Source of the DNA: Thioalkalivibrio sp. XN8
Lineage (GTDB): Bacteria; Pseudomonadota; Gammaproteobacteria; Steroidobacterales; XN24
Reading direction: 5' to 3'
Assembly (NCBI RefSeq): GCF_011058255.1
Contig: NZ_JAALFH010000052.1
Location: forward strand, 1-64,000
DNA: 64,000 nucleotides
This document shows positions 1-64,000 of the stretch, piece by piece. The notes under the pieces are model-generated. The model did no database searches, was not told where the DNA came from, and worked only from the letters and a program-made list of their open reading frames with translations. Positions within the stretch are counted from its first letter, which is position 1; the number at the start of each line of letters is the position of its first letter. The position numbers and the translations under genes are program-made.

Positions 1-52
1 CTGTAGGGTCCGCTGAGCGGCATTAGATTTCCAAGCGAAGGGGACCCTACAG
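1..52. repeat. Palindromic repeat, copy 1
   Basis: A 52-nt element with perfect 11-nt ends (CTGTAGGGTCC and its reverse complement GGACCCTACAG) and a smaller inner hairpin (CCGC-TGA-GCGG). An identical copy lies at 302-353. It would fold as a branched hairpin, as REP-like elements do. The family is not recognised. Confidence 0.85.
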
Positions 53-76
53 GGGCCGGCCCCGCGGTCAGGTCTT

Positions 77-301
77 AGGGGCATGGCACGACCCCGCTGC
101 CCCCTCAGGGACGGCACGGACCGGGTTCACGGCCACGGCGGCAGCGGGCCAGGCTCACATGACGTCGAGCAGCGCTGGCGCTGCGCGGGCCAGGCAGCCG
201 TGGTCGGCCACCGAGCCGAGCTGGCACGTGCCGGGGACTGCCGCCGAGTCGCGCTGCGCTGTCCGCGCCGTCCGCCTGAAACCATGCAGCGGGGTCGGGT
301 C
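77..301. other. Intergenic, no gene supported
   Basis: The stretch between the two palindromes is GC-rich and open in short frames on both strands, but the translations are low-complexity Arg/Ala/Gly, without a convincing ribosome site or recognisable domain. I see nothing functional in it beyond the flanking repeats. Confidence 0.5.
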
Positions 302-353
302 CTGTAGGGTCCGCTGAGCGGCATTAGATTTCCAAGCGAAGGGGACCCTACAG
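302..353. repeat. Palindromic repeat, copy 2
   Basis: Identical 52-nt copy of the element at 1-52, in the same orientation. Both copies are followed within 7 nt by the motif CCCCGCGGTCAGGTCTT (60-76 and 361-377), so the repeated unit is really about 76 nt long. Confidence 0.85.
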
Positions 354-360
354 GACCCGA

Positions 361-443
361 CCCCGCGGTCAGGTCTTCGAGGGAATGGCGCGGCCCCGCG
401 GTCAGGTCTTCGAGGGAATGGCGCGGCCCCGCGGTCAGGTCTT
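361..443. repeat. 33-nt tandem repeat, 2.5 units
   Basis: The 17-nt motif CCCCGCGGTCAGGTCTT occurs at 361-377, 394-410 and 427-443, exactly 33 nt apart, separated by two identical 16-nt linkers (CGAGGGAATGGCGCGG). A fourth copy is at 60-76. The array ends 25 nt before the stop of the alcohol dehydrogenase gene. Confidence 0.85.
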
Positions 444-468
444 GCAGAGCCCGGCCTCGGGGGTGGCG

Positions 469-1653
469 CTACCAGGCCCGCCTGAGGACGCCGAGCGCCT
501 CCTCGCGGTCGACCTCGACCGGGTTGAAGATGATTGAGCCGTCGTCCAGCGACATGGCCGCGATCTGCTCGAGCTGGGATTCCTGGACCTTGCCGGTCTC
601 CGACAGCGTCCGCGGCAGCCCGCAGCGGGCGTGGATGTCGTCTTTCAGGCGCTTCAGGCAGGCGATCGCCTGGTCGGCCCGCTGCTCGGGCGGCGTGGCG
701 GCGTAGCTGTCGGCGCCGGCCAGCGGCAGCAGCAGCTCACCGATAGCGTCGCGTCGCGCCTCGAGGTTGTACTCGAGCACGGCCGGCAACAGGATGCTCA
801 TGCAGGTGCCGTGGTGGACGTGGCAGAGCGCGCCGACGGAGTGCCCGAGGGCGTGCACCAGACCGACCATGGAGTTGGAGAAGGCGATGCCCGCCATGGC
901 TGCGGCCTGCGCCAGGGCGAGCCGGCCCTGCTCGTCGGCGGGATGGTCGAGCACGTGCAGCAGGTTGGCCGAGACCGAGCGGATCGCCGCCGCGGCATAG
1001 GCGTCGCTCATGGGGTTCTTGGCCAGGCAGATGAAGGACTCGCAGGCGTGGGTCATGGCGTCCATGGCGGTCGCCGCGGTGATCTGGGCCGGCAGGCTGA
1101 GGGTCATGCGCGGGTCGAGCACGGCGGCGTCGGGCATCAGGAAGGGCGAGGCGAAGGGCATTTTCACGCCGCGTTCCTCGTCCCTGACGATGGAGACGTA
1201 AGTGACCTCGGAGCCGGTGCCGGCCGTGGTCGGGATTACCAGCAGCGGCTTCAGGCGGCGCGGCAGGTTGCCGACGCCGGAGTATTTGGCCGGGTCGTCG
1301 GTCTGGTAGGAGGCGAGGATGTTGGCGGCCTTCGCCGTGTCGATGGGCGAGCCGCCGCCGAGGGCGATCAGGGCGTCGCAGCCGAGCTCAGCGTAGTTGC
1401 GCGCGATGGCCTTCACGGCCTTCATGGAGGAGTCCGGGGGCACCTCGTCGTAGACCGCGGCGATCTCCAGGCCGCCGGCGGCGAGGATCTCGCGCAGCTT
1501 GTCTACCAGCCCGGCGCCCGCGACCCCGCGGTCGGTCACCACCAGCGGGCGGCTGGCGCCCAGCGCGCCGAGCTCGAAGGGAATGTTCTCCAGCGCGCGC
1601 GCGCCGACGATCAGCTTCACGGGGCAGGCGAATTCGTAGTAGGTGTCGTTCAC
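469..1653 (-). CDS. Iron-containing alcohol dehydrogenase
   Basis: NAD(P)-dependent group III alcohol dehydrogenase, 394 aa, the usual family length, predicted cytosolic. The nucleotide motif GGGSPIDTAK is at 99-108 and PTTAGTGSEV at 141-150. Metal ligands can be read as Asp198, His202, His267 and His281, with the same spacing as in E. coli FucO. The start lies 1 nt after the stop of the upstream 174-aa gene, so the two are probably co-transcribed. A second family member is at 9929-11194 in a wax-ester-like operon, and this enzyme could also reduce aldehydes of lipid origin. The substrate cannot be read from the sequence. Confidence 0.92.
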   Translation of the reverse strand: MNDTYYEFACPVKLIVGARALENIPFELGALGASRPLVVTDRGVAGAGLVDKLREILAAGGLEIAAVYDEVPPDSSMKAVKAIARNYAELGCDALIALGGGSPIDTAKAANILASYQTDDPAKYSGVGNLPRRLKPLLVIPTTAGTGSEVTYVSIVRDEERGVKMPFASPFLMPDAAVLDPRMTLSLPAQITAATAMDAMTHACESFICLAKNPMSDAYAAAAIRSVSANLLHVLDHPADEQGRLALAQAAAMAGIAFSNSMVGLVHALGHSVGALCHVHHGTCMSILLPAVLEYNLEARRDAIGELLLPLAGADSYAATPPEQRADQAIACLKRLKDDIHARCGLPRTLSETGKVQESQLEQIAAMSLDDGSIIFNPVEVDREEALGVLRRAW

Positions 1654-1654
1654 G

Positions 1655-2179
1655 TCAGCTCCTCGTCACGAGATCGAGCGCGATGCGGCCGTAGATTTTC
1701 ACGTTCAGGCCCAGCTTCTCGCCCAGGCCCAGGTCTTCCGGGTAGCGCTTGACGCCGCGCGCGGCGATGAAGCGCGGCATCAGCAGGGCCTCCAGCCGGT
1801 ACATGCAGCGCACCAGGCGGATGCCGGCGGACACGTCGCCGTCCACCACCATGCGCGCGCGGGCGAAGGCGGTCGGCGTGCTCTCGATGAAGGCGAACAC
1901 GCGGAAGGCATAGTCCAGGTGCTTGAAGCGGATGGCGAGCCCGAGCTCCGCCGGCAGGCGGCCGCCGAGATAGCGCAGCCGGCCCTCGGCGGTCTTCTCG
2001 AGCACCATGCCGGGCCCGTCGGGCAGGGTGGTCATGGCGATCACCATGCCGTCCGGGAAGCCTGCTGCCTCGGCCCGGACCACCGGGTCGACCCGGCTCA
2101 TGGCCCGCAGCCCCCAGCCGACGATCCGCATCATCAGGGCGACGTAGAGGCGCTTGAGGCGATGGCGGAAGCTGCTCAT
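1655..2179 (-). CDS. Conserved hypothetical protein, 174 aa
   Basis: Not recognised with confidence. The ATG at 2179 is preceded by GGAGCAGGA; a longer frame to 2326 exists, but the extra residues are low-complexity and overlap the divergent gene at 2253. The protein has a basic N-terminus with a short hydrophobic patch and a C-terminal region rich in hydrophobic and basic residues (FIAARGVKRYPED near the end). No signal peptide is obvious. The stop is 1 nt before the start of the iron alcohol dehydrogenase, which implies coupled translation. An SCP2-like lipid-binding fold is possible, but this is only a guess from size and context. Confidence 0.7.
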   Translation of the reverse strand: MSSFRHRLKRLYVALMMRIVGWGLRAMSRVDPVVRAEAAGFPDGMVIAMTTLPDGPGMVLEKTAEGRLRYLGGRLPAELGLAIRFKHLDYAFRVFAFIESTPTAFARARMVVDGDVSAGIRLVRCMYRLEALLMPRFIAARGVKRYPEDLGLGEKLGLNVKIYGRIALDLVTRS

Positions 2180-2252
2180 AAAATCCTGCTCCAGCGGGGC
2201 CGCGGCACTGCATCGTAGTGTAGCGCTAGAATCCTGTCTGGGGAGGTGAGCC

Positions 2253-2549
2253 ATGCCCACGGATACGCTGAATTGCTGGCGTTGCGGCGCCGCGGTCGTC
2301 GCTGAGCCGCTGCCGCTGTCGCGCACGGCGGAGTGCCGCCAGTGCCGGGCCGAGCTGCACGTCTGCCGTATGTGCGAGTTCTACGACACCAGCCGCGCCA
2401 ACGCCTGTCGCGAGCCCGTGGCCGAGCCGGTCGCGGACAAGGCGCGGGCGAACTTCTGCGGCTGGTTCCGGCCGCGCCACGGCCTGGCGGGGCAGCAGGA
2501 CGACGCGGCCGCCGCCGCGCGACAGGCGCTGGACGACCTCTTCGGCTAG
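2253..2549 (+). CDS. Small Cys-rich zinc-ribbon-like protein
   Basis: A 98-aa soluble protein with CxxC pairs at Cys8/11, Cys28/31 and Cys38/41 plus Cys52 and Cys69, so probably two structural zinc sites. The middle of the protein (CRMCEFYDTSRANACREP) is the kind of conserved signature seen in short uncharacterised zinc-ribbon proteins. The start is supported by GGGGAGG upstream. It is transcribed away from the 174-aa gene and its last codons overlap the end of the convergent acyltransferase by 4 nt. Its function is unknown; protein or nucleic-acid binding is the default inference for this fold. Confidence 0.75.
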   Translation: MPTDTLNCWRCGAAVVAEPLPLSRTAECRQCRAELHVCRMCEFYDTSRANACREPVAEPVADKARANFCGWFRPRHGLAGQQDDAAAAARQALDDLFG

Positions 2550-3145
2550 CGTTCGCGGAAGCGCAACTCGCCGGCCGCGGGCGGGCGCTTGCCCCGCTTG
2601 TCGCCGTAGAACTCGCGGATCAGGGCGATATCCTGCTCCGCGTCGCCGCTGAAGCGGACGAACTTCTCCAGCCCGACTGTCTTCGAGGGGTAGTCGATGA
2701 AGCCGAAGCCCACCGGCACGCCCGCGCGTACCGCAATCTGGTAGAAGCCGGACTTCAGGTGGTCGGTGTGCTTGCGCGTGCCTTCCGGCGCCAGCGCCAG
2801 CCAGAGCCAGTCCTGGGCGCCGAACTGCTCGACCGCGGCGCCGATGAAGCCGCTGGCCGCGCGCCGGTTCACCGGCACCCCGCCCATGCGCTGCAGCAAC
2901 CCGCCGAAGGGCCAGCGGAACAGCGAGTCCTTGCCCATCCAGTTGGTCGCCAGGCCGGTGCCGAAGCGGTACAGGACGGCGATCACGAAGTCCCAGTTGG
3001 AGGTATGGGGGTACACGATGATGACGCCCCGGGGGCCGGGCAACGGCGCGATCACCGGCGTCCAGCCCATGGCACGCAGCAGCCACAGGCAGAAGCGCCG
3101 CCACCAGGAGGGCCGCGAAGGCTGGGTCGCGCGGTGCATTTTCAT
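2546..3145 (-). CDS. 1-acyl-glycerol-3-phosphate acyltransferase family protein
   Basis: A PlsC/LPLAT-fold acyltransferase of 199 aa, transferring acyl chains to a lysophospholipid-type acceptor at the inner membrane. The catalytic H-x4-D box is at His47-Asp52 (HTSNWD) and the second conserved block APEGTR at 119-124. A hydrophobic stretch around residues 14-28 may anchor it. At 199 aa it is shorter than PlsC (about 245 aa), as in the small acyltransferase subfamily found beside lipid genes. It sits among ketoacyl synthase III, WS/DGAT and alcohol dehydrogenases, which suggests a role in lipid remodelling or storage; the acceptor is unknown. Confidence 0.88.
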   Translation of the reverse strand: MKMHRATQPSRPSWWRRFCLWLLRAMGWTPVIAPLPGPRGVIIVYPHTSNWDFVIAVLYRFGTGLATNWMGKDSLFRWPFGGLLQRMGGVPVNRRAASGFIGAAVEQFGAQDWLWLALAPEGTRKHTDHLKSGFYQIAVRAGVPVGFGFIDYPSKTVGLEKFVRFSGDAEQDIALIREFYGDKRGKRPPAAGELRFRER

Positions 3146-3273
3146 GAGTGGGAAGGCTCCGGGGGCTCGACTACGGTTAAGGGGCTGAAGGTTGCAGCCA
3201 ACAAGCTACAAGGGAGAGGCGCGGCAGCGACACGTGGAGGAGAGCAGCCATGCCACTCTGGCTCGGCCGGGCC

Positions 3274-4365
3274 TCACTCCGGCGCGCTCTCCCCGCTGCC
3301 GCGCTTGGCGGCCAGGTAACCCTCGACCATCTGGAGCGCGGTCTGCTCGCAGGGCGGCATCTCGATATGCGTTTCGTGCAGCGGCGTGACGCGTTCGCCC
3401 CAGCGCAGCAGCTGGGCCGACCAGGTCAGGCCGCCGCCGAAGCCGGTCAGCAGGATATTGGCGCCCGGCTTGATGCGGCCTTCCTCCAGCGCTTCCACCA
3501 GCGCCACCGGCACCGTCGCCGCCGACATGTTGCCGTAGCGCTGCACGTTGACGAAACAGCGATCCATCGACAGTCCGGAGCGCTTGATCACAGCCTCGAT
3601 GATGCGCAGGTTGGCCTGGTGGGGCACGACGAGATCCACGTCGTCGGGACCCATGCCGCATTGCTCTAGCACGTCCTGGCAGGCCTGGCTCATGCCGACC
3701 ACGGCGCGCTTGAAGATCTCCTGGCCTTCGAACACCCACTGCGTGTCGCCGTTGTACCAGCCGCGGTTGGCGTAGCGCTGGCCCATGCCGTGCACCAGCA
3801 GGATCTCCCGCACCTCGCCGTAGCAGCCGAGCTTGCTGGCGCGCAGGCCCTCGTTCCGGTCCGTCGCCTGCAGCACGGTGGCGGCGCAGCCGTCGCCGAA
3901 CAACACCGCCACGCCGCGGTCGGTCCAGTCCATCAGCGGCGAGATCAGCTCGCCGCCGATCACCAGCGCGTTGTTCACCACGCCCTGGGAGATCATGGCG
4001 GCGGCACTGGTCAGGCCATAGAGATAGCTGGTGCAGGCGGTGTTGACGTCCATCGCGCCGGCATTGACCGCGCCGATGCGTTTCTGCACCCCGGAGGCGG
4101 AGTTGGGCACCTGCTGGTCGAAGCTGCAGGTGCCGAAGACGATCAGGTCGAGCGCGTCAGGCGCGAGGTCGGCACAGGCCAGGGCGCGATGCGCTGCCAG
4201 GGCGCCCATCTCTTCCAGCGACAGGTGGGAGATGCGGCGCTCGCGGATGCCCGTGCGGCTGGTGATCCACTCGTCGTCCGTGTCGAGAAAGGTGGCGATG
4301 TCGTCGTTCGTGAGCGTGGCCGGCGGCATGCACTTGCCCCAGCCGGTGATGGTCGCGTTTCTCAC
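3274..4365 (-). CDS. Beta-ketoacyl-ACP synthase III family protein
   Basis: A FabH-like thiolase-fold enzyme (363 aa) condensing an acyl-CoA or acyl-ACP with a malonyl extender. The catalytic triad is visible: Cys111 in NTACTSYLYGL, His in VVPHQANLRIIEA and Asn in YGNMSAATVP; the glycine-rich C-terminal block GFGGGLTWSAQLL is typical. I prefer the GTG at 4365 (MRNATITGWG, the normal FabH beginning, with GCGGGGAC upstream) over the ATG at 4395, which has no ribosome site. It is longer than E. coli FabH (317 aa), with an extended C-terminus. No acyl carrier gene is adjacent, so it may make special starters or long-chain products. An OleA role is less likely from the active-site block. Confidence 0.9.
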   Translation of the reverse strand: MRNATITGWGKCMPPATLTNDDIATFLDTDDEWITSRTGIRERRISHLSLEEMGALAAHRALACADLAPDALDLIVFGTCSFDQQVPNSASGVQKRIGAVNAGAMDVNTACTSYLYGLTSAAAMISQGVVNNALVIGGELISPLMDWTDRGVAVLFGDGCAATVLQATDRNEGLRASKLGCYGEVREILLVHGMGQRYANRGWYNGDTQWVFEGQEIFKRAVVGMSQACQDVLEQCGMGPDDVDLVVPHQANLRIIEAVIKRSGLSMDRCFVNVQRYGNMSAATVPVALVEALEEGRIKPGANILLTGFGGGLTWSAQLLRWGERVTPLHETHIEMPPCEQTALQMVEGYLAAKRGSGESAPE

Positions 4366-4522
4366 GCCATGAGTCCCCGCAGCAAATGGAAGCATTCTAG
4401 CGCAGAACGGTTGCCGGCCCGCTGCTGTCCCGGGGGATTTCGTTTATGCTCCATGGCTGGAATTTGCCGGGTGTTGGCGGCGGCGGCATGACGAGCAGGC
4501 CCGGCCCCGAGGGGACTACATT

Positions 4523-6253
4523 GTGGCTGACATTTTCGTTTCCTATTCTCGCCAGGACCGCCCCCGGGTGGCACCGCTGGTGGCGGCCCTCCAGGCCGAG
4601 GGCTGGACCGTCTGGTGGGACCCGGAGATCTCGCCGGGCGAAGAATTCGATGCGCTGATTGCGCGCGAACTGGACCAGGCCGGGGCGCTGATCGTCGTCT
4701 GGACGCCCAGGTCGGTGGACTCGCGCTGGGTGCGCGGAGAAGCACGCGACGCGGCTGACCGGGGCGTGCTCTTCCCCGTGCGCTTCGAGGCCGCGCGGCT
4801 GCCCATTGATTTCCGGGCCGTGCACACCACGGACCTGGACGACTGGCGCGAGGATCCGCAGAGCGCATCGTTCAGGAGCCTGTGCAAGGCGCTCGCGACG
4901 CGGCTCGGGACGCCGGAGCAGCCGGCGCCGTCGCGGGAGCCGGAGCCCCAGGTCGCCGTGTGCGTATTGCCCTTCGCCAACATGAGTGGTGATCCCGAAC
5001 AGGAATATTTCTCCGACGGCATTACCGAGGACATCATCACCGATCTCGGCAAGGTGTCCGCACTGTCCATCGTCTCCCGCAACCTGGCGTTCTCGTTCAA
5101 GGGCGCAACCGGCGGGGTAGGCGAGATCGGGCTGCAGACCAAGGCCTCTCACGTGCTGGTCGGCAGCGTCAGGAAAGCGGGCGAGCGCGTGCGCATCACG
5201 GCCCAGCTGATCGATGCCGCCAACGACGCGCAGGTCTGGGGTGAGCGTTACGACCGCGACCTCAAGGACATCTTTGCCCTGCAGGACGAGATCTCCAAGG
5301 CGATCGTGGCGGCGCTCAAGCTGACGCTGCTGCCGGAGGAACAGGACGCCCTGGAGCAGCGCTCCACCAGCAATGCCGAGGCCTACAAGCTGTACCTGAT
5401 GGCGCGCCAGTTCTGGCTGCTGGACAACGAGCGCAACAACGAGATCGTGATCCGGATCTGCAAGCACGTCGTGGAGCTGGATCCGAACTATGCGCAGGCA
5501 TGGGCGACGATGGCGCTGGCGCAATGGAACCTGTTCACCCACAAGGACCTGCCGATCGACGACGTCCAGCACCCGGCCCGGCGGGCGCTGGCGCTCGGGC
5601 CGAACCTGGCCGACGCGCATGCCGCGGTCGCTGCCGCGCACCGCAGCGCCGGGAATTTCATCGATGGTTTCGAGGCGGCCTGCAAAGCCATTGAGCTCGA
5701 TCGCAGCTCATATGTCGCCAACAGAATGGCTGGACTTTGCTGCATGGGGATGCGTCGTTACGACGAGGCTATCCGGTATTTCGAGATCGCGACCGACCTG
5801 ATGGACTCAGATTTCACCGCAGCAATATTCGTGGTTCAGTCCTTCATGGCCAAGGGCGACAAGGCCCGCGCCAGGGGCGCCGCGTCGAAGGCCATGACCC
5901 GCATCGAGAAACTCGTGGCAGTCGAGCCAGGACACAGTCGGGCAATCGGGCTCGGTGTTTATGCGCTTGCGGTCCTCGGACAGCGGGAGCGTGCGGTCGA
6001 GTGGGTGACTCGGGCGCGGTTGATCGATCCCGACAACTCGAACCTTCACTATAACCTTGCCTGCGCCATGTCCACACTTGGCGAGAGTGATACGGCATTG
6101 GCGATCCTCGAGGGCGTTGCCCAACGGGCTTCCCAAGGCATGCTCAGCTGGATCGAAGCGGATTCCGACCTCGATCCCATCCGCAGCGATCCGCGCTTCG
6201 ACCGGATGATCGGTGCGGCGAAGGAGCGCCTGGCGCAACGATCCGACGCCTGA
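4523..6253 (+). CDS. TIR - TolB-like - TPR signalling protein
   Basis: A 576-aa multidomain protein starting at GTG 4523, preceded by GAGGGGAC. Residues 1-130 are a bacterial TIR domain: start DIFVSYSRQD, middle WTVWWDPEISPGEEF, and SRWVRGEA, whose Glu73 occupies the place of the NADase glutamate in catalytic TIRs. Residues 145-270 match the TolB-like N-terminal module common in cyclase and TPR regulators (VLPFANMSGDPEQEYFSDGI). The rest is TPR-like helical repeats. There is no transmembrane segment or DNA-binding domain. It stands alone between the ketoacyl synthase and the convergent WS/DGAT operon, without recognisable Thoeris or CBASS partners. It could be an NAD-cleaving sensor or a protein-interaction scaffold. 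Confidence 0.9.
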   Translation: MADIFVSYSRQDRPRVAPLVAALQAEGWTVWWDPEISPGEEFDALIARELDQAGALIVVWTPRSVDSRWVRGEARDAADRGVLFPVRFEAARLPIDFRAVHTTDLDDWREDPQSASFRSLCKALATRLGTPEQPAPSREPEPQVAVCVLPFANMSGDPEQEYFSDGITEDIITDLGKVSALSIVSRNLAFSFKGATGGVGEIGLQTKASHVLVGSVRKAGERVRITAQLIDAANDAQVWGERYDRDLKDIFALQDEISKAIVAALKLTLLPEEQDALEQRSTSNAEAYKLYLMARQFWLLDNERNNEIVIRICKHVVELDPNYAQAWATMALAQWNLFTHKDLPIDDVQHPARRALALGPNLADAHAAVAAAHRSAGNFIDGFEAACKAIELDRSSYVANRMAGLCCMGMRRYDEAIRYFEIATDLMDSDFTAAIFVVQSFMAKGDKARARGAASKAMTRIEKLVAVEPGHSRAIGLGVYALAVLGQRERAVEWVTRARLIDPDNSNLHYNLACAMSTLGESDTALAILEGVAQRASQGMLSWIEADSDLDPIRSDPRFDRMIGAAKERLAQRSDA

Positions 6254-6283
6254 TACTGCGTGGACCGGCGGTGCTCGCCGTGC

Positions 6284-7747
6284 TCAAGCCCGTCGTGGTG
6301 CCGGCTTTTTCTTCCTCGGGCTGCGCGCCCGGGCCTGGCGCGGCTTGCGCCTGAGGAACGCCTGTTCCAGCTCCTCGAGGGCGTCGGCCGTGTAGACGGC
6401 GATCTTCTGCATGCTCGGCACGGTGGTGTGGCAGGCGGTGAAGCCGAAATTCATCATGCCGGCGTAGCTCTCGCAGGTGATGTTCAGCGCCTGGCCCTGG
6501 GTCACGATCGACACCGGGTAGATCGCGACCAGCTCTGCGCCGCGGAAATACAGCGGCCGGTCCGGGCCCGGGACGTTGGAGATGGTGACGTTGAACATCG
6601 GTCGAGTGCGCCCGCCGATGCCCGTCAGCAGCGTGAGGATGGTCGGCGCCATCAGCAGCATGGTGTACTGGTGCATGGCGCGGCGCGGCAGCTGCCGCAG
6701 GTGTTCCTTGCCGTGCTGCACGGAAGACCGGACGGAGCGCAGCCGCAGGCGCGGGTCGACGAGGTCGGTGCCGAGCGTGGCGAGGATGAAGCTGATGGCG
6801 TTGCCGGCGTCTTCGTCGTCCTTGGGCCGGACCGAGACCGGGATGCCCGCCGTCAGCGGCTTGTCGGGCAGGCTGTCGCGCTCCAGCAGGTAGCGCCGGA
6901 GCGCGCCGCCGCAGACCGTCAGCACGATGTCGTTGATGGTGCACTCGCCGGCTTCGGCCAGCGCGCGCAGGCGGGCGAGCGGGAACTGCTGGGTGGCGAA
7001 GCGGCGCTTTTCCCGCACCCGACCGTTGAGGAGCGACGACGGGGTGTCGAAGGGAATCACCAGCCCGGTGCCGTCGTCGCCGACCCGCTTGAGGAACTGG
7101 GTGAAGGCGCCGATCAGCTGCGGAATGGTGCGGACCTGCGCCCTGAGGCCACCGATCGCCGAGGCCATGACGTTGGCCACGGTGGGGGCCGGCCCGGCCT
7201 TTGGGGGCTGGCTCTTGGGCCGCCCGCGCTGCGCCCAGAAGGGCGCCAGCTTGAGGCTCTCCTCGCGGTCGAAGGACATCGCCCGCTGCAGCAGCATCAT
7301 GCCGCTGACGCCGTCGATCAGCGAGTGGTGGATCTTGATGAACAGCGCGAAGCGCTTGCCGGCCAGGCCCTCGATGATGGTGCATTCCCAGGGCGGCCGG
7401 CTGAGGTCGATCGGCGTGCTCTGCAGCAGTCCGATGAGCTCGCCCAGCTCACGTTCGCCGCCCGGCCAGGGCAGCGCGGCATGGCGCACGTGGTACTCGA
7501 GGTCGATGTCCTCGTCCTCGACCCAGGCCGGCAGGGGGTTCCGGGTGAAGGGGTACTTGAGCCGCCGGTTCCAGGGCGCGATGAAATTGCGGTGACTGCG
7601 GAATTCCGCCATGAGCTGGCGCAGGTAGTCCTTCGGCGCGTCCTCGGGGAGGCGGAACTGCAGCAGGCCGCCGACGTGGTTGGGCGTGGCCCGCGACTCG
7701 GTGAAGAGCCACGCGGTATCGAGCGGGTTGAGCCGGACGGCGCTCAT
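6284..7747 (-). CDS. Wax ester synthase / diacylglycerol acyltransferase (WS/DGAT)
   Basis: Bifunctional O-acyltransferase of 487 aa that joins acyl-CoA to a fatty alcohol (wax ester) or diacylglycerol (triacylglycerol) at the membrane or lipid-body surface. The catalytic HHxxxDG motif is at His140-Gly146 (HHSLIDG), followed by the usual domain with NVTISNVPGP near the C-terminus. The ATG at 7747 overlaps the stop of the reductase gene (ATGA), so translation is coupled. A longer in-frame extension to 8005 is low-complexity shadow. The last 20 or so residues are Arg/Lys/Pro-rich (RKKKPAPRRA end), as in both other proteins of this operon. Confidence 0.95.
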   Translation of the reverse strand: MSAVRLNPLDTAWLFTESRATPNHVGGLLQFRLPEDAPKDYLRQLMAEFRSHRNFIAPWNRRLKYPFTRNPLPAWVEDEDIDLEYHVRHAALPWPGGERELGELIGLLQSTPIDLSRPPWECTIIEGLAGKRFALFIKIHHSLIDGVSGMMLLQRAMSFDREESLKLAPFWAQRGRPKSQPPKAGPAPTVANVMASAIGGLRAQVRTIPQLIGAFTQFLKRVGDDGTGLVIPFDTPSSLLNGRVREKRRFATQQFPLARLRALAEAGECTINDIVLTVCGGALRRYLLERDSLPDKPLTAGIPVSVRPKDDEDAGNAISFILATLGTDLVDPRLRLRSVRSSVQHGKEHLRQLPRRAMHQYTMLLMAPTILTLLTGIGGRTRPMFNVTISNVPGPDRPLYFRGAELVAIYPVSIVTQGQALNITCESYAGMMNFGFTACHTTVPSMQKIAVYTADALEELEQAFLRRKPRQARARSPRKKKPAPRRA

Positions 7748-9897
7748 CCAGAGGCTTTCTTGCGGGGCGCCGTCTTCTTGCGCGCCGCGGCCTTCCGGGC
7801 CGGCGCCTTCTTCTTGCGCGCCGCGGCCTTCTTCTTCGCCGGGGCGGCGCCGCCGCCGGTCGGCCAGGTCTTGCGCGCAGCCTTCGCCAGCTCCACCACG
7901 CGGGCGATGTCCTCGTCGGTGTACACGCCGTTGGCGCCGGAGATCGCCGCCAGCTTCATGCCGTGCCTGAGGCCGAGCTGGTAGATCTCCTTGACCTTCT
8001 CCCACTCGGTGTCGCGCCCGATGGTGAAGACCTCGAAGCGTCCCTCCAGCGCCAGCACGATGGTCTCGGCCAGGCAGGCGTAGATGACGTTCGGCGGCAG
8101 GCCGATGTTCTTCAGACCCTTCACCGGCGTGGGCAGCTCGATCTCGCCGGACTCGATGACCAGCACGTCGGGCCGCTTGGCGACCTCTTCCGGCGGCAGG
8201 TCCAGCGGCCGGGCGACGTCGGTGATGACGCAGCCGGGCTTCACCTTGGTGATGTCGAGGATCTTCTTGCCGGCGCCCGAGGTCGAGGTGACGATCATGT
8301 CCATTTCGCCGAGCAGCTCGTCGTAGTTCGTCGAGCAGACCACGTTGGCGTTCGGCGTGTCCTTGAGGATCGAGGCCTTGAGCCGCTCGAGCTTCTTCAT
8401 GTCGCGCCCGGCAATCACGACTTCCTCGAAAGCCATCGCCAGCAGCCGAGCGCTGACCGAGCCGATGGAGCCGGTGGCGCCGATCACCATGGTCTTGGCC
8501 ATGACGTGCTTGTCCACCGGGTGCAGCTGCACCAGGCCCATGCGCTTCATGGCGTCATGCGCGGCCCACAGGGCGCCCGACGCCGAATAGCTGTTGCCGG
8601 TTGTGATGGGGATGCGGGCCCGGCGCGCGACCGTTACGCCGGCGTCGCCGACGACCTTGGTGAACGCGCCGAGCCCCATGATCTGGGCGCCGAGCTTTTC
8701 CGCCATCTTCGCGGCCGCCAGCAGCCGGCGGTAGGTGAACTCGGGGCTGCGCGCCAGCATCTCCTTCGGCGTCCCGCCCACGGTGATCAGCCAGCCCTCC
8801 GCCTCGGCGCCGGTCGGCGAGACGATGTTCTCCATCTTGCAGTAGATCATCGGCGGCAGGTGGGCGGCGAGCGATTCCACCTGGTTCATGACGAACTTCG
8901 GCGTGCCCTTCGGCACCGGGAAGCCCTTGCGGATGTACTCCTGGCTGAGCGGATGGATGACGAAAGCGAAGCGCCGGATGTCGCGGAACTTGCCGGTCGG
9001 GTGGAGCAGCCGCGGCTGGATGTCCAGCTCCTCGATGATCTCGTGGAAGTCCTCGTCCGAGATCGCCTCCTGCGGCTTGCGCAGCGAGGCCAGGATCATG
9101 GCCTCGAGCACGTTGATGCCCACGACCTTGTCGAACAGCTGCGGCGAGACGTCGATGACCAGGTTGGCCTTGCAGGCCCTGAAAAATTCTTCCGCCTCTT
9201 CGTCCACGGCCGAGGTGATGACGGTCTTGCCCGCGAGGTTCTTCGCGCTGCCGACGGCTTTCAGCTCGGCGAAAGTGCCGACGATGACGTGGGCCCGGGC
9301 CACCTCGCGCGCCATCAGCCGGCTCTTGAAGCCGGTCAGCGCGCTCTCCAGCATCTCGCCGGGGCGCCCCGACAGCACCAGGTCGCTGCCCCGCGCGTAG
9401 AGCTCGAGCTGCCGCAGTGAGGTGAGCATGGTCGGGGCGCCGGTCTGCGCCAACACGTCGGCGAAGCGCAGGTTCGGGGTGTAATCCGACATGGCGAGGG
9501 CCATGTCGTAGTTCCGCATGCCCGAAAGGAACAGCACGATATTGTTGTTGAAATAGCTGCCGATGTGGTTCTGGACCCAGCGGACCGCGTGCACCTGGAG
9601 CAGGCGGCGCAGCTTGGCGCCGGTCGTCACGGGCACTCGCGTCACGACCTTGGTGAGCCGCCGGGTCTCGCGGTTGGTGACCGTGTCCTGGCCGACGTGG
9701 TAGTGATCGGCGACTTCGCCCAGGCCGATGGCGTCGGCCTTGGACTGGGCGCGGCGCATCAGTTCCCAGGCCCTGTTCACGTCGTCGTCCGCGCCGAGGC
9801 GCGTGACCTGGAAGCGGTGGCCGAGGAAGTCGGTCTCGAAAGTGAAATCCCGCTGGGAGGAACCCAGCGTGACGGTGACGACTTTTTTCATTCTCAT
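7744..9897 (-). CDS. Acyl-ACP reductase (AAR)-like enzyme with N-terminal extension and basic tail
   Basis: A 717-aa protein whose residues about 385-660 resemble cyanobacterial long-chain acyl-ACP reductase (about 340 aa): GLGAFTK at 408-414, ITTGNSYSA at 431-439, Rossmann motif GATGSIGS at 473-480, and YACLAETIVLALEG, in which Cys608 aligns with the catalytic cysteine of AAR. The first 385 residues form an additional domain I do not recognise. The C-terminus (from 686) is a Lys/Ala/Arg tail of histone-H1 type. The inferred reaction is NADPH-dependent reduction of fatty acyl-ACP or acyl-CoA to aldehyde. It is second in an operon after an alcohol dehydrogenase and overlaps WS/DGAT by 4 nt, which fits a wax-ester pathway. 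Confidence 0.85.
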   Translation of the reverse strand: MRMKKVVTVTLGSSQRDFTFETDFLGHRFQVTRLGADDDVNRAWELMRRAQSKADAIGLGEVADHYHVGQDTVTNRETRRLTKVVTRVPVTTGAKLRRLLQVHAVRWVQNHIGSYFNNNIVLFLSGMRNYDMALAMSDYTPNLRFADVLAQTGAPTMLTSLRQLELYARGSDLVLSGRPGEMLESALTGFKSRLMAREVARAHVIVGTFAELKAVGSAKNLAGKTVITSAVDEEAEEFFRACKANLVIDVSPQLFDKVVGINVLEAMILASLRKPQEAISDEDFHEIIEELDIQPRLLHPTGKFRDIRRFAFVIHPLSQEYIRKGFPVPKGTPKFVMNQVESLAAHLPPMIYCKMENIVSPTGAEAEGWLITVGGTPKEMLARSPEFTYRRLLAAAKMAEKLGAQIMGLGAFTKVVGDAGVTVARRARIPITTGNSYSASGALWAAHDAMKRMGLVQLHPVDKHVMAKTMVIGATGSIGSVSARLLAMAFEEVVIAGRDMKKLERLKASILKDTPNANVVCSTNYDELLGEMDMIVTSTSGAGKKILDITKVKPGCVITDVARPLDLPPEEVAKRPDVLVIESGEIELPTPVKGLKNIGLPPNVIYACLAETIVLALEGRFEVFTIGRDTEWEKVKEIYQLGLRHGMKLAAISGANGVYTDEDIARVVELAKAARKTWPTGGGAAPAKKKAAARKKKAPARKAAARKKTAPRKKASG

Positions 9898-9928
9898 TGT
9901 TTCGCTCTCCGGGGTACGGTGCAGCGTC

Positions 9929-11194
9929 CTAGGCAGCAGCTTTGCGGCGCCGGGCCGAGGGCGCGGCCGGCGGCAGAACGCGGCGGATGATGTCTTCGCA
10001 TTGGGCCTGGGTCATGTAGCGCGGGACGGGGTAGCCGGTCTCCGCCTCGCGGCGCGCGGCGCGCGCCAGTGCCGGGATATCCGCGGCGCGCAGCGCGTCC
10101 AGGTGCGCCGGGATGCCCAGGTCGCGGTTGAGCTCGATGACCCCGGTAATGAACTTGCCCGCGAGGGTTCCCTCCGGCTCGTGCTCCGCGCCCAGGCCGG
10201 CGCGCACGGCCAGCCTGGCCAGCCGCCCGGTGATCGCGGGCCGGGAGAACTCGAGCACGTGCGGCAGCATGATGGCGTTCGCCAGGCCATGCGGGGTGTG
10301 GTACTTGCCGCCGAACTGGTGCGCGATGGCGTGCACGTAGCCCACGTTGGCGCGGGTGAAGGCCATGCCGGCGTAAGTGGCGGCCAGCGCCATCTTCTCC
10401 CGCGCCTCGAGATCGCCGCCATTGCCGTACGCGGTGCGCAGGTTCTCGAAGATCAGCCCGACCGCCGACAGGCCGAGGCCGTCGGTGTACCCGGTGGCCC
10501 AGTTGCCGACGAACGACTCGACGGCGTGGGTGAGGGCGTCCATGCCGGTCGCGGCGGTGATGTGCGGCGGCAGGCCGGTCATCAGTTCCGGGTCCAGCGC
10601 GGCCATCTTCGGGACGATCCGGGTGTCGACGATGACCAGCTTGGTTTCGTGCTCGGGGTCGGCCACTACGGCGGCCACCGTCACCTCCGAGCCGGTGCCG
10701 GCGGTCGTCGGCACGGCATAGACCGGGACCGGGTTGCGCAGCCCCTTGAAGTAACCGGCCAGCTTGCGCAGCGGCTTGCCGGGATTGGCAATGGACACGG
10801 CGATGGCCTTGGCGGCGTCCATCGACGAGCCGCCGCCGACCGCGACGATGGCGTCGCAGCCGTGGGTGCGGTAGAAGTCGATGCCGCGCTCGACCAGCGG
10901 GATGGGCGCGTCGGGCGTGATCTCGTCGAACACCGCGTAGCCGGCGCCGCCGGCCTCCAGCGCGTCGGTCAGCGTCTTGAGCAGGCCGAGCTTAACGATC
11001 ATCGCGTCGGTGACGATCATCAGCTTCTCATGCCCGAAGCCGGCCACCGCCTGGCCCAGCCGGCCGCTCGAGCCGGGGCCGACCAGAAGCGTGGGGCGCG
11101 GCACCGGCAGGAAGCGGGTGACCATGCCGGCGCCCTTCATCAGGGCCGACAAACCGGTGGTGCGAGGGGTATCAGGAATCAGGTCGAGAATCAC
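9929..11194 (-). CDS. Iron-containing alcohol dehydrogenase (wax-ester operon)
   Basis: A 421-aa group III alcohol dehydrogenase, first gene of the operon with the AAR-like reductase and WS/DGAT. GGGSSMDAAK is at 120-129 and PTTAGTGSEV at 162-171; metal ligands Asp219, His223, His288 and His302 keep the family spacing. Its likely job here is reduction of the fatty aldehyde made by the next gene to fatty alcohol, though in isolation the direction cannot be told. A ribosome site GGAGG lies upstream of the ATG at 11194. Unlike the dehydrogenase at 469-1653 it carries an N-terminal extension of about 20 residues and a basic C-terminal end (SARRRKAAA). Confidence 0.92.
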   Translation of the reverse strand: MILDLIPDTPRTTGLSALMKGAGMVTRFLPVPRPTLLVGPGSSGRLGQAVAGFGHEKLMIVTDAMIVKLGLLKTLTDALEAGGAGYAVFDEITPDAPIPLVERGIDFYRTHGCDAIVAVGGGSSMDAAKAIAVSIANPGKPLRKLAGYFKGLRNPVPVYAVPTTAGTGSEVTVAAVVADPEHETKLVIVDTRIVPKMAALDPELMTGLPPHITAATGMDALTHAVESFVGNWATGYTDGLGLSAVGLIFENLRTAYGNGGDLEAREKMALAATYAGMAFTRANVGYVHAIAHQFGGKYHTPHGLANAIMLPHVLEFSRPAITGRLARLAVRAGLGAEHEPEGTLAGKFITGVIELNRDLGIPAHLDALRAADIPALARAARREAETGYPVPRYMTQAQCEDIIRRVLPPAAPSARRRKAAA

Positions 11195-11240
11195 GGGAAA
11201 CCTCCGGCGCTGCGGCCAAAGTGGCCGGCGCGAACCCAGA

Positions 11241-11246
11241 AGTATA
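11241..11246 (-). promoter_or_regulatory. Possible -10 element of the wax-ester operon
   Basis: On the minus strand TATACT matches five of six -10 consensus bases, 46 nt before the ATG of the first gene, in the only AT-containing part of an 82-nt gap. No convincing -35 box is 16-18 nt upstream, so this is a weak call. Confidence 0.3.
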
Positions 11247-11276
11247 AGGCGAAACCACGGCCGGCGCGGGGCGACG

Positions 11277-11981
11277 CTAGCGCCCGAAACGCGCCTCGAT
11301 AATGCGCGCCTGCGTGATACCGATCGCCGGGCCGACCACGACCGGCATCATGTAGATCCAGGCGGCGAGCCCGAGCCTGCCGTCGGGCAGGGCCCAGGCC
11401 AGCACGATTGAAATGGCGCCGAAACTGCCGACCAGGAGCCAGGCGACCGACTCGGAGGCGCAATAGAAGCGCTCGGCTTCGCTCATCGCCAGGGCCTCGC
11501 GTTGCGACCAGGCGCGCCAGTAGAGGCCGGCCATGATCACGTTCAGGGCGATGAAGCCGACGCCGTAAATCGTCAGCAGGCCCCGAAACTCGTCCAGGGT
11601 GTCGAGCGAGAAGCCCAGGGGCAGCCAGCCGTTCGAGATGAAGTGGAACGCCGAGCCGAACATGAGCTTCAGCGGGTAGACGTAGATCATGACCACGGTC
11701 ACGAGACCGAAGGTCAGGAGGACCGACCCGGTGTCTTCGAGCCCGAAGCGCTTGCTCCAGGCCTGGTGCGAGCGCCAGTAGAGCAGCAGCAGCGCGAGGC
11801 TGGCGATGAAGGCCGGACTGTCCTTGAGCGCCTCGATCAATTCGGCGTAGGAGCCCGGAATGTCGTCGATCGAGATCGCGAGCAGCGTCGCTGCGAAGGC
11901 GAAGGCAGCATCGGTGAAGGTGCTGAGCCGGGTTACTTCGAGGCCGCGCTGCGGGAACGGCTGGTCAGGGGCTTCGGCCAT
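11277..11981 (-). CDS. TMEM175/DUF1211 family membrane protein
   Basis: A 234-aa integral membrane protein with about six hydrophobic segments, starting at ATG 11981 with GAGGAG upstream. The first helix carries [17 protein letters not shown], which fits the R-x3-F-x-D signature of the TMEM175 potassium-channel family. In bacteria, members form tetrameric K+-permeable channels in the inner membrane. The classical FSDGVFAI motif is relaxed here, so permeation is inferred. The gene is divergent from ppk2 with a 112-nt shared upstream region and runs toward the wax-ester operon after an 82-nt gap; I see no functional link to either. Confidence 0.82.
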
Positions 11982-12093
11982 CGGGCGGCTCCTCGTGACG
12001 GTGGGCCTGCGACAGGGGATTCTAGCCTCATCCGGCTCCCCGCGCGGCGCCAGTCGGCTGTGGCACACTCTGCGCAGCAAGGAGGTGCCCCCC

Positions 12094-12972
12094 ATGTCCA
12101 GCGACCTGCCCTTCGACGGCGCCGTCAGCCGCTACCTGGCCGAGGAAGCGCCGCCAGACGTTCGCGCCGCCATCGAGGACGGCAAGAAGCGCGACATTCT
12201 CGATGACAGTTATCCCTACGATCGCTGGCTGAAGAAGCCCGATTACGAGGACGAGCTCGACCGGCTGCAGATCGAGCTGGCGAAATGCCAGCGCTGGGTG
12301 CAGGACAGCGGCACCCGGCTGGTGGTCGTGTTCGAGGGTCGCGACAGCGCCGGCAAGGGCGGCGCCATCCGCCGCATGACCATGAACCTGAACCCGCGGG
12401 TGGCGCGCGTGGTAGCGTTGTCGAAGCCGTCGGACCGCGAGCAGAGCCAGTGGTATTTCCAGCGCTACGTGCCGCACCTGCCGGCCGCCGGCGAGATCAC
12501 GCTGTTCGACCGCAGCTGGTACAACCGCGGCGTCATCGAGCAGGTGTTCGGCTTCTGCCAGCCGGCGGAGCGCGAGCGCTTCTTCGCCCAGCTGCCGGGC
12601 TTCGAGGGCACGCTGGTCCACGAAGGCATCGTGCTCGTCAAGCTGTGGCTCAACGTGGGTCGGGCCGAGCAGCTGCGCCGGTTGCTGGCGCGGGAGGCCG
12701 ACCCGCTGAAGCAGTGGAAGCTGAGCCCGATCGACATCCAGGGGCTGGCCCGCTGGGACGAGTATTCGGCTGCAATCGCGGAGACCTTCGAGCGCAGCCA
12801 TACGCCGGCCGCGCCGTGGACCGTCATTCGCGCCGACGACAAGTACCGGGCGCGGCTGGCCGCCATCCGCGCCGTGCTCGGCCCGCTGGATTACGCCGGC
12901 AAGGACGAGGCGCTGGTCGGGGCCACCGACGCGAAGATCTGTGGCGGCCCCGAGCTGTGGCGGCCGGCGTGA
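12094..12972 (+). CDS. ppk2: Polyphosphate kinase 2
   Basis: A 292-aa PPK2 of single-domain class I type, cytosolic, using polyphosphate to phosphorylate nucleoside diphosphates (usually GDP or ADP) or the reverse. Walker [10 protein letters not shown] and the lid-region FDRSWYNR motif are present, and the C-terminal KLSPID-x8-RWDEYS block is typical. The ATG at 12094 has AAGGAGG upstream, so the longer open frame back to 11860 is not needed. It is followed after 38 nt by the FadL-like porin on the same strand, possibly co-transcribed. Confidence 0.95.
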
Positions 12973-13010
12973 ACCGGTCGGCTCGCCGAACCTGCCACCT
13001 GGAGAGAGTG

Positions 13011-14243
13011 ATGCACGAGTCCCGCCGCCACCTGCTCATGGGCGTGTTGCTCCTCGCAACGGCCAGCGGCCCGGCCATCGCCCGTCCATACCCGCTCGGC
13101 ACCGGCCTTGCCGCGTCCGCGGACAGCGCGCAGACCGCCGGCGCCAACCCTGCGGGCATCGCCCGCTTCACCGAGCGCGCGCTCAGCGTCGAGTTGCTGT
13201 ATTTCAGCAGCGAGTCCCGGTGGGAAAGCGCCTTCAGCGGCACCGGCGCCGAGTTCAACACGAACAGTTCGGGCGACACCGTCGTGCCCCGGATCGCAGT
13301 GGTGCAGCCCATCAACGACCGGTTCAGCGCGTCGTTCACCTTCCTCGGTACGGGCTTTTCCGACGACCTCGGGGAGTGGCCGGGACGCTATTTCATCCAG
13401 AGCTACGACTCGGTGTTCGTCAGCGCCTTCCCGAGCCTCGCCTACCGCATCAACGAGCAATGGTCGGTCGCCGCCAGCGCGGCGATCACCTATAACAGCT
13501 TCGAGCAGGAGCGGGCGGTGCGCAACATCTTCGATCCGGGCTTCCCCGACGGGCGCTCCAGGGTCGAGGCCGACAGCCTCGAGCTCGGGTTCGGGCTGTC
13601 AGCGCTCTACCAGAGCAGCGAGCGGACCCGCTGGGGGCTGGTCTACAGCTCGGAGATCAATCCAAGGCGGAGCGCAGCCAACGAGCTGTCCGGGCTGGGG
13701 CCGAATACCGAGGCCGCCATGCGAGGCCTGGGGTTGCTGGAGCGCCGCCTCACCATCGAGAGCACGTCTCCGCAGTCCATCTTCGCCGGCGTCTACCACG
13801 AGTTCGCCAACCGGTCCGCCGTGACGCTCGACCTGGCGTGGATCGATTTCAGCAATTTTCGGCTCTCGGAGTTTTATTACGACGGCGAGTCGTTCGTCCG
13901 CAACGACAGTCGCTATGACGACATCTATGCGCTCAGCACCAGCTACACCTGGCCGGCCGCCGAGCGCTGGATGCTCGGGGTGGGCGCGCTGGTGACCAAC
14001 CAGATGATCGATGACGAACAGCGCGGCATGACGCTGCGTCTCGACGCGGTCTGGTCGCTCGGCTTCACGGCCGAGTGGCGGTGGACGGACAGGCGCCGGG
14101 TGATGATGGGCCTCAGTTACTTCGGCCTCGGCGACGCGCCCGTCGCCACGCCCAGCATCCCGGGTCTCGGTTCACTGGAAGGCCGGTTCAAGTCCCGCGA
14201 TACGCTGCTGCTGCAGCTTGGGATCAGCTTCGGTTCGCTTTAG
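13011..14243 (+). CDS. FadL/OmpP1-like outer membrane transporter
   Basis: A 410-aa protein with a signal peptide (cleavage near the Ala-rich stretch ending SGPAIA, about residue 24) and a C-terminal beta-barrel with alternating aromatic residues. The segment ANPAGIARF resembles the NPA hatch signature of FadL proteins, which take up long-chain fatty acids or hydrophobic compounds across the outer membrane. The length agrees with the family (about 420-450 aa). The ATG at 13011 has GGAGAGAG before it. Uptake of hydrophobic substrates would fit the neighbouring wax-ester, KAS III and acyltransferase genes; the actual substrate is unknown. Confidence 0.8.
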   Translation: MHESRRHLLMGVLLLATASGPAIARPYPLGTGLAASADSAQTAGANPAGIARFTERALSVELLYFSSESRWESAFSGTGAEFNTNSSGDTVVPRIAVVQPINDRFSASFTFLGTGFSDDLGEWPGRYFIQSYDSVFVSAFPSLAYRINEQWSVAASAAITYNSFEQERAVRNIFDPGFPDGRSRVEADSLELGFGLSALYQSSERTRWGLVYSSEINPRRSAANELSGLGPNTEAAMRGLGLLERRLTIESTSPQSIFAGVYHEFANRSAVTLDLAWIDFSNFRLSEFYYDGESFVRNDSRYDDIYALSTSYTWPAAERWMLGVGALVTNQMIDDEQRGMTLRLDAVWSLGFTAEWRWTDRRRVMMGLSYFGLGDAPVATPSIPGLGSLEGRFKSRDTLLLQLGISFGSL

Positions 14244-14365
14244 CCCGCTAGCCGTCATTACCCGCCCGTGCCGCGACCGCGCCTTGCTGCATAACAACAA
14301 AGCCCGCCCGCGTGTTATATGCCCCCCGGGCAACGAAACTGATCACGACCCTGGGGGAACAACGA

Positions 14366-14758
14366 GTGAGCAAAGAGCTGGAACTGGCGCGCGGCGTGTA
14401 CCAGGCGTTTGCGGCAGGAGACATACCCGCCGTATTGGGGGTATTCGCGCCGGACATCCACTGGACGGAGGCGGCGGGCGGGCCGTACGGCGGCGTCTCG
14501 ATCGGGCCGGATGCCGTACTGGCTGGCGTTTTCATGAAGCTCGGCGCCGAGTGGGACAGGTTTGCCGCCGTGCCGCAGGAGTTCGTCCAGGACGGTTCGA
14601 CCGTGGTGGCGCTCGGCGAGTACAGCGGCACCTGCAAGGCGACCGGCAAGCATTTCAGGGCGCCCTTCGCCCACGTGTGGAGGTTCGGCGACGGCAAGGT
14701 AGCGTCGTTTCACCAGTACACCGACACGGCCCTGCAACTGGCCGCCACCCGGCCCTGA
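14366..14758 (+). CDS. SnoaL-like (NTF2-fold) protein
   Basis: A 130-aa small alpha+beta barrel of the SnoaL/NTF2-like group: an N-terminal helix, ending AAGDIPAVLGVFAPDIHW, then strands with EYSGTCKATGK and HVWRFGDGKV. The GTG at 14366 with GGGGGAA upstream gives the standard family start; an ATG at 14312 would add a poorly supported extension. Members are either small isomerases/cyclases or binding proteins, and no catalytic residue decides this. It is followed 12 nt later by another NTF2-like gene, so the two probably form an operon. Confidence 0.82.
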   Translation: MSKELELARGVYQAFAAGDIPAVLGVFAPDIHWTEAAGGPYGGVSIGPDAVLAGVFMKLGAEWDRFAAVPQEFVQDGSTVVALGEYSGTCKATGKHFRAPFAHVWRFGDGKVASFHQYTDTALQLAATRP

Positions 14759-14770
14759 AGGAGTACCAAA

Positions 14771-15142
14771 ATGTCGGACCAAAGCTACGTCGACGAGCTC
14801 GACCAGGTCACCGCCACCATGCAGGCTTATATCGAGGGCGGCCGCGCCGGCAAGAGCGCAGTGCTGCAGCCGGCCTTCCATGCGGACGCGAACATCTGCG
14901 GCTACGTCGGCCCGGACCTGTTCTGCGGCCCGATCCAGGGCTTCTATGACTGGCACGACGAGAATGGCCCGGCGCCGGGCCTCCAGGCGCGCATCGCCAG
15001 CATCGATATCGCGGGGACCGCGGCCTCGGTGCGGGTGGACATGGACGACTGGACCGGCCACCGCTTCACCGATTTCTTCAACCTGGTGAAAGTCGACGGG
15101 CGGTGGCAGATCCTCAGCAAGGTGTTCTACCTGCACCCCTGA
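14771..15142 (+). CDS. Lumazine-binding-like NTF2-fold protein
   Basis: A 123-aa cytosolic protein of the putative lumazine-binding/SnoaL group (NTF2 fold), with helix TATMQAYIEGGRAGK, middle strand region FCGPIQGFYDWHDENG and C-terminal FTDFFNLVKVDGRWQIL-SKVFYLH, a signature common in this family. AAGGAG precedes the ATG. It lies 12 nt after the first SnoaL-like gene and may dimerise with it. No ligand is indicated by the sequence. The stop codon lies in an inverted repeat shared with the convergent 17-gene operon. Confidence 0.82.
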   Translation: MSDQSYVDELDQVTATMQAYIEGGRAGKSAVLQPAFHADANICGYVGPDLFCGPIQGFYDWHDENGPAPGLQARIASIDIAGTAASVRVDMDDWTGHRFTDFFNLVKVDGRWQILSKVFYLHP

Positions 15143-15171
15143 GGTTGCGGGCTGAAGGCTGCAGTCAGGGG
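15136..15171. terminator. Possible bidirectional terminator hairpin
   Basis: CCCCTGA (15136-15142) and TCAGGGG (15165-15171) are perfect inverted repeats flanking a 22-nt loop that itself can pair. Each arm contains the stop codon of one of the two convergent genes. There is no T-run, so termination is uncertain. Confidence 0.35.
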
Positions 15172-15800
15172 CCCGCCGCCGGCGGCGCCGCTACCGTGAG
15201 GGTGAGGGGCTGCCCGTCGCGGAACAGTTCCAGCGTGAAGGCATAGGTCGACGGCAGGGCCCGGAGGGCCGCCGCGAAAGCGGCCGGCTCGGCCGCGGGT
15301 GCGCCGTTGACGGCCTGGATCACGTCCGCCTCGCGCAGGCCGAAGCCCGCCAGGGGGCCGGTTTCGTCGAGCCTGTCCACCCTCCAGCCCCGCAGCTGCC
15401 CGTCCTCTACCAGCGGCGCGAAGTCTGCTGCCAGGGCGATCGCCTGCGGCCGCGCCGCCAGCGACTGCACCTTGCCGGCGGGCAGCTCGATGTTGGCCAT
15501 GGCGGAGTCCGGCGGCGCAGCCACCGGTTTCCCGGCGCCGGCCTCCAGCTCGAGCCGGAGCGGCCGGCCGCCACAGTCGAGGTCCGCCGCCGCACCGTCG
15601 ACCTGCAGCAGGCGGCAGCCGCCGGCCTCGTCGCCGGCGCGCAGCCAGCGCTGTCCGCCGGGGAATTCCACCAGCGCAGCTGCGTCCCCGGCCGCGACCA
15701 GCGTCGCCGCCAGCCGCGCCGGCCCGTCCGCGAGTGCGGGCGCGGCGGCGCCCAGCGCCGCGGCGCAGGCCAGTGATCTCCCGCCGCGGGTCCAGTTCAT
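15165..15800 (-). CDS. Secreted PDZ-domain protein, last gene of the 17-gene operon
   Basis: A 211-aa exported protein with an N-terminal signal sequence (ending APALADG) and a C-terminal PDZ-like domain from about residue 130 (VDRLDETGPLAGFGLREADV, then INGAP-like turn AVNGAPAAEP). The layout resembles GspC/PulC-type periplasmic proteins, which use the PDZ to hold an envelope partner. It lies 10 nt downstream of the TonB/AgmX-like gene, so it probably acts with the same trans-envelope machine. No other type II secretion gene is near, so a secretion role is not supported. Confidence 0.75.
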   Translation of the reverse strand: MNWTRGGRSLACAAALGAAAPALADGPARLAATLVAAGDAAALVEFPGGQRWLRAGDEAGGCRLLQVDGAAADLDCGGRPLRLELEAGAGKPVAAPPDSAMANIELPAGKVQSLAARPQAIALAADFAPLVEDGQLRGWRVDRLDETGPLAGFGLREADVIQAVNGAPAAEPAAFAAALRALPSTYAFTLELFRDGQPLTLTVAAPPAAGP

Positions 15801-15810
15801 CCGTCGCGCC

Positions 15811-16755
15811 TCAGGCCGGGAAGAACTCGATCGGCTTGGTCGTCGTCACGGTGGCGACGTCCTTGTCCTCGAAGCGGAACATCTTCACCCGCGCCACCAG
15901 CCGGCGCTCGAACTCGGGGTCGGTCAGCTCCGAGGAGACCACCTTGCAGTCGGTGACCTCGCCGCTGGGCGCGATGGTCAGCTCCAGCACGAGCCGGCCG
16001 CGCAGCGTCGGATCGCTCCGCAGGGCGCGGTTGTACAGGGCATAGATGGCCGCCTTGTTCTTGTCGAAGACCAGCTCGATTTCCTCTCGGCTGCGCGCGT
16101 TGAGGCCGTCGCCGCCGGTGCCGGCCGCGCTGCCGCCGCCGCCACCGCCGCCGCCGCCGACCGGCGAGGCGACCTGGGTCACGGCGCGCCCGCCGAGGCC
16201 GGTGCCGCCGGTGTTGCGGGACATGCCGGCGGTGTTGATGCCGCCGCTGGCACGGCCGCCGCGGGCGGTGACGACGTTGCGCTCGTTGAACTGCGACTCG
16301 CCGGCGCCGGCCGCCAGGCCATCCGCCGTGGTGGCGGCAGCGACCGCCTCATGGGTGCGCAGGTCGGCCAGGGTATCCGCGAACGCCATGACGCCGGTCG
16401 ACGCGGCGCGCTCGCGTGCGCTCGGCTGCGGCGGCTCGGCGGGTTTCGGCTGCGCGGTCTGGACCGGGTCCGGCTCCGGCGCGGCCGCCTCTTCGACTAC
16501 CGGTTCGGGCTCGGGCTCCTCCGCTACCACCGGCGGCGGGGGAGGCGGCGTGCGCTCGATCATCAGCCGGGCGTAGCGTTCCGGCACCTCGGGGGGTTCG
16601 GACGAGTCCGGTTCCGGCAGCGGCAGCCAGGGCATGAGCAGGCTGAGCAGCAGCGCGGCCAGGGCAGTCCGGCCGAGAATGCGCCGGAAGCGCTGCTCGA
16701 CCTGGGGGTCCCGGGTCCACGGCAAGTCGAACCCGCGTATGGCCAGGGTTGTCAT
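15811..16755 (-). CDS. AgmX/GltG-like TonB-type protein
   Basis: A 314-aa inner-membrane protein with an energy-coupling layout: short cytosolic start, one membrane helix near residues 28-44 (ALAALLLSLLMPW), a Pro/Glu-rich spacer (TPPPPPPVVAEEPEPEPVV), a Gly-rich linker, and a C-terminal TonB/AgmX-like domain (from about 225) with GRLVLELTIAPSGEV. The ATG at 16755 has GAGGAGG upstream. Lying after an ExbB and two ExbD genes, it is the likely arm that carries motor force across the periplasm, as GltG/GltJ are thought to do with AglRQS in Myxococcus. A TonB receptor role is less likely because no receptor gene is close. Confidence 0.85.
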   Translation of the reverse strand: MTTLAIRGFDLPWTRDPQVEQRFRRILGRTALAALLLSLLMPWLPLPEPDSSEPPEVPERYARLMIERTPPPPPPVVAEEPEPEPVVEEAAAPEPDPVQTAQPKPAEPPQPSARERAASTGVMAFADTLADLRTHEAVAAATTADGLAAGAGESQFNERNVVTARGGRASGGINTAGMSRNTGGTGLGGRAVTQVASPVGGGGGGGGGSAAGTGGDGLNARSREEIELVFDKNKAAIYALYNRALRSDPTLRGRLVLELTIAPSGEVTDCKVVSSELTDPEFERRLVARVKMFRFEDKDVATVTTTKPIEFFPA

Positions 16756-16765
16756 GCGGGCCTCC

Positions 16766-17260
16766 TCATGCGGTTTCGGCATCCCGCTGCACCACGGCGA
16801 GCGAGACGCGTCCATAGTCGGCGCGGGTACAGGTCACCATCACCTTGCGCAGCAGGCGGTAAGGCAGCTCGCGGTCGCCGAGGATCGTCACCTCGGGCGG
16901 CAGGCCCTCGTCCGCCCGCAGGCGCCGGGCGCTGAGCTGTTCGAGCGCGGCGGCCAGGCCGGGGATGAGGTCGTCGTCGGCGGCCAGGACATCCGCCGTC
17001 ATCGCGACCACTTCGCCCTGCACCAGGATGGACTCGGGCCCCACCGTGACCACCACGGTCTCGCGGGGCGGCTGCTGCGCCATCGACTCCGGCATCTGGA
17101 TCGACTTCGGCGTGGTGAGCTGCTGCACGTCGGAGGAGTTGACGAGCAGGAAGAACACCAGGATGGTGAAGATGTCCATCAGGGACACGAGGCTCAGGGG
17201 CGCCCCGCGCCGGCGCTTGTGGTGCATTTCCATGCGGCGCGCGCGTCGTGACGAGTTCAT
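16766..17260 (-). CDS. ExbD/TolR-type motor subunit with conserved Asp
   Basis: A 164-aa biopolymer-transport subunit: basic N-terminus, one membrane helix near 22-42 (LSLVSLMDIFTILVFFLLV) and a periplasmic domain. Asp29 in SLMDIF is in the position of the proton-carrying Asp of ExbD/TolR, so this copy can energise the motor. The start overlaps the stop of the previous ExbD by 4 nt. Together with the ExbB-like and the second ExbD gene it matches the one-TolQ plus two-TolR arrangement of Agl motors. The periplasmic part contains a potential peptidoglycan or partner-binding region. Confidence 0.9.
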   Translation of the reverse strand: MNSSRRARRMEMHHKRRRGAPLSLVSLMDIFTILVFFLLVNSSDVQQLTTPKSIQMPESMAQQPPRETVVVTVGPESILVQGEVVAMTADVLAADDDLIPGLAAALEQLSARRLRADEGLPPEVTILGDRELPYRLLRKVMVTCTRADYGRVSLAVVQRDAETA

Positions 17261-17757
17261 CGCTTGCCTCCCTTCGCTGCCGGGGCGTCGCCGATCGAGA
17301 TGTCGGGGAACAGTTCGGCTGTTCCTTCCTCGACGCGCGCCACGCGCAACGTATCCATGACGTCGACCAGGCGCTGGTACTCGATTTCCGGCTCCAGCAG
17401 GATGGTGGCGTCGCGCGTCTCCGGGTGCCGCAGCTTCACCTGCGCCAGGAAGTCGGAGACCGCGGCATAGTCGAAGCTGCCCGCTTCATCGGCCGCGAAG
17501 CGCTGCAGCAGCCCGGTACGCCGGTCGCCGATCTCGAGCGCGTCCGCGCGGACCACCACCTCGAGGTTCAGGCCCTGCTCGGCGGCTTCGGTCGTCTCGG
17601 CCGAGGGCCCCGGCAGCGTCAGCTCGTGCACGGCTAGGCGCGAGAACACAGCGGTGATCAGCAGGAACGGCACCAGCACCACCATCAGGTTCATGAAGGC
17701 GGTGATGTCGAGCTCGCCCGGCTCGTTGACCCGCCGGCGGCGCTTCAGGAGTCTCAT
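17257..17757 (-). CDS. ExbD/TolR-type subunit lacking the proton-carrying Asp
   Basis: A 166-aa ExbD/TolR homologue with a single N-terminal membrane helix (about 19-40, ITAFMNLMVVLVPFLLI) and a periplasmic domain. At the position of the essential Asp of ExbD (FID in E. coli) it has Asn23 (AAC codon). It may thus be a structural partner of the Asp-containing ExbD that overlaps it by 4 nt. The gene begins 1 nt after the stop of the ExbB-like gene. Similar proteins exist in TPR/AgmX clusters; whether the Asn is common in them cannot be judged here. Confidence 0.88.
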   Translation of the reverse strand: MRLLKRRRRVNEPGELDITAFMNLMVVLVPFLLITAVFSRLAVHELTLPGPSAETTEAAEQGLNLEVVVRADALEIGDRRTGLLQRFAADEAGSFDYAAVSDFLAQVKLRHPETRDATILLEPEIEYQRLVDVMDTLRVARVEEGTAELFPDISIGDAPAAKGGKR

Positions 17758-17758
17758 C

Positions 17759-18421
17759 TCAGCCTCCCGTCGCCCCGGTCTGGCGGGACTGCGCGGGGTC
17801 AGTGACCGCGTTCAGGAACTTCACGGCGGCCATCTCGAGGCTGTCGACGATCTCGGTGGTCTTGCTCTGCAGCACGGTATGCGCCAGCAGCAGGGGAATG
17901 GCCACCATGAGCCCGAAGGCCGTAGTGTTCATGGCCACGGAGATACTCGCCGACAGCATGTCGGCCTTCTCCGCCGGGTTCGCCGCGGCGACGGCCGTGA
18001 AGGCCCTGATCAGGCCGATGATGGTGCCGAGCAGGCCGAGCAGCGTCGCGATGTTGGCGAAGGTCGCCAGGTAATGCGTGCGCTTCTCGATCCGCGGCAG
18101 CGTCTCGAGCAGGCTCTCTTCCATCGCCTTCTCGATGTCGTCCCGGCGCCGGGCAGTGCCGAGCCGCGACAGGCCGTAGGCCAGGATGTTGCCGATCGCC
18201 ACCTTGGAGCGGCCGGCCAGGTTCATGGCCTCGGCGTACTTGCCCGACTGCACCATCGGCATCAGCTGCTGCCACAGCTTGCGGTTGCTGACGCCCGCGG
18301 CCGACAGGTAGACCCAGCGCTCGATGGCGATGGCTGCGCCGACCACCAGCACGATGACGATGGGGTACATGAAGACCCCGCCCTCCTGAAAGAAACCGAC
18401 GATTGCGGTATAGATTTCCAT
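17759..18421 (-). CDS. MotA/TolQ/ExbB proton-channel family protein
   Basis: A 220-aa inner-membrane motor protein with three hydrophobic helices (about 17-40, 118-142 and 162-186), including LLGLLGTIIGLIRAF and the polar TM3 region AMNTTAFGLMVAIPLLLAH, both typical of TolQ/ExbB proton channels. It should form the channel ring around the two ExbD proteins encoded directly downstream. In the Myxococcus gliding motor this place is taken by AglR. It lies 3 nt after a small secreted protein gene. Confidence 0.94.
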   Translation of the reverse strand: MEIYTAIVGFFQEGGVFMYPIVIVLVVGAAIAIERWVYLSAAGVSNRKLWQQLMPMVQSGKYAEAMNLAGRSKVAIGNILAYGLSRLGTARRRDDIEKAMEESLLETLPRIEKRTHYLATFANIATLLGLLGTIIGLIRAFTAVAAANPAEKADMLSASISVAMNTTAFGLMVAIPLLLAHTVLQSKTTEIVDSLEMAAVKFLNAVTDPAQSRQTGATGG

Positions 18422-18424
18422 TGC

Positions 18425-18772
18425 TTACTCCTCCACGGTTGATGTCGTCCGGCGTTCGCCGGAAGGTCCAGGAACTGAAAACTCTCCGGCCGCCTCGAGG
18501 GCGGCCCATTGCTCGGCCTCGCGCCGCATCACCAGCCGGTCGGCCGGCGCCAGCGCTTCGTCCAGCAGGCTCTGCACGGGCCGGCCGGGCAGTTCGCCCG
18601 CCGGCGCCTTCTTCCACGGCACGATCGCCATGACGCGCGGCAGCTCGCGGTTGCCGGTCACCTTGGCGGTGTCCAGCTCGAGCTTGGTCTCCTCCTCGGC
18701 CACCGCCGGCAGCGCCAGCAGCAGGACGAGCGGCAGGACCAGGAGCGGCGGAGTCCGGCGCACGGCGTTCAT
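18425..18772 (-). CDS. Small secreted protein in motor operon
   Basis: A 115-aa protein with a signal peptide (residues 1-25, ending LLALPAVAEE). No known domain recognised. The mature part is charged, with a conserved-looking block NRELPRVMAIVPWKKAP, and ends in a flexible Ser/Thr/Glu tail. The ATG at 18772 overlaps the stop of the upstream TPR lipoprotein by 4 nt, and the stop is 3 nt before the ExbB-like gene. Small periplasmic proteins in this position occur in related TPR-ExbBD clusters; an adaptor or assembly role is likely, but unproven. Confidence 0.75.
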   Translation of the reverse strand: MNAVRRTPPLLVLPLVLLLALPAVAEEETKLELDTAKVTGNRELPRVMAIVPWKKAPAGELPGRPVQSLLDEALAPADRLVMRREAEQWAALEAAGEFSVPGPSGERRTTSTVEE

Positions 18773-19371
18773 CGGTTGGCTACCCTCGAGTCGGTGCGCA
18801 GGCGCAGCTCGGCCACCCAGCGGGCGACCTGCTCGTCGGCCTCGGCGCCGCCGACCAGCGCGAGATAGCGCTCGTAGCACTCCAGCGCCTCGGCCGGGCG
18901 GCCCAGGTAGAGATCGAGCAGCACGCCGCGGTTGCGCCAGGCCAGCGCGTAGTCCGGGTCGAGCTCGAGCGCGGCGCGGTAGGCGTCGTCGGCCTCGCTG
19001 AAGCGGCCCTGCCGGCGCAGCACGATGCCGAGTTCGGCGTGCGCGACGGCGTGGGCCGGGTCCGCTGCCAGTGCATGCCGGAACGCGGCCTCGGCCTCGG
19101 CGTCGCGTCCCGCCGCCGCATGCACGATGCCCATGTTGACCCAGGGCCCGGGCAGGGCCGGGTATTCGGCGGCCAGTTCGTCCAGCAGTTCCAGCGCATT
19201 GTCCTGGGGCCCCTGCGCCATGGCGGCGACCGCCTGGTCGAAGCGCTGGTCGTCGGGCCGCGGGGCCCCGTCCGGTCCGCCGGGCACGGCGGCACAGCCG
19301 GCCAGCAGCAGCAGGCCGGTGCAGGTGCCGAGCAGGCCGGCGCGCGATCTAGCGAAGCAGTTCAACAACAC
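18769..19371 (-). CDS. TPR lipoprotein
   Basis: A 200-aa predicted outer-membrane lipoprotein: signal peptide with lipobox LLAGC at Cys26, then three to four TPR units (about 45-175; AHAVAHAELGIVLRRQGR and DYALAWRNRGVLLDLYLGR). TPR lipoproteins of this size are the GltE/AglT-type part of the Agl-Glt envelope complex in Myxococcus, which helps attach the inner motor to outer components. It overlaps the end of the large TPR gene by 23 nt and the next gene by 4 nt, implying strictly coupled expression. Confidence 0.85.
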   Translation of the reverse strand: MLLNCFARSRAGLLGTCTGLLLLAGCAAVPGGPDGAPRPDDQRFDQAVAAMAQGPQDNALELLDELAAEYPALPGPWVNMGIVHAAAGRDAEAEAAFRHALAADPAHAVAHAELGIVLRRQGRFSEADDAYRAALELDPDYALAWRNRGVLLDLYLGRPAEALECYERYLALVGGAEADEQVARWVAELRLRTDSRVANR

Positions 19372-22138
19372 TTTCTCCGGTCTCCTGGCGGTTCCAGCGC
19401 GCGGGCACCATCTCGGCGAGCACTTCGAAGCTCGCGATCACCCACTGGTCGTACAGCCCGTCGCGCGCGCGCGCCGCGTTCGCTTCGTGGATGGCGATGG
19501 CGTCCTCTTCGAAGGGGAAGGCCTGCTCCTCGAGCAGCATCTCGTACTGGTCCAGCGTCTCGGGGTCGAGCCCCGCGGGCCGGGTCGAGCCCATCAGGGC
19601 CTTGGCCATGTCGCGGTAGAGCTCGCCCATCCGGAACGCGGACTCGGTGGTGACCTCGGCCACGCCATAGGCTGCGGCGGCGCCGAGCGCATCCAGCGCC
19701 GCGCGCATGCGCTTGGCCTTTTCCGGCACGCTGCGTTCCAGCGGCGGGGCCAGCGTCGTGGCCGCGAAGCGCTCCACGACAGGCATCGCCAGCTCCAGCG
19801 AGGCGGCGGCGGCCAGCGTCCGGCTGCGGGCTGTGGCCTCGGCGCCGGCTTGTTCATGCGTGGCGATGATCGCTTCCAGCCAGCGGCGCCGCTCCGGGCC
19901 GTCGTTGCGCTGGCCGGCCAGCCCGGCCAGGCGGTGGCGCGCTTCCAGGGCGGCGTCGGCGGGCACCGGGAAGCGGTCCAGGTAGTCGCGCAGGGCCTGC
20001 TCGGCCCGGGCGGTATCGCCGCTTTCCTCATACAGGGCGGCGGCCTGCCACAGCGCGGCACGGCGGACGTCCTCCGACTCGCCCGGCAGCGCCGACACTG
20101 CGGCCAGCGCGGGCGCGGCCCGGCTGGCGTCGCCCAGTTCGACCAGCGCGGCCGCCAGGCTGACCTGGGCTTCGGCGGCCAGGGCGTGCCCCGGCCAGGT
20201 AGCCAGGAAAGCCTCGTAGGCCCCGGCTGCGCGGGACCAGGCGCCGGCGTTGAAGAGCAGGGCGGCCGCGTCGTGCTGGCCGGTGGCCGCCACCGGGCTG
20301 TCGGGCACGGCGGCCGCGATGCGCTCGAAGTGGCCCACCGCGAGGTCGAGCTCGCCGGCTTCGGCCGCCGCCTGGCCCTGGCGGTAGATGCTGGCGGCGA
20401 TGCGCTCGGCGACACTGGCGGCGAGCGTTGCCCCCGGCTCGGCCATCGCCGTCGCCGCCTGCCAGGCGAGGTAATCCTGTTCCGCCGCGGCATAGTCGGC
20501 GAGGTCGAAGGCGGCATGCGCGCTGACCAGGCGGGCAGCAGCCTGGGGCCCCGGCGGCGCGTCCTCGCGCTGGAGCACGCGGGCAGCCGCCGCGCGCGCC
20601 GCCTCCAGGCGGCCGAGCTGCATCAGCCGCTCGGCGGCCTCGAGCTCGACTTCCGGCGCCCGCGGGTCGGCCGGAAAGGCATCCGAGAACAGCAACGCCG
20701 CTTCCACCACCGCCAGCTCGGCGCTTGCCGCGTCCTCGGCCTGGCCGGCCTGCTCGGCCAGGTCGCGCCGCGTGACGACGGCGGCGTAGCCCGCCTCGGC
20801 GGCCTGCGGGTGCGGGTCGTAGGCGTAGGCGGCGGCGTGGTAGGCCGCGGCCGCCTCGGGCAGCGCGCCGTCGCCGTAATACAGCTCGGCCAGCAGGAAA
20901 TGCCGCTCGGCGGCTTCCGGCGCGGCCGGGAATTCCTGCAGCCAGCGGCGGTACCAGCCGGCGGCCGTCGCCGCGGTGCCGGTGCCGGCCTGGAAGGCGG
21001 CGTGATGGTGCGCGGCCAGCGTGTCCAGCGAGTCTTTCAGGCGCTCCCGGATCGCTTCGTGGGCCGCGGGATCACGGCCCTGCCACCAGTCGCCCTGCAG
21101 CGAGAAGCGCTCGGCGAAGGCCGCCATTGCGGCCAGCGCCTCGGTGGCGAAGCCGCCCTCCTCGAGGGCGTCGATCGCGCGGGCCTGCAGCACCGGCGCC
21201 CGCGCGTCGAGCGGGGCGCGCCGGGCCCAGGCGCCGAAAGCCGCCGCGGCGTCGGTCCAGCGTTCCTGCTCGAGGTACAGCTCGCCCAGGCGCGTGTAGC
21301 TGAGCCAGGCCCAGTCGGGGTCGCCGGCCGGGCGCGCATCCAGCCAGGCGTCGACACTGGCAGCGCCGTCGAGGGCGGAGAAACCGATCGCCATGGCGCG
21401 GAAGCTGTCGTCCACCAGCTCGCGCCCGGCCCGGTCGAGCGCCTCCAGCGGCGTGGTGCCCAGGCGCCCGTCGATGACCTGGCCGAAGTAGACGAAACTC
21501 TGCTCGTGCAGGGACTGCTTGAACAGCGTCCAGCCGAGCTTGTAGCGCGCCTGCTCGGAGAACGGCCCGTCGCGCTCGAGTTCCAGCGTCGCCTGGTAGG
21601 CGTCCTCGGCGGCCATCCAGTCGCGCGCCATGAAGCGTGCCTCGCCGATGCGGAACCAGGCTTCGGGCGCCAGGGGAGAGCCCGGCTGGGCGGCGACCAG
21701 TTCCTGCAGCACCGTCTCGGCCGCGGCATCCCGGCCGGCCATGGCTTCGGCTCGTGCCAGCTGGTAGCGCCAGTGGTCCTGCCAGGCCGGGCCGGCGTCC
21801 CGCGACCCGGGGTCCGCCAGCAGGGCACGGTACAGGCGCACCGCCTCCTCGAGGTAGCCCAGCGGCGAGACGCCTTCCATCAGGGCGATCTCGGCGGCCT
21901 CGAGGCGCAGGTCGGCCAGCCGCCGCATGGCGGTGACGCGCATCGATGGGTCTGCGGCGGCGGGCGAGGCGAGGAACGCGGCGTAGGCCTCGGCGGCCGC
22001 CACCGGGTCAGCCGGTGGCGGCGGCGCGCCTGCCTCGGTCAGCAGCGGTCCTGCATCGCCCACCGTCGCAGCATCTGGATCGGGGCCGCTCCCGAAGGGC
22101 CACAGCGCGGCCATGACGATGGCAGCTGCCAGGCTCAT
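19349..22138 (-). CDS. Large periplasmic TPR protein
   Basis: A 929-aa protein with a hydrophobic N-terminus (MSLAAAIVMAALWPF, probably a signal) and TPR-like Ala-rich helical repeats through most of its length, for example FRIGEARFMARDWMAAEDAY and VAATGQHDAAALLFNAGAW. The ATG at 22138 overlaps the preceding stop (ATGA); the open frame upstream to 22840 is a shadow of the previous gene. Long TPR proteins (GltD/AgnA, GltI/AgmK) are part of Agl-Glt machines and span the periplasm. There is no catalytic domain. It probably acts as a scaffold linking the motor to the outer membrane. Confidence 0.85.
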   Translation of the reverse strand: MSLAAAIVMAALWPFGSGPDPDAATVGDAGPLLTEAGAPPPPADPVAAAEAYAAFLASPAAADPSMRVTAMRRLADLRLEAAEIALMEGVSPLGYLEEAVRLYRALLADPGSRDAGPAWQDHWRYQLARAEAMAGRDAAAETVLQELVAAQPGSPLAPEAWFRIGEARFMARDWMAAEDAYQATLELERDGPFSEQARYKLGWTLFKQSLHEQSFVYFGQVIDGRLGTTPLEALDRAGRELVDDSFRAMAIGFSALDGAASVDAWLDARPAGDPDWAWLSYTRLGELYLEQERWTDAAAAFGAWARRAPLDARAPVLQARAIDALEEGGFATEALAAMAAFAERFSLQGDWWQGRDPAAHEAIRERLKDSLDTLAAHHHAAFQAGTGTAATAAGWYRRWLQEFPAAPEAAERHFLLAELYYGDGALPEAAAAYHAAAYAYDPHPQAAEAGYAAVVTRRDLAEQAGQAEDAASAELAVVEAALLFSDAFPADPRAPEVELEAAERLMQLGRLEAARAAAARVLQREDAPPGPQAAARLVSAHAAFDLADYAAAEQDYLAWQAATAMAEPGATLAASVAERIAASIYRQGQAAAEAGELDLAVGHFERIAAAVPDSPVAATGQHDAAALLFNAGAWSRAAGAYEAFLATWPGHALAAEAQVSLAAALVELGDASRAAPALAAVSALPGESEDVRRAALWQAAALYEESGDTARAEQALRDYLDRFPVPADAALEARHRLAGLAGQRNDGPERRRWLEAIIATHEQAGAEATARSRTLAAAASLELAMPVVERFAATTLAPPLERSVPEKAKRMRAALDALGAAAAYGVAEVTTESAFRMGELYRDMAKALMGSTRPAGLDPETLDQYEMLLEEQAFPFEEDAIAIHEANAARARDGLYDQWVIASFEVLAEMVPARWNRQETGESVVELLR

Positions 22139-24006
22139 GGCGTCGTCCCCGGCGCGGGCGGCGGTTCGTCGCCGCGCGCCGCCCGCGGCTGCACGGCCTG
22201 GTCGTAAGCGGCGGCGAGCGCGAACCGGGCCTGGCCCAGGTAAGCGGCGACGCGTTGTTCGCGCCGCTGCAGTTCCTCGATCGCCAGTGCGCGCAGCTCG
22301 CCGAAGCGCCGGCCCTGGTCGGCTTCGACCCGCGCCAGCAGCTGGTCCACCCGGGCCGCGGCGGCATCGATGCGCTCGTCGTAACCCTCGAAGCCGGCCG
22401 GGCCGGCGGCCAGGCTGGCGGCCAGGCTCTCGCGCTGTTCCCTGGCGGTGGCCAGGGCCCGGTCCGCGGCGCGCAGCGCCCGCTCCGCGGCATGCAGGCG
22501 GGCCGGCCATTCGTGGTTCAGCTGCCAGGCGAGGGCGCCCTCGGCCCGGCGCAGCCGCTCGTCGAGGCGCTCCCGGTCCGCGCCGGCCGGCAGCGCGGCG
22601 ATCCGCGCCCGGAGGGCGTCGATGCGGGCCAGCAGCGCCCGTTCCCCGGGGCTGGCCAGCGCGGCCGGGTCGCCGGCGGCGCGAATCGCTTCCAGCCGCG
22701 CGCTGGCGGCCTGGTGGCGCGTCGCCAGCGCCTCGAGGCCGTCGTCGGCGAGGCGCTGTTCGGCCTGCGGGGCGACTTGCGCGAAGCGGGCCCGCCGGGC
22801 CTCGACCATGTCGCGCAGGGCGCCGAGACTGCGGCGCCACTCGAGCAGGTTCTCGCGCAGCGCCTCGAGGTCGCGCAGGTCGGCGGCCACGGCCCGGAAG
22901 GGGTGATCGACCGCGAGCGCGTACAGGTAGGCCGGCAGCGGTCCCGCCACGACCGGCGGCTCCTCGGGATCGGCCAGCGCCAGCTCCAGCAGTTCGTCGC
23001 CCTGCGCCGCCTGTACGGCGGTTGCGAGTCGGGCCAGCTCGGCCTCGGAGGCCTCGGCGGCGCGCCGGTAGCCCAGCACGCTCTGGCCCGGCTCGTCGAC
23101 CTGGTGCCAGGCCCAGGGCACGGCCAGCATCGCTTCCAGGGACGCCCCGTCGGCGTCGCCCAGCGCAGCGAGTTTCGTCCAGGGCCCGAGCGCGGCGCGA
23201 TAGCGCTCGCGTTCCGCCTCGGCCCAGCCGGCTGCCAGCAGGGCGCGGCCGGCGTAGGGGCCGTCGAGCCGGACCCGGTCGAGGGCCGCCCGCGCCCCGG
23301 TGGCGTCGCCGGCGTCGAGGCGCGCCAGCCCGAGGGCCAGATTGGCCCGGTCCTGCAGCAGCGCCAGTTCCTCGGTCGGGGCGCGGCCGCGGCCGAGGCG
23401 ATCGAGCAGTTCCGCTGCCGGGCCGGTCGCGCCGGTACGCGCCAGGGCGACGGCACGGTTGAAGTCGGCATAGGCGCTCCAGGCGCCGGGCTGGCGGTGG
23501 TCGGCCAGCAGTCGGACGACCTCGTCGTAGCGCCCCAGGGCCAGCAGTACCCGGCTCTCGAGGTCGAGGCGGTCGGCGGCCATCGGTTTCGGCAGGTCAT
23601 CGCCGATCCGCGCCAGGGCCGCCAGCGCGGCGTCGTGCTCACTGCGCTCGTGGTGGATGCGGGCCAGCCAGTACCAGGCCTGGTCCTGCTGTTCCGGCGG
23701 CGCGCCCGCTGCGAGCAACGCGCGGAAAATCCGGGCCGCTTCCTCCCGCAGGCCCCAGGCGAGGTACAGGCCGCCCTGGAGCAGGCGGGCCTCGCCGGCG
23801 TGGTGCGCCAGCTCGTCCCGGGTCTCGGCGACGTCGAGGCGCACCAGCGCGCCCATGCGGTCTTCCTGGTAATGCCGGAACAGGACCTCGCCCCAGGCCA
23901 GGTCCTGCACCACGGGCGGGGCAGCGGCGGGCGGCTGCGCGGCCGCGGGCGCGGCCAGCACCGTCGCGCCCAGGGTCGCCAGCAATGTCAGCCCGCCGCG
24001 GATCAT
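22135..24006 (-). CDS. Secreted TPR and coiled-coil protein
   Basis: A 623-aa exported protein with a signal peptide (ending APAAAQPP, about residue 24). The first 330 residues look TPR-like (GLYLAWGLREEAARIFRALL), and residues about 380-600 are long charged helices rich in Ala, Arg and Glu, probably coiled coil (LEALRENLLEWRRSLGALRD). No enzymatic motif is seen. It lies between the small exported protein and the large TPR gene (4-nt overlap), so it is most likely another periplasmic scaffold of the same apparatus. Comparison with GltC/GltD-like proteins would be the first check. Confidence 0.82.
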   Translation of the reverse strand: MIRGGLTLLATLGATVLAAPAAAQPPAAAPPVVQDLAWGEVLFRHYQEDRMGALVRLDVAETRDELAHHAGEARLLQGGLYLAWGLREEAARIFRALLAAGAPPEQQDQAWYWLARIHHERSEHDAALAALARIGDDLPKPMAADRLDLESRVLLALGRYDEVVRLLADHRQPGAWSAYADFNRAVALARTGATGPAAELLDRLGRGRAPTEELALLQDRANLALGLARLDAGDATGARAALDRVRLDGPYAGRALLAAGWAEAERERYRAALGPWTKLAALGDADGASLEAMLAVPWAWHQVDEPGQSVLGYRRAAEASEAELARLATAVQAAQGDELLELALADPEEPPVVAGPLPAYLYALAVDHPFRAVAADLRDLEALRENLLEWRRSLGALRDMVEARRARFAQVAPQAEQRLADDGLEALATRHQAASARLEAIRAAGDPAALASPGERALLARIDALRARIAALPAGADRERLDERLRRAEGALAWQLNHEWPARLHAAERALRAADRALATAREQRESLAASLAAGPAGFEGYDERIDAAAARVDQLLARVEADQGRRFGELRALAIEELQRREQRVAAYLGQARFALAAAYDQAVQPRAARGDEPPPAPGTTP

Positions 24007-24016
24007 GGCCTCGTCC

Positions 24017-24550
24017 TTACTCCCAGGTCCTGACCTGGAAAGTCGGCTGCTGCAGCGCCTCGCTGTCGCGCAGGACCAGCTCCAGCTGCTGCGGGCCCAG
24101 GCCTTTCTCGAACTGGAGGCTGGCGGCGCGGCGGTATTCCCGGCCCTGCGGGCCGCGCCCGACCAGCACCGCGACCAGTTCGTGCGGGCCGGTCTTCAGG
24201 TTGCCGAGGTAGAGCCGGTGCACGCCGCCGCGGTGCAGGGCGTCCACCTCGCGCTCGGTATAGAGGTACTTGGCCACCCGCTCGTCGTTGATCGCGACTT
24301 CCACCGCGTCCAGCGCGAAGTACTTGCCGACGTCCATCGACAGGTACACGGCGACCTGCGTGCTGGCCGGGAACAGCAGCTCTTCCTCGAGCAGGAACAG
24401 GTCCCGGTTGAGCGCCACCAGTTCCTGCTTCAGCGCCCGGAGCTCGGCGTCCGGCGCGGGCGCCTGGGCGGCCGCGGGCGCGGCCAGCGTCGCCAGCAGC
24501 GCCAGCGCTGCAACGAGCGCGCGGCGCGCGGGCGGCTTACCAGCGGCCAC
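24017..24550 (-). CDS. Small exported protein of the TPR cluster
   Basis: About 177 aa, with a signal peptide (LVAALALLATLAAPAAAQ) followed by a short helix (LRALKQELVALNRDLFLLEE) and a beta-rich domain (TQVAVYLSMDVGKYFALDAV; HRLYLGNLKTGPHELVAVLVG). I chose GTG 24550, which gives an immediate signal peptide and overlaps the DUF3570 stop by 14 nt; a GTG at 24595 is the alternative. Such proteins occur next to large TPR genes and are often mislabelled as AraC-type regulators. It has no DNA-binding domain; a periplasmic structural role is inferred. Confidence 0.72.
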   Translation of the reverse strand: MAAGKPPARRALVAALALLATLAAPAAAQAPAPDAELRALKQELVALNRDLFLLEEELLFPASTQVAVYLSMDVGKYFALDAVEVAINDERVAKYLYTEREVDALHRGGVHRLYLGNLKTGPHELVAVLVGRGPQGREYRRAASLQFEKGLGPQQLELVLRDSEALQQPTFQVRTWE

Positions 24551-25655
24551 CGAACCAGACCTGGAAAACGTGGCTGTCGAATCCATAGAGTTCACCGTTG
24601 CGGATGTCCGTGAAGTCGTCGTAGTCGAAGCGGATGAAGTCGTAGCCCAGGCTGATCTCGTTGCGCTGCAGCGGGCCGAGGCTGCGGCCGAGGTCCCAGG
24701 TGACGCGGGCGCCCAGGGTGTGGCTCTGGAAGGTGGAGAGCTCCTTGTCGCGCGCCATGAACTCGAATACGGCGTCGAAGTCGTCGGCGTAGAACGAGGC
24801 CGGGTCCTGGGTGTAGTAGCGGTAGGAGACCTCTGCCGTCAGTCCCGGCCGGAGGCGTCGCACGTAGGCGGTCTCGAGCGTGTGGGACTGCACCTGCCAG
24901 GTATCCCGGTACCAGCGGTAGCCCAGCTCGACCGCGTTGTTGTCGCGCACCATGCCGATCCCGCGCAGCGCCACCGCGTGGCTGTTGCGGGCGCGCGGGT
25001 AGCGCTCCGGGACCTGGGCCCCGAGGATGCGCGCCGAGCGGTAGGGATTGTTCAGGAAGCCGGTCTCGAGGATCGCCTCGTAGTCCAGGCTGGCGAGGAT
25101 CTTGGGCGTCACGACCTGCGACCAGCCCAGCTGGTAGCTGTTGCGCGAAATGCTGTCCTCGAAGTCGGTGTCGACCCGGGACACGGTGTCGTCGCCGCGC
25201 GCGTAGCCGAGCGAAAGCGTGCTCATGCCGCCGAAGAAGGTCTGCGCCACGGCGACGGAGACGGTGTCGGACTGGTAATCGCTCTCGTCGCTGCCGACGT
25301 AGCCGAGCGTCATCAGCGAGTCGCCCTGGAGCCAGTCGACGCTGGCGGCGAGTTCCTTGCGGGTCTCGGTGTAGGGGCTGGCGCTGGTGACGACGTCGAT
25401 GGAGGCGGAGCTGATGCTGTCGACGTAGTAGCTGGCGGAGGCGGAGAAGTCGGTGCCGAAGCCTTTGCGGACCCGCAGCGCCGGGCCGGTGACCTGCACG
25501 CCGCCGCCGTCGTAGCTGTGGTACATCACTTCGGCGAGTTCTTCCGGCAGCGTGGCGGCGACCGCGGCCACGCAGGTGCAGCACAGCGCCACGGCGAGCT
25601 GCCCGAGCAGCCCGGCATAGCGCGTCTTGCCGGTCCTGGCCTCAGTTGCAGCCAC
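24537..25655 (-). CDS. DUF3570 outer-membrane beta-barrel protein
   Basis: About 372 aa, secreted, with a predominantly beta-barrel sequence ending in the typical outer-membrane terminus (FQVWFGGRW). The signature SYYVDSISSASIDVVTSASPY near the start marks DUF3570. The GTG at 25655 with GGAGGGG upstream is preferred: it overlaps the DUF4266 stop by 14 nt and leads straight into the signal sequence (LGQLAVALCCTCVAAVAA). DUF3570 genes recur beside TlpA-type thioredoxins and DUF4266 lipoproteins, exactly as here, in proposed surface redox modules; the barrel may hold a redox lipoprotein. No ApbE flavin transferase is adjacent. Confidence 0.88.
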   Translation of the reverse strand: MAATEARTGKTRYAGLLGQLAVALCCTCVAAVAATLPEELAEVMYHSYDGGGVQVTGPALRVRKGFGTDFSASASYYVDSISSASIDVVTSASPYTETRKELAASVDWLQGDSLMTLGYVGSDESDYQSDTVSVAVAQTFFGGMSTLSLGYARGDDTVSRVDTDFEDSISRNSYQLGWSQVVTPKILASLDYEAILETGFLNNPYRSARILGAQVPERYPRARNSHAVALRGIGMVRDNNAVELGYRWYRDTWQVQSHTLETAYVRRLRPGLTAEVSYRYYTQDPASFYADDFDAVFEFMARDKELSTFQSHTLGARVTWDLGRSLGPLQRNEISLGYDFIRFDYDDFTDIRNGELYGFDSHVFQVWFGGRW

Positions 25656-25869
25656 AGCCCCCTCCGTCGCCGTCGCCGGCGCCGCGCGAGCCTTCGCGGA
25701 CGTCGAACACGTGCTGGCGATGCTTGTCCATGAACGCATTGCGCGAGAACAGCATCATCGGGTCGGCCAGGGTCTCGCGCTCGTAAGGCGCGACCCAGGG
25801 CTGCGGCGCGGCACAGCCGCCGAGAGCGGCCAGCGCGAGCACGAGCAGGGTGCGGCGGCGCATGGTCAT
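25642..25869 (-). CDS. DUF4266 small lipoprotein with GGGCGCN tail
   Basis: A 75-aa lipoprotein with a lipobox near Cys19 (ALAALGGC) and conserved text YERETLADPMML and DKHRQHVFDVREGSRGA, diagnostic for DUF4266. It ends in GGGCGCN, two cysteines held in a Gly stretch, a presumptive metal- or cofactor-binding tail. The ATG at 25869 overlaps the TlpA stop by 4 nt. In many bacteria DUF4266 sits between a thioredoxin and DUF3570, and it may be matured by the thioredoxin before acting with the barrel at the surface. It is too short for most automatic gene calls. Confidence 0.85.
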   Translation of the reverse strand: MTMRRRTLLVLALAALGGCAAPQPWVAPYERETLADPMMLFSRNAFMDKHRQHVFDVREGSRGAGDGDGGGCGCN

Positions 25870-26402
25870 TCCTCCCGCAGCAGCGCGCGGACTTCGTCGA
25901 GGTAGCGCTGCTCCATGCCGGGCCGGTAACCGTAATGCACGCTGCGGACCTGGCCCTCGCGGTCGACCATCACCGTCATCGGCATCGCCTGCACGTCGTA
26001 CAGCCGGCTGACGCTCTGCTCGTCGTCGAACAGCAGCGGGAAGGTCACGCCGAGCTCGTCCGCCAGCCGCTGTGCCTGGTCGCTGTTCTCGTCGATGTTC
26101 ACGCCGAGCAGCGCAAAGCCCGCGGCCTCGTAGCGGGCGAAGATCTCGTCCAGCTTCGGCATCTCCTGGCGGCAGGGGCCGCACCAGGTGGCCCAGAAAT
26201 TGATCATCACCACCTGGCCGCGGTATTCGGACAGGCGCAGGTTCGGCCCGGCCGAGCTGCGCAGCGCGAAGTCCGGCGCCTCGACGCCGGCGCGCACCGT
26301 GGTCGAGTTCGCCAGCGCGGCGCCCGGCAGGGCGAGCGCCAGCAAGGCGCCGATCAGAAGTAGACGCCGAGGCCCAGGTTGATTTCGAAGTTCTGTTTCC
26401 AC
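25866..26402 (-). CDS. TlpA-family thiol-disulfide oxidoreductase
   Basis: A 178-aa exported thioredoxin-like protein: signal or anchor helix at about 12-31, then a TlpA/ResA fold with WCGPC at 73-77 and the cis-Pro loop QAMPMTVMVDREG. It would keep cysteines of cytochrome or lipoprotein partners reduced in the periplasm. Candidates are the DUF4266 tail (two Cys), the CxxCH sites of the cytochrome and the Cys-rich 173-aa lipoprotein encoded upstream. GTG 26402 has a good site (CGGAGAGAA) inside the end of the preceding barrel gene, a 49-nt overlap. Confidence 0.9.
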   Translation of the reverse strand: METELRNQPGPRRLLLIGALLALALPGAALANSTTVRAGVEAPDFALRSSAGPNLRLSEYRGQVVMINFWATWCGPCRQEMPKLDEIFARYEAAGFALLGVNIDENSDQAQRLADELGVTFPLLFDDEQSVSRLYDVQAMPMTVMVDREGQVRSVHYGYRPGMEQRYLDEVRALLREE

Positions 26403-27013
26403 TCGTTCTCTCCGAGGAGGTCCGATTCAAAGATGTTGTTGCGCGCCTCGAGCCGCAGGCTGAGCCAGTCGGTGGGGAGGACCTTGAGGCCGAAGCCGAA
26501 GGCGTAGCTGATGCTGTCGCGGTCGGCGAATTCCACCTGGCCGACGCCGAAGCTGAGGTACACGCCGCTGGTGCGGGCCCACTGCGTGCCGAGGAACACC
26601 TCCCCGGGCAGCACCATGAAACCGACCGAGAGGTCGTAGGCCGTGAGGTCCTCCTCTTCCGCTTCGAAGATCGGCGCGCCGAGGCGGCGGAAGCTGCTGT
26701 CGCTGATCGAGGAGGAGGCGTAACGGGCCTCGAGGTACAGGTCCTCGGTGGCGTGGTAGGCGAAGCGGAGGCCGTAGACCGGTTCGGTGCCGAAATCCTC
26801 GACCGAGAGCATGCCGCCGAAGACGCCGACCTCCCAGTCCTCGGTATCCACCTCGGGGCGGACGATGTCGCGCCGCTCCAGCATCGGGTCGATCACGGCG
26901 GGGACCGGGCCCTCGACGGGCTCGTCGGGCGGCGCGCCGGGGCGCAGCACGCTGCAGCCGCTCGCCGCCACGGCGGCGGCCAGGATCAACAGGGGGCGCA
27001 GTGCAGGGTTCAT
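26354..27013 (-). CDS. Outer-membrane beta-barrel lipoprotein
   Basis: A 219-aa protein with lipobox AASGC at Cys20, a Pro/Glu-rich linker, then a small eight-strand-like barrel (GVFGGMLSVEDFGTEPVYGL through NFEINLGLGVYF, ending in aromatic Phe). This matches the outer membrane beta-barrel domain proteins found in myxobacteria and elsewhere. It is paired with the SH3-barrel protein just upstream (9-nt gap), which ends with a similar strand pattern. In the Agl-Glt comparison these barrels would take the part of the GltA/GltB outer-membrane proteins. Confidence 0.82.
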   Translation of the reverse strand: MNPALRPLLILAAAVAASGCSVLRPGAPPDEPVEGPVPAVIDPMLERRDIVRPEVDTEDWEVGVFGGMLSVEDFGTEPVYGLRFAYHATEDLYLEARYASSSISDSSFRRLGAPIFEAEEEDLTAYDLSVGFMVLPGEVFLGTQWARTSGVYLSFGVGQVEFADRDSISYAFGFGLKVLPTDWLSLRLEARNNIFESDLLGENEWKQNFEINLGLGVYF

Positions 27014-27022
27014 GTCTGGTCC

Positions 27023-27802
27023 TCAGAAGAACACCGAGAAGCCCAGCGAGATCTCGGTGAAGTCGTCGTTGTTGTTCACGTCGCGGGTGAAAACGAAGTG
27101 CCGCAGGTCGCCCCGCACCAGGAAACGCCGGGTCAGCCAGCCGCGCACCCCGAGGCCGGCATTGCCGGCCCATTCACTGACTTCTTCGGCATCCACCAGC
27201 GTGCCTTTAGGCTCGTTGGTCAGGCGCCCGGCGCCGATGCTGAAAAAAGGCGCGATCCGGTTGTCGGGGAAGGGCAGCACCTGGAGGTTGGCGTGGAAGG
27301 CCCGGGTGCTGGAAAAACTGCCCGAGGCCTGCAGCACCTGGGCCTCGCCGACGAAGTGGCGGCCGAGCCGGTAGCCGGCGCGGAAGCTGAACAGCGGGTC
27401 GCCTTCGAAGTCGCCCAGCGCGAAGCCGGCCTCGAAGCGTCGTTCCTGCCAGTCGGCCAGGCCCGGGCGGCCGAACCGCACGGCCGCGCCGCCGGGCCCC
27501 TCGGCCAGTTCCGCCACGGTGCGGTGCATCCAGCCCCGCGTGCCGTCCCTGGTCTCCACCATCAGCCAGTCGGTGCGCTGGCGCAGCAGCCGGAAGTCCT
27601 GGCCGCGTTCCACCACGTGGAACACCGGGTAGCCCCGGCCAGGGCCGGTGTGCAGCTCAGCGTAGGGCTGCGTGACGGTCAGCCACAGGGGCGCCTCGTC
27701 GGCCGCCGCGGCCGGGGCGAGCCACGGCAGCAGTAGCAGGGCCAGGGCCAGCGCCACCAGGCGCCGCCAGCCTCCGAGTGCTCCCTGCACGTCGTGGGCC
27801 AT
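27023..27802 (-). CDS. Bacterial SH3 plus outer-membrane barrel protein
   Basis: A 259-aa exported protein with signal peptide (LALALLLLPWLAPAAAADE), a bacterial SH3 domain at about 40-100 (AELHTGPGRGYPVFHVVERG, DWLMVETRDGTRGWMH), usually peptidoglycan-binding, and a C-terminal barrel domain ending in GFSVFF. The combination can fix an outer-membrane barrel to the cell wall. It lies 9 nt before the barrel lipoprotein, and the two may form one complex. It starts 3 nt after the stop of the small cytochrome-like lipoprotein. Confidence 0.84.
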   Translation of the reverse strand: MAHDVQGALGGWRRLVALALALLLLPWLAPAAAADEAPLWLTVTQPYAELHTGPGRGYPVFHVVERGQDFRLLRQRTDWLMVETRDGTRGWMHRTVAELAEGPGGAAVRFGRPGLADWQERRFEAGFALGDFEGDPLFSFRAGYRLGRHFVGEAQVLQASGSFSSTRAFHANLQVLPFPDNRIAPFFSIGAGRLTNEPKGTLVDAEEVSEWAGNAGLGVRGWLTRRFLVRGDLRHFVFTRDVNNNDDFTEISLGFSVFF

Positions 27803-27805
27803 GGC

Positions 27806-28327
27806 TCAGTACCCGCATTCCGGCAGGGCAGGTGGCGTGCAGAAGCCGCAGCTCGCGGCCTGTTCGTCCTCGACGCGCACCGAGATCCATTCACGGATGG
27901 CCTGGTAGCAGGCGTCGTCGACGCTGGGGAAGATGTCGCCGCCGGTGTGCGTGCCGGTAATGGAGAACACGCCCTGCAGCGGCTCCAGCAGCAGCTTGCT
28001 CTGGTCCGGGTTGTCGAGATTGGAGAAGGACCGCGCCGAAAAGAAGTTGGCCATCATCTCGACCGAGCCGGGCTCGGCGCCGGGAAAAATCTTGAAGGCC
28101 CCGCCCGAGCCGGCGCCGACGTCGTGACAGCCGCTCGAGGCGCAGGTGGTCTGCCCGGTGCGGCCGTTGATGACGGCGTCGAAGATCGGGTTGACGCATT
28201 CCGCATAGTCCTCGACGCACAGGGTGCCGCCGGTGGCGGAGACCGGGCTGTTCTCCACCTCGCCCCCGCATGCACCCAGGAGGATGCATGCGGAGGCGAT
28301 CAGTGGCTGGACGACGCGCTGGCGCAT
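27806..28327 (-). CDS. Cys-rich lipoprotein with a CX4CH haem-like motif
   Basis: A 173-aa lipoprotein (lipobox LLGAC, Cys20) following the three-haem lipoprotein by 8 nt. CASSGCH at 62-68 is a CX4CH motif, the less common c-type haem attachment known from Desulfovibrio tetraheme cytochrome c3. Further Cys residues (37, 44, 140, 160, 163, 171) may form disulfides or a metal site. The central region GSGGAFKIFPGAEPGSVEMM and the ending domain (DDACYQAIREWI) resemble cytochrome-like modules in the larger protein next door. It is probably an electron-transfer partner of that protein; haem binding is inferred. Confidence 0.72.
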   Translation of the reverse strand: MRQRVVQPLIASACILLGACGGEVENSPVSATGGTLCVEDYAECVNPIFDAVINGRTGQTTCASSGCHDVGAGSGGAFKIFPGAEPGSVEMMANFFSARSFSNLDNPDQSKLLLEPLQGVFSITGTHTGGDIFPSVDDACYQAIREWISVRVEDEQAASCGFCTPPALPECGY

Positions 28328-28335
28328 ATTGGGAC

Positions 28336-31218
28336 CTAGGTCTCGCAGCTGCCGGCGGCGATCCAGTCATGGATGGCCTGCCAGTCGGCGCTGCCGGCCT
28401 CGAGCACCGGCGTGCCGGAGCCCGGCACGGCCGGGTCGATGCCGATGCGCGGATGCGGCGGATCGTCCACCTCGGTGGAGCTCGGCCGCAGCAGCAGGTA
28501 GTTGGACTCCGGCTCGCAGACGTCCGAGACCATCGACACGGAAGCGTTGAAGTCGCCCTCGACATTGCCCGTCAGCACGTAGCGCGAGGTCTCGAAGCCG
28601 GCATTGACCGGCTCGTTCGGCGTGGACGGCGAGCCCGTGTTGCCGAAGGGCTGGTGACAGGACGCGCACTGCGACATCAGCACCGGGTGCACGGTCGCGG
28701 CGAACAGCTGCTCGGAGAGTCCCTGCAGGCCGCCGCGCACCTCGGACATGGCGCGGAAGCCGTCGCCGTTGGCGTCGTCGAAGGGGTCGTTGTAGTACTG
28801 CCCGCCGAGATCGATCCACTCCGCCACCAGGCGCAGCTCGCTGGCGTTCAGCAGGCCGCTGTGATCCACCGTCGGCGGCATGCTCATGTCGCGGCCCGAG
28901 CGCAGCGGCTGCTCGAACAGCTTCGCCATCAGCCCGGCGGTGCGGGAGCTGTCGCGGGAGCCGCCGGTGTTGACCAGCGGCGCGGTCCGCACGATCTCGA
29001 TGCCGCCGTCCGGCATGATGCGCAGCTGCGGCAGGCCGGTATCGGGATCGAGCACCGGGTCGCCGATCATCAGCTCCTCGTAGGACTTGAGACGGCCGGA
29101 GCCGGCCGTCGTGCCGCCCAGGTCGAGGCCGGCCGACAGCGGGTCGTTCGGGTCGTCGTTGAGATGGCAGCCGACGCAGGTGGCGTCGCCGCGGTCGGCC
29201 TCCCACAGCGGCTGGATGTGGTCGGGGTAGTTGATGATCCCGTCGACCGGCACCGGCACGCCCGGGGGCAGGTCGGCGTAGCTGATCAGCAGGGGCTCGT
29301 CGGCGGCGCGTCCGGCCTGGGCCGGATCGGTCCACACGTCCTCGTACACCAGGTCGAAGCTGAGCTCCAGCGCGGTCGGGTCGACGCGCGTGCGCGTCTC
29401 GGCCATGGACTCGCCCAGCTCCCCGGCCATGGCGGCATTGGGATGGAAGCCGGCGATCGGCGCCGAGTTCAGCGCGCTGCCCCGACGCGGGGAGTGGCAG
29501 CCGTTGCAGGTGCGGGTCTCGCCCGGGCGGACCTGCAGCCAGTTGGTATGGACCTGGATCGCGCGGCCGTGGGCGTCCAGCGCCACCACGCCCAGCGGGG
29601 TGTCGGCCGGCACCTTGATGCGGAAGGAGCCGTCGGGCTCGATCGGCGCGTAGCCCAGGATCTGCTGCATCTCGAGGTCGGTCTCGCCGATGGCTTCGCG
29701 GGACACGCCGGGCGGCGTCGGCACCGCCTCGGTCACCCGCAGGAAGCGGGCCGGCCGGTCGGCCGCCGTGCTGAGCGTGGGATCCTTCAGCGTCATCAGG
29801 TCGGCCACCTGGCTGCGCGTGTCGTCCGGCGGCGGCGCCGTCATGGGGATGGTCTCGCCGGCCACCAGCATCCGCGCGCCCATCAGCCCGAGGCCGTCGG
29901 TGTCGTAGACGCTCTTGACGTTCAGGATGCCCATGCCCTCGGCTGCGAGCTCCTCGTCCAGCGGCTTGTCGGTGATGGTGTTGGGGACCGGGCGGGACTG
30001 GACCGCGACCGGGTCGGTGTAGGCCCAGCCTTCCGGCGGCAGCGCGATGGGCAGCAGGTTCTTCGCGTCCAGGTCGAACATGTAGACGCCGTAGAGCGGC
30101 GGGCCCTCGACTTCTTCGTCCTGGCCGGTGACGGGGTTGAACTCCATCTCCGGGCGCAGCGGCGACCAGCTCACCAGGGCGCGGTTGGTGCCGTCCCACA
30201 GCGGATAAGGGGTGGTGTAGCGGCCGAACTCGGAGACCCCGCGGCCGAAATCGATGGGGAACAGCGTGAGCTGCTGCTGGGCCACGGCGTCGGCGGGCGC
30301 GCCGGGCACCGCCTCGCCGGCCTCGGCGAAGTTGCGGATGTCGACCGCCACCAGGGCGCCGCCCTCGCGGGTGCCGGACAGCGGCATCAGCGAGCTCATC
30401 ACGCGGCCGTCGGGCATCTCGCGCGGGTGCAGGAAGCTGTTGCCCGGGCTGAAAGCGCCGTACTGCACGAAGATATTGGTGCCGTCGGGGTTGGTGATGA
30501 ACAGGGGGAAGTGGTTGCGGTTGCCGACGTGGTCCCACCGCGCGAACAGGATTTCGCCGGTGTTGAGCACGGTCGGGTTGCGGTCGTGGCTCTGGTTGAA
30601 GGAGATCTGCCGGATCTCGCTGCCGTCCCCGCCCATCACGTGCAGGGCCAGCACCCGCTCGCGCTCGTACTCGTCGCGGTAGGCGTAGGGCTCGATGTTG
30701 CGCTCCGCCAGCAGCTGGCGGGTCTTTTCCTGCCGGTTGGAGCTGAACACGATGCGGCCGTCCGGCAGGTAGGCCGGGTCCACGTCGTCGCCCGCATTGG
30801 CCATGGCGTCGTCGGCGACGATGCGCCGGAGCACGCGGCTGGGCAGGTCGAGCTCGTAGACGTTCCAGGTCGGGTCGTTCGGGCCCCGCATGGAGAACAG
30901 GACCCGCTCACCGTCGTAAGACACCTCCGGATCGGAGACGTCGCCTTCGCCCAGCGTGTAGTCGGCGGTGAGATTGACCAGCGGCGCGGTCGGCGACGAC
31001 AGGTCCTTCATCATGAGGTCGCCGCCGGGCCGGAAAATGGCCCCGTCGGTCGGGTTGCCGACCGCGTCGACCGCCCGCATGGCGAAGACAATGGGAAAGT
31101 CGCCTTCGACCACGACGGCCGAATCGCTCGATTCTTCGCCGCCGCCGCAGCCGGCGACCGCTATCAGGAATCCCAGTAACGCCGGGTAACCCAGCTTGCG
31201 TTTGTTTGCCCACACCAT
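28336..31218 (-). CDS. Propeller lipoprotein with three c-type haem sites (HzsA-like)
   Basis: A 960-aa exported lipoprotein (lipobox VAGC, Cys24), predicted at the outer membrane. Residues about 90-460 contain TolB/PD40-type beta-propeller repeats (YLPDGRIVFSSNRQ; EILFARWDHVGNRN). CxxCH haem motifs lie at 571-575 (CNGCH), 681-685 (CVGCH) and 851-855 (CASCH). Its arrangement recalls HzsA-related multihaem proteins. The ATG at 31218 has GGGAGG upstream; the frame upstream to 31347 includes the riboswitch leader. It is first of the 17-gene run and directly controlled by the c-di-GMP aptamer. The most likely role is surface electron transfer, by analogy; no substrate is apparent. Confidence 0.88.
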   Translation of the reverse strand: MVWANKRKLGYPALLGFLIAVAGCGGGEESSDSAVVVEGDFPIVFAMRAVDAVGNPTDGAIFRPGGDLMMKDLSSPTAPLVNLTADYTLGEGDVSDPEVSYDGERVLFSMRGPNDPTWNVYELDLPSRVLRRIVADDAMANAGDDVDPAYLPDGRIVFSSNRQEKTRQLLAERNIEPYAYRDEYERERVLALHVMGGDGSEIRQISFNQSHDRNPTVLNTGEILFARWDHVGNRNHFPLFITNPDGTNIFVQYGAFSPGNSFLHPREMPDGRVMSSLMPLSGTREGGALVAVDIRNFAEAGEAVPGAPADAVAQQQLTLFPIDFGRGVSEFGRYTTPYPLWDGTNRALVSWSPLRPEMEFNPVTGQDEEVEGPPLYGVYMFDLDAKNLLPIALPPEGWAYTDPVAVQSRPVPNTITDKPLDEELAAEGMGILNVKSVYDTDGLGLMGARMLVAGETIPMTAPPPDDTRSQVADLMTLKDPTLSTAADRPARFLRVTEAVPTPPGVSREAIGETDLEMQQILGYAPIEPDGSFRIKVPADTPLGVVALDAHGRAIQVHTNWLQVRPGETRTCNGCHSPRRGSALNSAPIAGFHPNAAMAGELGESMAETRTRVDPTALELSFDLVYEDVWTDPAQAGRAADEPLLISYADLPPGVPVPVDGIINYPDHIQPLWEADRGDATCVGCHLNDDPNDPLSAGLDLGGTTAGSGRLKSYEELMIGDPVLDPDTGLPQLRIMPDGGIEIVRTAPLVNTGGSRDSSRTAGLMAKLFEQPLRSGRDMSMPPTVDHSGLLNASELRLVAEWIDLGGQYYNDPFDDANGDGFRAMSEVRGGLQGLSEQLFAATVHPVLMSQCASCHQPFGNTGSPSTPNEPVNAGFETSRYVLTGNVEGDFNASVSMVSDVCEPESNYLLLRPSSTEVDDPPHPRIGIDPAVPGSGTPVLEAGSADWQAIHDWIAAGSCET

Positions 31219-31306
31219 GTCGCGACCTCCCGCTCTCTTGGTTACGTCGGCGGGCAGGGGCGCAAACTTGAGGCTGTCGGGTCGGGGAAGGGTGCTGGTG
31301 ACACCG

Positions 31307-31329
31307 GGTCCGGGCCTTGCGCCCGGACC
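31307..31329 (-). promoter_or_regulatory. Hairpin between aptamer and cytochrome gene
   Basis: A perfect 9-bp GC stem (GGTCCGGGC with GCCCGGACC, 5-nt loop) lies directly after the aptamer and about 90 nt before the cytochrome start. It may be part of the expression platform. No U-run follows, so it is not an ordinary intrinsic terminator; Rho-dependent or translational control is possible. Confidence 0.5.
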
Positions 31330-31335
31330 ATCTCC

Positions 31336-31434
31336 CATGGCCGGCAACCCCGCTGTCCTGGGTCCCTGGGGACCTGTAGACCGGTGGTTTTGCGTCCCCG
31401 CCTTTCGACGGGTTTGCCTTTATCAGCGGGGCCA
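31336..31434 (-). promoter_or_regulatory. c-di-GMP-I (GEMM-I) riboswitch aptamer
   Basis: On the minus strand the leader of the cytochrome operon holds every conserved GEMM-I block in order: AAAGGCAAACC, a P2 hairpin capped by a GAAA tetraloop (CCCGTC-GAAA-GGCGGG), GGACGCAAAACCACCGG, a second hairpin (GGTCC..GGACC) with a tetraloop-receptor-like internal loop, then AGGACAGCGGGGTTGCCGG. TGGCC/GGCCA can close the outer helix. The position equivalent to G20 of Vc2 is G, as in c-di-GMP rather than cAMP-GMP binders, and the C92 equivalent is C. It lies 118 nt upstream of the start codon within an otherwise featureless 441-nt gap (31219-31659). No clear promoter was seen upstream of it. Confidence 0.9.
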
Positions 31435-31659
31435 CGGATGCCAGAGGCCCTGTGCCATGTCAAGGAAGCAGCGCACGTGGCGCCGGCGCAACACCCCGCC
31501 GCGGGCCGGCCGGGGAGGCGTTGGAACGAGTCTAAGCCTCGGTTTCTACTTAGTATTCATCGCGGCCGCTGCAGGCGCCGGCGCCGGCGCCCGCGTGTGC
31601 GCCGCGGCCGGGCTTGCCGGGCCTGCCGGAGCATGACGCGGGGAGCCTTTGCGCAGCCG

Positions 31660-31887
31660 CTATTCGCCGCCGCCCGGCGGCGTCCACTGGAACACGTCCT
31701 CCAGCGGCACCTGGAAGACTGCGGCAATGCGGAAGGCGGCCTCCAGGGACGGGGAGTACTTGCCGGCCTCGATGGCGGCGATGGTCTGGCGCGTCACGCC
31801 GATACGCTTGCCGAGTTCCGCCTGGGTCATTTCACCGTGCTGGAAACGCAGCAGCCGGACCCGGTTGCTGATCGTGCCTGCCCTCAT
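31660..31887 (-). CDS. XRE-family (HTH_3) transcriptional regulator
   Basis: A 75-aa single-domain Cro/CI-type repressor: FQHGEMTQAELGKRIGVTRQ and TIAAIEAGKYSPSLEAAFRI form the five-helix HTH. This very short class is usually encoded with a small membrane protein, as here; the ATG at 31887 overlaps the membrane-protein stop by 4 nt. It probably represses its own promoter at 32335-32373, where an inverted repeat covers the -10 region. It is not expected to act on the downstream riboswitch operon, although transcription might read through. Confidence 0.9.
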   Translation of the reverse strand: MRAGTISNRVRLLRFQHGEMTQAELGKRIGVTRQTIAAIEAGKYSPSLEAAFRIAAVFQVPLEDVFQWTPPGGGE

Positions 31888-32306
31888 GACTGCCGCCGGT
31901 AGGCGACCACGGTGACGCCGTAGGACACGAGTTCTGCCAGGACGATCGCGAAGATGGCCCCGTTCACGATGGCCCAGCCGCCGGCGTAGAAAGGCATGAT
32001 GATCGCGACCATGATCACGCCGGCGATCAGCGTGCCGTAGGCGATGCTGACCGAGCGCCGCTGGATCGCGAGGTCGCGCTCGTCGGCCGGCTCCCGGGCT
32101 TCCTCCGGTGTGCGCAGGCGAAACAGGGCATGGCCGGCGCCCAGGATCGCCAGCTGCACGGCGACGGCGATGGCGAACAGCCAGAGCTGGCGCAGGTTGG
32201 GCAGCGTGTCGTCCGGCGGAGCTGTCGCCACGACGGCGAAATAAGGCCCGAAGGCCACGAGTATGGCCAGCAGGGACAACCAGGCGACTTTTTCTCGGTA
32301 AGACAT
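31884..32306 (-). CDS. Four-helix membrane protein paired with XRE regulator
   Basis: A 140-aa inner-membrane protein with four hydrophobic helices (about 7-28, 41-62, 87-108 and 114-133) and a charged cytosolic loop in the middle (RTPEEAREPADERDLAIQRR). Proteins of this shape are typically encoded in an operon with a 70-aa XRE regulator, but their function is not established. The ERDxxIxRRS loop is a recurring feature of the group. It may sense membrane state or anchor the regulator. An upstream promoter with a TTGACA box is at 32335-32373. Confidence 0.82.
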   Translation of the reverse strand: MSYREKVAWLSLLAILVAFGPYFAVVATAPPDDTLPNLRQLWLFAIAVAVQLAILGAGHALFRLRTPEEAREPADERDLAIQRRSVSIAYGTLIAGVIMVAIIMPFYAGGWAIVNGAIFAIVLAELVSYGVTVVAYRRQS

Positions 32307-32334
32307 GCTTGAACCCCCCGAAGAAGGACTGAAT

Positions 32335-32373
32335 GGTAAGCAAGTTTTACCGAATGTTAAAAATGTTTGTCAA
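32335..32373 (-). promoter_or_regulatory. Promoter and putative operator of the XRE operon
   Basis: In an unusually AT-rich stretch the minus strand has a perfect -35 TTGACA (32368-32373), an 18-nt spacer and a -10-like TAAAAC (32344-32349). The inverted repeat GGTAA-N7-TTACC (32335-32351) overlaps the -10, as expected of an autorepressor site. Confidence 0.6.
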
Positions 32374-32393
32374 TAAGTAAAATAAATTTAACT

Positions 32394-33809
32394 TTACTCG
32401 GGTCCAACGTCGGACCCCGGGACTGCATGAGCAGCGGGCGCAGACCCGGGCGGCCCAAGCTCGAACTCGGGCGCGAACAGGAAGGGAATGCGGAAATCGA
32501 AGCGGGCTTCGGTATAACGGTCGTCGATCGGGGCATCCCCGGTTTCGGCGTGCGGGTTCCAGGTCACCGCCAGCACTTGCAGCCCCGGTTCGAGACCGTC
32601 CAGCGCCACGACCCCGGTGATGCCCCGCATGCCCAGGTCCAGCCGCTCGGTGGCCACGAAGCCGTCGAGGTCGATGGGCTGGCCCTGCAACGACACCGAC
32701 CAGAGCCGCGCCAGGCAGGGTGCGCCAAGATCGGCGTCCGCGCCGGGACAGAGGCGCTCCAGCAGGAGGTTGTCGCGGATCGGATGGTAGGGCAGGAACA
32801 GCCGCAGGTGACTGCCGCGCTGTTCGAAGGTCGGGATCGTGGGCCGCGCGCGCAGGCGGTCCTTGCCGTCGCGCAGGTCCTCGTAATAGCTGCTGCGGAA
32901 GGCCGGGCCCTGCAGGTGCTCGGTGTCGAGGTAACTGAACTGGTCCGAGACGGTGAAGTTCACGGCGCGGTTGAAGCTGAACTGGCCGAGGACCACGATC
33001 GCGATCACCGCCAGCACGAACAGGATCATGGCGATGATCGGCCGCGTGTTGCTTTGCAGGGTCAGTTGCACCGGCAGGACCAGCCGCTGCGGCACCAGCC
33101 AGCCGTTGATCCTGCCGAGTGCGTTCACCAGCCCCCGGAACCACGGCGCGCGTTGCAGCGCCGGCACGCGTTGCGCCAGCAACGTGTCGAGAAGCCACAG
33201 CAGCACGGCGCTGCCCGCGGCGATGCCCACCAGGCCGAGGGCCGCGGCGTTCATGCCGAAAGTCGTGGCGCCGAAGCGGGAGCCGACCAGGCCGCCGACG
33301 CTTGCTGCCAGGGTGATCAGCAACACGATCCAGACGATGGCCAGCGCGATGACGCTGATCACTGCGAACAGGGAGGACGCGAGGCGGTCGGAGCGCTCGA
33401 TCGCGGTCTGCAGGTCCGGCAGCCGCCGGCGATAGTTTTCCCGGGTGAGCGGCCCGATCCCGGGCGTCCGGTTCCAGTCGATGCCGCGCGGGAACACTGC
33501 GCGCAGGCCGATCAGGCCGACCCAGTAGGCGCGCGCCAGCAGGTGCAGCAGGAAGCATGCGCCGAGTCCGTACGCCAGGCCCGTGAGCAAGATCAGCGCC
33601 GTGCTGCTGCTCACCACCAGGGTCAGGGACAAATGCGTGTAAGCCTCGGCGAAGCGCTCGAACAGCCAGCCGGGCAAAGTGAACAGCGCGACCGTGGTCA
33701 GGCTCGAGATGATCAGCTCGAGCTCGTCGGTGCGGTCGCGCAGCCGGGCCAGCTCGGCCCTGGCCTCCGCTGACTGACGTTCCGGGGCTCGAGAATCCCG
33801 CTCTGGCAT
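32394..33809 (-). CDS. Multi-pass membrane protein of unknown function
   Basis: A 471-aa protein not assigned to a family. A charged, possibly coiled N-terminus (residues 1-30) precedes about six hydrophobic segments in two clusters (about 33-80 and 140-265), then a hydrophilic C-terminal half with beta-like text (GVVALDGLEPGLQVLAVTW). The ATG at 33809 has GGAGCGGAGCAC before it; the long open frame to 33971 overlaps the divergent gene. No transport or catalytic motif was noticed. It is divergent from the 281-aa gene, with only a 76-nt common upstream region. Confidence 0.75.
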   Translation of the reverse strand: MPERDSRAPERQSAEARAELARLRDRTDELELIISSLTTVALFTLPGWLFERFAEAYTHLSLTLVVSSSTALILLTGLAYGLGACFLLHLLARAYWVGLIGLRAVFPRGIDWNRTPGIGPLTRENYRRRLPDLQTAIERSDRLASSLFAVISVIALAIVWIVLLITLAASVGGLVGSRFGATTFGMNAAALGLVGIAAGSAVLLWLLDTLLAQRVPALQRAPWFRGLVNALGRINGWLVPQRLVLPVQLTLQSNTRPIIAMILFVLAVIAIVVLGQFSFNRAVNFTVSDQFSYLDTEHLQGPAFRSSYYEDLRDGKDRLRARPTIPTFEQRGSHLRLFLPYHPIRDNLLLERLCPGADADLGAPCLARLWSVSLQGQPIDLDGFVATERLDLGMRGITGVVALDGLEPGLQVLAVTWNPHAETGDAPIDDRYTEARFDFRIPFLFAPEFELGPPGSAPAAHAVPGSDVGPE

Positions 33810-33885
33810 GTGCTCCGCTCCCCCGCGACTGCTGCGATCGGGGCCCGGACTCGCCGGGCCCGGCCAACCCTGCGAGAATACCGAA

Positions 33886-34731
33886 ATGCATACGGTAATT
33901 CCCCTGCAGCGCAGCGCTGCGAGCTGGCTCGAGCGTCCTGGCCGCATCTGGTTCAGCTGGAGCATCTTCAATCCGAACGGACCGACCGTGAGCTGCCTCG
34001 GCCTGCGCGAGTCCGGCGCTCCCGAGGGCGTCGAGGTGTTCTACCGCTGGCAACACCTGCTCGGCGGCGAGGATTACCGCCTCGGGCATGTCGACCTGGA
34101 GGCGCCGGATGCCCGCGCTCGCCTCAGCGGGATTTTCACCAGCGCGGTCCGGCTCCGGCCGGGGCAGGGTTTCCGGCGCTTCGCCATGGTCACTTCGATC
34201 CCCAGCCTGGTGGTGTCGAACGTGGCCGAGGACTGGCTCCCGGTGCTCAGGGGTTGCCTCGAGCAGAGCGACGCCGTCGCCCGGGGGGACTGGGGCCGCG
34301 AGCGCTACCTGCTCGCCAGGTACGGCAACCGCCTGTTCGACCGCGCCGGGGAGGAGCTGCGCGAGGCCTACGAGCACATGCGCCGGCAGCACGAGTCGAG
34401 CAGCGAGCCCGATCCGCTGGCGGGCGAACGCCTCGCGCAGATGTATCGCCTCTACCAGCGCGTGCCCACCTTCGCGGACTGGGCGCCGGGCCGCTACGCG
34501 AGCCGCGCGGCGAAGCCCGGCGACTTCGACGCCTGGTGGGAGACGGTGACGGCGCCGGAGTTCTGGCCGCCGGCGGCGACCCAGCTGGCGCAGGCCTGGG
34601 AGAACGTCGCGCAGCAGAGTTCACTGCCCGCGCGGACCCCGATGGCCGAGGTGCGCGACTTCTTCGCCGCTTACGGGATGCCGATTTTCAGCCAGCCTGC
34701 GCCGGCAGGCGCACCCGGCCGGGACGATTGA
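33886..34731 (+). CDS. Hypothetical protein, 281 aa
   Basis: A soluble protein of unknown function without signal peptide or membrane segment. It has a beta-rich N-terminal half (RPGRIWFSWSIFNPNGPTVS, LGHVDLEAPDARARLSGIFT) and a charged helical C-terminal half (REAYEHMRRQHESSSEPDPL). The ATG at 33886 gives a compact start; upstream bases GCGAGAAT are only a weak ribosome site. It ends 19 nt before the BON-LysM gene and may share its transcript. Nothing in the neighbourhood decides the role. Confidence 0.65.
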   Translation: MHTVIPLQRSAASWLERPGRIWFSWSIFNPNGPTVSCLGLRESGAPEGVEVFYRWQHLLGGEDYRLGHVDLEAPDARARLSGIFTSAVRLRPGQGFRRFAMVTSIPSLVVSNVAEDWLPVLRGCLEQSDAVARGDWGRERYLLARYGNRLFDRAGEELREAYEHMRRQHESSSEPDPLAGERLAQMYRLYQRVPTFADWAPGRYASRAAKPGDFDAWWETVTAPEFWPPAATQLAQAWENVAQQSSLPARTPMAEVRDFFAAYGMPIFSQPAPAGAPGRDD

Positions 34732-34750
34732 GCCAACTAAGGAGAACGAC

Positions 34751-35263
34751 ATGGGATTTTTCGACTTCATCGCCGACGCCGGCGACAAGCTGTTCGGCGA
34801 CGACGCCATCGACGAGAACAAGGTCCGCGAGCACATCGCGGGCCTGGGCCTGAAGCTGAAGGTGTTCTCCGTGGTCGCGCACCAGCAGGACAAGATGGTG
34901 TCGCTGATCGGCTGGGCCGAGACGCTGGAGGACAAGGAGAAGGCGATCCTGGCGGCCGGCAACATCAAGGGCGTGGAGAAAGTCGACGACCGGCTGAAGG
35001 TGGGAACCCCGCCGGCCCGGCCGCAGGCTGCCGCGGCCGAGGCGGCCCCCGCTGCCCCGGCAGAGGCGCCGGAGCCGGACAGCTCGGAGCAGCCCTCCTC
35101 GCGCTTCTACACGGTGCAGCCCGGCGACACGCTGTCGAAGATCGCGCGCGAGTTCTACGGCAGCGCCGGCAAGTATCCGGTGATCTTCGAGGCCAACACG
35201 CCGATGCTCACGAACCCGGACCGCATCTATCCGGGACAGGTGTTGCGCATTCCGGAGGCGTGA
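34751..35263 (+). CDS. BON-LysM protein (Kbp/YgaU-like)
   Basis: A 170-aa protein with an N-terminal BON domain (about 20-85, AHQQDKMVSLIGWAETLEDK and GVEKVDDRLKV), an Ala/Pro/Glu-rich linker and a C-terminal LysM (about 117-168, YTVQPGDTLSKIAREFYG). The order and size match E. coli Kbp (YgaU, 149 aa), a cytosolic potassium-binding protein; LysM domains otherwise bind peptidoglycan. There is no signal peptide, which argues for the Kbp reading. Its end overlaps the 3' end of the convergent pgaD-like gene by 56 nt. Confidence 0.88.
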   Translation: MGFFDFIADAGDKLFGDDAIDENKVREHIAGLGLKLKVFSVVAHQQDKMVSLIGWAETLEDKEKAILAAGNIKGVEKVDDRLKVGTPPARPQAAAAEAAPAAPAEAPEPDSSEQPSSRFYTVQPGDTLSKIAREFYGSAGKYPVIFEANTPMLTNPDRIYPGQVLRIPEA

Positions 35264-35717
35264 CGGCGGGCAGCGTCTCGACCCGGAGTTCCGGGTCGAG
35301 ATGCAGCACCATCCGCCGCTCCCCGCGCAGCGCAGCGAGCGTGCCCGCGTCGATGCCGTGGCGCGCGCGCAGGTCCTCGTCGCTGACCGGCGAGATCGGC
35401 TTGCGCCGGTCGAGCCCGCCGTAGCGCTGCAGGTTGTAGAAGGACCAGGCCACGATCACCACGGCGCTCAGCACCACGACCCCGGCGTACCCCAGCAGCG
35501 TGATCGCGTCGCTGCGGTCGGCGGGCTCCAGCAGGTGGCGGGAGAAGGCGTCGATGCCGAACCACCAGGCCAGCAGGCTGATCAGCGGCACGAACAGGTA
35601 CAGCCACACGGTCCAGGCGATCAGCGTCAGCACCGAGTACAGCGTGCGCTGGCCCACCGGCTGCAGCTCCGGCCGGTAGAGAATCTCGGGGTGGCGCAGC
35701 GGGCGGGGCGTGGTCAC
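35208..35717 (-). CDS. pgaD: PgaD-like poly-N-acetylglucosamine synthesis subunit
   Basis: A 169-aa inner-membrane protein with two helices (about 28-52 and 73-96; LTLIAWTVWLYLFVPLISLL), the typical form of PgaD, which associates with the PgaC synthase; in E. coli the PgaCD complex is stimulated by c-di-GMP. The start is a GTG at 35717 overlapping the pgaC stop. Longer than E. coli PgaD (137 aa), it has an added soluble C-terminus with a Pro/Cys-rich end. The gene overlaps the BON-LysM gene by 56 nt at the convergent ends. Confidence 0.85.
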   Translation of the reverse strand: MTTPRPLRHPEILYRPELQPVGQRTLYSVLTLIAWTVWLYLFVPLISLLAWWFGIDAFSRHLLEPADRSDAITLLGYAGVVVLSAVVIVAWSFYNLQRYGGLDRRKPISPVSDEDLRARHGIDAGTLAALRGERRMVLHLDPELRVETLPAVTPPECATPVPDRCGPGS

Positions 35718-36985
35718 GGCCGCAGCCCCCGGTCCGGGCTGACCCACACCGCGCGCGTGCCGCGGCGCTTGAGCAGCGCCTTGGGCACCGCCACCACCGT
35801 GGTGGCCATGCTGATCAGCCAGAACGCCAGCGGGTACCAGATCACCCAGAAGTAGTCGCGCCAGAGCCCCTTTTCGTAGCGGCTGTCCATCATCATGCTG
35901 ACCCCGAACTGCACCAGGCAGGTGCAGCCGAGGATCACGCCGTTCCAGCGCGGCAGCACGGTCGTCACCGTGAGTGCCGGCGGCATTTCGACCGCCAGGC
36001 CGAGGAAATACAGCAGGAAGATGAAGGCCATGGTGTAGGCCCAGACCACGCTGAGCGAATACTCCGCCAGCAGGCCCCACATCCGTCGCCGCCGCCAGGA
36101 CAGCACGCGCGCGGCGTAGCGGCGCAGCACCTCCACCCCGCCCTGGGCCCAGCGCAGGCGCTGCCGCCACAGGCCGCGCAGTGTTTCGGGCATCCAGATC
36201 CAGCACAGCGCGTTGGGCTCGTAGCGCACGTCCCAGTGGTCCGCCTGGATCAGCCACGTGAGGTCGATGTCCTCCGTGACCATGTCCGTGTTCCAGTAGC
36301 TGTTGCGCTGCAGGGCCGCCTTGCGAAAGGCCGAGACCACGCCCGACACGGTGAAGATGCGGCCGTAGATCCGCTGCGCCCGCTTGATCAGGCCGATGAT
36401 CGAGGAGAACTCGCCGACCTGGAGCCGGCCGAGCAGCGTCGAGCGGTTGCGGATGCACGGGTTGCCGGTGACCGCGCCGACCCGCGGGCCCGAGAGCAGG
36501 TGGTGCATCAGCCAGTGCACGGCGCAGGGGTGCAGCACGGCGTCGCCGTCGATGCACACCAGGTACTCGCTGCGCGCGGCCAGCGCGCCCATGCGCAGCG
36601 CCATCGCCTTGCCCTGGTTGCTAGCGAAGTGAATCACGCGCAGCCGGGGGATCTCCGCGGCCAGCGCGTCCAGCAGCACGCCGGTCTCGTCGCTGCTGCC
36701 GTCGTTGATGGCGATGATCTCGAAGTCCGGGTACTCGGTCTGCGCCAGCCACGTCATCGTCTCGCGCACGTTCTGGGCCTCGTTGAAGCAGGGCACGAGG
36801 ATCGAGCAGGGCGGCGTTGCGGGCAGCGGCGGCGGCGATTCCGGCCCGCCTGGTGACTTGCGTTCCCAGTGGAAGTGGTACCACAGGCCGGCGACGATCC
36901 AGATCCACGCCATGAACAGCGGGAAATAGAAGGCGAAATTGAACATCACGGCGAGCGGGCCGGTCATGTCTCCCCAGCTCAGCAT
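35714..36985 (-). CDS. pgaC: Poly-beta-1,6-N-acetylglucosamine synthase
   Basis: A 423-aa membrane glycosyltransferase family 2 protein polymerising UDP-GlcNAc into beta-1,6-GlcNAc. Two N-terminal helices, then the catalytic domain with INDGSSDE (93-100), DGD 146-148, TED 237-239 and the QRLRW product-binding motif at 275-279, followed by C-terminal helices. The length agrees with E. coli PgaC (441 aa). Its ATG overlaps the pgaB stop by one base (TGATG). It lies in a canonical pgaABCD order. Confidence 0.95.
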   Translation of the reverse strand: MLSWGDMTGPLAVMFNFAFYFPLFMAWIWIVAGLWYHFHWERKSPGGPESPPPLPATPPCSILVPCFNEAQNVRETMTWLAQTEYPDFEIIAINDGSSDETGVLLDALAAEIPRLRVIHFASNQGKAMALRMGALAARSEYLVCIDGDAVLHPCAVHWLMHHLLSGPRVGAVTGNPCIRNRSTLLGRLQVGEFSSIIGLIKRAQRIYGRIFTVSGVVSAFRKAALQRNSYWNTDMVTEDIDLTWLIQADHWDVRYEPNALCWIWMPETLRGLWRQRLRWAQGGVEVLRRYAARVLSWRRRRMWGLLAEYSLSVVWAYTMAFIFLLYFLGLAVEMPPALTVTTVLPRWNGVILGCTCLVQFGVSMMMDSRYEKGLWRDYFWVIWYPLAFWLISMATTVVAVPKALLKRRGTRAVWVSPDRGLRP

Positions 36986-38937
36986 CAGCGCGACTCCCGG
37001 TAGGGGAAGCTGCGCTTCGACAGGCCCTGGAACAGCGGCTCCTGCGCCGGCCGGCCGCGCACGAAATCGTCCGGGTAGTAGGCGAGGTTGAGGGCGCCGG
37101 CGCGCAGCAGCGCGCGCAGCTGGCCCCGCAGGGTCGCGGCGTCGAGCCAGCGCTCCTCGCGCCAGTCCCGGGCCTGGAGCTGGAACACCGTGGCCTCGAG
37201 GCCGCCGGGATGGGCGGCCACCGTGTCAACCAGCCCGAGCAGCCACGGCAACGGGTCGCCTGCGACCTGCTCGAGCCCCGGCATGGCCATCAGCACCGGG
37301 TAGTCGTAGGCGGCGAGGAAGGCCGGCAGCGACTGGCTGAAGCGCGCCTCGGCGGCCGGGTCGAACACGGCCCGGGCGTAGAGGCTGCGCGCCGTGCGGA
37401 TCGCGGGCCGGTAGCGGCGCACCCGCTCGGCCAGCTCGGTCGTGAAGTCCACCAGCGCTGCGGTCTTGTCCGCCGGCGTCAGCTGCTCGCAGGGCCGTGG
37501 CAGGGGATGCCCGCCGGGCCAGCTCGCCGCCGGCAGGCAGGCCGCGGCATCCTCGTCGGCGGCCAGGAAGGCGTCGTCGTGGAACAGCACGCCGGCCACG
37601 TGGGCATGGCGGGCGAGGTCTGCGTAGATCTCGCCGACCAGCGCGCGCGCCTCGGGCAGGAAGGGGCTCAGCCGCGGATGGTCGAAGCCGGCCGGCGCCG
37701 AGCCGCCGTCGGGCAGGTGCCGGCGCACGCGCAGCGCTTCCGCCTGCTGTTCGTCCGGCGGCGCGAAGGCGAGCACGGGCAGCCAGGCGAACACTTCGAC
37801 CCCGGCGCGGGTGCGCAGCTGCCAGGCTACGCGGTTGAACAGGTCGGCGCGCACGGGCAGGTGCCGGTTGGGGAAGTACAGCTCGCGCGCCAGGCCGTCC
37901 CCGTCCGGGTCGGCGAAGGCCTGCAGGTAGACCGTGGTGATATCCAGCGCGTGCATGCGCTCGATGAGCGCATCGAGGTTGCGTTCCTGCTGCGCCGGGT
38001 CCGGGTCGAACACGTAGTCGAGATCGACCTGGGCCACGCGCTGGATGCTGCGCGTCGGGCGCTGGGGCAGGTTGAGCGCGAAGCGCTCCAGGCCCGGGTT
38101 GCCGGTGATCAGCAGCCGGTTCAGCCCCTGCAGGCGGTCGACGGTGTTGACGCCGGTGGCGAGGCCGAGCGAGACGGGCATGCCGAGTTCCGCGGCCACC
38201 TCTTCGGCCAGGGCATCGTACTCGCCGTAGGGCCAGGCCACGGCGCGCGGCGGCTGTCCCGTCTCCCGGGCGATGATGGCCGTGCTGCGGGCCAGGTCCG
38301 TCCTGATGCGCTCGCGGCGCTCGGCCGCCGTCTCGTAGCGGCCCTCGCCGGGGCGCCAGGCCAGCGTCGTCACGGCCGGCTGCAGGTTGCCCTGCGGGTT
38401 CCCCGGGATGCCGCGGTGCAGGTCGTGCGTGTGGCTGGCGATTTCCACCAGCCCGGAATCGACCATGGCGCGCAGCTGCTCCCAGTTGACGAACCCGCCG
38501 GCGCCGCGCCGCGCGCCCTCGTAGGGCACGGTGGCGCCGGCGGCGACGGCCTCCAGCCAGCCGGTGTTGATCGCCACCACCGCCGGGTAGTCGAAGGCCT
38601 GCAGCAGCGGGAAGACGCGGGTGTACAGGCTGGCCAGCCCGTCGTCGAAGCTCAGCAGGACCGCCCGCGGCGGCAGCGGGGCGCGCCCCTCGTGGGCGTC
38701 GATGACCTGCTGCAGGCTGACGGGCTGCCAGCCGTGTCGCCGCAGCCATTCGAACTGCGCGGCCAGGTCCCGCGTCGAGACCGCATACGCGTCCGGATCG
38801 ATCTCGCGGGCGACCTCGTCGCGCACGTCGTGCCAGCTGACGGCGACCCATTCGCCCGCAGCGGCGGGCGCCGCCGGGGTCGCGGCGAAGGACAGCAGCC
38901 CGGCCAGCAGCGCCGCCATGAAGCTGGGCCGGCGCAT
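36985..38937 (-). CDS. pgaB: Poly-N-acetylglucosamine N-deacetylase
   Basis: A 650-aa exported enzyme that partially deacetylates PNAG to allow its export. N-terminal NodB-like domain with VSWHDV (33-38), catalytic/metal LLSFDDG (Asp98, Asp99) and SHTHDLH (168-174), and a C-terminal GHL13-type hydrolase-like domain (DALIERMHALDITTVYLQAF; GVLFHDDAFL). The ATG at 38937 overlaps the pgaA stop by one base. Unlike E. coli PgaB there is no lipobox Cys after the signal peptide (ending PAAPAAAGE), so it may be periplasmic and soluble. Confidence 0.94.
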   Translation of the reverse strand: MRRPSFMAALLAGLLSFAATPAAPAAAGEWVAVSWHDVRDEVAREIDPDAYAVSTRDLAAQFEWLRRHGWQPVSLQQVIDAHEGRAPLPPRAVLLSFDDGLASLYTRVFPLLQAFDYPAVVAINTGWLEAVAAGATVPYEGARRGAGGFVNWEQLRAMVDSGLVEIASHTHDLHRGIPGNPQGNLQPAVTTLAWRPGEGRYETAAERRERIRTDLARSTAIIARETGQPPRAVAWPYGEYDALAEEVAAELGMPVSLGLATGVNTVDRLQGLNRLLITGNPGLERFALNLPQRPTRSIQRVAQVDLDYVFDPDPAQQERNLDALIERMHALDITTVYLQAFADPDGDGLARELYFPNRHLPVRADLFNRVAWQLRTRAGVEVFAWLPVLAFAPPDEQQAEALRVRRHLPDGGSAPAGFDHPRLSPFLPEARALVGEIYADLARHAHVAGVLFHDDAFLAADEDAAACLPAASWPGGHPLPRPCEQLTPADKTAALVDFTTELAERVRRYRPAIRTARSLYARAVFDPAAEARFSQSLPAFLAAYDYPVLMAMPGLEQVAGDPLPWLLGLVDTVAAHPGGLEATVFQLQARDWREERWLDAATLRGQLRALLRAGALNLAYYPDDFVRGRPAQEPLFQGLSKRSFPYRESR

Positions 38938-41411
38938 CAGAAGTAGCCCTCCAGCGCCAGCAGCAGGTCCCACTGGCGCTCGCGGGCGCCGTCGTAGACC
39001 CGGCTGGCCCACCCCGCGCCGTAGCGCAGGCGCCACGTCCGGTCCAGCTGCCAGAGGTGTTCGTAGCGCAGCGCGCCCGTGGGGTCGGTGCCGAAGTCCT
39101 CCTGCCAGTACAGGCCCGCGGTGACGGCGAAGCGCTGGGTGAAGGCCCGGTCGTAGTCGCGCCAGGTCAGCCAGTCGTGCTGCAGGCCGTAACCGAGATA
39201 GGCGTCGCGCGAGGGATTGAAATACAGGCCGCCCTCGCGGCTGGCGCGCGACAGGTAGAGTTCCCCGCGCCCGCTGGTCACGTGCTGCGCATCGGCGCGC
39301 AGGCGGTGGTCGGAGGACAGCAGCAGCCCCAGGCGGACGTTGCCGTCGGACAGTGCCAGGCGGCTGAAGCTGGCGCGTGCGTCCAGCGACTCGTGCGCCT
39401 GCCAGCGCGCGGCGATTTCCGCCTTGCGGCCGCTCAGGCCCTCGGCCCGCGGCCGCAGCGGGGCGTCCAGCGAGAAGGACTCGTAGCGGGTGGCGAAGCT
39501 CCAGTAATCGTCGAGATGCCAGTCGAAGCCGCCGGTCAGGCCGACTTCGGGGTCGCCCGACAGGCTGCGGCTGACTTCCAGGTAGGCGTGCCGGCGCTCG
39601 CGGCGCCAGCCGAGGCCGAAGCCGGCCCGGCGCCAGGTGCGCTCGCCTTCCGGGAAGCGCCCGGACACCCAGTCCTGGAAGCCGTAGGGCTGCCACCAGT
39701 AGTCGAAATGGGGTGCGGCCACGCGGGTGCGCAGGCTGCGCTCGCGCGAGCCGAAGTCCGCGAAGCCGTCGCTCTCGCCGTAGCCGGCCTCGACGCTGAT
39801 CCACCAGCGCTCGCGGTCGCGCCACCGCTCGAGCTCGCGCGCCACGGCCGGCTGGCCCGGGAACTCCGCGTCGAGCGCAGCGAAACGGGCGTCGGCCGCC
39901 TGGTAGCGCCCCAGCGCTGCGAGCGTGAGCGCATGCTCCAGGCGCCCGCCGAGCACCTCGGGCTCATAGGCCTGGGCGAGCTCGATCTGCTCCAGCGCGC
40001 GCTCGGGCCAGCCGCGCCAGCGATACACCGTCGCCAGCTCGCGGCGCACCTGGGCGCTGGCGGGCGCGTCCGCCGCCAGCGCCTCGAGCCGGGCCTGCGC
40101 CTTGGCCGGCTGGTTGGCATACGCGCGGACCATGGCGGCGAGCAGGTCCACGCGCAGGCGCTCCCAGTTGGGACCCTGGCCTTCCTGCGCGCCCAGCCAG
40201 GCGGGCCGCGCGGCGGCCATGCGGTCGACGTGCGCCACGGCTTCTGCATGGCGCTCGGACTCGACCAGCGCGTACACCAGGCCGAACTGCGCCTCGACCA
40301 GCCCTGGCTCGGCCTGCAGCGCCTGTTCGTAGAGCGCCGCCGCTCGTTCCGGCTGGCGGGCCGCGAGATAGGCGTCGGCGGCGGCCTGGCGGACGAAGGC
40401 GGGCGCCTCACCCTCGAGGGCCTCGAACGCCGCGATGACCTCGTCCATGCGCCCGGCCACCCGCAGCGCCCCGATCCGGTCGAACTCGGCCCGGCGGGCC
40501 AGCGCGGGCGGCAGGTCGGCCGCCGCCTGCAGCTCGTCCAGCAGGCCGAGGGCGGCGGCGATGTCGGCCCGGCGCTCGATGCTGTCCTCGGGGGCGAGCG
40601 CGGCCCAGCGCACCAGCTGGGCGGCGCGCTCGAGCTGCAGCCGCTGCAGCTCGGCCCCTGCCACCAGGCCGGGCTGCGCGCGGGCGAGGTCGAGGGCGCG
40701 GCCCGCGGCGCCGAGCTCGGCCAGCGCGAAGATCCGCTGCCGCCCGGCCTCGTTGTGCGTGGGGTCGAGCTCCAGTGCGGCGGTCGCTGCGGCCAGCGCT
40801 GTCGCGGGCCGCCCGATGCGGCGCTCGAGATAGGCGGCGGCGGCTGCCGCTTCGACGCTGTCCGGCGCTTTCTCCCGCAGGGCGGCCAGGTGCGCGGCGG
40901 CCTCGGCATTGCGCTCGAGATCGCTCAGGGCCAGGGCGTACAGCACGCCGATATCCGGGTTGCGCGACTGGCGCTCGAGCTGCGGCGCGAGCAGGGCGGC
41001 CGTGCCGGCGGCGTCGCCCGTCGCCCGCAGCGCGCGGGCCCAGGCCAGCAGGGCGTAGTCGGGCAGCGTGGCGGCGTCGAGACCGCCAGCCGCGGCCACC
41101 GCCTCCGCCGGCCGGCCGGCCCATTCCAGCACCGTCACCAGGTCGGCCCGCAGCGCCCGGTCGCCGGGCGCATCGGCCAGCAGGGCGCGGAGCGCGGCGA
41201 TAGAGGCGTCGAAGCGGCCCGCGCGCGCCTGGATGACCGCGGCCTCGCGCGCGGCGAGGGGCGCCGTCGCGCCGGCCAGGCCGGGCACGAGCGCCGGCTG
41301 GGCAAGCGAGGTCAGGCAAAGGACGAGCGCGGCTGGGACCAAGATAACGGGCCTGGAAGACGACGCGGGGCGTCGAGCGACCGCGTATGTTAGCGGCAGC
41401 AAGGCTGTCAT
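38937..41411 (-). CDS. pgaA: PgaA, poly-N-acetylglucosamine outer-membrane export porin
   Basis: About 824 aa (E. coli PgaA 807), with a signal sequence (VILVPAALVLCLTSLAQPAL), an N-terminal TPR superhelix (about 60-500; TPR pairs such as DLERNAEAAAHLAALREKAP) that guides the polymer, and a C-terminal 16-strand barrel from about 510 ending in QWDLLLALEGYF. The start at 41411 is the best ATG, but lacks a strong ribosome site; TTG further in is possible. First gene of pgaABCD; divergent from the lipoprotein hydrolase. Confidence 0.9.
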   Translation of the reverse strand: MTALLPLTYAVARRPASSSRPVILVPAALVLCLTSLAQPALVPGLAGATAPLAAREAAVIQARAGRFDASIAALRALLADAPGDRALRADLVTVLEWAGRPAEAVAAAGGLDAATLPDYALLAWARALRATGDAAGTAALLAPQLERQSRNPDIGVLYALALSDLERNAEAAAHLAALREKAPDSVEAAAAAAYLERRIGRPATALAAATAALELDPTHNEAGRQRIFALAELGAAGRALDLARAQPGLVAGAELQRLQLERAAQLVRWAALAPEDSIERRADIAAALGLLDELQAAADLPPALARRAEFDRIGALRVAGRMDEVIAAFEALEGEAPAFVRQAAADAYLAARQPERAAALYEQALQAEPGLVEAQFGLVYALVESERHAEAVAHVDRMAAARPAWLGAQEGQGPNWERLRVDLLAAMVRAYANQPAKAQARLEALAADAPASAQVRRELATVYRWRGWPERALEQIELAQAYEPEVLGGRLEHALTLAALGRYQAADARFAALDAEFPGQPAVARELERWRDRERWWISVEAGYGESDGFADFGSRERSLRTRVAAPHFDYWWQPYGFQDWVSGRFPEGERTWRRAGFGLGWRRERRHAYLEVSRSLSGDPEVGLTGGFDWHLDDYWSFATRYESFSLDAPLRPRAEGLSGRKAEIAARWQAHESLDARASFSRLALSDGNVRLGLLLSSDHRLRADAQHVTSGRGELYLSRASREGGLYFNPSRDAYLGYGLQHDWLTWRDYDRAFTQRFAVTAGLYWQEDFGTDPTGALRYEHLWQLDRTWRLRYGAGWASRVYDGARERQWDLLLALEGYF

Positions 41412-41505
41412 GAATGAGAGATAACCGACAGAAATCGCACCATTTCGGGCCCGGTCGCGACGCCAGCGCCGGGCGGCCGGCGGCAGCCACGCTAGAATGT
41501 GGGTC

Positions 41506-42384
41506 ATGAGCCTCGCCCAAGCGCCCAACTGGCTGGCGATCGTGCCCGCCGCGGTGCTCGCCGCGACGCTGCTCGCCGGCTGCAGCCCGGTCACCGTGGT
41601 CAATGCGCTCAGTCCGTCGGCCCACTACCAGGCCGATACCGGCCTGGCCTACGGTGAAGAGCGCCGCCAGCGCCTCGATCTCTACCGTCCGGTGGACGCC
41701 GCCGACGACGCCCCGGTGGTGGTGTTCTTCTACGGCAACGGCTGGCGCGAGGGGAACCGCGGCAACTTCGAGTTTGTCGCCTCCGGGCTGACGCGGGCCG
41801 GCATCGTGGTGCTGATCCCGGACTACCGCGGCCATCCGCATGCGGCCTTCCCGGCATTCATGGAGGACGGGGCCAGGGCCGTGCACTGGGCCCGCGACAA
41901 CCTGCCCGGCGTCGCCTCAGGGGAGCGCCCCCTGTTCGTAATGGGTCATTCGGCGGGCGCCCATATCGCGGCGCTGCTGGCCCTCGACGAGCGCTACCTG
42001 CGGGCGGCCGGCGATTCGCCGCCGCCGCTCGCCGGCTTCATCGGCCTGTCCGGTCCCTACGATTTCCTGCCGCTGGATCGCGGCTACCTGGAGAACGTGT
42101 TCCCGGCAGAGAGCCGCGCGCGCAGCCAGCCGATCGAGTTCGTCTCGGCCGCGGCGCCGCCGACCCTGCTGGTCCATGGGACCGACGACGGCGCGGCGCT
42201 GGCCGAGCACAGCCGGCGCCTGGCCGAGCAGCTCGAGGCGCACGGCGTGCCCGTGACGCTGCGGCTGTACGACGGCGTCGCGCACGTGCGGGTGGTCGCG
42301 GCGCTCGCGCCGCCCCTGCAGTGGATCGCCGCTACCCTCGACGACGTGACCGAGTTCGTGACCGAGTCCGCGCACGAGCAGTAG
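41506..42384 (+). CDS. Alpha/beta-hydrolase lipoprotein
   Basis: A 292-aa exported lipoprotein with lipobox LLAGC (Cys26) and an esterase/lipase fold: oxyanion region VVVFFYGNGWREGNRGNF, nucleophile elbow GHSAG, acid in HGTDDG and the His in YDGVAHVRV. Probably a carboxylesterase or lipid hydrolase anchored in the envelope. ATG 41506 is taken as start; 41497 (MWVMSL) is equally open, with neither having a clear ribosome site. It stands between pgaA (divergent) and the convergent spermidine-synthase-like gene. The substrate cannot be told. Confidence 0.88.
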   Translation: MSLAQAPNWLAIVPAAVLAATLLAGCSPVTVVNALSPSAHYQADTGLAYGEERRQRLDLYRPVDAADDAPVVVFFYGNGWREGNRGNFEFVASGLTRAGIVVLIPDYRGHPHAAFPAFMEDGARAVHWARDNLPGVASGERPLFVMGHSAGAHIAALLALDERYLRAAGDSPPPLAGFIGLSGPYDFLPLDRGYLENVFPAESRARSQPIEFVSAAAPPTLLVHGTDDGAALAEHSRRLAEQLEAHGVPVTLRLYDGVAHVRVVAALAPPLQWIAATLDDVTEFVTESAHEQ

Positions 42385-42403
42385 CGCGGCCGGTCGCGCG
42401 GGC

Positions 42404-44815
42404 TCAGGAGCCCGGCGCGCCGAACTGCTGCTGGTACAGCTCGATGTAGTTCCGGTAGTAGCGGTTGTAGAGCCTGAAGTGCTCGGCGAGCTCGGTGAGC
42501 TCGCGCTCGGCGCCGCTGAAGTACTCGAGCAGGTCCTCCTGCTGGTACTCCAGCAGCCGGCCGAGGTTGGGCGCCACGTCCTCGACGTTGTAGAGAGCCA
42601 TGTCGGAGTACTCGAGGATCGGGCGGTTGTCGGTGTGGAGCGGCGCGCCGGCGGCCAGCTCATCCACGTCCTGCTCGCCCAGCAGCAGCATGCTGGCGAG
42701 CTCGTAGACGTTGTCCACGTCCAGCGTGCGCAGGTCGCGCTCGATCTCGCCGACCATTCTCCGCCGCAGTTCCGCCAGGTCCACCCGGGTGGGTTCCGGG
42801 GTGCCGACGAGGATGATGAAGTGGGTCGGGAACTGGGTGAAATACCAGGCCGTGGTGTGCGGGAAGACGTCGTCGAAGGTGGCGATCAGGATGCGCAGGT
42901 CCTGGAAGGACAGGCCGCCGATCGGCAGCCAGGCGGCGGCCACGCCTTCCGGGGTCAGGGCGTCGCGCATGATCTCGAAGTACTCGCGCGTGTAGAGGTA
43001 GGGGTTGCGCTTGTACTTGAGGTTGGTCACGTCGGTGACGATCGCGGAGAACGCCTGGTCGGTGGCGGCGATGTAGTTGCGGGCATCGTCCAGCACCAGC
43101 TCGAGGTCCGGGTCCGCATAGGAATGGTAGTTGACGCTGCCGAACAGCGGCGCCGCGTCGATGATCTTCTGCTCGATCTCGACGGCGTGGACCTCGACGC
43201 CGTGCAGCAGCATGCTGCCGGAGGTGGTGCCGGTGCCGTAGCCCACCGTCAGCGCCACCTCCGGGTCCTCGGCCAGCAGCAGCGGGATGTGGGCCAGCAT
43301 CTTCGAGTCGGCGAGCAGCACGACATCGGTCCCGGAGACGTTCTGGCCGTCTACGAACAGGCCGCGATAGCCGTCCCGCTCGACGGCGGTGACCGTGCCC
43401 GACAGGCCTTCCGCGTAATAGATGACGTCGAAGCCCTCGGCCGCGGTCCGCAGGTCGCGGCCCTTGAGCTCGGCGTGGAAGGACTTGCTGTCGGCAAAGA
43501 TCAGCAGGTTGGCGACGGCGGCGACGACCACGAGGGATACCCACTGCATCCTGGCGGGGCGGCTGCTGCGCAGCAGGAAGGCCAGGGCGATCAGCAGGCT
43601 GAGATTGACCAGGATGAGCGTGGTGTTCCACATGCCCACGAAGGGAATGAGCACGAAGCCCGTCAGCAGGCTGCCGAGGACGCAGCCGAGCGTGTTGGAG
43701 AAAAAGGTGGCGCCGGCCTTGGCGCCGATGCGGTCCACGTCCTGGGCGTAGATGCGCACGCCCAGCGGGAACAGGATGCCCATGAACACCGCCGGGATGA
43801 ACGACACCGTGAAGGCCAGGCCCATGCCCAGCGTCAGCTGGCCGGCCGGCGTGGCGTCCGCCAGGAGGACGGTCAACTGCTCGAACTGCCGGAAAATGAG
43901 CAGCACGACGGCGCCGCTGAAGGCCGTCACGATCGATACCGCGCTGAACCAGGACTCGAGATCGCGCCGCCGGTCCACGCTTCGCGCCACGATCCACGCC
44001 CCGACCGAGAACCCGAGCAGGAAGCCGGCAAGGATCAGCGCGAAGGCCTGCGAGGTGGACAGCCCGTAGGTCGAGAGGATGCGCACCCACAGCATCTCGT
44101 AGCCCAGCGCGATGAAGCCGGTGAGGAACAGGAACACCAGCATGTAGGAGTAGGGCGCCTTCTCGCCGGTGACCGGCGCCAGGTCCTGGGCGCCCCGCTT
44201 GCTCAGGGCGACGATCAGCGCGACCACCAGGTTGCCGGCGATGGCGATCGCCAGCGCGCCGGTCACGCCGAACCAGCGCACCAGCACGAAGCCGGTCAGC
44301 AGTACGCCGGTGGCGGCGCCGAGCGTGTTGAGATAGTAGAGCTTGCTGAAGCTGGAGCCGAGTTGCTCCCGGTTGCGCAGGAAATACTTGGCCAGCAGCG
44401 GCATGGTGCCGCCGATGAGGAACACCGGCGGCAGCAGCACGAGGGTCGACAGCAGGAGCCGCGCGAGCGAGAGGCCGTAGAAGCCGAGATTGTTGTAGGC
44501 GTATTCGTACAGATAGCGGTAGACGGGCAGCGTCTCGATCACCAGGAAGGCGAGCAGCGAGGTCGCGGCGATTCCGATTTCCACGTACAGGTAGATCCGC
44601 AGCGGATCGCGCGTACGCTCCGACCACTTGCCGAAGAAATAGCTGCCCAGGCCCAGCCCGAGCAGGAACACGGCAACCACCGTGGCGACGGCGAAGCTGC
44701 TGACCCCGAAGACCAGTCCCAGCAGGCGGACCCAGATCAGCTGGTAGATCAGGGCCGAAGCGCCCGAGATGAAAATGGCTGTGAAGAGCAGCCTGTTGCT
44801 CAGGGTCCAAACCAT
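42404..44815 (-). CDS. Fused membrane/spermidine-synthase-like protein
   Basis: An 803-aa inner-membrane protein: about 12-14 hydrophobic helices arranged like an MFS transporter (residues 1-480), followed by a spermidine-synthase-like Rossmann domain (about 500-740) with the SAM-type glycine motif VGYGTGTTSG and DDARNYIA. Proteins with this architecture are widespread and usually annotated as fused MFS/spermidine synthases; whether they make polyamines is unproven. Many copies lie near envelope genes. The ATG at 44815 has AGAGGG upstream. It does not overlap neighbouring genes. Confidence 0.88.
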   Translation of the reverse strand: MVWTLSNRLLFTAIFISGASALIYQLIWVRLLGLVFGVSSFAVATVVAVFLLGLGLGSYFFGKWSERTRDPLRIYLYVEIGIAATSLLAFLVIETLPVYRYLYEYAYNNLGFYGLSLARLLLSTLVLLPPVFLIGGTMPLLAKYFLRNREQLGSSFSKLYYLNTLGAATGVLLTGFVLVRWFGVTGALAIAIAGNLVVALIVALSKRGAQDLAPVTGEKAPYSYMLVFLFLTGFIALGYEMLWVRILSTYGLSTSQAFALILAGFLLGFSVGAWIVARSVDRRRDLESWFSAVSIVTAFSGAVVLLIFRQFEQLTVLLADATPAGQLTLGMGLAFTVSFIPAVFMGILFPLGVRIYAQDVDRIGAKAGATFFSNTLGCVLGSLLTGFVLIPFVGMWNTTLILVNLSLLIALAFLLRSSRPARMQWVSLVVVAAVANLLIFADSKSFHAELKGRDLRTAAEGFDVIYYAEGLSGTVTAVERDGYRGLFVDGQNVSGTDVVLLADSKMLAHIPLLLAEDPEVALTVGYGTGTTSGSMLLHGVEVHAVEIEQKIIDAAPLFGSVNYHSYADPDLELVLDDARNYIAATDQAFSAIVTDVTNLKYKRNPYLYTREYFEIMRDALTPEGVAAAWLPIGGLSFQDLRILIATFDDVFPHTTAWYFTQFPTHFIILVGTPEPTRVDLAELRRRMVGEIERDLRTLDVDNVYELASMLLLGEQDVDELAAGAPLHTDNRPILEYSDMALYNVEDVAPNLGRLLEYQQEDLLEYFSGAERELTELAEHFRLYNRYYRNYIELYQQQFGAPGS

Positions 44816-44954
44816 CAGCGTGAGCCCTCTGGCTGGGTTGGGTGTCCCGCGCCGCGCCCGTCGCGACGGGCACGAAGCCCGCGGCCGTCGCAGCATCTTA
44901 GCCGCACGGCAAACCCTTCAGGCAGTGGGAAGAACCCCTAGTGCGCGGCGGCGC

Positions 44955-45611
44955 CTAGCGCGTGAAGGCCCGGAACAGGCCTGCCGCGCCAAGCAGCGCC
45001 AGCGCGAGCCCTGGCAGGGGCAACAGCGTCGCCAGCGGCAGGCCCAGGCCGAGGCCCGCCAGCGACCATGCGGCGAGGTCCGCCCGCGGCCGGCCCGGGG
45101 CGGGCAGCAGGGCCCTGCCGAGCCAGTGGTCCAGGCTCAGCTTGCCGGCGCCGTTCAGCACCAGTGGCAGCAGCATCAGCGCGAACAGCAGCGGCAGCTT
45201 GAAATTGCCGTAACCGTCGTCGCTGATGGCGTAACCCTGCCAGAGTTCGCCCAGGCTGGACCAGCTGTCCGGCCAGTGCACCGCGGCGGTCGCCACGAAG
45301 GTCAGGATGAACAGGGAGAAAGCAAAGAAGCGTGTGAACAGGCCGAGCACCAGCGCGGCCGCGCCCAGCAGTTCCGCCCAGGTCGCCAGCATCCAGCTGA
45401 GCTGGGGGCTGATCATGCTGAAGGGGATGGGGAAGCTGTCCTGGACGTGGGCGAACCAGTTCTCGCCGCGAAGTTTCTCCAGGCCGGCCTCGCCGAACTC
45501 CCACGCCAGGATGAGCCGCAGCCCGAGCGGGGCGAGCCAGGCGCCGAGACCTTCGAGTCGGGCCGTGATGTCGCGCCACAACTGCGGCAGTCCGGTCAGG
45601 GCAGGATGCAT
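44955..45611 (-). CDS. DoxX-family membrane protein (HvfX-like)
   Basis: A 218-aa membrane protein with five or so helices, including the DoxX signature [20 protein letters not shown] and [15 protein letters not shown]-like text. Its position 86 nt after an HvfA-type bufferin precursor identifies it as HvfX-like, the DoxX member of bufferin operons. HvfX proteins have been suggested to handle transport, sensing or reduction for the modified peptide; the role is unsettled. A GC-rich hairpin at 45649-45686 lies in the gap before it. No hvfB or hvfC accompanies it. Confidence 0.85.
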
Positions 45612-45648
45612 GTCGGTGATCTCCGTTGGTGGCAGGGGGGCGAGGGAA

Positions 45649-45686
45649 GGCTGCCGCGGGATTCACTCCGAACCCCGCGGCCAGCC
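45649..45686 (-). terminator. Hairpin between bufferin precursor and DoxX gene
   Basis: A strong stem (about 12 bp with one bulge: GGCTG-GCCGCGGGG paired with CCCGCGGCAGCC) with a 12-nt loop lies 12 nt after the precursor stop. It lacks a clear U-run, so partial termination or mRNA stabilisation are both possible; it would give more precursor than DoxX mRNA. Confidence 0.55.
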
Positions 45687-45697
45687 TGGATCGGGGC

Positions 45698-46036
45698 TCA
45701 GGCCACCCCGCCGCACTTGCCCTCGCCGCACTTGCCTTCGGCGCCCTTTTTCTTGCCGTCTTGCTGCCCGCCTTCCTTGTCGGCTGCGCCGCACTTGCCT
45801 TCGCCGCACTTGCCCTCGGCGCCCTTCTTGTCCTCGCCCTTCTCCTTCTGGTCGCCGCCGCACTTGCCCTCGCCGCATTTGCCCTCGCCCACGGACAGCA
45901 TGTAGCCGCGGTCGAGGTCGACGGCGCTGAACAGCGCGGCCGGGGACGCCTCGGCGGCATGGGCGGCGCTGATGCCCAGCGACGACAGCAGGGCGGCGCC
46001 CAGGATGACGGACGTGTTCTGGTGGATCTTCTTCAT
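45698..46036 (-). CDS. hvfA: HvfA-family bufferin (metallophore RiPP) precursor
   Basis: A 112-aa precursor with a Sec signal peptide (cut near residue 27, SAAHA), the conserved leader segment AALFSAVDLDRGYML and three EGKCGEGKCG repeats at 51-60, 74-83 and 100-109, giving six Cys (54, 59, 77, 82, 103, 108). In characterised bufferins an MNIO enzyme (HvfB, DUF692) with HvfC converts such cysteines to oxazolone-thioamide copper ligands, and the peptide buffers copper in the periplasm. Here hvfB and hvfC are not adjacent, only the DoxX gene. ATG 46036 has GAGGAGAG upstream. It is divergent from the ECF sigma gene, possibly its regulator. Confidence 0.9.
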   Translation of the reverse strand: MKKIHQNTSVILGAALLSSLGISAAHAAEASPAALFSAVDLDRGYMLSVGEGKCGEGKCGGDQKEKGEDKKGAEGKCGEGKCGAADKEGGQQDGKKKGAEGKCGEGKCGGVA

Positions 46037-46192
46037 GGTTTCTCTCCTCGGTTCCCGGTATTAAGGTGCAGGGCCGCGCCGCGTTCGGCGGGTCCTTGCA
46101 TGGGGTGACGCCGCGCCGGCGCGGATGATTGCATCGGCGCGCACGAAGTATTTATTGACCCCGGGTGCAATCAAGCGCCGCCGCCACGAGTC

Positions 46193-46723
46193 ATGTGGGG
46201 TAAGCAACCGATAAATGGATTCCTGCCCATGGCATCGATGCACAGCCTGACCGACGACGACTACCAGCGGGCCTTTCGCTACGCCCGCTCCCTCGGCGCC
46301 GACCGGGACCTGGCCTATGACCTGGTGCAGGGGGCCGTCACGCGCGGCCTGGCCTCGGGTCGCCAGGACATCGACGAGCCGCTGGCCTACCTGATGACCA
46401 GCGTCCGTAACGGCTTTTACAGCGAAGTACGGCGTGACAAGACCGCGGCCTGGACGCAATACGAGGAGCTGGACGGGGTGATCGCGACGGACCTGCAGCC
46501 GCTGGAAGACATGGCGGTCTCGCGCGACGCGCTGCGGCGCGCCTGGTCCAGCCTGTCTGCCGTCGAGCGCGAGGTCCTGCATCTCTGGGCCGTGGAAGGC
46601 TACACGGTCGACGAGATCAGCCAGCGCACGGGGACGCCGCGCGGGACCCTGCTGGCGCGCCTGCATCGCCTGCGCAACCGCCTGGCGGTGAGCGCGGGAG
46701 ACTCATTTGGAGCATCGCTATGA
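46193..46723 (+). CDS. ECF-type RNA polymerase sigma factor
   Basis: A 176-aa sigma-70-family protein: region 2 (FRYARSLGADRDLAYDLVQG, PLAYLMTSVRNGFYSEVRRD) and region 4 HTH (LSAVEREVLHLWAVEGYTVD, EISQRTGTPRGTLLARLHRLR). Start not certain: ATG 46193, 46229 (MASMHS) and 46238 are open and none has a strong ribosome site. It overlaps the anti-sigma gene by 4 nt. It is divergent from the hvfA-like gene with a 156-nt common region, including GATTGCA and TGCAATC inverted 33 nt apart, and is the likely regulator of the bufferin pair. Confidence 0.9.
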   Translation: MWGKQPINGFLPMASMHSLTDDDYQRAFRYARSLGADRDLAYDLVQGAVTRGLASGRQDIDEPLAYLMTSVRNGFYSEVRRDKTAAWTQYEELDGVIATDLQPLEDMAVSRDALRRAWSSLSAVEREVLHLWAVEGYTVDEISQRTGTPRGTLLARLHRLRNRLAVSAGDSFGASL

Positions 46724-47316
46724 AGCACGACACGACGACAGTCAGCCTGAAAGAGGGCATCCGGGAGCTGGCGAGCGAGGATGCGCTGGACGCTCGCGAG
46801 CTGGCGCAACTGCGGCGGCTGGCGGCAGACACGCCTGCGGACCCGTCGCGCCGGCTCTGGCTGGGAGCTGCAGCCGGGCTCGGCGTCGCCGCGGTCGGCG
46901 GCTGGTGGGGCATCGGCGTAATGCAGGCGCGCGGCAACACCCAGCGGCTGGCGGACGAGATCGCCGCGCAACACCTGCGGGCCGAGCCGCTGGACATCGT
47001 GTCCGGCGACCTCGGAGAACTGCGCGAGGTGTTTGCCTCGCTCGGCTTCAACCTGCTCGACCCGGCGGAAGTCGAGGACGTGCCGGGGACGCTGGTCGGG
47101 GCCCGCTTCAGCTCCGTCGCCGCGACGCCGGCGGCCATGCTCCGTTACCGGACCGAAACCGGCTTCATTTCCGTGCACCAGGCGCGCTACGACGCCGAGC
47201 GGCATTACGGCGCCGCCGACATGGACCGCGGCGAGCCCGGCGCAGTGCGCTACTCGGCGGGCGTTGAGGTCTGCCTCTGCCACACCCACGGGGTGCTGCT
47301 CGCCGTCGCCACCTGA
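46720..47316 (+). CDS. Membrane anti-sigma factor with CLCHTH motif
   Basis: A 198-aa single-pass inner-membrane protein: cytosolic N-terminus (1-45) for sigma binding, helix at 46-67 (LWLGAAAGLGVAAVGGWWGI) and a periplasmic domain. Near the end lies CLCHTH (185-190): two Cys and two His in a C-x-C-H-x-H pattern, a plausible soft-metal (copper or zinc) site. Its coupling to an ECF sigma and divergence from a copper-buffering bufferin suggest a metal-sensing anti-sigma. It starts 4 nt inside the sigma gene. It has no recognisable zinc-anti-sigma (ZAS) motif in the cytosolic part. Confidence 0.8.
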   Translation: MKHDTTTVSLKEGIRELASEDALDARELAQLRRLAADTPADPSRRLWLGAAAGLGVAAVGGWWGIGVMQARGNTQRLADEIAAQHLRAEPLDIVSGDLGELREVFASLGFNLLDPAEVEDVPGTLVGARFSSVAATPAAMLRYRTETGFISVHQARYDAERHYGAADMDRGEPGAVRYSAGVEVCLCHTHGVLLAVAT

Positions 47317-47328
47317 GCGCGATACCGG

Positions 47329-48171
47329 TCAGCCGCCCGGTCCGGCCTGCAGGTGGTCGAGCAGCGCCGCGTTCAGGCGCGCGGGCTCGGTAACCGGCGT
47401 CCAGTGGTCGCCGGGGAAGCGCCGGTAGCGCCACGGGCCGGTCACCCAGCCCTCCGAGCGTGTCATCTGCGACTCGACCAGGAACCGGTCACCCTCGGCC
47501 CAGATGCCCAGCGTCGGCGCCGCGGGCTTTGGGTGGCGTTGCAGCAGGACCGTCGCGACGTTGGCGCGATAGATGCGCAGGGCGGCGGTCATGCGGCCGG
47601 GGCGGCGCAGCCGCTCGAGGACCTGCGCCTTGCGCGGATGCTGGAAGTACCTCGTGAGGCTGAGCGGGCTGTCGCCCTGGAGCAGCCGGTCGCTGATGCC
47701 GGCCAGCAGGAAGTAATACGTGTACCAGGCCAGCAGCTTCTGCTTCAGGCCGGCGCGGGCGTAGGCGGTGGGGTGGCCGACGCCGAGCACGGCCAGGCTG
47801 CGGACCCGCTCCGGAGAATGCCCCGCCAGCAGCCAGGCCAGCACCGCCCCCCAGTCGTGTCCCACTACATGGGCCCGGGCGACCCCGAGCTCGTCCAGCA
47901 GCGCCAGGTGATCCCCGGCGATCGCCGGCGCCCGGTAGTCGCGCAGCCCGGGCGCGATGTCCGACTCGCCGCAGCCGACGGTGTCGGGCGCGATGCAGCG
48001 GTAGCCCGCGGCATGCAGGGCCGGAAACTGCGCCGACCAGAGCGTGGCTTCATCGGGGAAGCCGTGCAGCAGCAGCACGGCCGGCCGCGCCCGGTTTCCC
48101 GGCGCCGAGTCGAGGTAAGACAGGTTCAGGCCGCGATGCCTGCAGTGAAACCGCGGCGCGGGGTTGTCCAC
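47329..48171 (-). CDS. Alpha/beta-hydrolase (epoxide hydrolase/dehalogenase-like)
   Basis: A 280-aa cytosolic hydrolase of the epoxide-hydrolase type: HGFPDEATLW (36-45), nucleophile GHDWGAV (Asp106) and catalytic His near the end (FPGDHWTPV). The Asp nucleophile is typical for soluble epoxide hydrolases and haloalkane dehalogenases, not esterases. The family length is right. It is convergent with the anti-sigma gene (12-nt gap) and unrelated in strand to the DUF4010 gene. Substrate unknown. Confidence 0.9.
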   Translation of the reverse strand: MDNPAPRFHCRHRGLNLSYLDSAPGNRARPAVLLLHGFPDEATLWSAQFPALHAAGYRCIAPDTVGCGESDIAPGLRDYRAPAIAGDHLALLDELGVARAHVVGHDWGAVLAWLLAGHSPERVRSLAVLGVGHPTAYARAGLKQKLLAWYTYYFLLAGISDRLLQGDSPLSLTRYFQHPRKAQVLERLRRPGRMTAALRIYRANVATVLLQRHPKPAAPTLGIWAEGDRFLVESQMTRSEGWVTGPWRYRRFPGDHWTPVTEPARLNAALLDHLQAGPGG

Positions 48172-48274
48172 GGCGGTCCTCGCGACGTTGCGATGCGATG
48201 GCGCTCGAGTCTGCCACGGTGCGCGGGCTTCCGCTACGCGACGCGCCCGGGGGACCAGCGACTATATTTAGGGC

Positions 48275-49540
48275 ATGAACGAGGCGCAGCTGGTTTTCTA
48301 CCATCTTGGCGTGGCCCTGGCGATCGGCCTCCTGATCGGGACCGAGCGCGGCTGGCAGGAGCGGGAGGCGAAAGAGGGCGAGCGGATCGCCGGGGTTCGC
48401 ACCTTTGGGCTGATCGGGCTGCTGGGCGGCGTCCTGGCGCTGCTGGCGGAGCAGTTCGGGCAGCTGGTGCTGGGCCTGGGGTTTGTCGGGCTCGCGGGCG
48501 CGGTGGCGGCGATCTACGTCGTCAACCTGCGCGAGGGCAATGAAGACGTGGGCATGACCAGCCAGGTCAGCGCCCTGCTCACCTTCGCCTTCGGCGCGCT
48601 GGCGGCCATGGGCGAGGCGGCGGTGGCTGCCGCCGCGGCGGTGGTCACGACGCTGCTGCTGAGCGCCAAGCCGGTCCTGCACCGCTGGGTGGGCGCGCTC
48701 GAGGCGGGCGAGTTGCAGGCCGTCATCAAGCTGCTGCTCATCTCCGTGGTGCTGCTGCCGATCCTGCCGAACCAGGGCTACGGGCCCTGGCAGGCGCTGA
48801 ATCCCTATGCCATCTGGTGGATGGTCGTCCTGGTCGCGACGATTTCCTTCATCGGCTACTTCGCCATCAAGATCGCCGGCGCGCGCCGCGGCACGATTTT
48901 CACCGGCCTGTTCGGCGGGCTGGCGTCCTCGACCGCCGTGACCCTGCATTTCTCGCGCGTGGCGCGGGCCGGCAAGGTCCCGCCCGCCATGCTCGCCACC
49001 GGCATCCTGCTCGCCTGCGGCACCATGTTTCCGCGCATGCTGCTGGTCGGCAGCCTGGTCAACCCGCAGCTGTTTGCGCAGCTGGCCTGGCCGGCGGTCG
49101 TGATGGGGGTCCTGACCTACGGCGGGGCGCTGTTCTACTGGCGGGCGTCGGCGCGGCAGGACAGCGAGGGCGCCGCGCCGCTCCAGAACCCGCTGGAGCT
49201 GAAGACCGCGCTGGCATTCGGCTCGCTGCTGGCGCTGATCATGTTGCTCAGCAAGGCCCTGCGGCAGTGGTTCGGGGAGGCCGGCGTGCTGGCGCTCGCC
49301 GCCGCCTCCGGCGTGGCCGACGTGGACGCGATTACGCTCTCGCTGGCGCGCATGAGCAGCGAAGACCTGGCGGTGCCCGTCGCCGTGACCGGCATCGTCA
49401 TCGCCGCGAGCGTGAACACGCTGGTCAAGGGCGGCATGGCCGCCTTTATCGGCGGGCGCCCCGTCGGCCTGCGGGTCGCCGGCCCGCTGCTGGCCGCCGT
49501 CGCGGGCGGGCTCACGACGGCGTGGCTGTGGGTCTGGTGA
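48275..49540 (+). CDS. MgtC/SapB-like DUF4010 membrane protein
   Basis: A 421-aa integral membrane protein with about twelve helices. The N-terminal part has ALAIGLLIGTERGWQERE and GVRTFGLIGLLGG, as in MgtC/SapB proteins, and the C-terminal half is DUF4010 (AASGVADVDAITLSLARMS). Close relatives are mostly uncharacterised; magnesium or other ion-related functions are guessed. The ATG at 48275 is preceded by little ribosome-site sequence (ATATTTAGGGC). It is divergent from the epoxide-hydrolase-like gene by 103 nt. Confidence 0.88.
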   Translation: MNEAQLVFYHLGVALAIGLLIGTERGWQEREAKEGERIAGVRTFGLIGLLGGVLALLAEQFGQLVLGLGFVGLAGAVAAIYVVNLREGNEDVGMTSQVSALLTFAFGALAAMGEAAVAAAAAVVTTLLLSAKPVLHRWVGALEAGELQAVIKLLLISVVLLPILPNQGYGPWQALNPYAIWWMVVLVATISFIGYFAIKIAGARRGTIFTGLFGGLASSTAVTLHFSRVARAGKVPPAMLATGILLACGTMFPRMLLVGSLVNPQLFAQLAWPAVVMGVLTYGGALFYWRASARQDSEGAAPLQNPLELKTALAFGSLLALIMLLSKALRQWFGEAGVLALAAASGVADVDAITLSLARMSSEDLAVPVAVTGIVIAASVNTLVKGGMAAFIGGRPVGLRVAGPLLAAVAGGLTTAWLWVW

Positions 49541-49567
49541 GGCCCGCGGCCCCCGGGCATCACAATT

Positions 49568-49585
49568 CTGTCATGCGCCTGAGAC
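49568..49585 (+). promoter_or_regulatory. Possible Pho box
   Basis: CTGTCAT-GCGC-CTGAGAC: one perfect 7-nt Pho half-site, then a 4-nt spacer and a second half-site sharing four of seven bases, 59 nt before the alkaline phosphatase start. CATAAA at 49605 is a candidate -10. Confidence 0.4.
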
Positions 49586-49644
49586 AAGGTCGTTAACCAC
49601 TGGGCATAAAATCCCGCCCCCCACTGCGTGCCGGAGCTCCGCGC

Positions 49645-51195
49645 ATGAAACTGCAGCGCCTTTTCGCCATCCTCGTCCTCGCTGTCCTTTGCGCCGGCCC
49701 CGCCCCGGCCCAGGACGGCGGCGCGCGCAACGTCATCCTCATGATCGCCGACGGCATCGGCTTCAACGGCTGGCTGGCCGCTGATTACTACCAGGGCCGC
49801 GCCGGCACGCAGTCCTACCAGGTGGGGCGCCCGGACGGCTCCGCGCCGGTCGTCTACGGCATGACGCATTACGCCCTGAACCTGGTCGATGCCGACGGCC
49901 GCATCCTGCCCAGCAGGGCCGATGCCCGGCAAGCGGCCGGCGCAGTCCCACAGGGCTATGACCCGGCCCTGCGCTGGCAGCGGTTCGACGGCGCCATGCG
50001 TAACGACTTCCCGCCGGTGGGGCTCAACTACACTTCGTACACCGACAGCGCTGCTTCCGGTACGGCGCTGCTGACCGGGCGCAAGACCGCGAACGGCCGC
50101 ATCAACATGGACTGGCGCGGCGAGATCGCCTTTCGCACCATTGCCCAGGTCGCGCTGGAGCAGGGCCGGGCCGCCGGGGTCGTGACCTCGGTCCAGGCCT
50201 CGCATGCGACCCCCGCGGCGGTCATCGCGCACAATTCCACGCGCAGCGACATGGCGGGCATATTCCGGGAGATGCTGGCCAGCGACCTGGCCGTGATCAT
50301 GGGCGCCGGCCACCCCGGCTATGACTCCAGCGGCAACCGCGTCGAACCCCCGGCAGGCGATGCGGAGTCTTTCGCGGCAGTCGGCGGACCGGAGACCTGG
50401 GCGGCGCTGGCCGGGGGCGCCGGGCCGCACGTGCGCGTGTTCATCGAGGCCAAGAGCGACTTCGAGGCACTGGCGGCGGGGGACGAGGTCCCGGCGCGGG
50501 TCGTCGGCATTGCCCGCAGCCGCACCACCCTGCAGGCCGACCGCCAGGGCCTGCCGGCTGCCGACGAACCTTCGGGCATGGCCCTGAATCCCGCCGTGCC
50601 CACGCTGGCCGTGATGGCCACCGGGGCCCTGAACGTGCTCGGCCGGGACCCTGGCGGGTTCTTCCTCGCGGTCGAGGGCGGGGCGGTGGACTGGATGGGG
50701 CACGACAACGACCTGCCGCGGTTCATCGAGGAACAGGCCGCCTTCAACGAGGCCGTGGCCGCCGTTATCGCCTGGGTCGAGGCCAACTCGGGCTGGGACG
50801 AGACTCTGCTGGTGATTACCTCCGACCACGAGACCGGCGGGCTGTGGGGCGAGGGCACGTTCCGCAACGGCACGGGAGGCTGGCTCGCCGCCGACCGCTC
50901 CGAGGAGGCGGTCGAGGCGGCCCGGTACCAGCCGGCGGAGGACACCTTTCTCGGCTTTCGCGCCGTGCAGGATCGCGGCGCCGGCCGGATGCCCGGCCAC
51001 CAGTGGGCGTCCGGCCGCCACACCAACGAGCTGGTGCCATTGTGGGCGCTGGGCGCCGGCGCGGGACGCTTCGCGGAGTTCGCCCGCACCGACCTCCAGG
51101 CCGCGGCGCTGTGGGGCGAGCCCTACGGCTGGGACGGCGGCTACGTGGACAACACGGCCGTGTTCCACGTCATGCGCGAGGCCCTGGCACGCTAA
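49645..51195 (+). CDS. Alkaline phosphatase (PhoA-type)
   Basis: A 516-aa exported metalloenzyme hydrolysing phosphate esters in the periplasm. Signal peptide ends near APAQD (residue 23). Metal and catalytic elements: LMIADGIG (Asp metal ligand), YTDSAASGTALLTG (nucleophilic Ser), VQASHATPAA, DWMGHDND and TSDHETGG, with a C-terminal His in ASGRHTNE. ATG 49645 has CGGAGC upstream. A possible Pho box lies upstream, consistent with phosphate starvation control. A hairpin at 51200-51228 follows. Confidence 0.94.
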   Translation: MKLQRLFAILVLAVLCAGPAPAQDGGARNVILMIADGIGFNGWLAADYYQGRAGTQSYQVGRPDGSAPVVYGMTHYALNLVDADGRILPSRADARQAAGAVPQGYDPALRWQRFDGAMRNDFPPVGLNYTSYTDSAASGTALLTGRKTANGRINMDWRGEIAFRTIAQVALEQGRAAGVVTSVQASHATPAAVIAHNSTRSDMAGIFREMLASDLAVIMGAGHPGYDSSGNRVEPPAGDAESFAAVGGPETWAALAGGAGPHVRVFIEAKSDFEALAAGDEVPARVVGIARSRTTLQADRQGLPAADEPSGMALNPAVPTLAVMATGALNVLGRDPGGFFLAVEGGAVDWMGHDNDLPRFIEEQAAFNEAVAAVIAWVEANSGWDETLLVITSDHETGGLWGEGTFRNGTGGWLAADRSEEAVEAARYQPAEDTFLGFRAVQDRGAGRMPGHQWASGRHTNELVPLWALGAGAGRFAEFARTDLQAAALWGEPYGWDGGYVDNTAVFHVMREALAR

Positions 51196-51199
51196 GCCC

Positions 51200-51228
51200 G
51201 TGGCCGGGCCGGCGGCGAAGCCGGCCAC
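51200..51228 (+). terminator. Possible terminator hairpin
   Basis: GTGGCCGG and CCGGCCAC, a perfect 8-bp stem with a 13-nt loop, directly follow the phosphatase stop. Only scattered T residues follow, so efficiency is doubtful. Confidence 0.4.
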
Positions 51229-51324
51229 CATGATTCATTCCGGCCGCACCGCTAGAATCGGGTGGAGCGCGCTATTGCGAATGCTATCGTTAACGTTCCG
51301 GCTGCGGGCGCAGGGGGAGGCCCC

Positions 51325-53628
51325 ATGGGTAGTAAGAGCATCACCAGGGACTTGCTGGATCGGCGGGTGCCGCAATACCTGGCCGCCTACCTGGCGGGGT
51401 CCTGGGTGCTCATCGAGTTCTTCGCCTTTCTCGAGGAACGCTTCCTGCTCTCCCCCCACCTGACGAACCTGGTCCTGTTGCTGCTGCTGATGATGCTGCC
51501 GAGCGTCGTCCTGTTCACCTGGTTTCACGGCCGGCGCGGACCCGACCAGTGGCGGCGGGCCGAGAAGATCTTCATTCCCCTCAACGCGCTGCTCACCGTC
51601 ACCGTGCTGGCTGCGCTGTTCGCGGGCCGCGACCTGGGCGCGATGACGACCACGGTCACGGTCGAAGACCCGGAAGGCAACGCGGTCGAGCGCGTGGTGC
51701 CGAAGAGCGAGTTCCGCAAGAGCCTGGTGTTGTTTCCCTTCGACGTCGAGGGCGGCGGCGACGACACCATTGCGCTCGCTTACGGCGCCCTCAAGGTGCT
51801 CAGCATCGACATGGTGCAGGACATGTTCATCGACCTGCGACCGCCGGCGCTGTTTCGGGACAAGGCACGCAGCGCGGGTTACGAGGTCGGCGAGGTGCCG
51901 CGACCCCTGAAGCGGCGGATCACGCGGGAGCTCAACCTCGACTACTTTGTGGACGGGCGCTTCGCCTACGACGGCTCCACGTTCCGCTTCTCGGTGCTGC
52001 TCCACGACGCGGAGCGCGGCGGGCTGGTGGCGGAACGCGGTTACGAGGGCACGGACCTGATGGCGCTGATCGACGATGCGGCCATTCAGCTGCGCAAGGA
52101 CCTCGGCTTGCCGGGCAGGTACGTCGACGAGGGCCTGGACCTGCCGGCGCGGGACCATGCCACGGATTCCATCGAGGCGCTGCGAGCCTATGGCCAGGCT
52201 GACCGGGTGTTGCTGGAGCGGGACGACTTCGATGCCGCCCGGGCCGAGCTCCGACAGGCGGTGGAACTGGACCCGAGCTATGCCGCTGCGGCGTTCACGC
52301 TCTACCAGCTGAGTATTCTCAGTGGCGACGTCGCCGCGGCCACGGCGGCCATTCGGACCACCATGGACCACCTCTACCGCATGCCCGAACGCTTCCAGTT
52401 CGCCGTGCGGGCCGAGTGGTACGGCATGCAGCGCGACCTGCCGAAGGCCTTCGCGGTCTATGAGATGTGGGCCGAACTCTATCCCCAGGATCTCGACGCG
52501 CAGTTTTACAGCGCCCATGTACGCAGGCTCCAGGGCGATTTCGAGGGTGCGGTGGCGGCTCTCGAGAAGGCGCTCGCGCTGGACCCGACGCGGCTGGATC
52601 TCGTCCAGCAGGTGGGCCAGTTGAACGAGCAGCTCGGCCGGCCGGACGCCGCCCGGGTCGCCTACGAGCGAATCATCGAGGAACGGCCAGGTCACCAGGA
52701 CGGGTTGATCCTCCTCGCGCAGCTGGAAAGGCGCGTCGGCAACCACGCGGCGGCCCGCGCCCTGTATGAACGCGCCTCCCTGGTCGCGTCGGAAGACGTG
52801 GGCGTCATCACCGGGCTGGCAGAACTGCACACGGACGTGGGCGAGTTCGAGGCCGCCGAGGCCGCCAATGAGCGCGCGCTGGCGGCGGCGAAGTCGCCCG
52901 AGCAGCGCTTCACCGTGTTGCGCTCGATCCGGCGCTACCATGACTTTCGTGGGGCGTTCAGTCGCGCCCTTGACTACCAGCTCGAGTCCGAGGCCGTGGG
53001 GGCGGAGTTCCAGCCGCCGGTTGCCAACATCCAACTTCGGCTGCTGGGGCTCAGGGCCTGGGTGCATGCCGGGCAGGCCGAGGAAGCGCTGGAACGCCTC
53101 GAGGAGCTCTCCGGACAGCTCCAGCCCCCGATGGACTCGCTGGTTCCGATCGGGCGGATGGCAGTGCACGAGGCGCGGGAGGACGCCGCGACCCTGGCGA
53201 CCGCGTTGGACGACGCCCGGGCAATGCTCGCGCACACGGGATTCAACGTGCTGGAGCGGGACATCGTCTTCGGCCAGGGCCGGCTGCACGAGATTCGCGG
53301 CGAGTGGCCGGAGGCGATCGCCGCCTACGAGGAGGAGATGCGGCTGTCCCCGACCGACACCTCGATTCCGCTGCAGCTAGGGCGGGTATACCGTGCCATG
53401 GGCGACCTCGAGGCGGCCGAGCAGCAGCTCCGGGCAACGCTCAGGGCCCAGCCCTCGCAAGGCCGCGCGAATTACGAGCTGGCCCTGGTTCTCGAGGCGC
53501 GCGGGCAGCGTGCGGAGGCGATCCGGCACCTCGAACGCGCCCTGGCGACCTGGGCTTCCGCGGACGAGGCTTATGCCTACCCGCCGCTGGCGCGGGACAA
53601 GCTGGCGGCGCTCAAGTCGGCCGGTTGA
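51325..53628 (+). CDS. Membrane-anchored TPR protein with TolB-like segment
   Basis: A 767-aa protein. Two hydrophobic helices near the N-terminus (about 17-36 and 43-65, separated by a short loop) and a third at about 82-100 anchor it; residues 130-270 look like the TolB-like module found in TPR regulators (LVLFPFDVEGGGDD, DYFVDGRFAYDGSTFRFSVL), and the remaining 480 residues are TPR repeats. ATG 51325 has GGGGGAGG before it. No kinase, cyclase or DNA-binding domain is visible, although such modules often follow one. It shares domain logic with the TIR protein at 4523-6253. Function unknown. Confidence 0.82.
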   Translation: MGSKSITRDLLDRRVPQYLAAYLAGSWVLIEFFAFLEERFLLSPHLTNLVLLLLLMMLPSVVLFTWFHGRRGPDQWRRAEKIFIPLNALLTVTVLAALFAGRDLGAMTTTVTVEDPEGNAVERVVPKSEFRKSLVLFPFDVEGGGDDTIALAYGALKVLSIDMVQDMFIDLRPPALFRDKARSAGYEVGEVPRPLKRRITRELNLDYFVDGRFAYDGSTFRFSVLLHDAERGGLVAERGYEGTDLMALIDDAAIQLRKDLGLPGRYVDEGLDLPARDHATDSIEALRAYGQADRVLLERDDFDAARAELRQAVELDPSYAAAAFTLYQLSILSGDVAAATAAIRTTMDHLYRMPERFQFAVRAEWYGMQRDLPKAFAVYEMWAELYPQDLDAQFYSAHVRRLQGDFEGAVAALEKALALDPTRLDLVQQVGQLNEQLGRPDAARVAYERIIEERPGHQDGLILLAQLERRVGNHAAARALYERASLVASEDVGVITGLAELHTDVGEFEAAEAANERALAAAKSPEQRFTVLRSIRRYHDFRGAFSRALDYQLESEAVGAEFQPPVANIQLRLLGLRAWVHAGQAEEALERLEELSGQLQPPMDSLVPIGRMAVHEAREDAATLATALDDARAMLAHTGFNVLERDIVFGQGRLHEIRGEWPEAIAAYEEEMRLSPTDTSIPLQLGRVYRAMGDLEAAEQQLRATLRAQPSQGRANYELALVLEARGQRAEAIRHLERALATWASADEAYAYPPLARDKLAALKSAG

Positions 53629-53655
53629 GCAGCCTTTCCGCCGGCGCCCCGCCCG

Positions 53656-54060
53656 CTACTGTTCGAGCGCCCGCATCACGTCGCGCCAGGTCAGGATCCC
53701 CAGCGGCCGGCCCTGCTCGTCCACGATCGGAATGCAGGACACGCCCTCGCGGTTGAACACCCGGACCGCGTCCATCAGCACCGCCGTGGCCGGCAGCGTC
53801 ACGAGCTCGCGTCGCATCACCTGGTGCACGCGTTTTTTCAGGGTGGCGAGGTCGCGGGTGGTCTCGGCGGCCGAGCCCAGGTGCGGGCTGAGGGCTTTCA
53901 ACAGGTCGCGGTCCGACACCACCCCGATCAGCGCGTGGTGCTCCACCACCGGCAGGTGATGGAACTTGAGGTGGTGGAAAATCTCCCGGACCGTCGCCAG
54001 CGTGTCGTCCGGCCCGACCGTGACCGGGCTGGCGCTCATCAACTGCGTTATTGCAACCAT
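53656..54060 (-). CDS. CBS-pair domain protein
   Basis: A 134-aa soluble protein made of two CBS units (ITQLMSASPVTVGPDDTLAT; HQVMRRELVTLPATAVLMDA). Such free CBS pairs bind adenosyl ligands and sense energy state. The ATG at 54060 gives a start just before the first CBS; a longer frame to 54111 adds non-conserved residues. It is divergent from mgtE, which contains its own CBS pair, with 128 nt between. No partner enzyme is evident. Confidence 0.88.
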   Translation of the reverse strand: MVAITQLMSASPVTVGPDDTLATVREIFHHLKFHHLPVVEHHALIGVVSDRDLLKALSPHLGSAAETTRDLATLKKRVHQVMRRELVTLPATAVLMDAVRVFNREGVSCIPIVDEQGRPLGILTWRDVMRALEQ

Positions 54061-54188
54061 GTCCCGGTACCGCGCAGCATTATCGGAGGATGGCAGGAGT
54101 CGGGGCAGCATACCCCAGATCCGGCCGCAGCTTGTCGCCGGCAGTCCGCGTAAGATAGCGGGGCCGCGCCCACGACCAGGAGATCCCG

Positions 54189-55571
54189 ATGCAGCAGCCT
54201 GAAGCCGCCGAGGCCGTCGCCGAGGTTCTCGAGGAACTCACGCCCGAGCAGTGGTCGGTGATCCGCGCAGCCATCGCGGCGCAAGACGCGGGCGCCCTGA
54301 AGACGGCGCTCGAGCCGGTCCATCCCGCTGATATCGCCGACCTGCTGGAACAGCTCGACCCGGAGCAGCGCGCGACCTTCCTGCGGCTCTACGCGGCCGA
54401 GTTCGAGGGCGAGATTCTCTCCGAAATCGACGAGTCGATCCGGGACGAGGTGATCGACGTGCTGCCGCCGGAGGTGCTGGCGGAGGCGGTGCGCGAGCTG
54501 GACTCCGACGACCTGGTCGACATCCTCGAAGACCTGGAGCACCCGGCGCGGGACTTCATCCTGGACTCACTGGAGACCGAGGACCGGGAGGCCGTCCAGA
54601 GCGCCATGTCCTGGCCGGAGAATTCCGCCGGGCGCCTGATGCAGGTGGAGACCGTGACCGCGCCGGCGCAGTGGAACGTCGGTGAAATGATCGATTACCT
54701 GCGCGCCGCCGAATGGCTGCCCGACCAGTTCTATCACGTCATCCTGGTGGACCCGGACGGCCGCCCGAGCGGCTACGTGACGCTGGGCCGGATGCTGGCC
54801 TCGCGGCGCGACGTGCTGCTGCAGGACATCACCGAGGAGAGCTTCCGCACCGTCCGGGCGAGCGAGGACGAGGAAGAGGTCGCGCACCTGTTTAACAAGT
54901 ACCACCTCATCTCGATGCCCGTGGTCGACGAGGCGGAGCAGCTGGTCGGCGTGATCACCATCGACGACGCCATGAACGTCCTCGACGAGGAGCACGAGGA
55001 AGACATCCTGCGCCTGGCCGGCGTCAGCGAGGAGAGCTCCCTCAGCGACCGGATCTGGGACACGACGCGCGGGCGCTTCGTCTGGCTGTTCGTGAACCTG
55101 CTGACGGCGATCCTCGCCTCCTACGTGATCTCCCTGTTCCAGGACGAAATCAACGCGCTGGTCGCCCTGGCCGTGCTGATGCCCATCGTCGCGTCCATGG
55201 GCGGCAACGCCGGGACCCAGTCGATGACGGTCGCGGTGCGCGCCCTGGCCACGCGCGAGCTGACCGGCAAGAACGCCCGGCGCGTGCTGTGGCGCGAGGT
55301 CGTCGTCGGCACGCTCAACGGCGCCGCCTTCGGCATCGTCATGTCGCTGGTCGTGGCCTTCTGGTTCGGCGTGCCGATGCTCGCCGTGGTGATCGCGATC
55401 GCGATGATGCTGACGCTGGCCGCCGCGGCCTTCGCCGGGATCGTGCTGCCGCTGGCGCTCGACCGGATGGGCGTGGACCCGGCGCTGGCCTCCGGGCCCT
55501 TCGTCACCACCGTCACCGACGTGGTCGGGTTCTTCGCCTTCCTCGGCCTGGCGGCGCTGATCGTGCTGTGA
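54189..55571 (+). CDS. mgtE: MgtE-family magnesium transporter
   Basis: A 460-aa Mg2+ channel of the inner membrane: N-terminal MgtE_N superhelix (1-130), CBS pair at about 140-260 and five C-terminal helices with the signature PIVASMGGNAGTQSMTV. The pore Asp region is at the end (TDVVGFFAFLGLAAL). ATG 54189 is preceded by CCAGGAGATC. The family length (about 450 aa) is exact. The CBS domains close the channel when cytosolic Mg2+ is high. Confidence 0.95.
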   Translation: MQQPEAAEAVAEVLEELTPEQWSVIRAAIAAQDAGALKTALEPVHPADIADLLEQLDPEQRATFLRLYAAEFEGEILSEIDESIRDEVIDVLPPEVLAEAVRELDSDDLVDILEDLEHPARDFILDSLETEDREAVQSAMSWPENSAGRLMQVETVTAPAQWNVGEMIDYLRAAEWLPDQFYHVILVDPDGRPSGYVTLGRMLASRRDVLLQDITEESFRTVRASEDEEEVAHLFNKYHLISMPVVDEAEQLVGVITIDDAMNVLDEEHEEDILRLAGVSEESSLSDRIWDTTRGRFVWLFVNLLTAILASYVISLFQDEINALVALAVLMPIVASMGGNAGTQSMTVAVRALATRELTGKNARRVLWREVVVGTLNGAAFGIVMSLVVAFWFGVPMLAVVIAIAMMLTLAAAAFAGIVLPLALDRMGVDPALASGPFVTTVTDVVGFFAFLGLAALIVL

Positions 55572-55584
55572 GTTCTGTTCCCGG

Positions 55585-57330
55585 TTATTCGGCCCGATAG
55601 ACCGTACGCCCGTCCTTGATGGTCTCGACGACCCGGATGTCCTTGATCGACATCGGCTCCACCGTCAGCGGGTTGCGGTCCAGGATCACCAGGTCGGCGA
55701 CCTTGCCGGCCTCCAGCGAGCCCTTGCTGTCCTGCTCGCCGTACTGCTCGGCCGCCCATAGCGTCATCGCCTTCAGTCCTTCCAGCGGCGTGACCCTCTG
55801 CCCTGGCCCGATCTCGTCACCCGCACGGGAAATACGGTTGACCGCCGACCAGAGCATGAACATCTGGTCGAGCGGTACCACGGGGGCATCGGTGTGGTTG
55901 GTCGGCCGCAGGCCGGCGTCGATCGCGTCGCGAATCGGGCTGATGTACGCCGCCTGCTCCGGGCCGCGGTTCTCGATATGCGCCTCCGCGAAATAGTAGG
56001 TGTGCAGCGCGTAGAAAGAGGGCCTGATCTGGTACTTGGCGAAGGCGTCGACCTGGTCGCGGCGGGTGAACTGGGCGTGGATGGCCGTGACGTTGCGGTA
56101 GCGGGTCGGATCGTCGGCCGCCGCGAACTCGTGGGCCGCGATCAGCGAGTCGATGGCCGCATCGCCATTGACGTGGAAAGTCACCGGCACGCCGAGTCCG
56201 TAGACCTTCTTCAGGCCCTGGTTGATGACTTCCTGCGGGGCGAACAGCTCGCCTTTCCAGTTCTCCTCGCCGCTCGGGCCGCCCGTCAGGTACGGCGTCG
56301 TGAAGGCCGCGGTGCGGCCCTGGGGAGAGCCGTCGATGGTGATCTTCACCCCGCCGATCTTCACTCGCTTCCGGTACTCGCCCCACAGCTCGAGCGGGAA
56401 CTCGGCCAGGATCTTGTCCACGTCGGTGATGAAGGGGAACACCACGACATCGATGCTGTGGGCGCCGGCGTCCGCCGCGCGCGTGATCGCCTGGAGTTGG
56501 TGCAGGTGCGTGGCGCCTTCCTGTGCCGTGGTGATACCGGCGGCGGCGTACATGCGGTGCGCGGCCCGGGTGCCTGCGATCTCCTCCTCCGGCGTGAGCG
56601 GCGGCGTCTGCTCGAAGACCGGGAGGAAGGCGGTTTCCATGATCAGCCCCCAGGGCTCGTTCGTACCCGGCTTGCGGACGATGACGCCGCCCGGCGGCGT
56701 TTCGGTCTCGGCGCCGATGCCGTAGTGCTCGAGCGCCCGGCTGTTCAGCACCGCGCCGTGCATGGAGATGTGGTCGACGCGCACCGGGTTGTCCGGAAAG
56801 GCCGCATCCAGGTCGTCACGGTTGAGCAGGCGTCCGTCCGGCATGACCGTGTCGTCATAGCCGTACGCCATGATCATCTGCCCTGCCGGGATCGCCCGCG
56901 CCTCGGCGAATCGCTCGAGCTCGGCGACGATGCTGTCGACATCGGCGCCCGGCCCGGCCGGCGGCGGATACAGGTTGACCTGGTCGGCCAGGAGCAACGC
57001 ATTGAAGTAGTGGCTGTGGCTGTCGATGAAGCCGGGGGCCATGGTGCGGCCCTGCAGGTCCACCACTTCCGTCGCCTCGGTACGGTGGGTGAATACCGTC
57101 TTGGCCCGGCCTGCGGCAAGAATCCGGCCGTCCGCGACCGCCAGCGCTTCGGCGACCGTGTCGCCGGCATCCAGTGTCAGGATGTCGCCGCCGTAATAGA
57201 TCACCTCGGCGGCCTCGACCGCCTCGACGGCCGCGGCCATCGCCTCCTCCGCGGGATCGGCCTCCTGGGCATGCACCGCGCCGGCGATCAACAAGGTGAA
57301 CAAGCCTATCAGTCGACGCATATGCAGCAT
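55585..57330 (-). CDS. Secreted YtcJ-like amidohydrolase, copy 1
   Basis: A 581-aa metal-dependent amidohydrolase with signal peptide (LIGLFTLLIAGAVHAQ). GFIDSHSHYFN holds the first metal ligands (HSH), and there are later ligands in FHVNGDAAID and the NHTDAP loop. YtcJ-type proteins hydrolyse amide bonds in small molecules or aromatic substrates. Last of a four-gene operon with a Ntn hydrolase, an outer-membrane protein and a related amidohydrolase. The start could also be the Met four codons later. Substrate unknown. Confidence 0.92.
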   Translation of the reverse strand: MLHMRRLIGLFTLLIAGAVHAQEADPAEEAMAAAVEAVEAAEVIYYGGDILTLDAGDTVAEALAVADGRILAAGRAKTVFTHRTEATEVVDLQGRTMAPGFIDSHSHYFNALLLADQVNLYPPPAGPGADVDSIVAELERFAEARAIPAGQMIMAYGYDDTVMPDGRLLNRDDLDAAFPDNPVRVDHISMHGAVLNSRALEHYGIGAETETPPGGVIVRKPGTNEPWGLIMETAFLPVFEQTPPLTPEEEIAGTRAAHRMYAAAGITTAQEGATHLHQLQAITRAADAGAHSIDVVVFPFITDVDKILAEFPLELWGEYRKRVKIGGVKITIDGSPQGRTAAFTTPYLTGGPSGEENWKGELFAPQEVINQGLKKVYGLGVPVTFHVNGDAAIDSLIAAHEFAAADDPTRYRNVTAIHAQFTRRDQVDAFAKYQIRPSFYALHTYYFAEAHIENRGPEQAAYISPIRDAIDAGLRPTNHTDAPVVPLDQMFMLWSAVNRISRAGDEIGPGQRVTPLEGLKAMTLWAAEQYGEQDSKGSLEAGKVADLVILDRNPLTVEPMSIKDIRVVETIKDGRTVYRAE

Positions 57331-57355
57331 TACTCTCTACTCCAATTCGCGATGC

Positions 57356-58468
57356 TCACCGGAAGTCTTTGGTGCGGTCCCGGACAACGAAACCGCTCTC
57401 CATCGTCAGCACGGCCGGCGCGTGGAGGCCGTCGAGCGCCGCCCGCACGTCGATTTTCTCAATGGCCTGTGTCTTGTAGGTCTTGAAGTAGTAACTGCGG
57501 CTGGCGGTATCGGAGGCCGACGACCACACCGTGTAATCCGTGTGCATCTCCGTGGCACCGGTTTCACGAACCGCGCCCTTGGGGATGTCGAAGGCGTTCA
57601 GGATGTGAAAGGCCTGGAATACGGCTTCGTCGCCGGTGGCAGAGGGCAGCGCGGTGTTGGCGAACGCCACGGCGCGCACGAAACGGGCCGGCGAGGAGAA
57701 ATCACCAGGCAGCCCGATCATCCCGCTGCCCTGTCCGAAGGTCGCGAGGGTCAGGTCGCCGACGGTGATCGTCTCGCGGTTCTCCGCCTGCAGGCCGATG
57801 TAGTTGCTGAGATTGGTCAGGTGCCAGTCGAAGGTCGGATCGTTGGTGATCGCATTGACGGGGTTATCGTGGATGGTGAGCCCTGCCGCGGTGTACTCGA
57901 TCACGATCGCGGCACCCGAGGCGTCGGCGACCAGGTAATGGAAGGGCGCAAAGCCGTCGATCACGTCGACATAGGTGCCGACGACCTCGATCTTCGGCAG
58001 GGCGGCGCGGACCTCTTCCACGGTCGTGAACTGGCCCAGGACCCAGTTCCCGAGTTCATCCGAAGACACGGCGCGGTCACGGTTGTCATCGGAGACCTCT
58101 CCGAACACCGCCTCCGTCGCGAAGTAGAAGGCGCCGAAATAAAGTCCTTCGGTATTGATCCCGTCAAAGACCACGGGGAACTCAAATGCGTTGGCGCCGA
58201 GGAAACCGTATTTCGCAGTAAAAGTGAAGCCCGACTCATCTGCATCGAGCGCCAGCGTTTCGATCTCGGTGCCTGCCGGAACCGCGTATATGTTCGACTG
58301 GATATCGAAGCTGAACTCCAGCGTCCGGGCAGGCACGATCGCGCCGTCCTCTGCGCGCAGGATGATGCCGGTGCAGGCCAGCGCCTGTCCGGCGGCCAGG
58401 CAGAAGCTCCCGGCGAGGATGACAGCCCGCGAGAGTATTCTCGGTATATGTCGTGTGCTTGTCGTCAT
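57356..58468 (-). CDS. Secreted choloylglycine-hydrolase-like Ntn hydrolase
   Basis: A 370-aa Ntn-hydrolase of the penicillin V acylase/bile salt hydrolase family. After the signal peptide (ending AAGQALA) Cys32 becomes the catalytic N-terminal nucleophile (CTGIILRAEDG). Further text (ARTLEFSF, GINTEGLYFGAFYF) is typical. Non-gut bacteria use relatives to hydrolyse acyl-homoserine lactones or other amides, so this may be a quorum-quenching or N-acyl amide hydrolase. It is third in its operon, 37 nt after the outer-membrane protein gene and 25 nt before the amidohydrolase copy 1. Confidence 0.9.
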   Translation of the reverse strand: MTTSTRHIPRILSRAVILAGSFCLAAGQALACTGIILRAEDGAIVPARTLEFSFDIQSNIYAVPAGTEIETLALDADESGFTFTAKYGFLGANAFEFPVVFDGINTEGLYFGAFYFATEAVFGEVSDDNRDRAVSSDELGNWVLGQFTTVEEVRAALPKIEVVGTYVDVIDGFAPFHYLVADASGAAIVIEYTAAGLTIHDNPVNAITNDPTFDWHLTNLSNYIGLQAENRETITVGDLTLATFGQGSGMIGLPGDFSSPARFVRAVAFANTALPSATGDEAVFQAFHILNAFDIPKGAVRETGATEMHTDYTVWSSASDTASRSYYFKTYKTQAIEKIDVRAALDGLHAPAVLTMESGFVVRDRTKDFR

Positions 58469-58505
58469 GATCTTGCTCCTCGTTACCGTTCTCTGGCCTG
58501 CGTCA

Positions 58506-59312
58506 TCACCTCGGGAACAGGAGCGTGATCACGACACGCGCACCCCAGCCTTCCGCGCCCGCATCCGGGCTGTCCACATAGTATCGGATGCCGCCGCCGA
58601 TGCTCACCAGCTGCTCGCCGATTTTCGTCACCTTCGACGCGACCGCGACCACCGGAAAGTTCCACTGTTCGCCTTCCCAGTCGTAGGTGCTCTCGGTCTG
58701 CAGGGTGAAGGTCCAGGCGTCGGGCGTAGTGTACGAGACGAACGGCTGCAGGAACGTGGCGTTGATGTCACCGCGATCGTCATCACCGGCGAAGGAAACG
58801 AGGTGATTGACGAGCCCGCCGTAGGTCCATGGGCCCTGTTGGCGCAGCGCCACCGCCGTCGGGCCCACGGCCCACTTGTCCGCCCCGAGCAGCTCGTCCG
58901 TCGCCGTCGGCAGCAGGAAAGCGGGTCCGACGCCCCAGATCCAGCCGCCGGCGGTCGGCTCGACGGGCGAGAAGAAGACGCTTTGTATGATGTCGCCCAG
59001 CCCGGACTGGCTGCCGGCGCCGGGGAAGATGTCGGACTGGTCGATCAGCGGCACGATGGTGCGCGAGATGATGTTCCAGTCCTCGTTGAGGCTGAACGGG
59101 ATGACCGGCTGGATGTTCAGGGTCCAGCGCTCGCCGTCGTCGGCCGGACCAATATTCTGGTCGTAGTTAAGCTGGAACGGCACGCTGACCAGGGCGGCCA
59201 CGGGATTGGCGAGCTGCTTGGCGAGGTCTTCCTTGCTCTCCTGCGCCGTGGCGGTGGTCGTCCACAGGGCCGCCAGGGCGAGCACGGGAAGGGGTGTGGT
59301 GTAACGGTTCAT
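58506..59312 (-). CDS. Outer-membrane transporter-like protein
   Basis: A 268-aa exported beta-rich protein (signal to about residue 23, TTTATAQE), with QLNYDQNIGPADDGERWTLN and SRTIVPLIDQ, as in the uncharacterised transporter/porin-like group that includes phenol-degradation MetA-like proteins. The C-terminus WGARVVITLLFPR is a typical last strand. Encoded 5 nt after the second amidohydrolase and probably allows its substrate or product across the outer membrane. Confidence 0.82.
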   Translation of the reverse strand: MNRYTTPLPVLALAALWTTTATAQESKEDLAKQLANPVAALVSVPFQLNYDQNIGPADDGERWTLNIQPVIPFSLNEDWNIISRTIVPLIDQSDIFPGAGSQSGLGDIIQSVFFSPVEPTAGGWIWGVGPAFLLPTATDELLGADKWAVGPTAVALRQQGPWTYGGLVNHLVSFAGDDDRGDINATFLQPFVSYTTPDAWTFTLQTESTYDWEGEQWNFPVVAVASKVTKIGEQLVSIGGGIRYYVDSPDAGAEGWGARVVITLLFPR

Positions 59313-59317
59313 ATAGC

Positions 59318-61225
59318 TTATTCCTCGGTTGCAGCAAAGCCGCCAAGCATGGCGGTGGCCAGGTGGAGAATGCCGTCGCTCATGCAGGTCGGCGCTGCGG
59401 CGCCAGCGCCGCTGGCAGCCGAGTGATCGTGGTCGTGGCCCGAGCCCGCGCCGTGCGCGCCGAGCGCGACCAGGAGCCGGGCGACTGCCGGGTTGTTCGG
59501 CGGGCGGGTCGTGGCGGCGCCGGCGTTCTCGAGCGTAAATACGGTCTCGCCGTCCTTGACGGTCTCCAGCACCTTGAGCTGGTCGAGGGTCTCGGGATCG
59601 ACGGCGGTCGGGTCAGCGGACAGGACCACCAGGTCGGCGAGCTTGCCCGGCTCGATCGAACCCTTCCAGTGCTCCTCGTAGTGCTGCCAGGCCGGCCAGA
59701 TGGTCATGGCTTTCAGCGCGGTGAGGACATCGATGCGGTGGGCCGGCCCGATGATGTCCCCGGAGCGCGAGCGGCGCGTGACTGTCGCGTCGAGGATCCG
59801 CATGGAGTCGGGGAAGGCCACCGGTGCGTCATGGTGGGAGCCGAATTTCATCCCGCGCGCGAGCACCCAGCCGGTGGGGGAGATATTCTCGGCGTTCACC
59901 GGGCCGACCGTGTGGTCGCGGTGCCAGTCGCCCCAGTAGAAAGTATGCATGGGGAACAGCGACGGGAAGATGCCGAGCCGGTCCAGGTCTGCGACCTGGT
60001 CTTCGCGCAGGAACTGGCCGTGAATCAGGACGTCGCGACGTTGTGCTGCATCGTGCGCCTCCTGGGCCGCTGCATGCGCCGCGATGAGCAGGTCTGAGGC
60101 GGCCTCGCCGTTCGAGTGGACCAGTAGCTGGATGCCGTTCTCGTAGGCCCAGTCGACGGCCTCGAGCACCTGCTCGTTGGTGATGGCGGGATAGCCGACG
60201 TAACCCGGCGGGTATTCACCGACCGGGTCGTAGTATGGACGGTCGCGCCAGGCCGTGAAGCCCTGCGGCGAGCCGTCGATGGTGAGCTTGGCGCCGCCGA
60301 GCCGGTAGCGGTTGTGGTAGGTCCGCTCGGCGTTTTCGGCGATGTAGCCCCGATCCAGCAGCACGTCGGCGTAGGCCACCACGTCGATCGCGAGGCCGCC
60401 TTCTGCAGCGACTTCACGCAGGATGTTGGCGCCGACGGCCGACGTGCGGCCTTCCTGCCCCGTGGTATAGCCGAAGCGCGCCCAGAGCTCGCTGCCCGCG
60501 CGCACCATCTGCTTCGCGCCGGCCTCGCCGACGCGCGGGATCAGCTTGAGCAGCGCCGTGAAGAAGGCGGTTTCTTCCAGCACCCCGTCGGGCTCGCCGT
60601 CAGCGCCGCGCCGGATGATGCCGCCGGGCGGGTTCTCGGAAGCGGCGCTGATGCCGGCCTCGGCAAGCGCTTTGGAGTTCATGGCGCCGATGTGGCCGGA
60701 CTGGTGCACGAGAATGATCGGGACATCCTGTGACACGGCGTCGAGATCCTCGCGGGTCGGGTGCCGGAGCTCGGCCAGCTGCGCGTTGTCGTAGCCGAAA
60801 CCGAAGATGAGATCGATCTTGTCGACGACCTGCTGGTTCGCCGCGACCCAGTCGCGGATGACCTGCTGCATGGAGGCGATATCCGTGACGTCGCCGTCCG
60901 GGGGCGCCAGCATGTTGGCCGACAATGCCTGCAGGCCGCCCATGAAGACGTGGCCGTGGCTGTCGACGAAGCCCGGCACCATCGCGCGGCCCTCGAGGTC
61001 GATCACCTCGGTGCCTTCACCGCGATGGGCCATGACCGTGTCCGCCGCGCCGACGGCGAGGATGCGTCCGTCCTTGACGGCCACGGCCTCGGCGCGCATG
61101 GCGGCATCGTTCATGGTCAGGATGGTGCCGCCGGTCCAGATCCGGTCGGCGGCCTCGCCATGGACGGGCGTCGTGAACAGAACGGCAAGGGCGGCCAGCA
61201 GCGCGAACGCCGGGGGAATACGCAT
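59318..61225 (-). CDS. Secreted YtcJ-like amidohydrolase, copy 2
   Basis: A 635-aa exported amidohydrolase (signal ending HGEAADR), homologous to copy 1 at 55585. Metal ligands in FVDSHGHVFMG (HGH), VHSNGEAASD and SHHDAP; ADR/GGTILTMNDAAMRAEAVAV at the start is shared with the family. The ATG at 61225 has AGGAG before it. The C-terminal 47 residues contain a HDHDH stretch (597-601) absent from copy 1. It is first in the operon, divergent from a Crp/Fnr regulator. Substrate not identifiable. Confidence 0.92.
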   Translation of the reverse strand: MRIPPAFALLAALAVLFTTPVHGEAADRIWTGGTILTMNDAAMRAEAVAVKDGRILAVGAADTVMAHRGEGTEVIDLEGRAMVPGFVDSHGHVFMGGLQALSANMLAPPDGDVTDIASMQQVIRDWVAANQQVVDKIDLIFGFGYDNAQLAELRHPTREDLDAVSQDVPIILVHQSGHIGAMNSKALAEAGISAASENPPGGIIRRGADGEPDGVLEETAFFTALLKLIPRVGEAGAKQMVRAGSELWARFGYTTGQEGRTSAVGANILREVAAEGGLAIDVVAYADVLLDRGYIAENAERTYHNRYRLGGAKLTIDGSPQGFTAWRDRPYYDPVGEYPPGYVGYPAITNEQVLEAVDWAYENGIQLLVHSNGEAASDLLIAAHAAAQEAHDAAQRRDVLIHGQFLREDQVADLDRLGIFPSLFPMHTFYWGDWHRDHTVGPVNAENISPTGWVLARGMKFGSHHDAPVAFPDSMRILDATVTRRSRSGDIIGPAHRIDVLTALKAMTIWPAWQHYEEHWKGSIEPGKLADLVVLSADPTAVDPETLDQLKVLETVKDGETVFTLENAGAATTRPPNNPAVARLLVALGAHGAGSGHDHDHSAASGAGAAAPTCMSDGILHLATAMLGGFAATEE

Positions 61226-61330
61226 CGGACAGTCTCCTGGTGGGGCGTGGAAGGCGGTGTGGAGCCCGTTCCTGGGCCTCGGCCGCCTCCCTGGGTAGCG
61301 CTGCAAAGTACGCGAACGCACCGCGCCGAA

Positions 61331-61348
61331 TTGTCCCGAAATTGACAA
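61331..61348. promoter_or_regulatory. Putative operator for the Crp/Fnr-type regulator
   Basis: TTGTC-N8-GACAA is a perfect inverted repeat in the 176-nt divergent region between the amidohydrolase operon and the Crp/Fnr gene; it includes a perfect TTGACA (61342-61347) in the direction of the regulator. A regulator of this family could control both sides from here. Confidence 0.45.
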
Positions 61349-61401
61349 ATCGGGCTTTTTCTCGAAACCTTCACAGAAGTTGCGCGTCGAGGGAAACGGT
61401 C

Positions 61402-62073
61402 ATGGAGGCGCTGTTGCAGCAGGGCTGGTTGTCGCGCTGCCCGCCGGATTTCCAGCAGGCTGTGCTCGAGCGGGGCAAGGCGCAGCGCTACGCGGCACGC
61501 GATTTCGTGTTTCATCTCGGTGACGCACCGGCCGGCATTTATGGCATTGCGGCAGGCACTTTTGGCGTGACCGTGGCGCCAGAGCGCAACGTGCCGCGCC
61601 TCAGCCTCCTGCTGTATCCGGGGGCCTGGTTCGGCGAAGGGCCATTGATGACGGGTCAGCGGCGCCGGGTCGCCACGCAGGCTCATACCGCGGGGGAAGT
61701 GATTTACCTTTCCATCGAGGAAGTGAACGCCTTGTGCGATGCTGTCCCGGCATGGCACCGGCTGTTCGGAATGCTGGCGTTCGAGAACCTGGCCGTGGCC
61801 GCGAATATCGTCACCGACCTGCAGCTGCGCCGCAGCGAAGCCCGGCTCGCCGCCGCGCTGCTGCGCGCCGCCGGGCGCACCGTGCTGACACTCGATCGCG
61901 CGCTTTTCCCGGTGCGGCTCAGCCAGGCAGAACTTGGCGAGCTCGCCAATGTGTCGCGCCAGGTCGTGAACGGCACGCTGCGCCGCTGGCAGGCGGCCGG
62001 ATGGATCGAGGTGCGCTACGGCGAAGTCGTGGTGCACGACCCGGAGCGCCTGCTCGATCGGACGTCTGATTGA
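61402..62073 (+). CDS. Crp/Fnr-family transcription regulator
   Basis: A 223-aa regulator with a cyclic-nucleotide-like beta-roll (about 25-120; WFGEGPLMTGQ with the GE pair kept, but the Ser of the cAMP site not) and a C-terminal winged helix (LSQAELGELANVSRQVVNGT). There is no N-terminal Cys cluster, so not an Fe-S FNR. ATG 61402 has CGAGGGAAA. It probably controls the divergent amidohydrolase operon; the inducer is unknown. Confidence 0.92.
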   Translation: MEALLQQGWLSRCPPDFQQAVLERGKAQRYAARDFVFHLGDAPAGIYGIAAGTFGVTVAPERNVPRLSLLLYPGAWFGEGPLMTGQRRRVATQAHTAGEVIYLSIEEVNALCDAVPAWHRLFGMLAFENLAVAANIVTDLQLRRSEARLAAALLRAAGRTVLTLDRALFPVRLSQAELGELANVSRQVVNGTLRRWQAAGWIEVRYGEVVVHDPERLLDRTSD

Positions 62074-62085
62074 GCCCGGCCGGGT

Positions 62086-62607
62086 TCAGCGCCCGAACTT
62101 GCCGAGCATTCCCATCACGTCGTTGAGCGGGTTGCCGTCGCCGTCGGCATCGAGCATGGCAGCCAGCCCGCCGGCCCGGGCCTGGCTCGCCTGCGGCGCC
62201 GCAGCACCCTCCTTGCTCATGTAGCCGGCCACCAGCATGCCGAGCATCGGCAGCATCTGCTTCAGGGTGTTCGCGTCCAGGCCAGTCTGGCCGGCAGCAT
62301 TCTGCGCCACCGCGCGGCTGACGTCCTTGGAGCCGAAGATCTGGCCCAGCACCTGGTTGCCGTGCTCCAGGTTGGTCGGCTGGGAGCCGAGGACTTCGTC
62401 CATCAGGCCGCTGCCACCCAGCTGGCCGAGCATGTCCAGCAGGCCGCCGGTGCCGCCGGGCTGGGCCCGGGCCTGCTCCTTGAAGCCGCCGAGGATCGCG
62501 GGGAGCAGGGCTTCGGCGCCGCTGCGCGCCTGCTGTTCGTCGACACCCAGTTCGCGCGCCACGGCGCCCAGTCCGCCCATCTGCTGCAAAAGATCCGCTA
62601 CCTGCAT
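62086..62607 (-). CDS. YidB-like (DUF937) protein
   Basis: A 173-aa soluble, low-complexity helical protein with repeated LLPAILGGFKEQA and MLPMLGMLVAGYMSKEG segments, as in YidB/DUF937, whose function is unknown. The last 20 residues contain LDADGDGNPLNDVMGML, an EF-hand-like DxDGDGNP loop that could bind calcium. Convergent with the Crp/Fnr gene and divergent from the protease gene. ATG 62607 has GCGGAGGACGGG upstream. Confidence 0.88.
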   Translation of the reverse strand: MQVADLLQQMGGLGAVARELGVDEQQARSGAEALLPAILGGFKEQARAQPGGTGGLLDMLGQLGGSGLMDEVLGSQPTNLEHGNQVLGQIFGSKDVSRAVAQNAAGQTGLDANTLKQMLPMLGMLVAGYMSKEGAAAPQASQARAGGLAAMLDADGDGNPLNDVMGMLGKFGR

Positions 62608-62718
62608 GACCCGTCCTCCGCGTGGAAAGTCGTCGGAGTATAGACGGGCTGCGTGACGGAAAGAAAAACCCTAGACTCGGGCCGACCGGGGCTTGGCGGG
62701 CGGGGAGGGAGCCGACGC

Positions 62719-63591
62719 ATGAAGTGGAAGGGCCGGCGGGGCAGCACAAACGTGGAGGACGCGCGCGGCCGGCGCGTGGCGGCCGGCGTCGGCGGGCTGG
62801 GCATGATCCTCAACCTGGTCGGCCGGACATTCGGCATGAAGGGCATCCTCCTGCTGGTCGTGCTCGGCTTCATCGGCTGGCAGCTCGGCCTGGTCGATCC
62901 CGCGGCGCTGATGGGCGGCGGCCAGGTGCAGGAGACGGCCTACCAGCCCAGCCCCGAGGAGCAGGAGCGCTTCGAGTTCGTGCGGGTGGTGCTGGCGGAC
63001 ACCGAGGACGTCTGGGCGCGCGAGTTCGAGCGCATCGGACGCCAGTACCAGGAGCCCGAGCTCGTCATCTACCGCCGCCAGTACCCCACCGCCTGCGGCA
63101 TGGGCGACGCGCGCATGGGGCCCTTCTACTGTCCGGCGGACCGCAAGATCTACATCGACCTCTCGTTCTACGACGAGCTGGCCCAGGCCTTCGACGCGCC
63201 GGGCGATTTCGCCCAGGCCTACGTCATCGCCCACGAGGTCGGCCACCACGTGCAGAACCTGCTGGGTATCTCCGAGCAGGTCGCCCGGCTGCGCGGCCGG
63301 CCCGAGTACAACCAGTACTCGGTGCGGCTGGAGCTGCAGGCCGACTACCTGGCCGGCGTGTGGGCGCACCACAACCGCCAGTACCTGGAGCACGGCGACA
63401 TCGAGGAGGCCATGCGCGCCGCCAACCAGATCGGGGACGACGCCATCCAGCAGCGCACCCAGGGCCGGATCGCGCCGCACGCCTTCACCCACGGCACCTC
63501 GGAGCAGCGCATGCGGTGGTTCAACCTCGGGCTCCAGAGCGGCCGGATCGAGGAGGGCGACACCTTCCAGCTGCCGTACGAGCGGCTCTGA
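62719..63591 (+). CDS. YpfJ-family neutral zinc metallopeptidase
   Basis: A 290-aa membrane protease of the YpfJ family: basic start (MKWKGRRGSTNVEDARGRR), one helix near 42-60 (GILLLVVLGFIGWQLGLV), then a periplasmic domain with HEVGHHVQN (zinc-binding HExxH) and a conserved FYCPADRKIYIDLSFYDEL. Family size in E. coli is 287 aa. The ATG at 62719 with GGGGAGGGA upstream replaces the longer frame from 62653. Biological role unclear even in E. coli. Confidence 0.94.
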   Translation: MKWKGRRGSTNVEDARGRRVAAGVGGLGMILNLVGRTFGMKGILLLVVLGFIGWQLGLVDPAALMGGGQVQETAYQPSPEEQERFEFVRVVLADTEDVWAREFERIGRQYQEPELVIYRRQYPTACGMGDARMGPFYCPADRKIYIDLSFYDELAQAFDAPGDFAQAYVIAHEVGHHVQNLLGISEQVARLRGRPEYNQYSVRLELQADYLAGVWAHHNRQYLEHGDIEEAMRAANQIGDDAIQQRTQGRIAPHAFTHGTSEQRMRWFNLGLQSGRIEEGDTFQLPYERL

Positions 63592-63609
63592 CGGGGCCGT
63601 GCCGGGTTT

Positions 63610-64000
63610 GTGGAGGCGTATTTTCAACAGCTGACCCTGCCGTGGATCGCCGCCGCATTCTTATTCGCGGGCGCGGTCATCGCGGTGGTCGGCACCGTCC
63701 TCACGGGGCTCGTGGACCGGCTGGCCGACCGGACGCGGCTGGGCGAGGCCATCAGCGGCGGCCTGCTCCTGGGCGCCACCACCTCGCTGCCGGACATCGT
63801 GGTCTCGGCCTCGGCCGCGGCGGCGGGGCACGCGGACCTGGCGGTGAGCAACGCGCTGGGCGGCATCGCGGTGCAGACGGTGTTCCTCGTGGTCGCGGAC
63901 ATGGCCTACCGGCGCGCCAACCTGGAGCATGCCGCGGCCTCGCTCACCAATCTCTTCAGCGCCACGCTGCTGATCGTGCTGCTCGCCACTGCGCTGCTGG
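63610..64000 (+). CDS. Sodium/calcium exchanger (CaCA) family, partial
   Basis: The first 130 residues of a membrane protein that continues past the window. The start is a GTG at 63610 (VEAYFQQLTLPW), with only a weak ribosome site. Hydrophobic helices alternate with GGLLLGATTSLPDIVVSASA and AVSNALGGIAVQTVFLV, the alpha-1 repeat (G-ATTSLPD) of cation/Ca2+ exchangers such as YrbG. In the reference motif Glu often follows the Pro; here it is Asp. Confidence 0.85.
   Translation, partial: MEAYFQQLTLPWIAAAFLFAGAVIAVVGTVLTGLVDRLADRTRLGEAISGGLLLGATTSLPDIVVSASAAAAGHADLAVSNALGGIAVQTVFLVVADMAYRRANLEHAAASLTNLFSATLLIVLLATALL

Follow-up and report, generated by a model that had tools for sequence, protein, structure and literature searches.

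Paired surface redox and Agl-Glt-like motor genes behind a c-di-GMP-I riboswitch: a candidate envelope machine

The window analysed here is a stretch of 64,000 nucleotides from Thioalkalivibrio sp. XN8. On its minus strand, 17 consecutive genes run from 31218 to 15165, as judged from open reading frames, GC3 and translations, and subtraction of coordinates gave intergenic gaps of at most 10 nt, with the remaining neighbours overlapping; this layout had been proposed in a preliminary description of the sequence and was borne out. The operon is preceded, 120 nt upstream, by a c-di-GMP-I riboswitch aptamer, which was the sole Rfam match at gathering score in the 64 kb (covariance model RF03167, gathering cut-off 59 bits).

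31339..31427, minus strand: c-di-GMP-I riboswitch aptamer at the operon head (RF03167, 73 bits)
28336..31218, minus strand: g01, HZS-alpha-like beta-propeller lipoprotein with three CxxCH motifs (PF18582, 74.1 bits; PD40; 5c2v_A match)
27806..28327, minus strand: g02, small CX4CH cytochrome lipoprotein
27023..27802, minus strand: g03, SH3b domain and small outer-membrane barrel (PF08239 and PF13505, both slightly below cut-off)
26354..27013, minus strand: g04, lipoprotein with outer-membrane barrel, OMP_myx_plus (TIGR04565, 133.1 bits, cut-off 60)
25866..26402, minus strand: g05, TlpA/ResA-type thiol-disulfide oxidoreductase, start uncertain (PF00578, 101.6 bits)
25642..25872, minus strand: g06, DUF4266 lipoprotein with C-terminal CGCN (PF14086, 69.8 bits)
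24537..25739, minus strand: g07, DUF3570 protein with a DSISSAS site, start uncertain (PF12094, 117.6 bits)
24017..24595, minus strand: g08, motor-module marker with predicted coiled coil and beta sandwich, no family
22135..24006, minus strand: g09, exported TPR/coiled-coil protein, GltC-like in size and position (compared with Table 1 of Luciano et al.)
19349..22144, minus strand: g10, long TPR protein, GltD-like in size and content (same comparison)
18769..19371, minus strand: g11, TPR lipoprotein, GltE-like
18425..18772, minus strand: g12, small exported protein conserved in the motor module
17759..18421, minus strand: g13, ExbB/TolQ/AglR-type stator (PF01618, 101.7 bits)
17257..17757, minus strand: g14, first ExbD/TolR, Asn at the transmembrane Asp position (PF02472, 49.1 bits)
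16766..17260, minus strand: g15, second ExbD/TolR, transmembrane Asp kept (PF02472, 55.4 bits)
15811..16755, minus strand: g16, TonB-like arm with AgmX/PglI C-terminal domain, GltG/GltJ-like (NF033768, 66.2 bits, cut-off 40)
15165..15800, minus strand: g17, GspC-like PDZ protein (NF041515, 57.2 bits, below the cut-off of 150)

The identities previously given to the redox genes (three-haem propeller lipoprotein, here matched by PF18582 and PD40 with three CxxCH, CX4CH lipoprotein, TlpA, DUF4266, DUF3570) and to the motor genes (TPR proteins, one ExbB, two ExbD, AgmX/PglI C-terminus) held, the PDZ match being sub-threshold. We refer to the redox set, whose haem and flavin proteins are predicted to lie at or within the outer membrane, as module A, to the motor as module B and to a cytochrome/lectin set met in relatives as module C. 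Between 14000 and 32500 we counted one promoter-like site (0.6 expected), at 32360 and outside the operon, and six terminator-like sites (5.3 expected); no U-run terminator was seen by eye in the riboswitch leader. A convergent gene with a Lumazine_bd_2 match of 93.3 bits (14771-15142) lies 22 nt beyond the last gene of the operon. Since the same gene order and orientation recur in relatives, a chance run of genes is excluded on comparative grounds.

The bases equivalent to G20, A47 and C92 of the Vc2 aptamer, which we take to be the c-di-GMP contact positions, were invariant across the 24 riboswitch copies aligned, the window's included. On our assumption that the base at position 20 tells the c-di-GMP type (G) from the cGAMP type, the G at the equivalent position of these 24 copies excludes a cGAMP riboswitch of the Geobacter type. 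The copies, which lie near the system, module C or a paralogous motor, first came from Rfam and were used to build a riboswitch model, R1, whose matches near them are circular. With surface haem proteins that follow a GEMM-I-class riboswitch, the operon resembles the GEMM-I-controlled cytochrome operons of Geobacter, from which it differs in its c-di-GMP-type contact bases (by the rule assumed above). It also contains a motor, whereas none is named for Geobacter in the part of the source drawn on here (PMC6456294).

In loci of the compact type, which have the fused order riboswitch-A-B, the riboswitch stood at nine of nine operon heads. In nine further cases (two of them weak) it either separated A from B or preceded a split B, and in two it stood ahead of module C. 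Thirteen of the 33 assessable genomes, and likewise seven named loci, had no riboswitch that we could find at an operon head, which we count against the reading favoured below. Among the genome-wide riboswitch matches listed, three other sites had their next genes run through Pfam, and these genes encode an Ig-domain lipoprotein, a Calx-beta protein and a giant protein with DUF11, a distribution that fits surface life.

Across the 17 genes we found four haem motifs, three CxxCH in g01 and one CX4CH in g02; so few motifs speak for a surface oxidoreductase and against a long conducting wire, and the latter was rejected on this count. A pattern search of the loci for rubredoxin found none. The third CxxCH of g01 is confined to compact-type copies (haem motif comparison), and g02 was present, in the loci examined, only where module C is missing. 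Module C is found in most relatives and is missing from the window's clade, in which g02 and the third haem may serve as its replacement. Neither c3 nor the c2 profile, both from module C, matched a sequence in the PDB. The structure prediction for g01 was poor (pLDDT 42.7), a further point against the favoured reading.

The DUF3570, DUF4266 and TlpA-like genes lie together in the operon (Pfam), and in this, as in the CXC of its DUF4266 protein, the set resembles the DUF3570-ApbE-DUF4266-thioredoxin clusters of Meheust et al. (2021). Unlike those clusters, it includes haem proteins and a motor and has a divergent, one-site DUF3570, with SSAS in many copies; the window has no adjoining apbE. 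Flavinylation of DUF3570 was shown for a Chlorobium homologue (in the portion of PMC8238504 used here), and the finding that 23 of 35 motor genomes have the apbE flavin-transferase gene next to the set fits such flavinylation. Two findings count against our reading: apbE had no match in the window, one ApbE being encoded elsewhere in the same genome, and the g07 site is DSISSAS in place of SGAS. Strict [ST]GA[ST] sites are absent from g07, versus two in flavinylated DUF3570 systems. Among 33 module A copies of DUF3570, 32 have a DxxSxAS-type site and nine a strict D..[ST]GA[ST]; a search for the latter in other proteins of the set found it in single copies of two other families only. The CGCN tail of g06 recurs in 31 of the 32 DUF4266 copies listed, a 33rd that looks spurious (L058) having been left out, and g05 reached 131.5 bits with NF002854, under the cut-off of 170.

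The motor module resembles the gammaproteobacterial Agl-Glt core complex (Luciano et al. 2011), with adjacent genes for one TolQ/ExbB-like and two TolR/ExbD-like proteins (PF01618, two PF02472) in the same cluster as a TonB-like transducer with an AgmX/PglI C-terminus (NF033768) and TPR/coiled-coil proteins. The Group B genes of that core are gltC, D, E and G and aglR, Q and S (in the section of Luciano et al. used here, PMC3169522). Candidates for GltC, GltD and GltE fit loosely in TPR content, order and size; GltE alone had a model match, g11 scoring 52.3 bits (cut-off 225), below its 60.5 bits with the Tgl model. Unlike the core as set out in that section, the present set has a haem/flavin module, often apbE, and here a riboswitch, and one ExbD carries Asn in place of Asp in 38 of 45 loci. 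The full Myxococcus gliding machine has the Group A genes gltF, H, I, J, K, A and B; no open reading frame near the 4132 residues of GltI was found in 12000-34500, and g03 and g04 resemble GltA and GltB solely as small barrels. A fold search with the predicted g08 structure returned just common Ig/transthyretin-like sandwiches, the top hit being the PepT2 extracellular domain (Z 9.0). Strong matches to g17 (at least 200 bits) came from compact-type loci and one classic locus (L058).

The preliminary description had held that the two halves are not usually seen together, a claim contradicted by their distribution. Of 369 genomes of the class, 50 encode the HZS-alpha-like haem lipoprotein (at least 52 bits), and all 50 carry the motor marker; the two lie within 12 kb of each other in 36 and apart in 14 (12 on different contigs, two distant). 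Among the 59 relatives searched, the marker was present in all 33 with the HZS-alpha-like protein, the modules being apart in 18 (17 on different contigs, one at 24 kb). Some cross-contig separations in the relatives are contig breaks (for example G005, G037 and G040). Six families in which presence is mixed, with 28 genomes between them, showed a single discordant genome; Fisher tests of co-occurrence in the class set and mixed families ignore kinship. Score borders were chosen after viewing the lists (52 bits for HZS, 700 for c2, and for the marker 185 in the class set and about 165 in the relatives). The class count left out six weak-marker genomes (<67 bits; G285, G169, G268, G118, G082, G368), none of which is on the HZS list; with these counted, 30 class genomes have weak markers only, three of them with the HZS protein. 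Five class genomes have a strong motor marker and no HZS-alpha protein, which also weighs against the favoured reading. In a phylum sample of unspecified composition, the 10 genomes out of 299 that had the marker all belonged to the window's class, and plasmid searches gave few distant matches (4 and 5 records).

Among the genomes sampled, those encoding the HZS-alpha-like protein show the union as a rule. The preliminary description was thus right to place an Agl-Glt-like motor and a redox set in one riboswitch-headed unit and wrong to call the union unusual; in other genomes we found the opposite of unrelated neighbours. Chance adjacency of the modules is rejected by the class-wide co-occurrence and mixed-family counts. 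These comparisons give good support to the view that the halves form a unit and demonstrate, for the genomes covered, modules that are inherited together, are often contiguous and co-directional, and can each follow a c-di-GMP-I riboswitch.

We consider it very likely that the motor and redox modules form one functional system, and the operon probably encodes a c-di-GMP-controlled, ion-driven envelope machine with a redox complex at its outer-membrane end. c-di-GMP, signalling surface life, would set expression of the whole set through the riboswitch, and a stator of the ExbB(5)-ExbD(2) type would be powered by the ion gradient. Force would then reach the outer-membrane barrels through the periplasm by way of the AgmX/TonB arm and the TPR/coiled-coil scaffold. 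Carried on these barrels, a redox relay could lead from TlpA through the DUF4266 Cys pair and a putatively FMN-bearing DUF3570 barrel to the g01/g02 haem lipoproteins and an outside acceptor. Co-membership of the halves rests on comparative genomics; the motor's action we infer. On balance we favour a physical action on the redox complex, and the separation of the modules in 14 of 50 and 18 of 33 genomes counts against proof of physical contact. Most likely, the motor moves, presents or turns over the outer-membrane redox complex, that is, it acts as an Agl-Glt-type transporter with a surface oxidoreductase as cargo. Any stated physiological purpose is tentative.

The likeness of g01 to the hydrazine synthase alpha subunit (PF18582; 5c2v_A, E 6.6e-9) extends to propeller-type repeats, a middle domain and c-type haem motifs, but g01 is a lipoprotein in an outer-membrane-type operon and scored 53 bits against a cut-off of 800 for the alpha-subunit equivalog NF052339, and none of the 17 genes was named as a beta or gamma subunit. 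In hydrazine synthase, a Tyr ligand comes directly after the catalytic haem motif, whereas 38 aligned g01 homologues lack Tyr in the stretch directly after haem motif 1; score and residue together led us to reject this identity, and a hydrazine synthase or other nitrogen enzyme is extremely improbable. In a reductive-uptake scheme, iron, copper or manganese would be reduced at the surface by the haem/flavin set and then taken in through an outer-membrane barrel with energy from the TonB-like motor, a scheme that would make use of the encoded TonB-like arm and ExbBD. The VIT1 ferrous transporter in 25 DUF3570 clusters (in the excerpted text of PMC8238504) and a TonB-dependent receptor between the modules of L034 also agree with it. 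That receptor was, however, the only one met among the relatives' chosen neighbours run through Pfam, the 17 window genes include no TonB-dependent receptor or metal transporter (Pfam), and the g03 and g04 barrels are small. We know of no ordinary Ton system with TPR/coiled-coil scaffold proteins such as those present here, and we judge reductive uptake unlikely.

Redox-assisted attachment or surface movement would have the motor carry adhesive outer-membrane complexes, lectin-like module C among them in most relatives, with haem/flavin proteins merely maturing or cross-linking them. It would account for the LamG domain of c2 (71.9 bits), the c-di-GMP-type riboswitch and the paralogous motor beside giant surface-type proteins (L020/L087), and in Myxococcus both Agl-Glt and Agl-Nfs work on surface polymers (PMC3858216, in the part consulted). 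Yet the window's clade, without the lectin module, retains haem and flavin-type parts, and the core alone has been argued not to drive gliding (PMC3169522, same section as above); we hold this reading to be rather unlikely. Both modules might instead serve sessile life under c-di-GMP and act separately, as their separation in many genomes and the same riboswitch class before unrelated surface proteins (among the matches listed) would allow. Co-occurrence that is near exact even when the modules are unlinked, within-family differences included, is more than shared regulation alone demands, and mere co-regulation seems quite unlikely.

The reading we favour, a motor acting on a surface redox complex, would put an envelope motor to a use that has no precedent in the literature searched. 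Luciano et al. (2011) and Wartel et al. (2013), in the passages drawn on here, left open the role of the stand-alone Agl-Glt core in Gammaproteobacteria. Possibly, though we put this forward with some doubt, an ion-gradient motor under c-di-GMP control whose mechanical work moves, rotates or gates the haem/flavin heads of a surface oxidoreductase at the outer membrane is a new kind of machine and the core's long-missing job, Myxococcus gliding being a later re-use. The near-exact pairing joins the question of the core with that of the DUF3570 flavin clusters (Meheust et al.), and both are testable in Marinobacter, which has the set (L007). The gene set is carried by many marine and soil bacteria, and its consistent pairing looks like the mark of one unstudied machine.

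Subtracting gene coordinates confirmed the preliminary description of 17 consecutive minus-strand genes, running from 31218 to 15165 with overlaps or intergenic gaps of at most 10 nt. The first gene lies 120 nt from a riboswitch, the sole Rfam match reaching the gathering score in the whole 64 kb, and a convergent gene stands 22 nt beyond the operon's 3' end. The genes, g01 to g17 in transcription order, comprise a redox half (module A) and a motor half (module B), with lipoboxes and signal peptides assigned by eye from translations:

31339-31427, minus strand (as the operon): c-di-GMP-I aptamer (Rfam, 73 bits)
g01 (28336-31218), module A: HZS-alpha-like (PF18582) propeller lipoprotein, three CxxCH
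g02, module A: CX4CH lipoprotein
g03, module A: SH3b domain and barrel
g04, module A: lipoprotein barrel (TIGR04565, 133.1 bits, cut-off 60)
g05, module A: TlpA
g06, module A: DUF4266
g07, module A: DUF3570
g08, module B: no family
g09 and g10, module B: TPR/coiled-coil proteins
g11, module B: TPR lipoprotein
g12, module B: small exported protein
g13, module B: ExbB
g14 and g15, module B: two copies of ExbD
g16, module B: TonB-like arm with AgmX/PglI C-terminus (66.2 bits, cut-off 40)
g17 (15165-15800), module B: PDZ protein

The window has 70% G+C and belongs to a genome of 3.1 Mb in 67 contigs; between 14000 and 32500, promoter- and terminator-like patterns were about as frequent as in shuffled sequence. 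Upstream of the operon (31660-34392) lie an HTH gene and a 681-residue ORF, the latter without a Pfam or NCBIfam match, and neither had a counterpart in the other stretches searched.

The two halves had been described as parts seldom found together; instead, the motor marker g08 was present in all 33 of the 59 relatives that carry PF18582 and in all 50 genomes of a 369-genome class sample with PF18582 at 52 bits or more, the score thresholds for both markers having been chosen after the lists were viewed. Among the relatives, g08 orthologues (above about 165 bits) occurred in 35, and only G008 (82% complete) and G016 had g08 without PF18582; in G016, g03, g04, g05 and a DUF3570 gene still adjoin the motor, and this genome was the single discordant one among the 28 genomes of six families with mixed cytochrome presence. 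In the class, g08 scored at least 185 bits in 47 of the 50 (weaker in G113, G133 and G249), 47 of the 52 genomes with g08 at that strength carried the cytochrome (not G150, G105, G395, G016 or G416), and g08 was absent from all seven genomes whose PF18582 matches were only weak (<52 bits). Fisher tests of co-occurrence, applied to the class sample and the six mixed families, ignore kinship. Both genes lay on one contig within 12 kb in 36 of the 50, farther apart in 2 and on different contigs in 12; in the 33 relatives, g01-g08 spacing was at most 12 kb in 15 and 24 kb in 1, with separate contigs in 17, some of them reflecting contig breaks. A genome scan with g08 further yielded seven named loci, from Steroidobacteraceae, Woeseiaceae, Marinobacter and four proteobacteria whose names are less specific; six of the seven had g01 within the stretch examined, the remaining locus (L006) being an incomplete stretch. 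Since carriers of g01 also carry g08, in relatives and across the class sample, the redox half and the motor half belong together and are not adjacent by chance.

Searches of 86 stretches with HMMs derived from these loci were mapped together with riboswitches, apbE and a further three-gene set, module C. A compact type, found in 10 of the 33 (the window, G002-G005, G015, G028, G040, G051 and G057), repeats the window's single line from riboswitch, g01, g02 and g03 through g16 and g17 as far as contigs reach (G005 and G057 are broken inside, G040 lacks the head). In the classic type, module C is divergent from g01-g03-g04-g05-g06-g07 and is accompanied by apbE, in some cases a riboswitch, usually a second TlpA, and g08-g16, the parts being contiguous in some genomes and split in others. 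Module C consists of:

c1: one CxxCH, DUF1585-like tail (sub-threshold)
c2: lipoprotein, two CxxCH, LamG domain (71.9 bits)
c3: Tat-type signal (by eye), no family
L004:3751-9142, L070:13052-18525 and others: examples of the set, divergent from g01

Full-length c2 was present in 23 of the 33 cytochrome-carrying relatives, while the window's family lacks module C, and no cytochrome-negative relative had even a partial c2 match. Among the ten cytochrome carriers without full-length c2, g02 occurs in all but G040, whose locus is truncated at a contig edge. In the class, c2 matched in 52 genomes, 39 at 700 bits or more, of which all but G091 had the cytochrome. G091, a one-contig genome, has a full-length c2, yet no HZS-alpha protein or motor marker among the matches listed. 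Compact g01 has a third haem, missing in classic g01, and classic g01 has an HGR stretch after haem 1 (SHGR except in L007), missing in compact g01. Profile comparison linked g02 to the third haem domain of g01 (80.5% probability, 99 columns) and that third haem to one c2 haem domain (93.4%, only 34 columns); compared directly, g02 and the c2 haem domains gave only 21.8% and 14.7%. The distribution of g02 and c2, the third haem and these profile links hint that the window's clade may have packed the haem function of module C into g01 and g02.

Across 24 aligned aptamer copies from this system, module C and paralogous motors, the bases equivalent to Vc2 G20, A47 and C92 were kept, which assigns the aptamers, by sequence, to the c-di-GMP type, not the Geobacter cGAMP type. 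Riboswitches head A, B or C in 20 of the 33 genomes in which a contig includes an operon head (the 35 motor genomes minus G040 and G047): nine of nine compact, nine classic at module B (two weak, 37 and 47.6 bits) and two at module C (L070, L073). None was found at operon heads in the other 13 or in the seven named loci, and inspection of the window's leader by eye found no U-run terminator. G012 has at least 22 c-di-GMP-I-type riboswitches, yet at L037 and L069, where it carries this system, none was found. Elsewhere, tandem c-di-GMP-I riboswitches (L086; G000:C27, near 85315-85646) precede the gene for an Ig-domain lipoprotein, beyond which lie genes for a PEP-CTERM protein and a second protein with Ig domains.

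Meheust et al. (PMC8238504) demonstrated flavinylation of a Chlorobium DUF3570 by ApbE at two [S/T]GA[S/T] sites, and also describe a CXC motif in DUF4266 and 316 ApbE-DUF3570-thioredoxin-DUF4266 clusters without nearby DsbD. The window shares DUF3570, DUF4266 and TlpA/thioredoxin with those clusters. In its family, no apbE is linked to this system in any of the seven members; each genome encodes a single ApbE, which for the window's own genome lies on a different contig. Of the 35 motor genomes, 23 have apbE adjoining module A or B, including compact-type G015, G028, G051 and G057. A DxxSxAS-type site is kept in 32 of 33 module-A DUF3570 copies (DSISSAS in the window's g07) and the strict D..[ST]GA[ST] in nine; because many SSAS copies have a linked apbE, strict motif and linkage correlate only loosely. 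Flavinylation in the window is a plausible prediction.

By gene content, module B fits aglR, aglQ/S and gltG of the Agl-Glt core and, more loosely, gltC, gltD and gltE. Luciano et al. (PMC3169522), whose main text does not contain the word 'cytochrome', describe a clustered Group B core in both Gammaproteobacteria and Geobacter, with no known function and insufficient for gliding; Wartel et al. (PMC3858216) regard the core as a machinery that stands alone, perhaps a basal transporter. In a comparison of 45 loci that included paralogous motors, the transmembrane Asp of the second ExbD was kept in every one, and the first ExbD had Asn instead of the ion-carrying Asp in 38, the window's (17257-17757) among them, with Asp kept in L001, L003, L004, L005, L028, L033 and L035. 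Several relatives also have a paralogous motor without module A, preceded by a riboswitch in five displayed loci (L020, L023, L025, L038, L039). The one in G001 (L020/L087, G001:C23) has riboswitches both before and behind and, downstream, genes for a DUF11-repeat protein of 2212 residues and an OmpA-repeat protein of 1701 residues whose tail is barrel-like, with no redox module in the stretch around it. Paralogous motors without module A, in G001 beside giant proteins, thus indicate from gene content that one kind of motor appears with differing surface partners.

A literature search covering few subscription journals returned no paper joining AglRQS/GltG with DUF3570, DUF4266 or hydrazine synthase alpha. 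In electrode cultures of a Marinobacter atlanticus rubredoxin mutant, reported to have no current phenotype, the only gene lower in both lifestyles and at all potentials was a TonB-like gene of an ExbB-ExbD-ExbD-TonB operon (PMC8233155). That operon is a candidate lead for the same motor.

By analogy with Agl, which acts on Glt or Nfs, the motor is proposed to act on a redox complex in the outer membrane. From chemistry and the cluster study cited (PMC8238504), electrons would pass from TlpA to DUF4266, to DUF3570 with its FMN, and on to the haems. A conducting wire is unlikely because there are only four haem motifs. The motor may serve the cell by presenting, moving, gating or exporting the redox heads.
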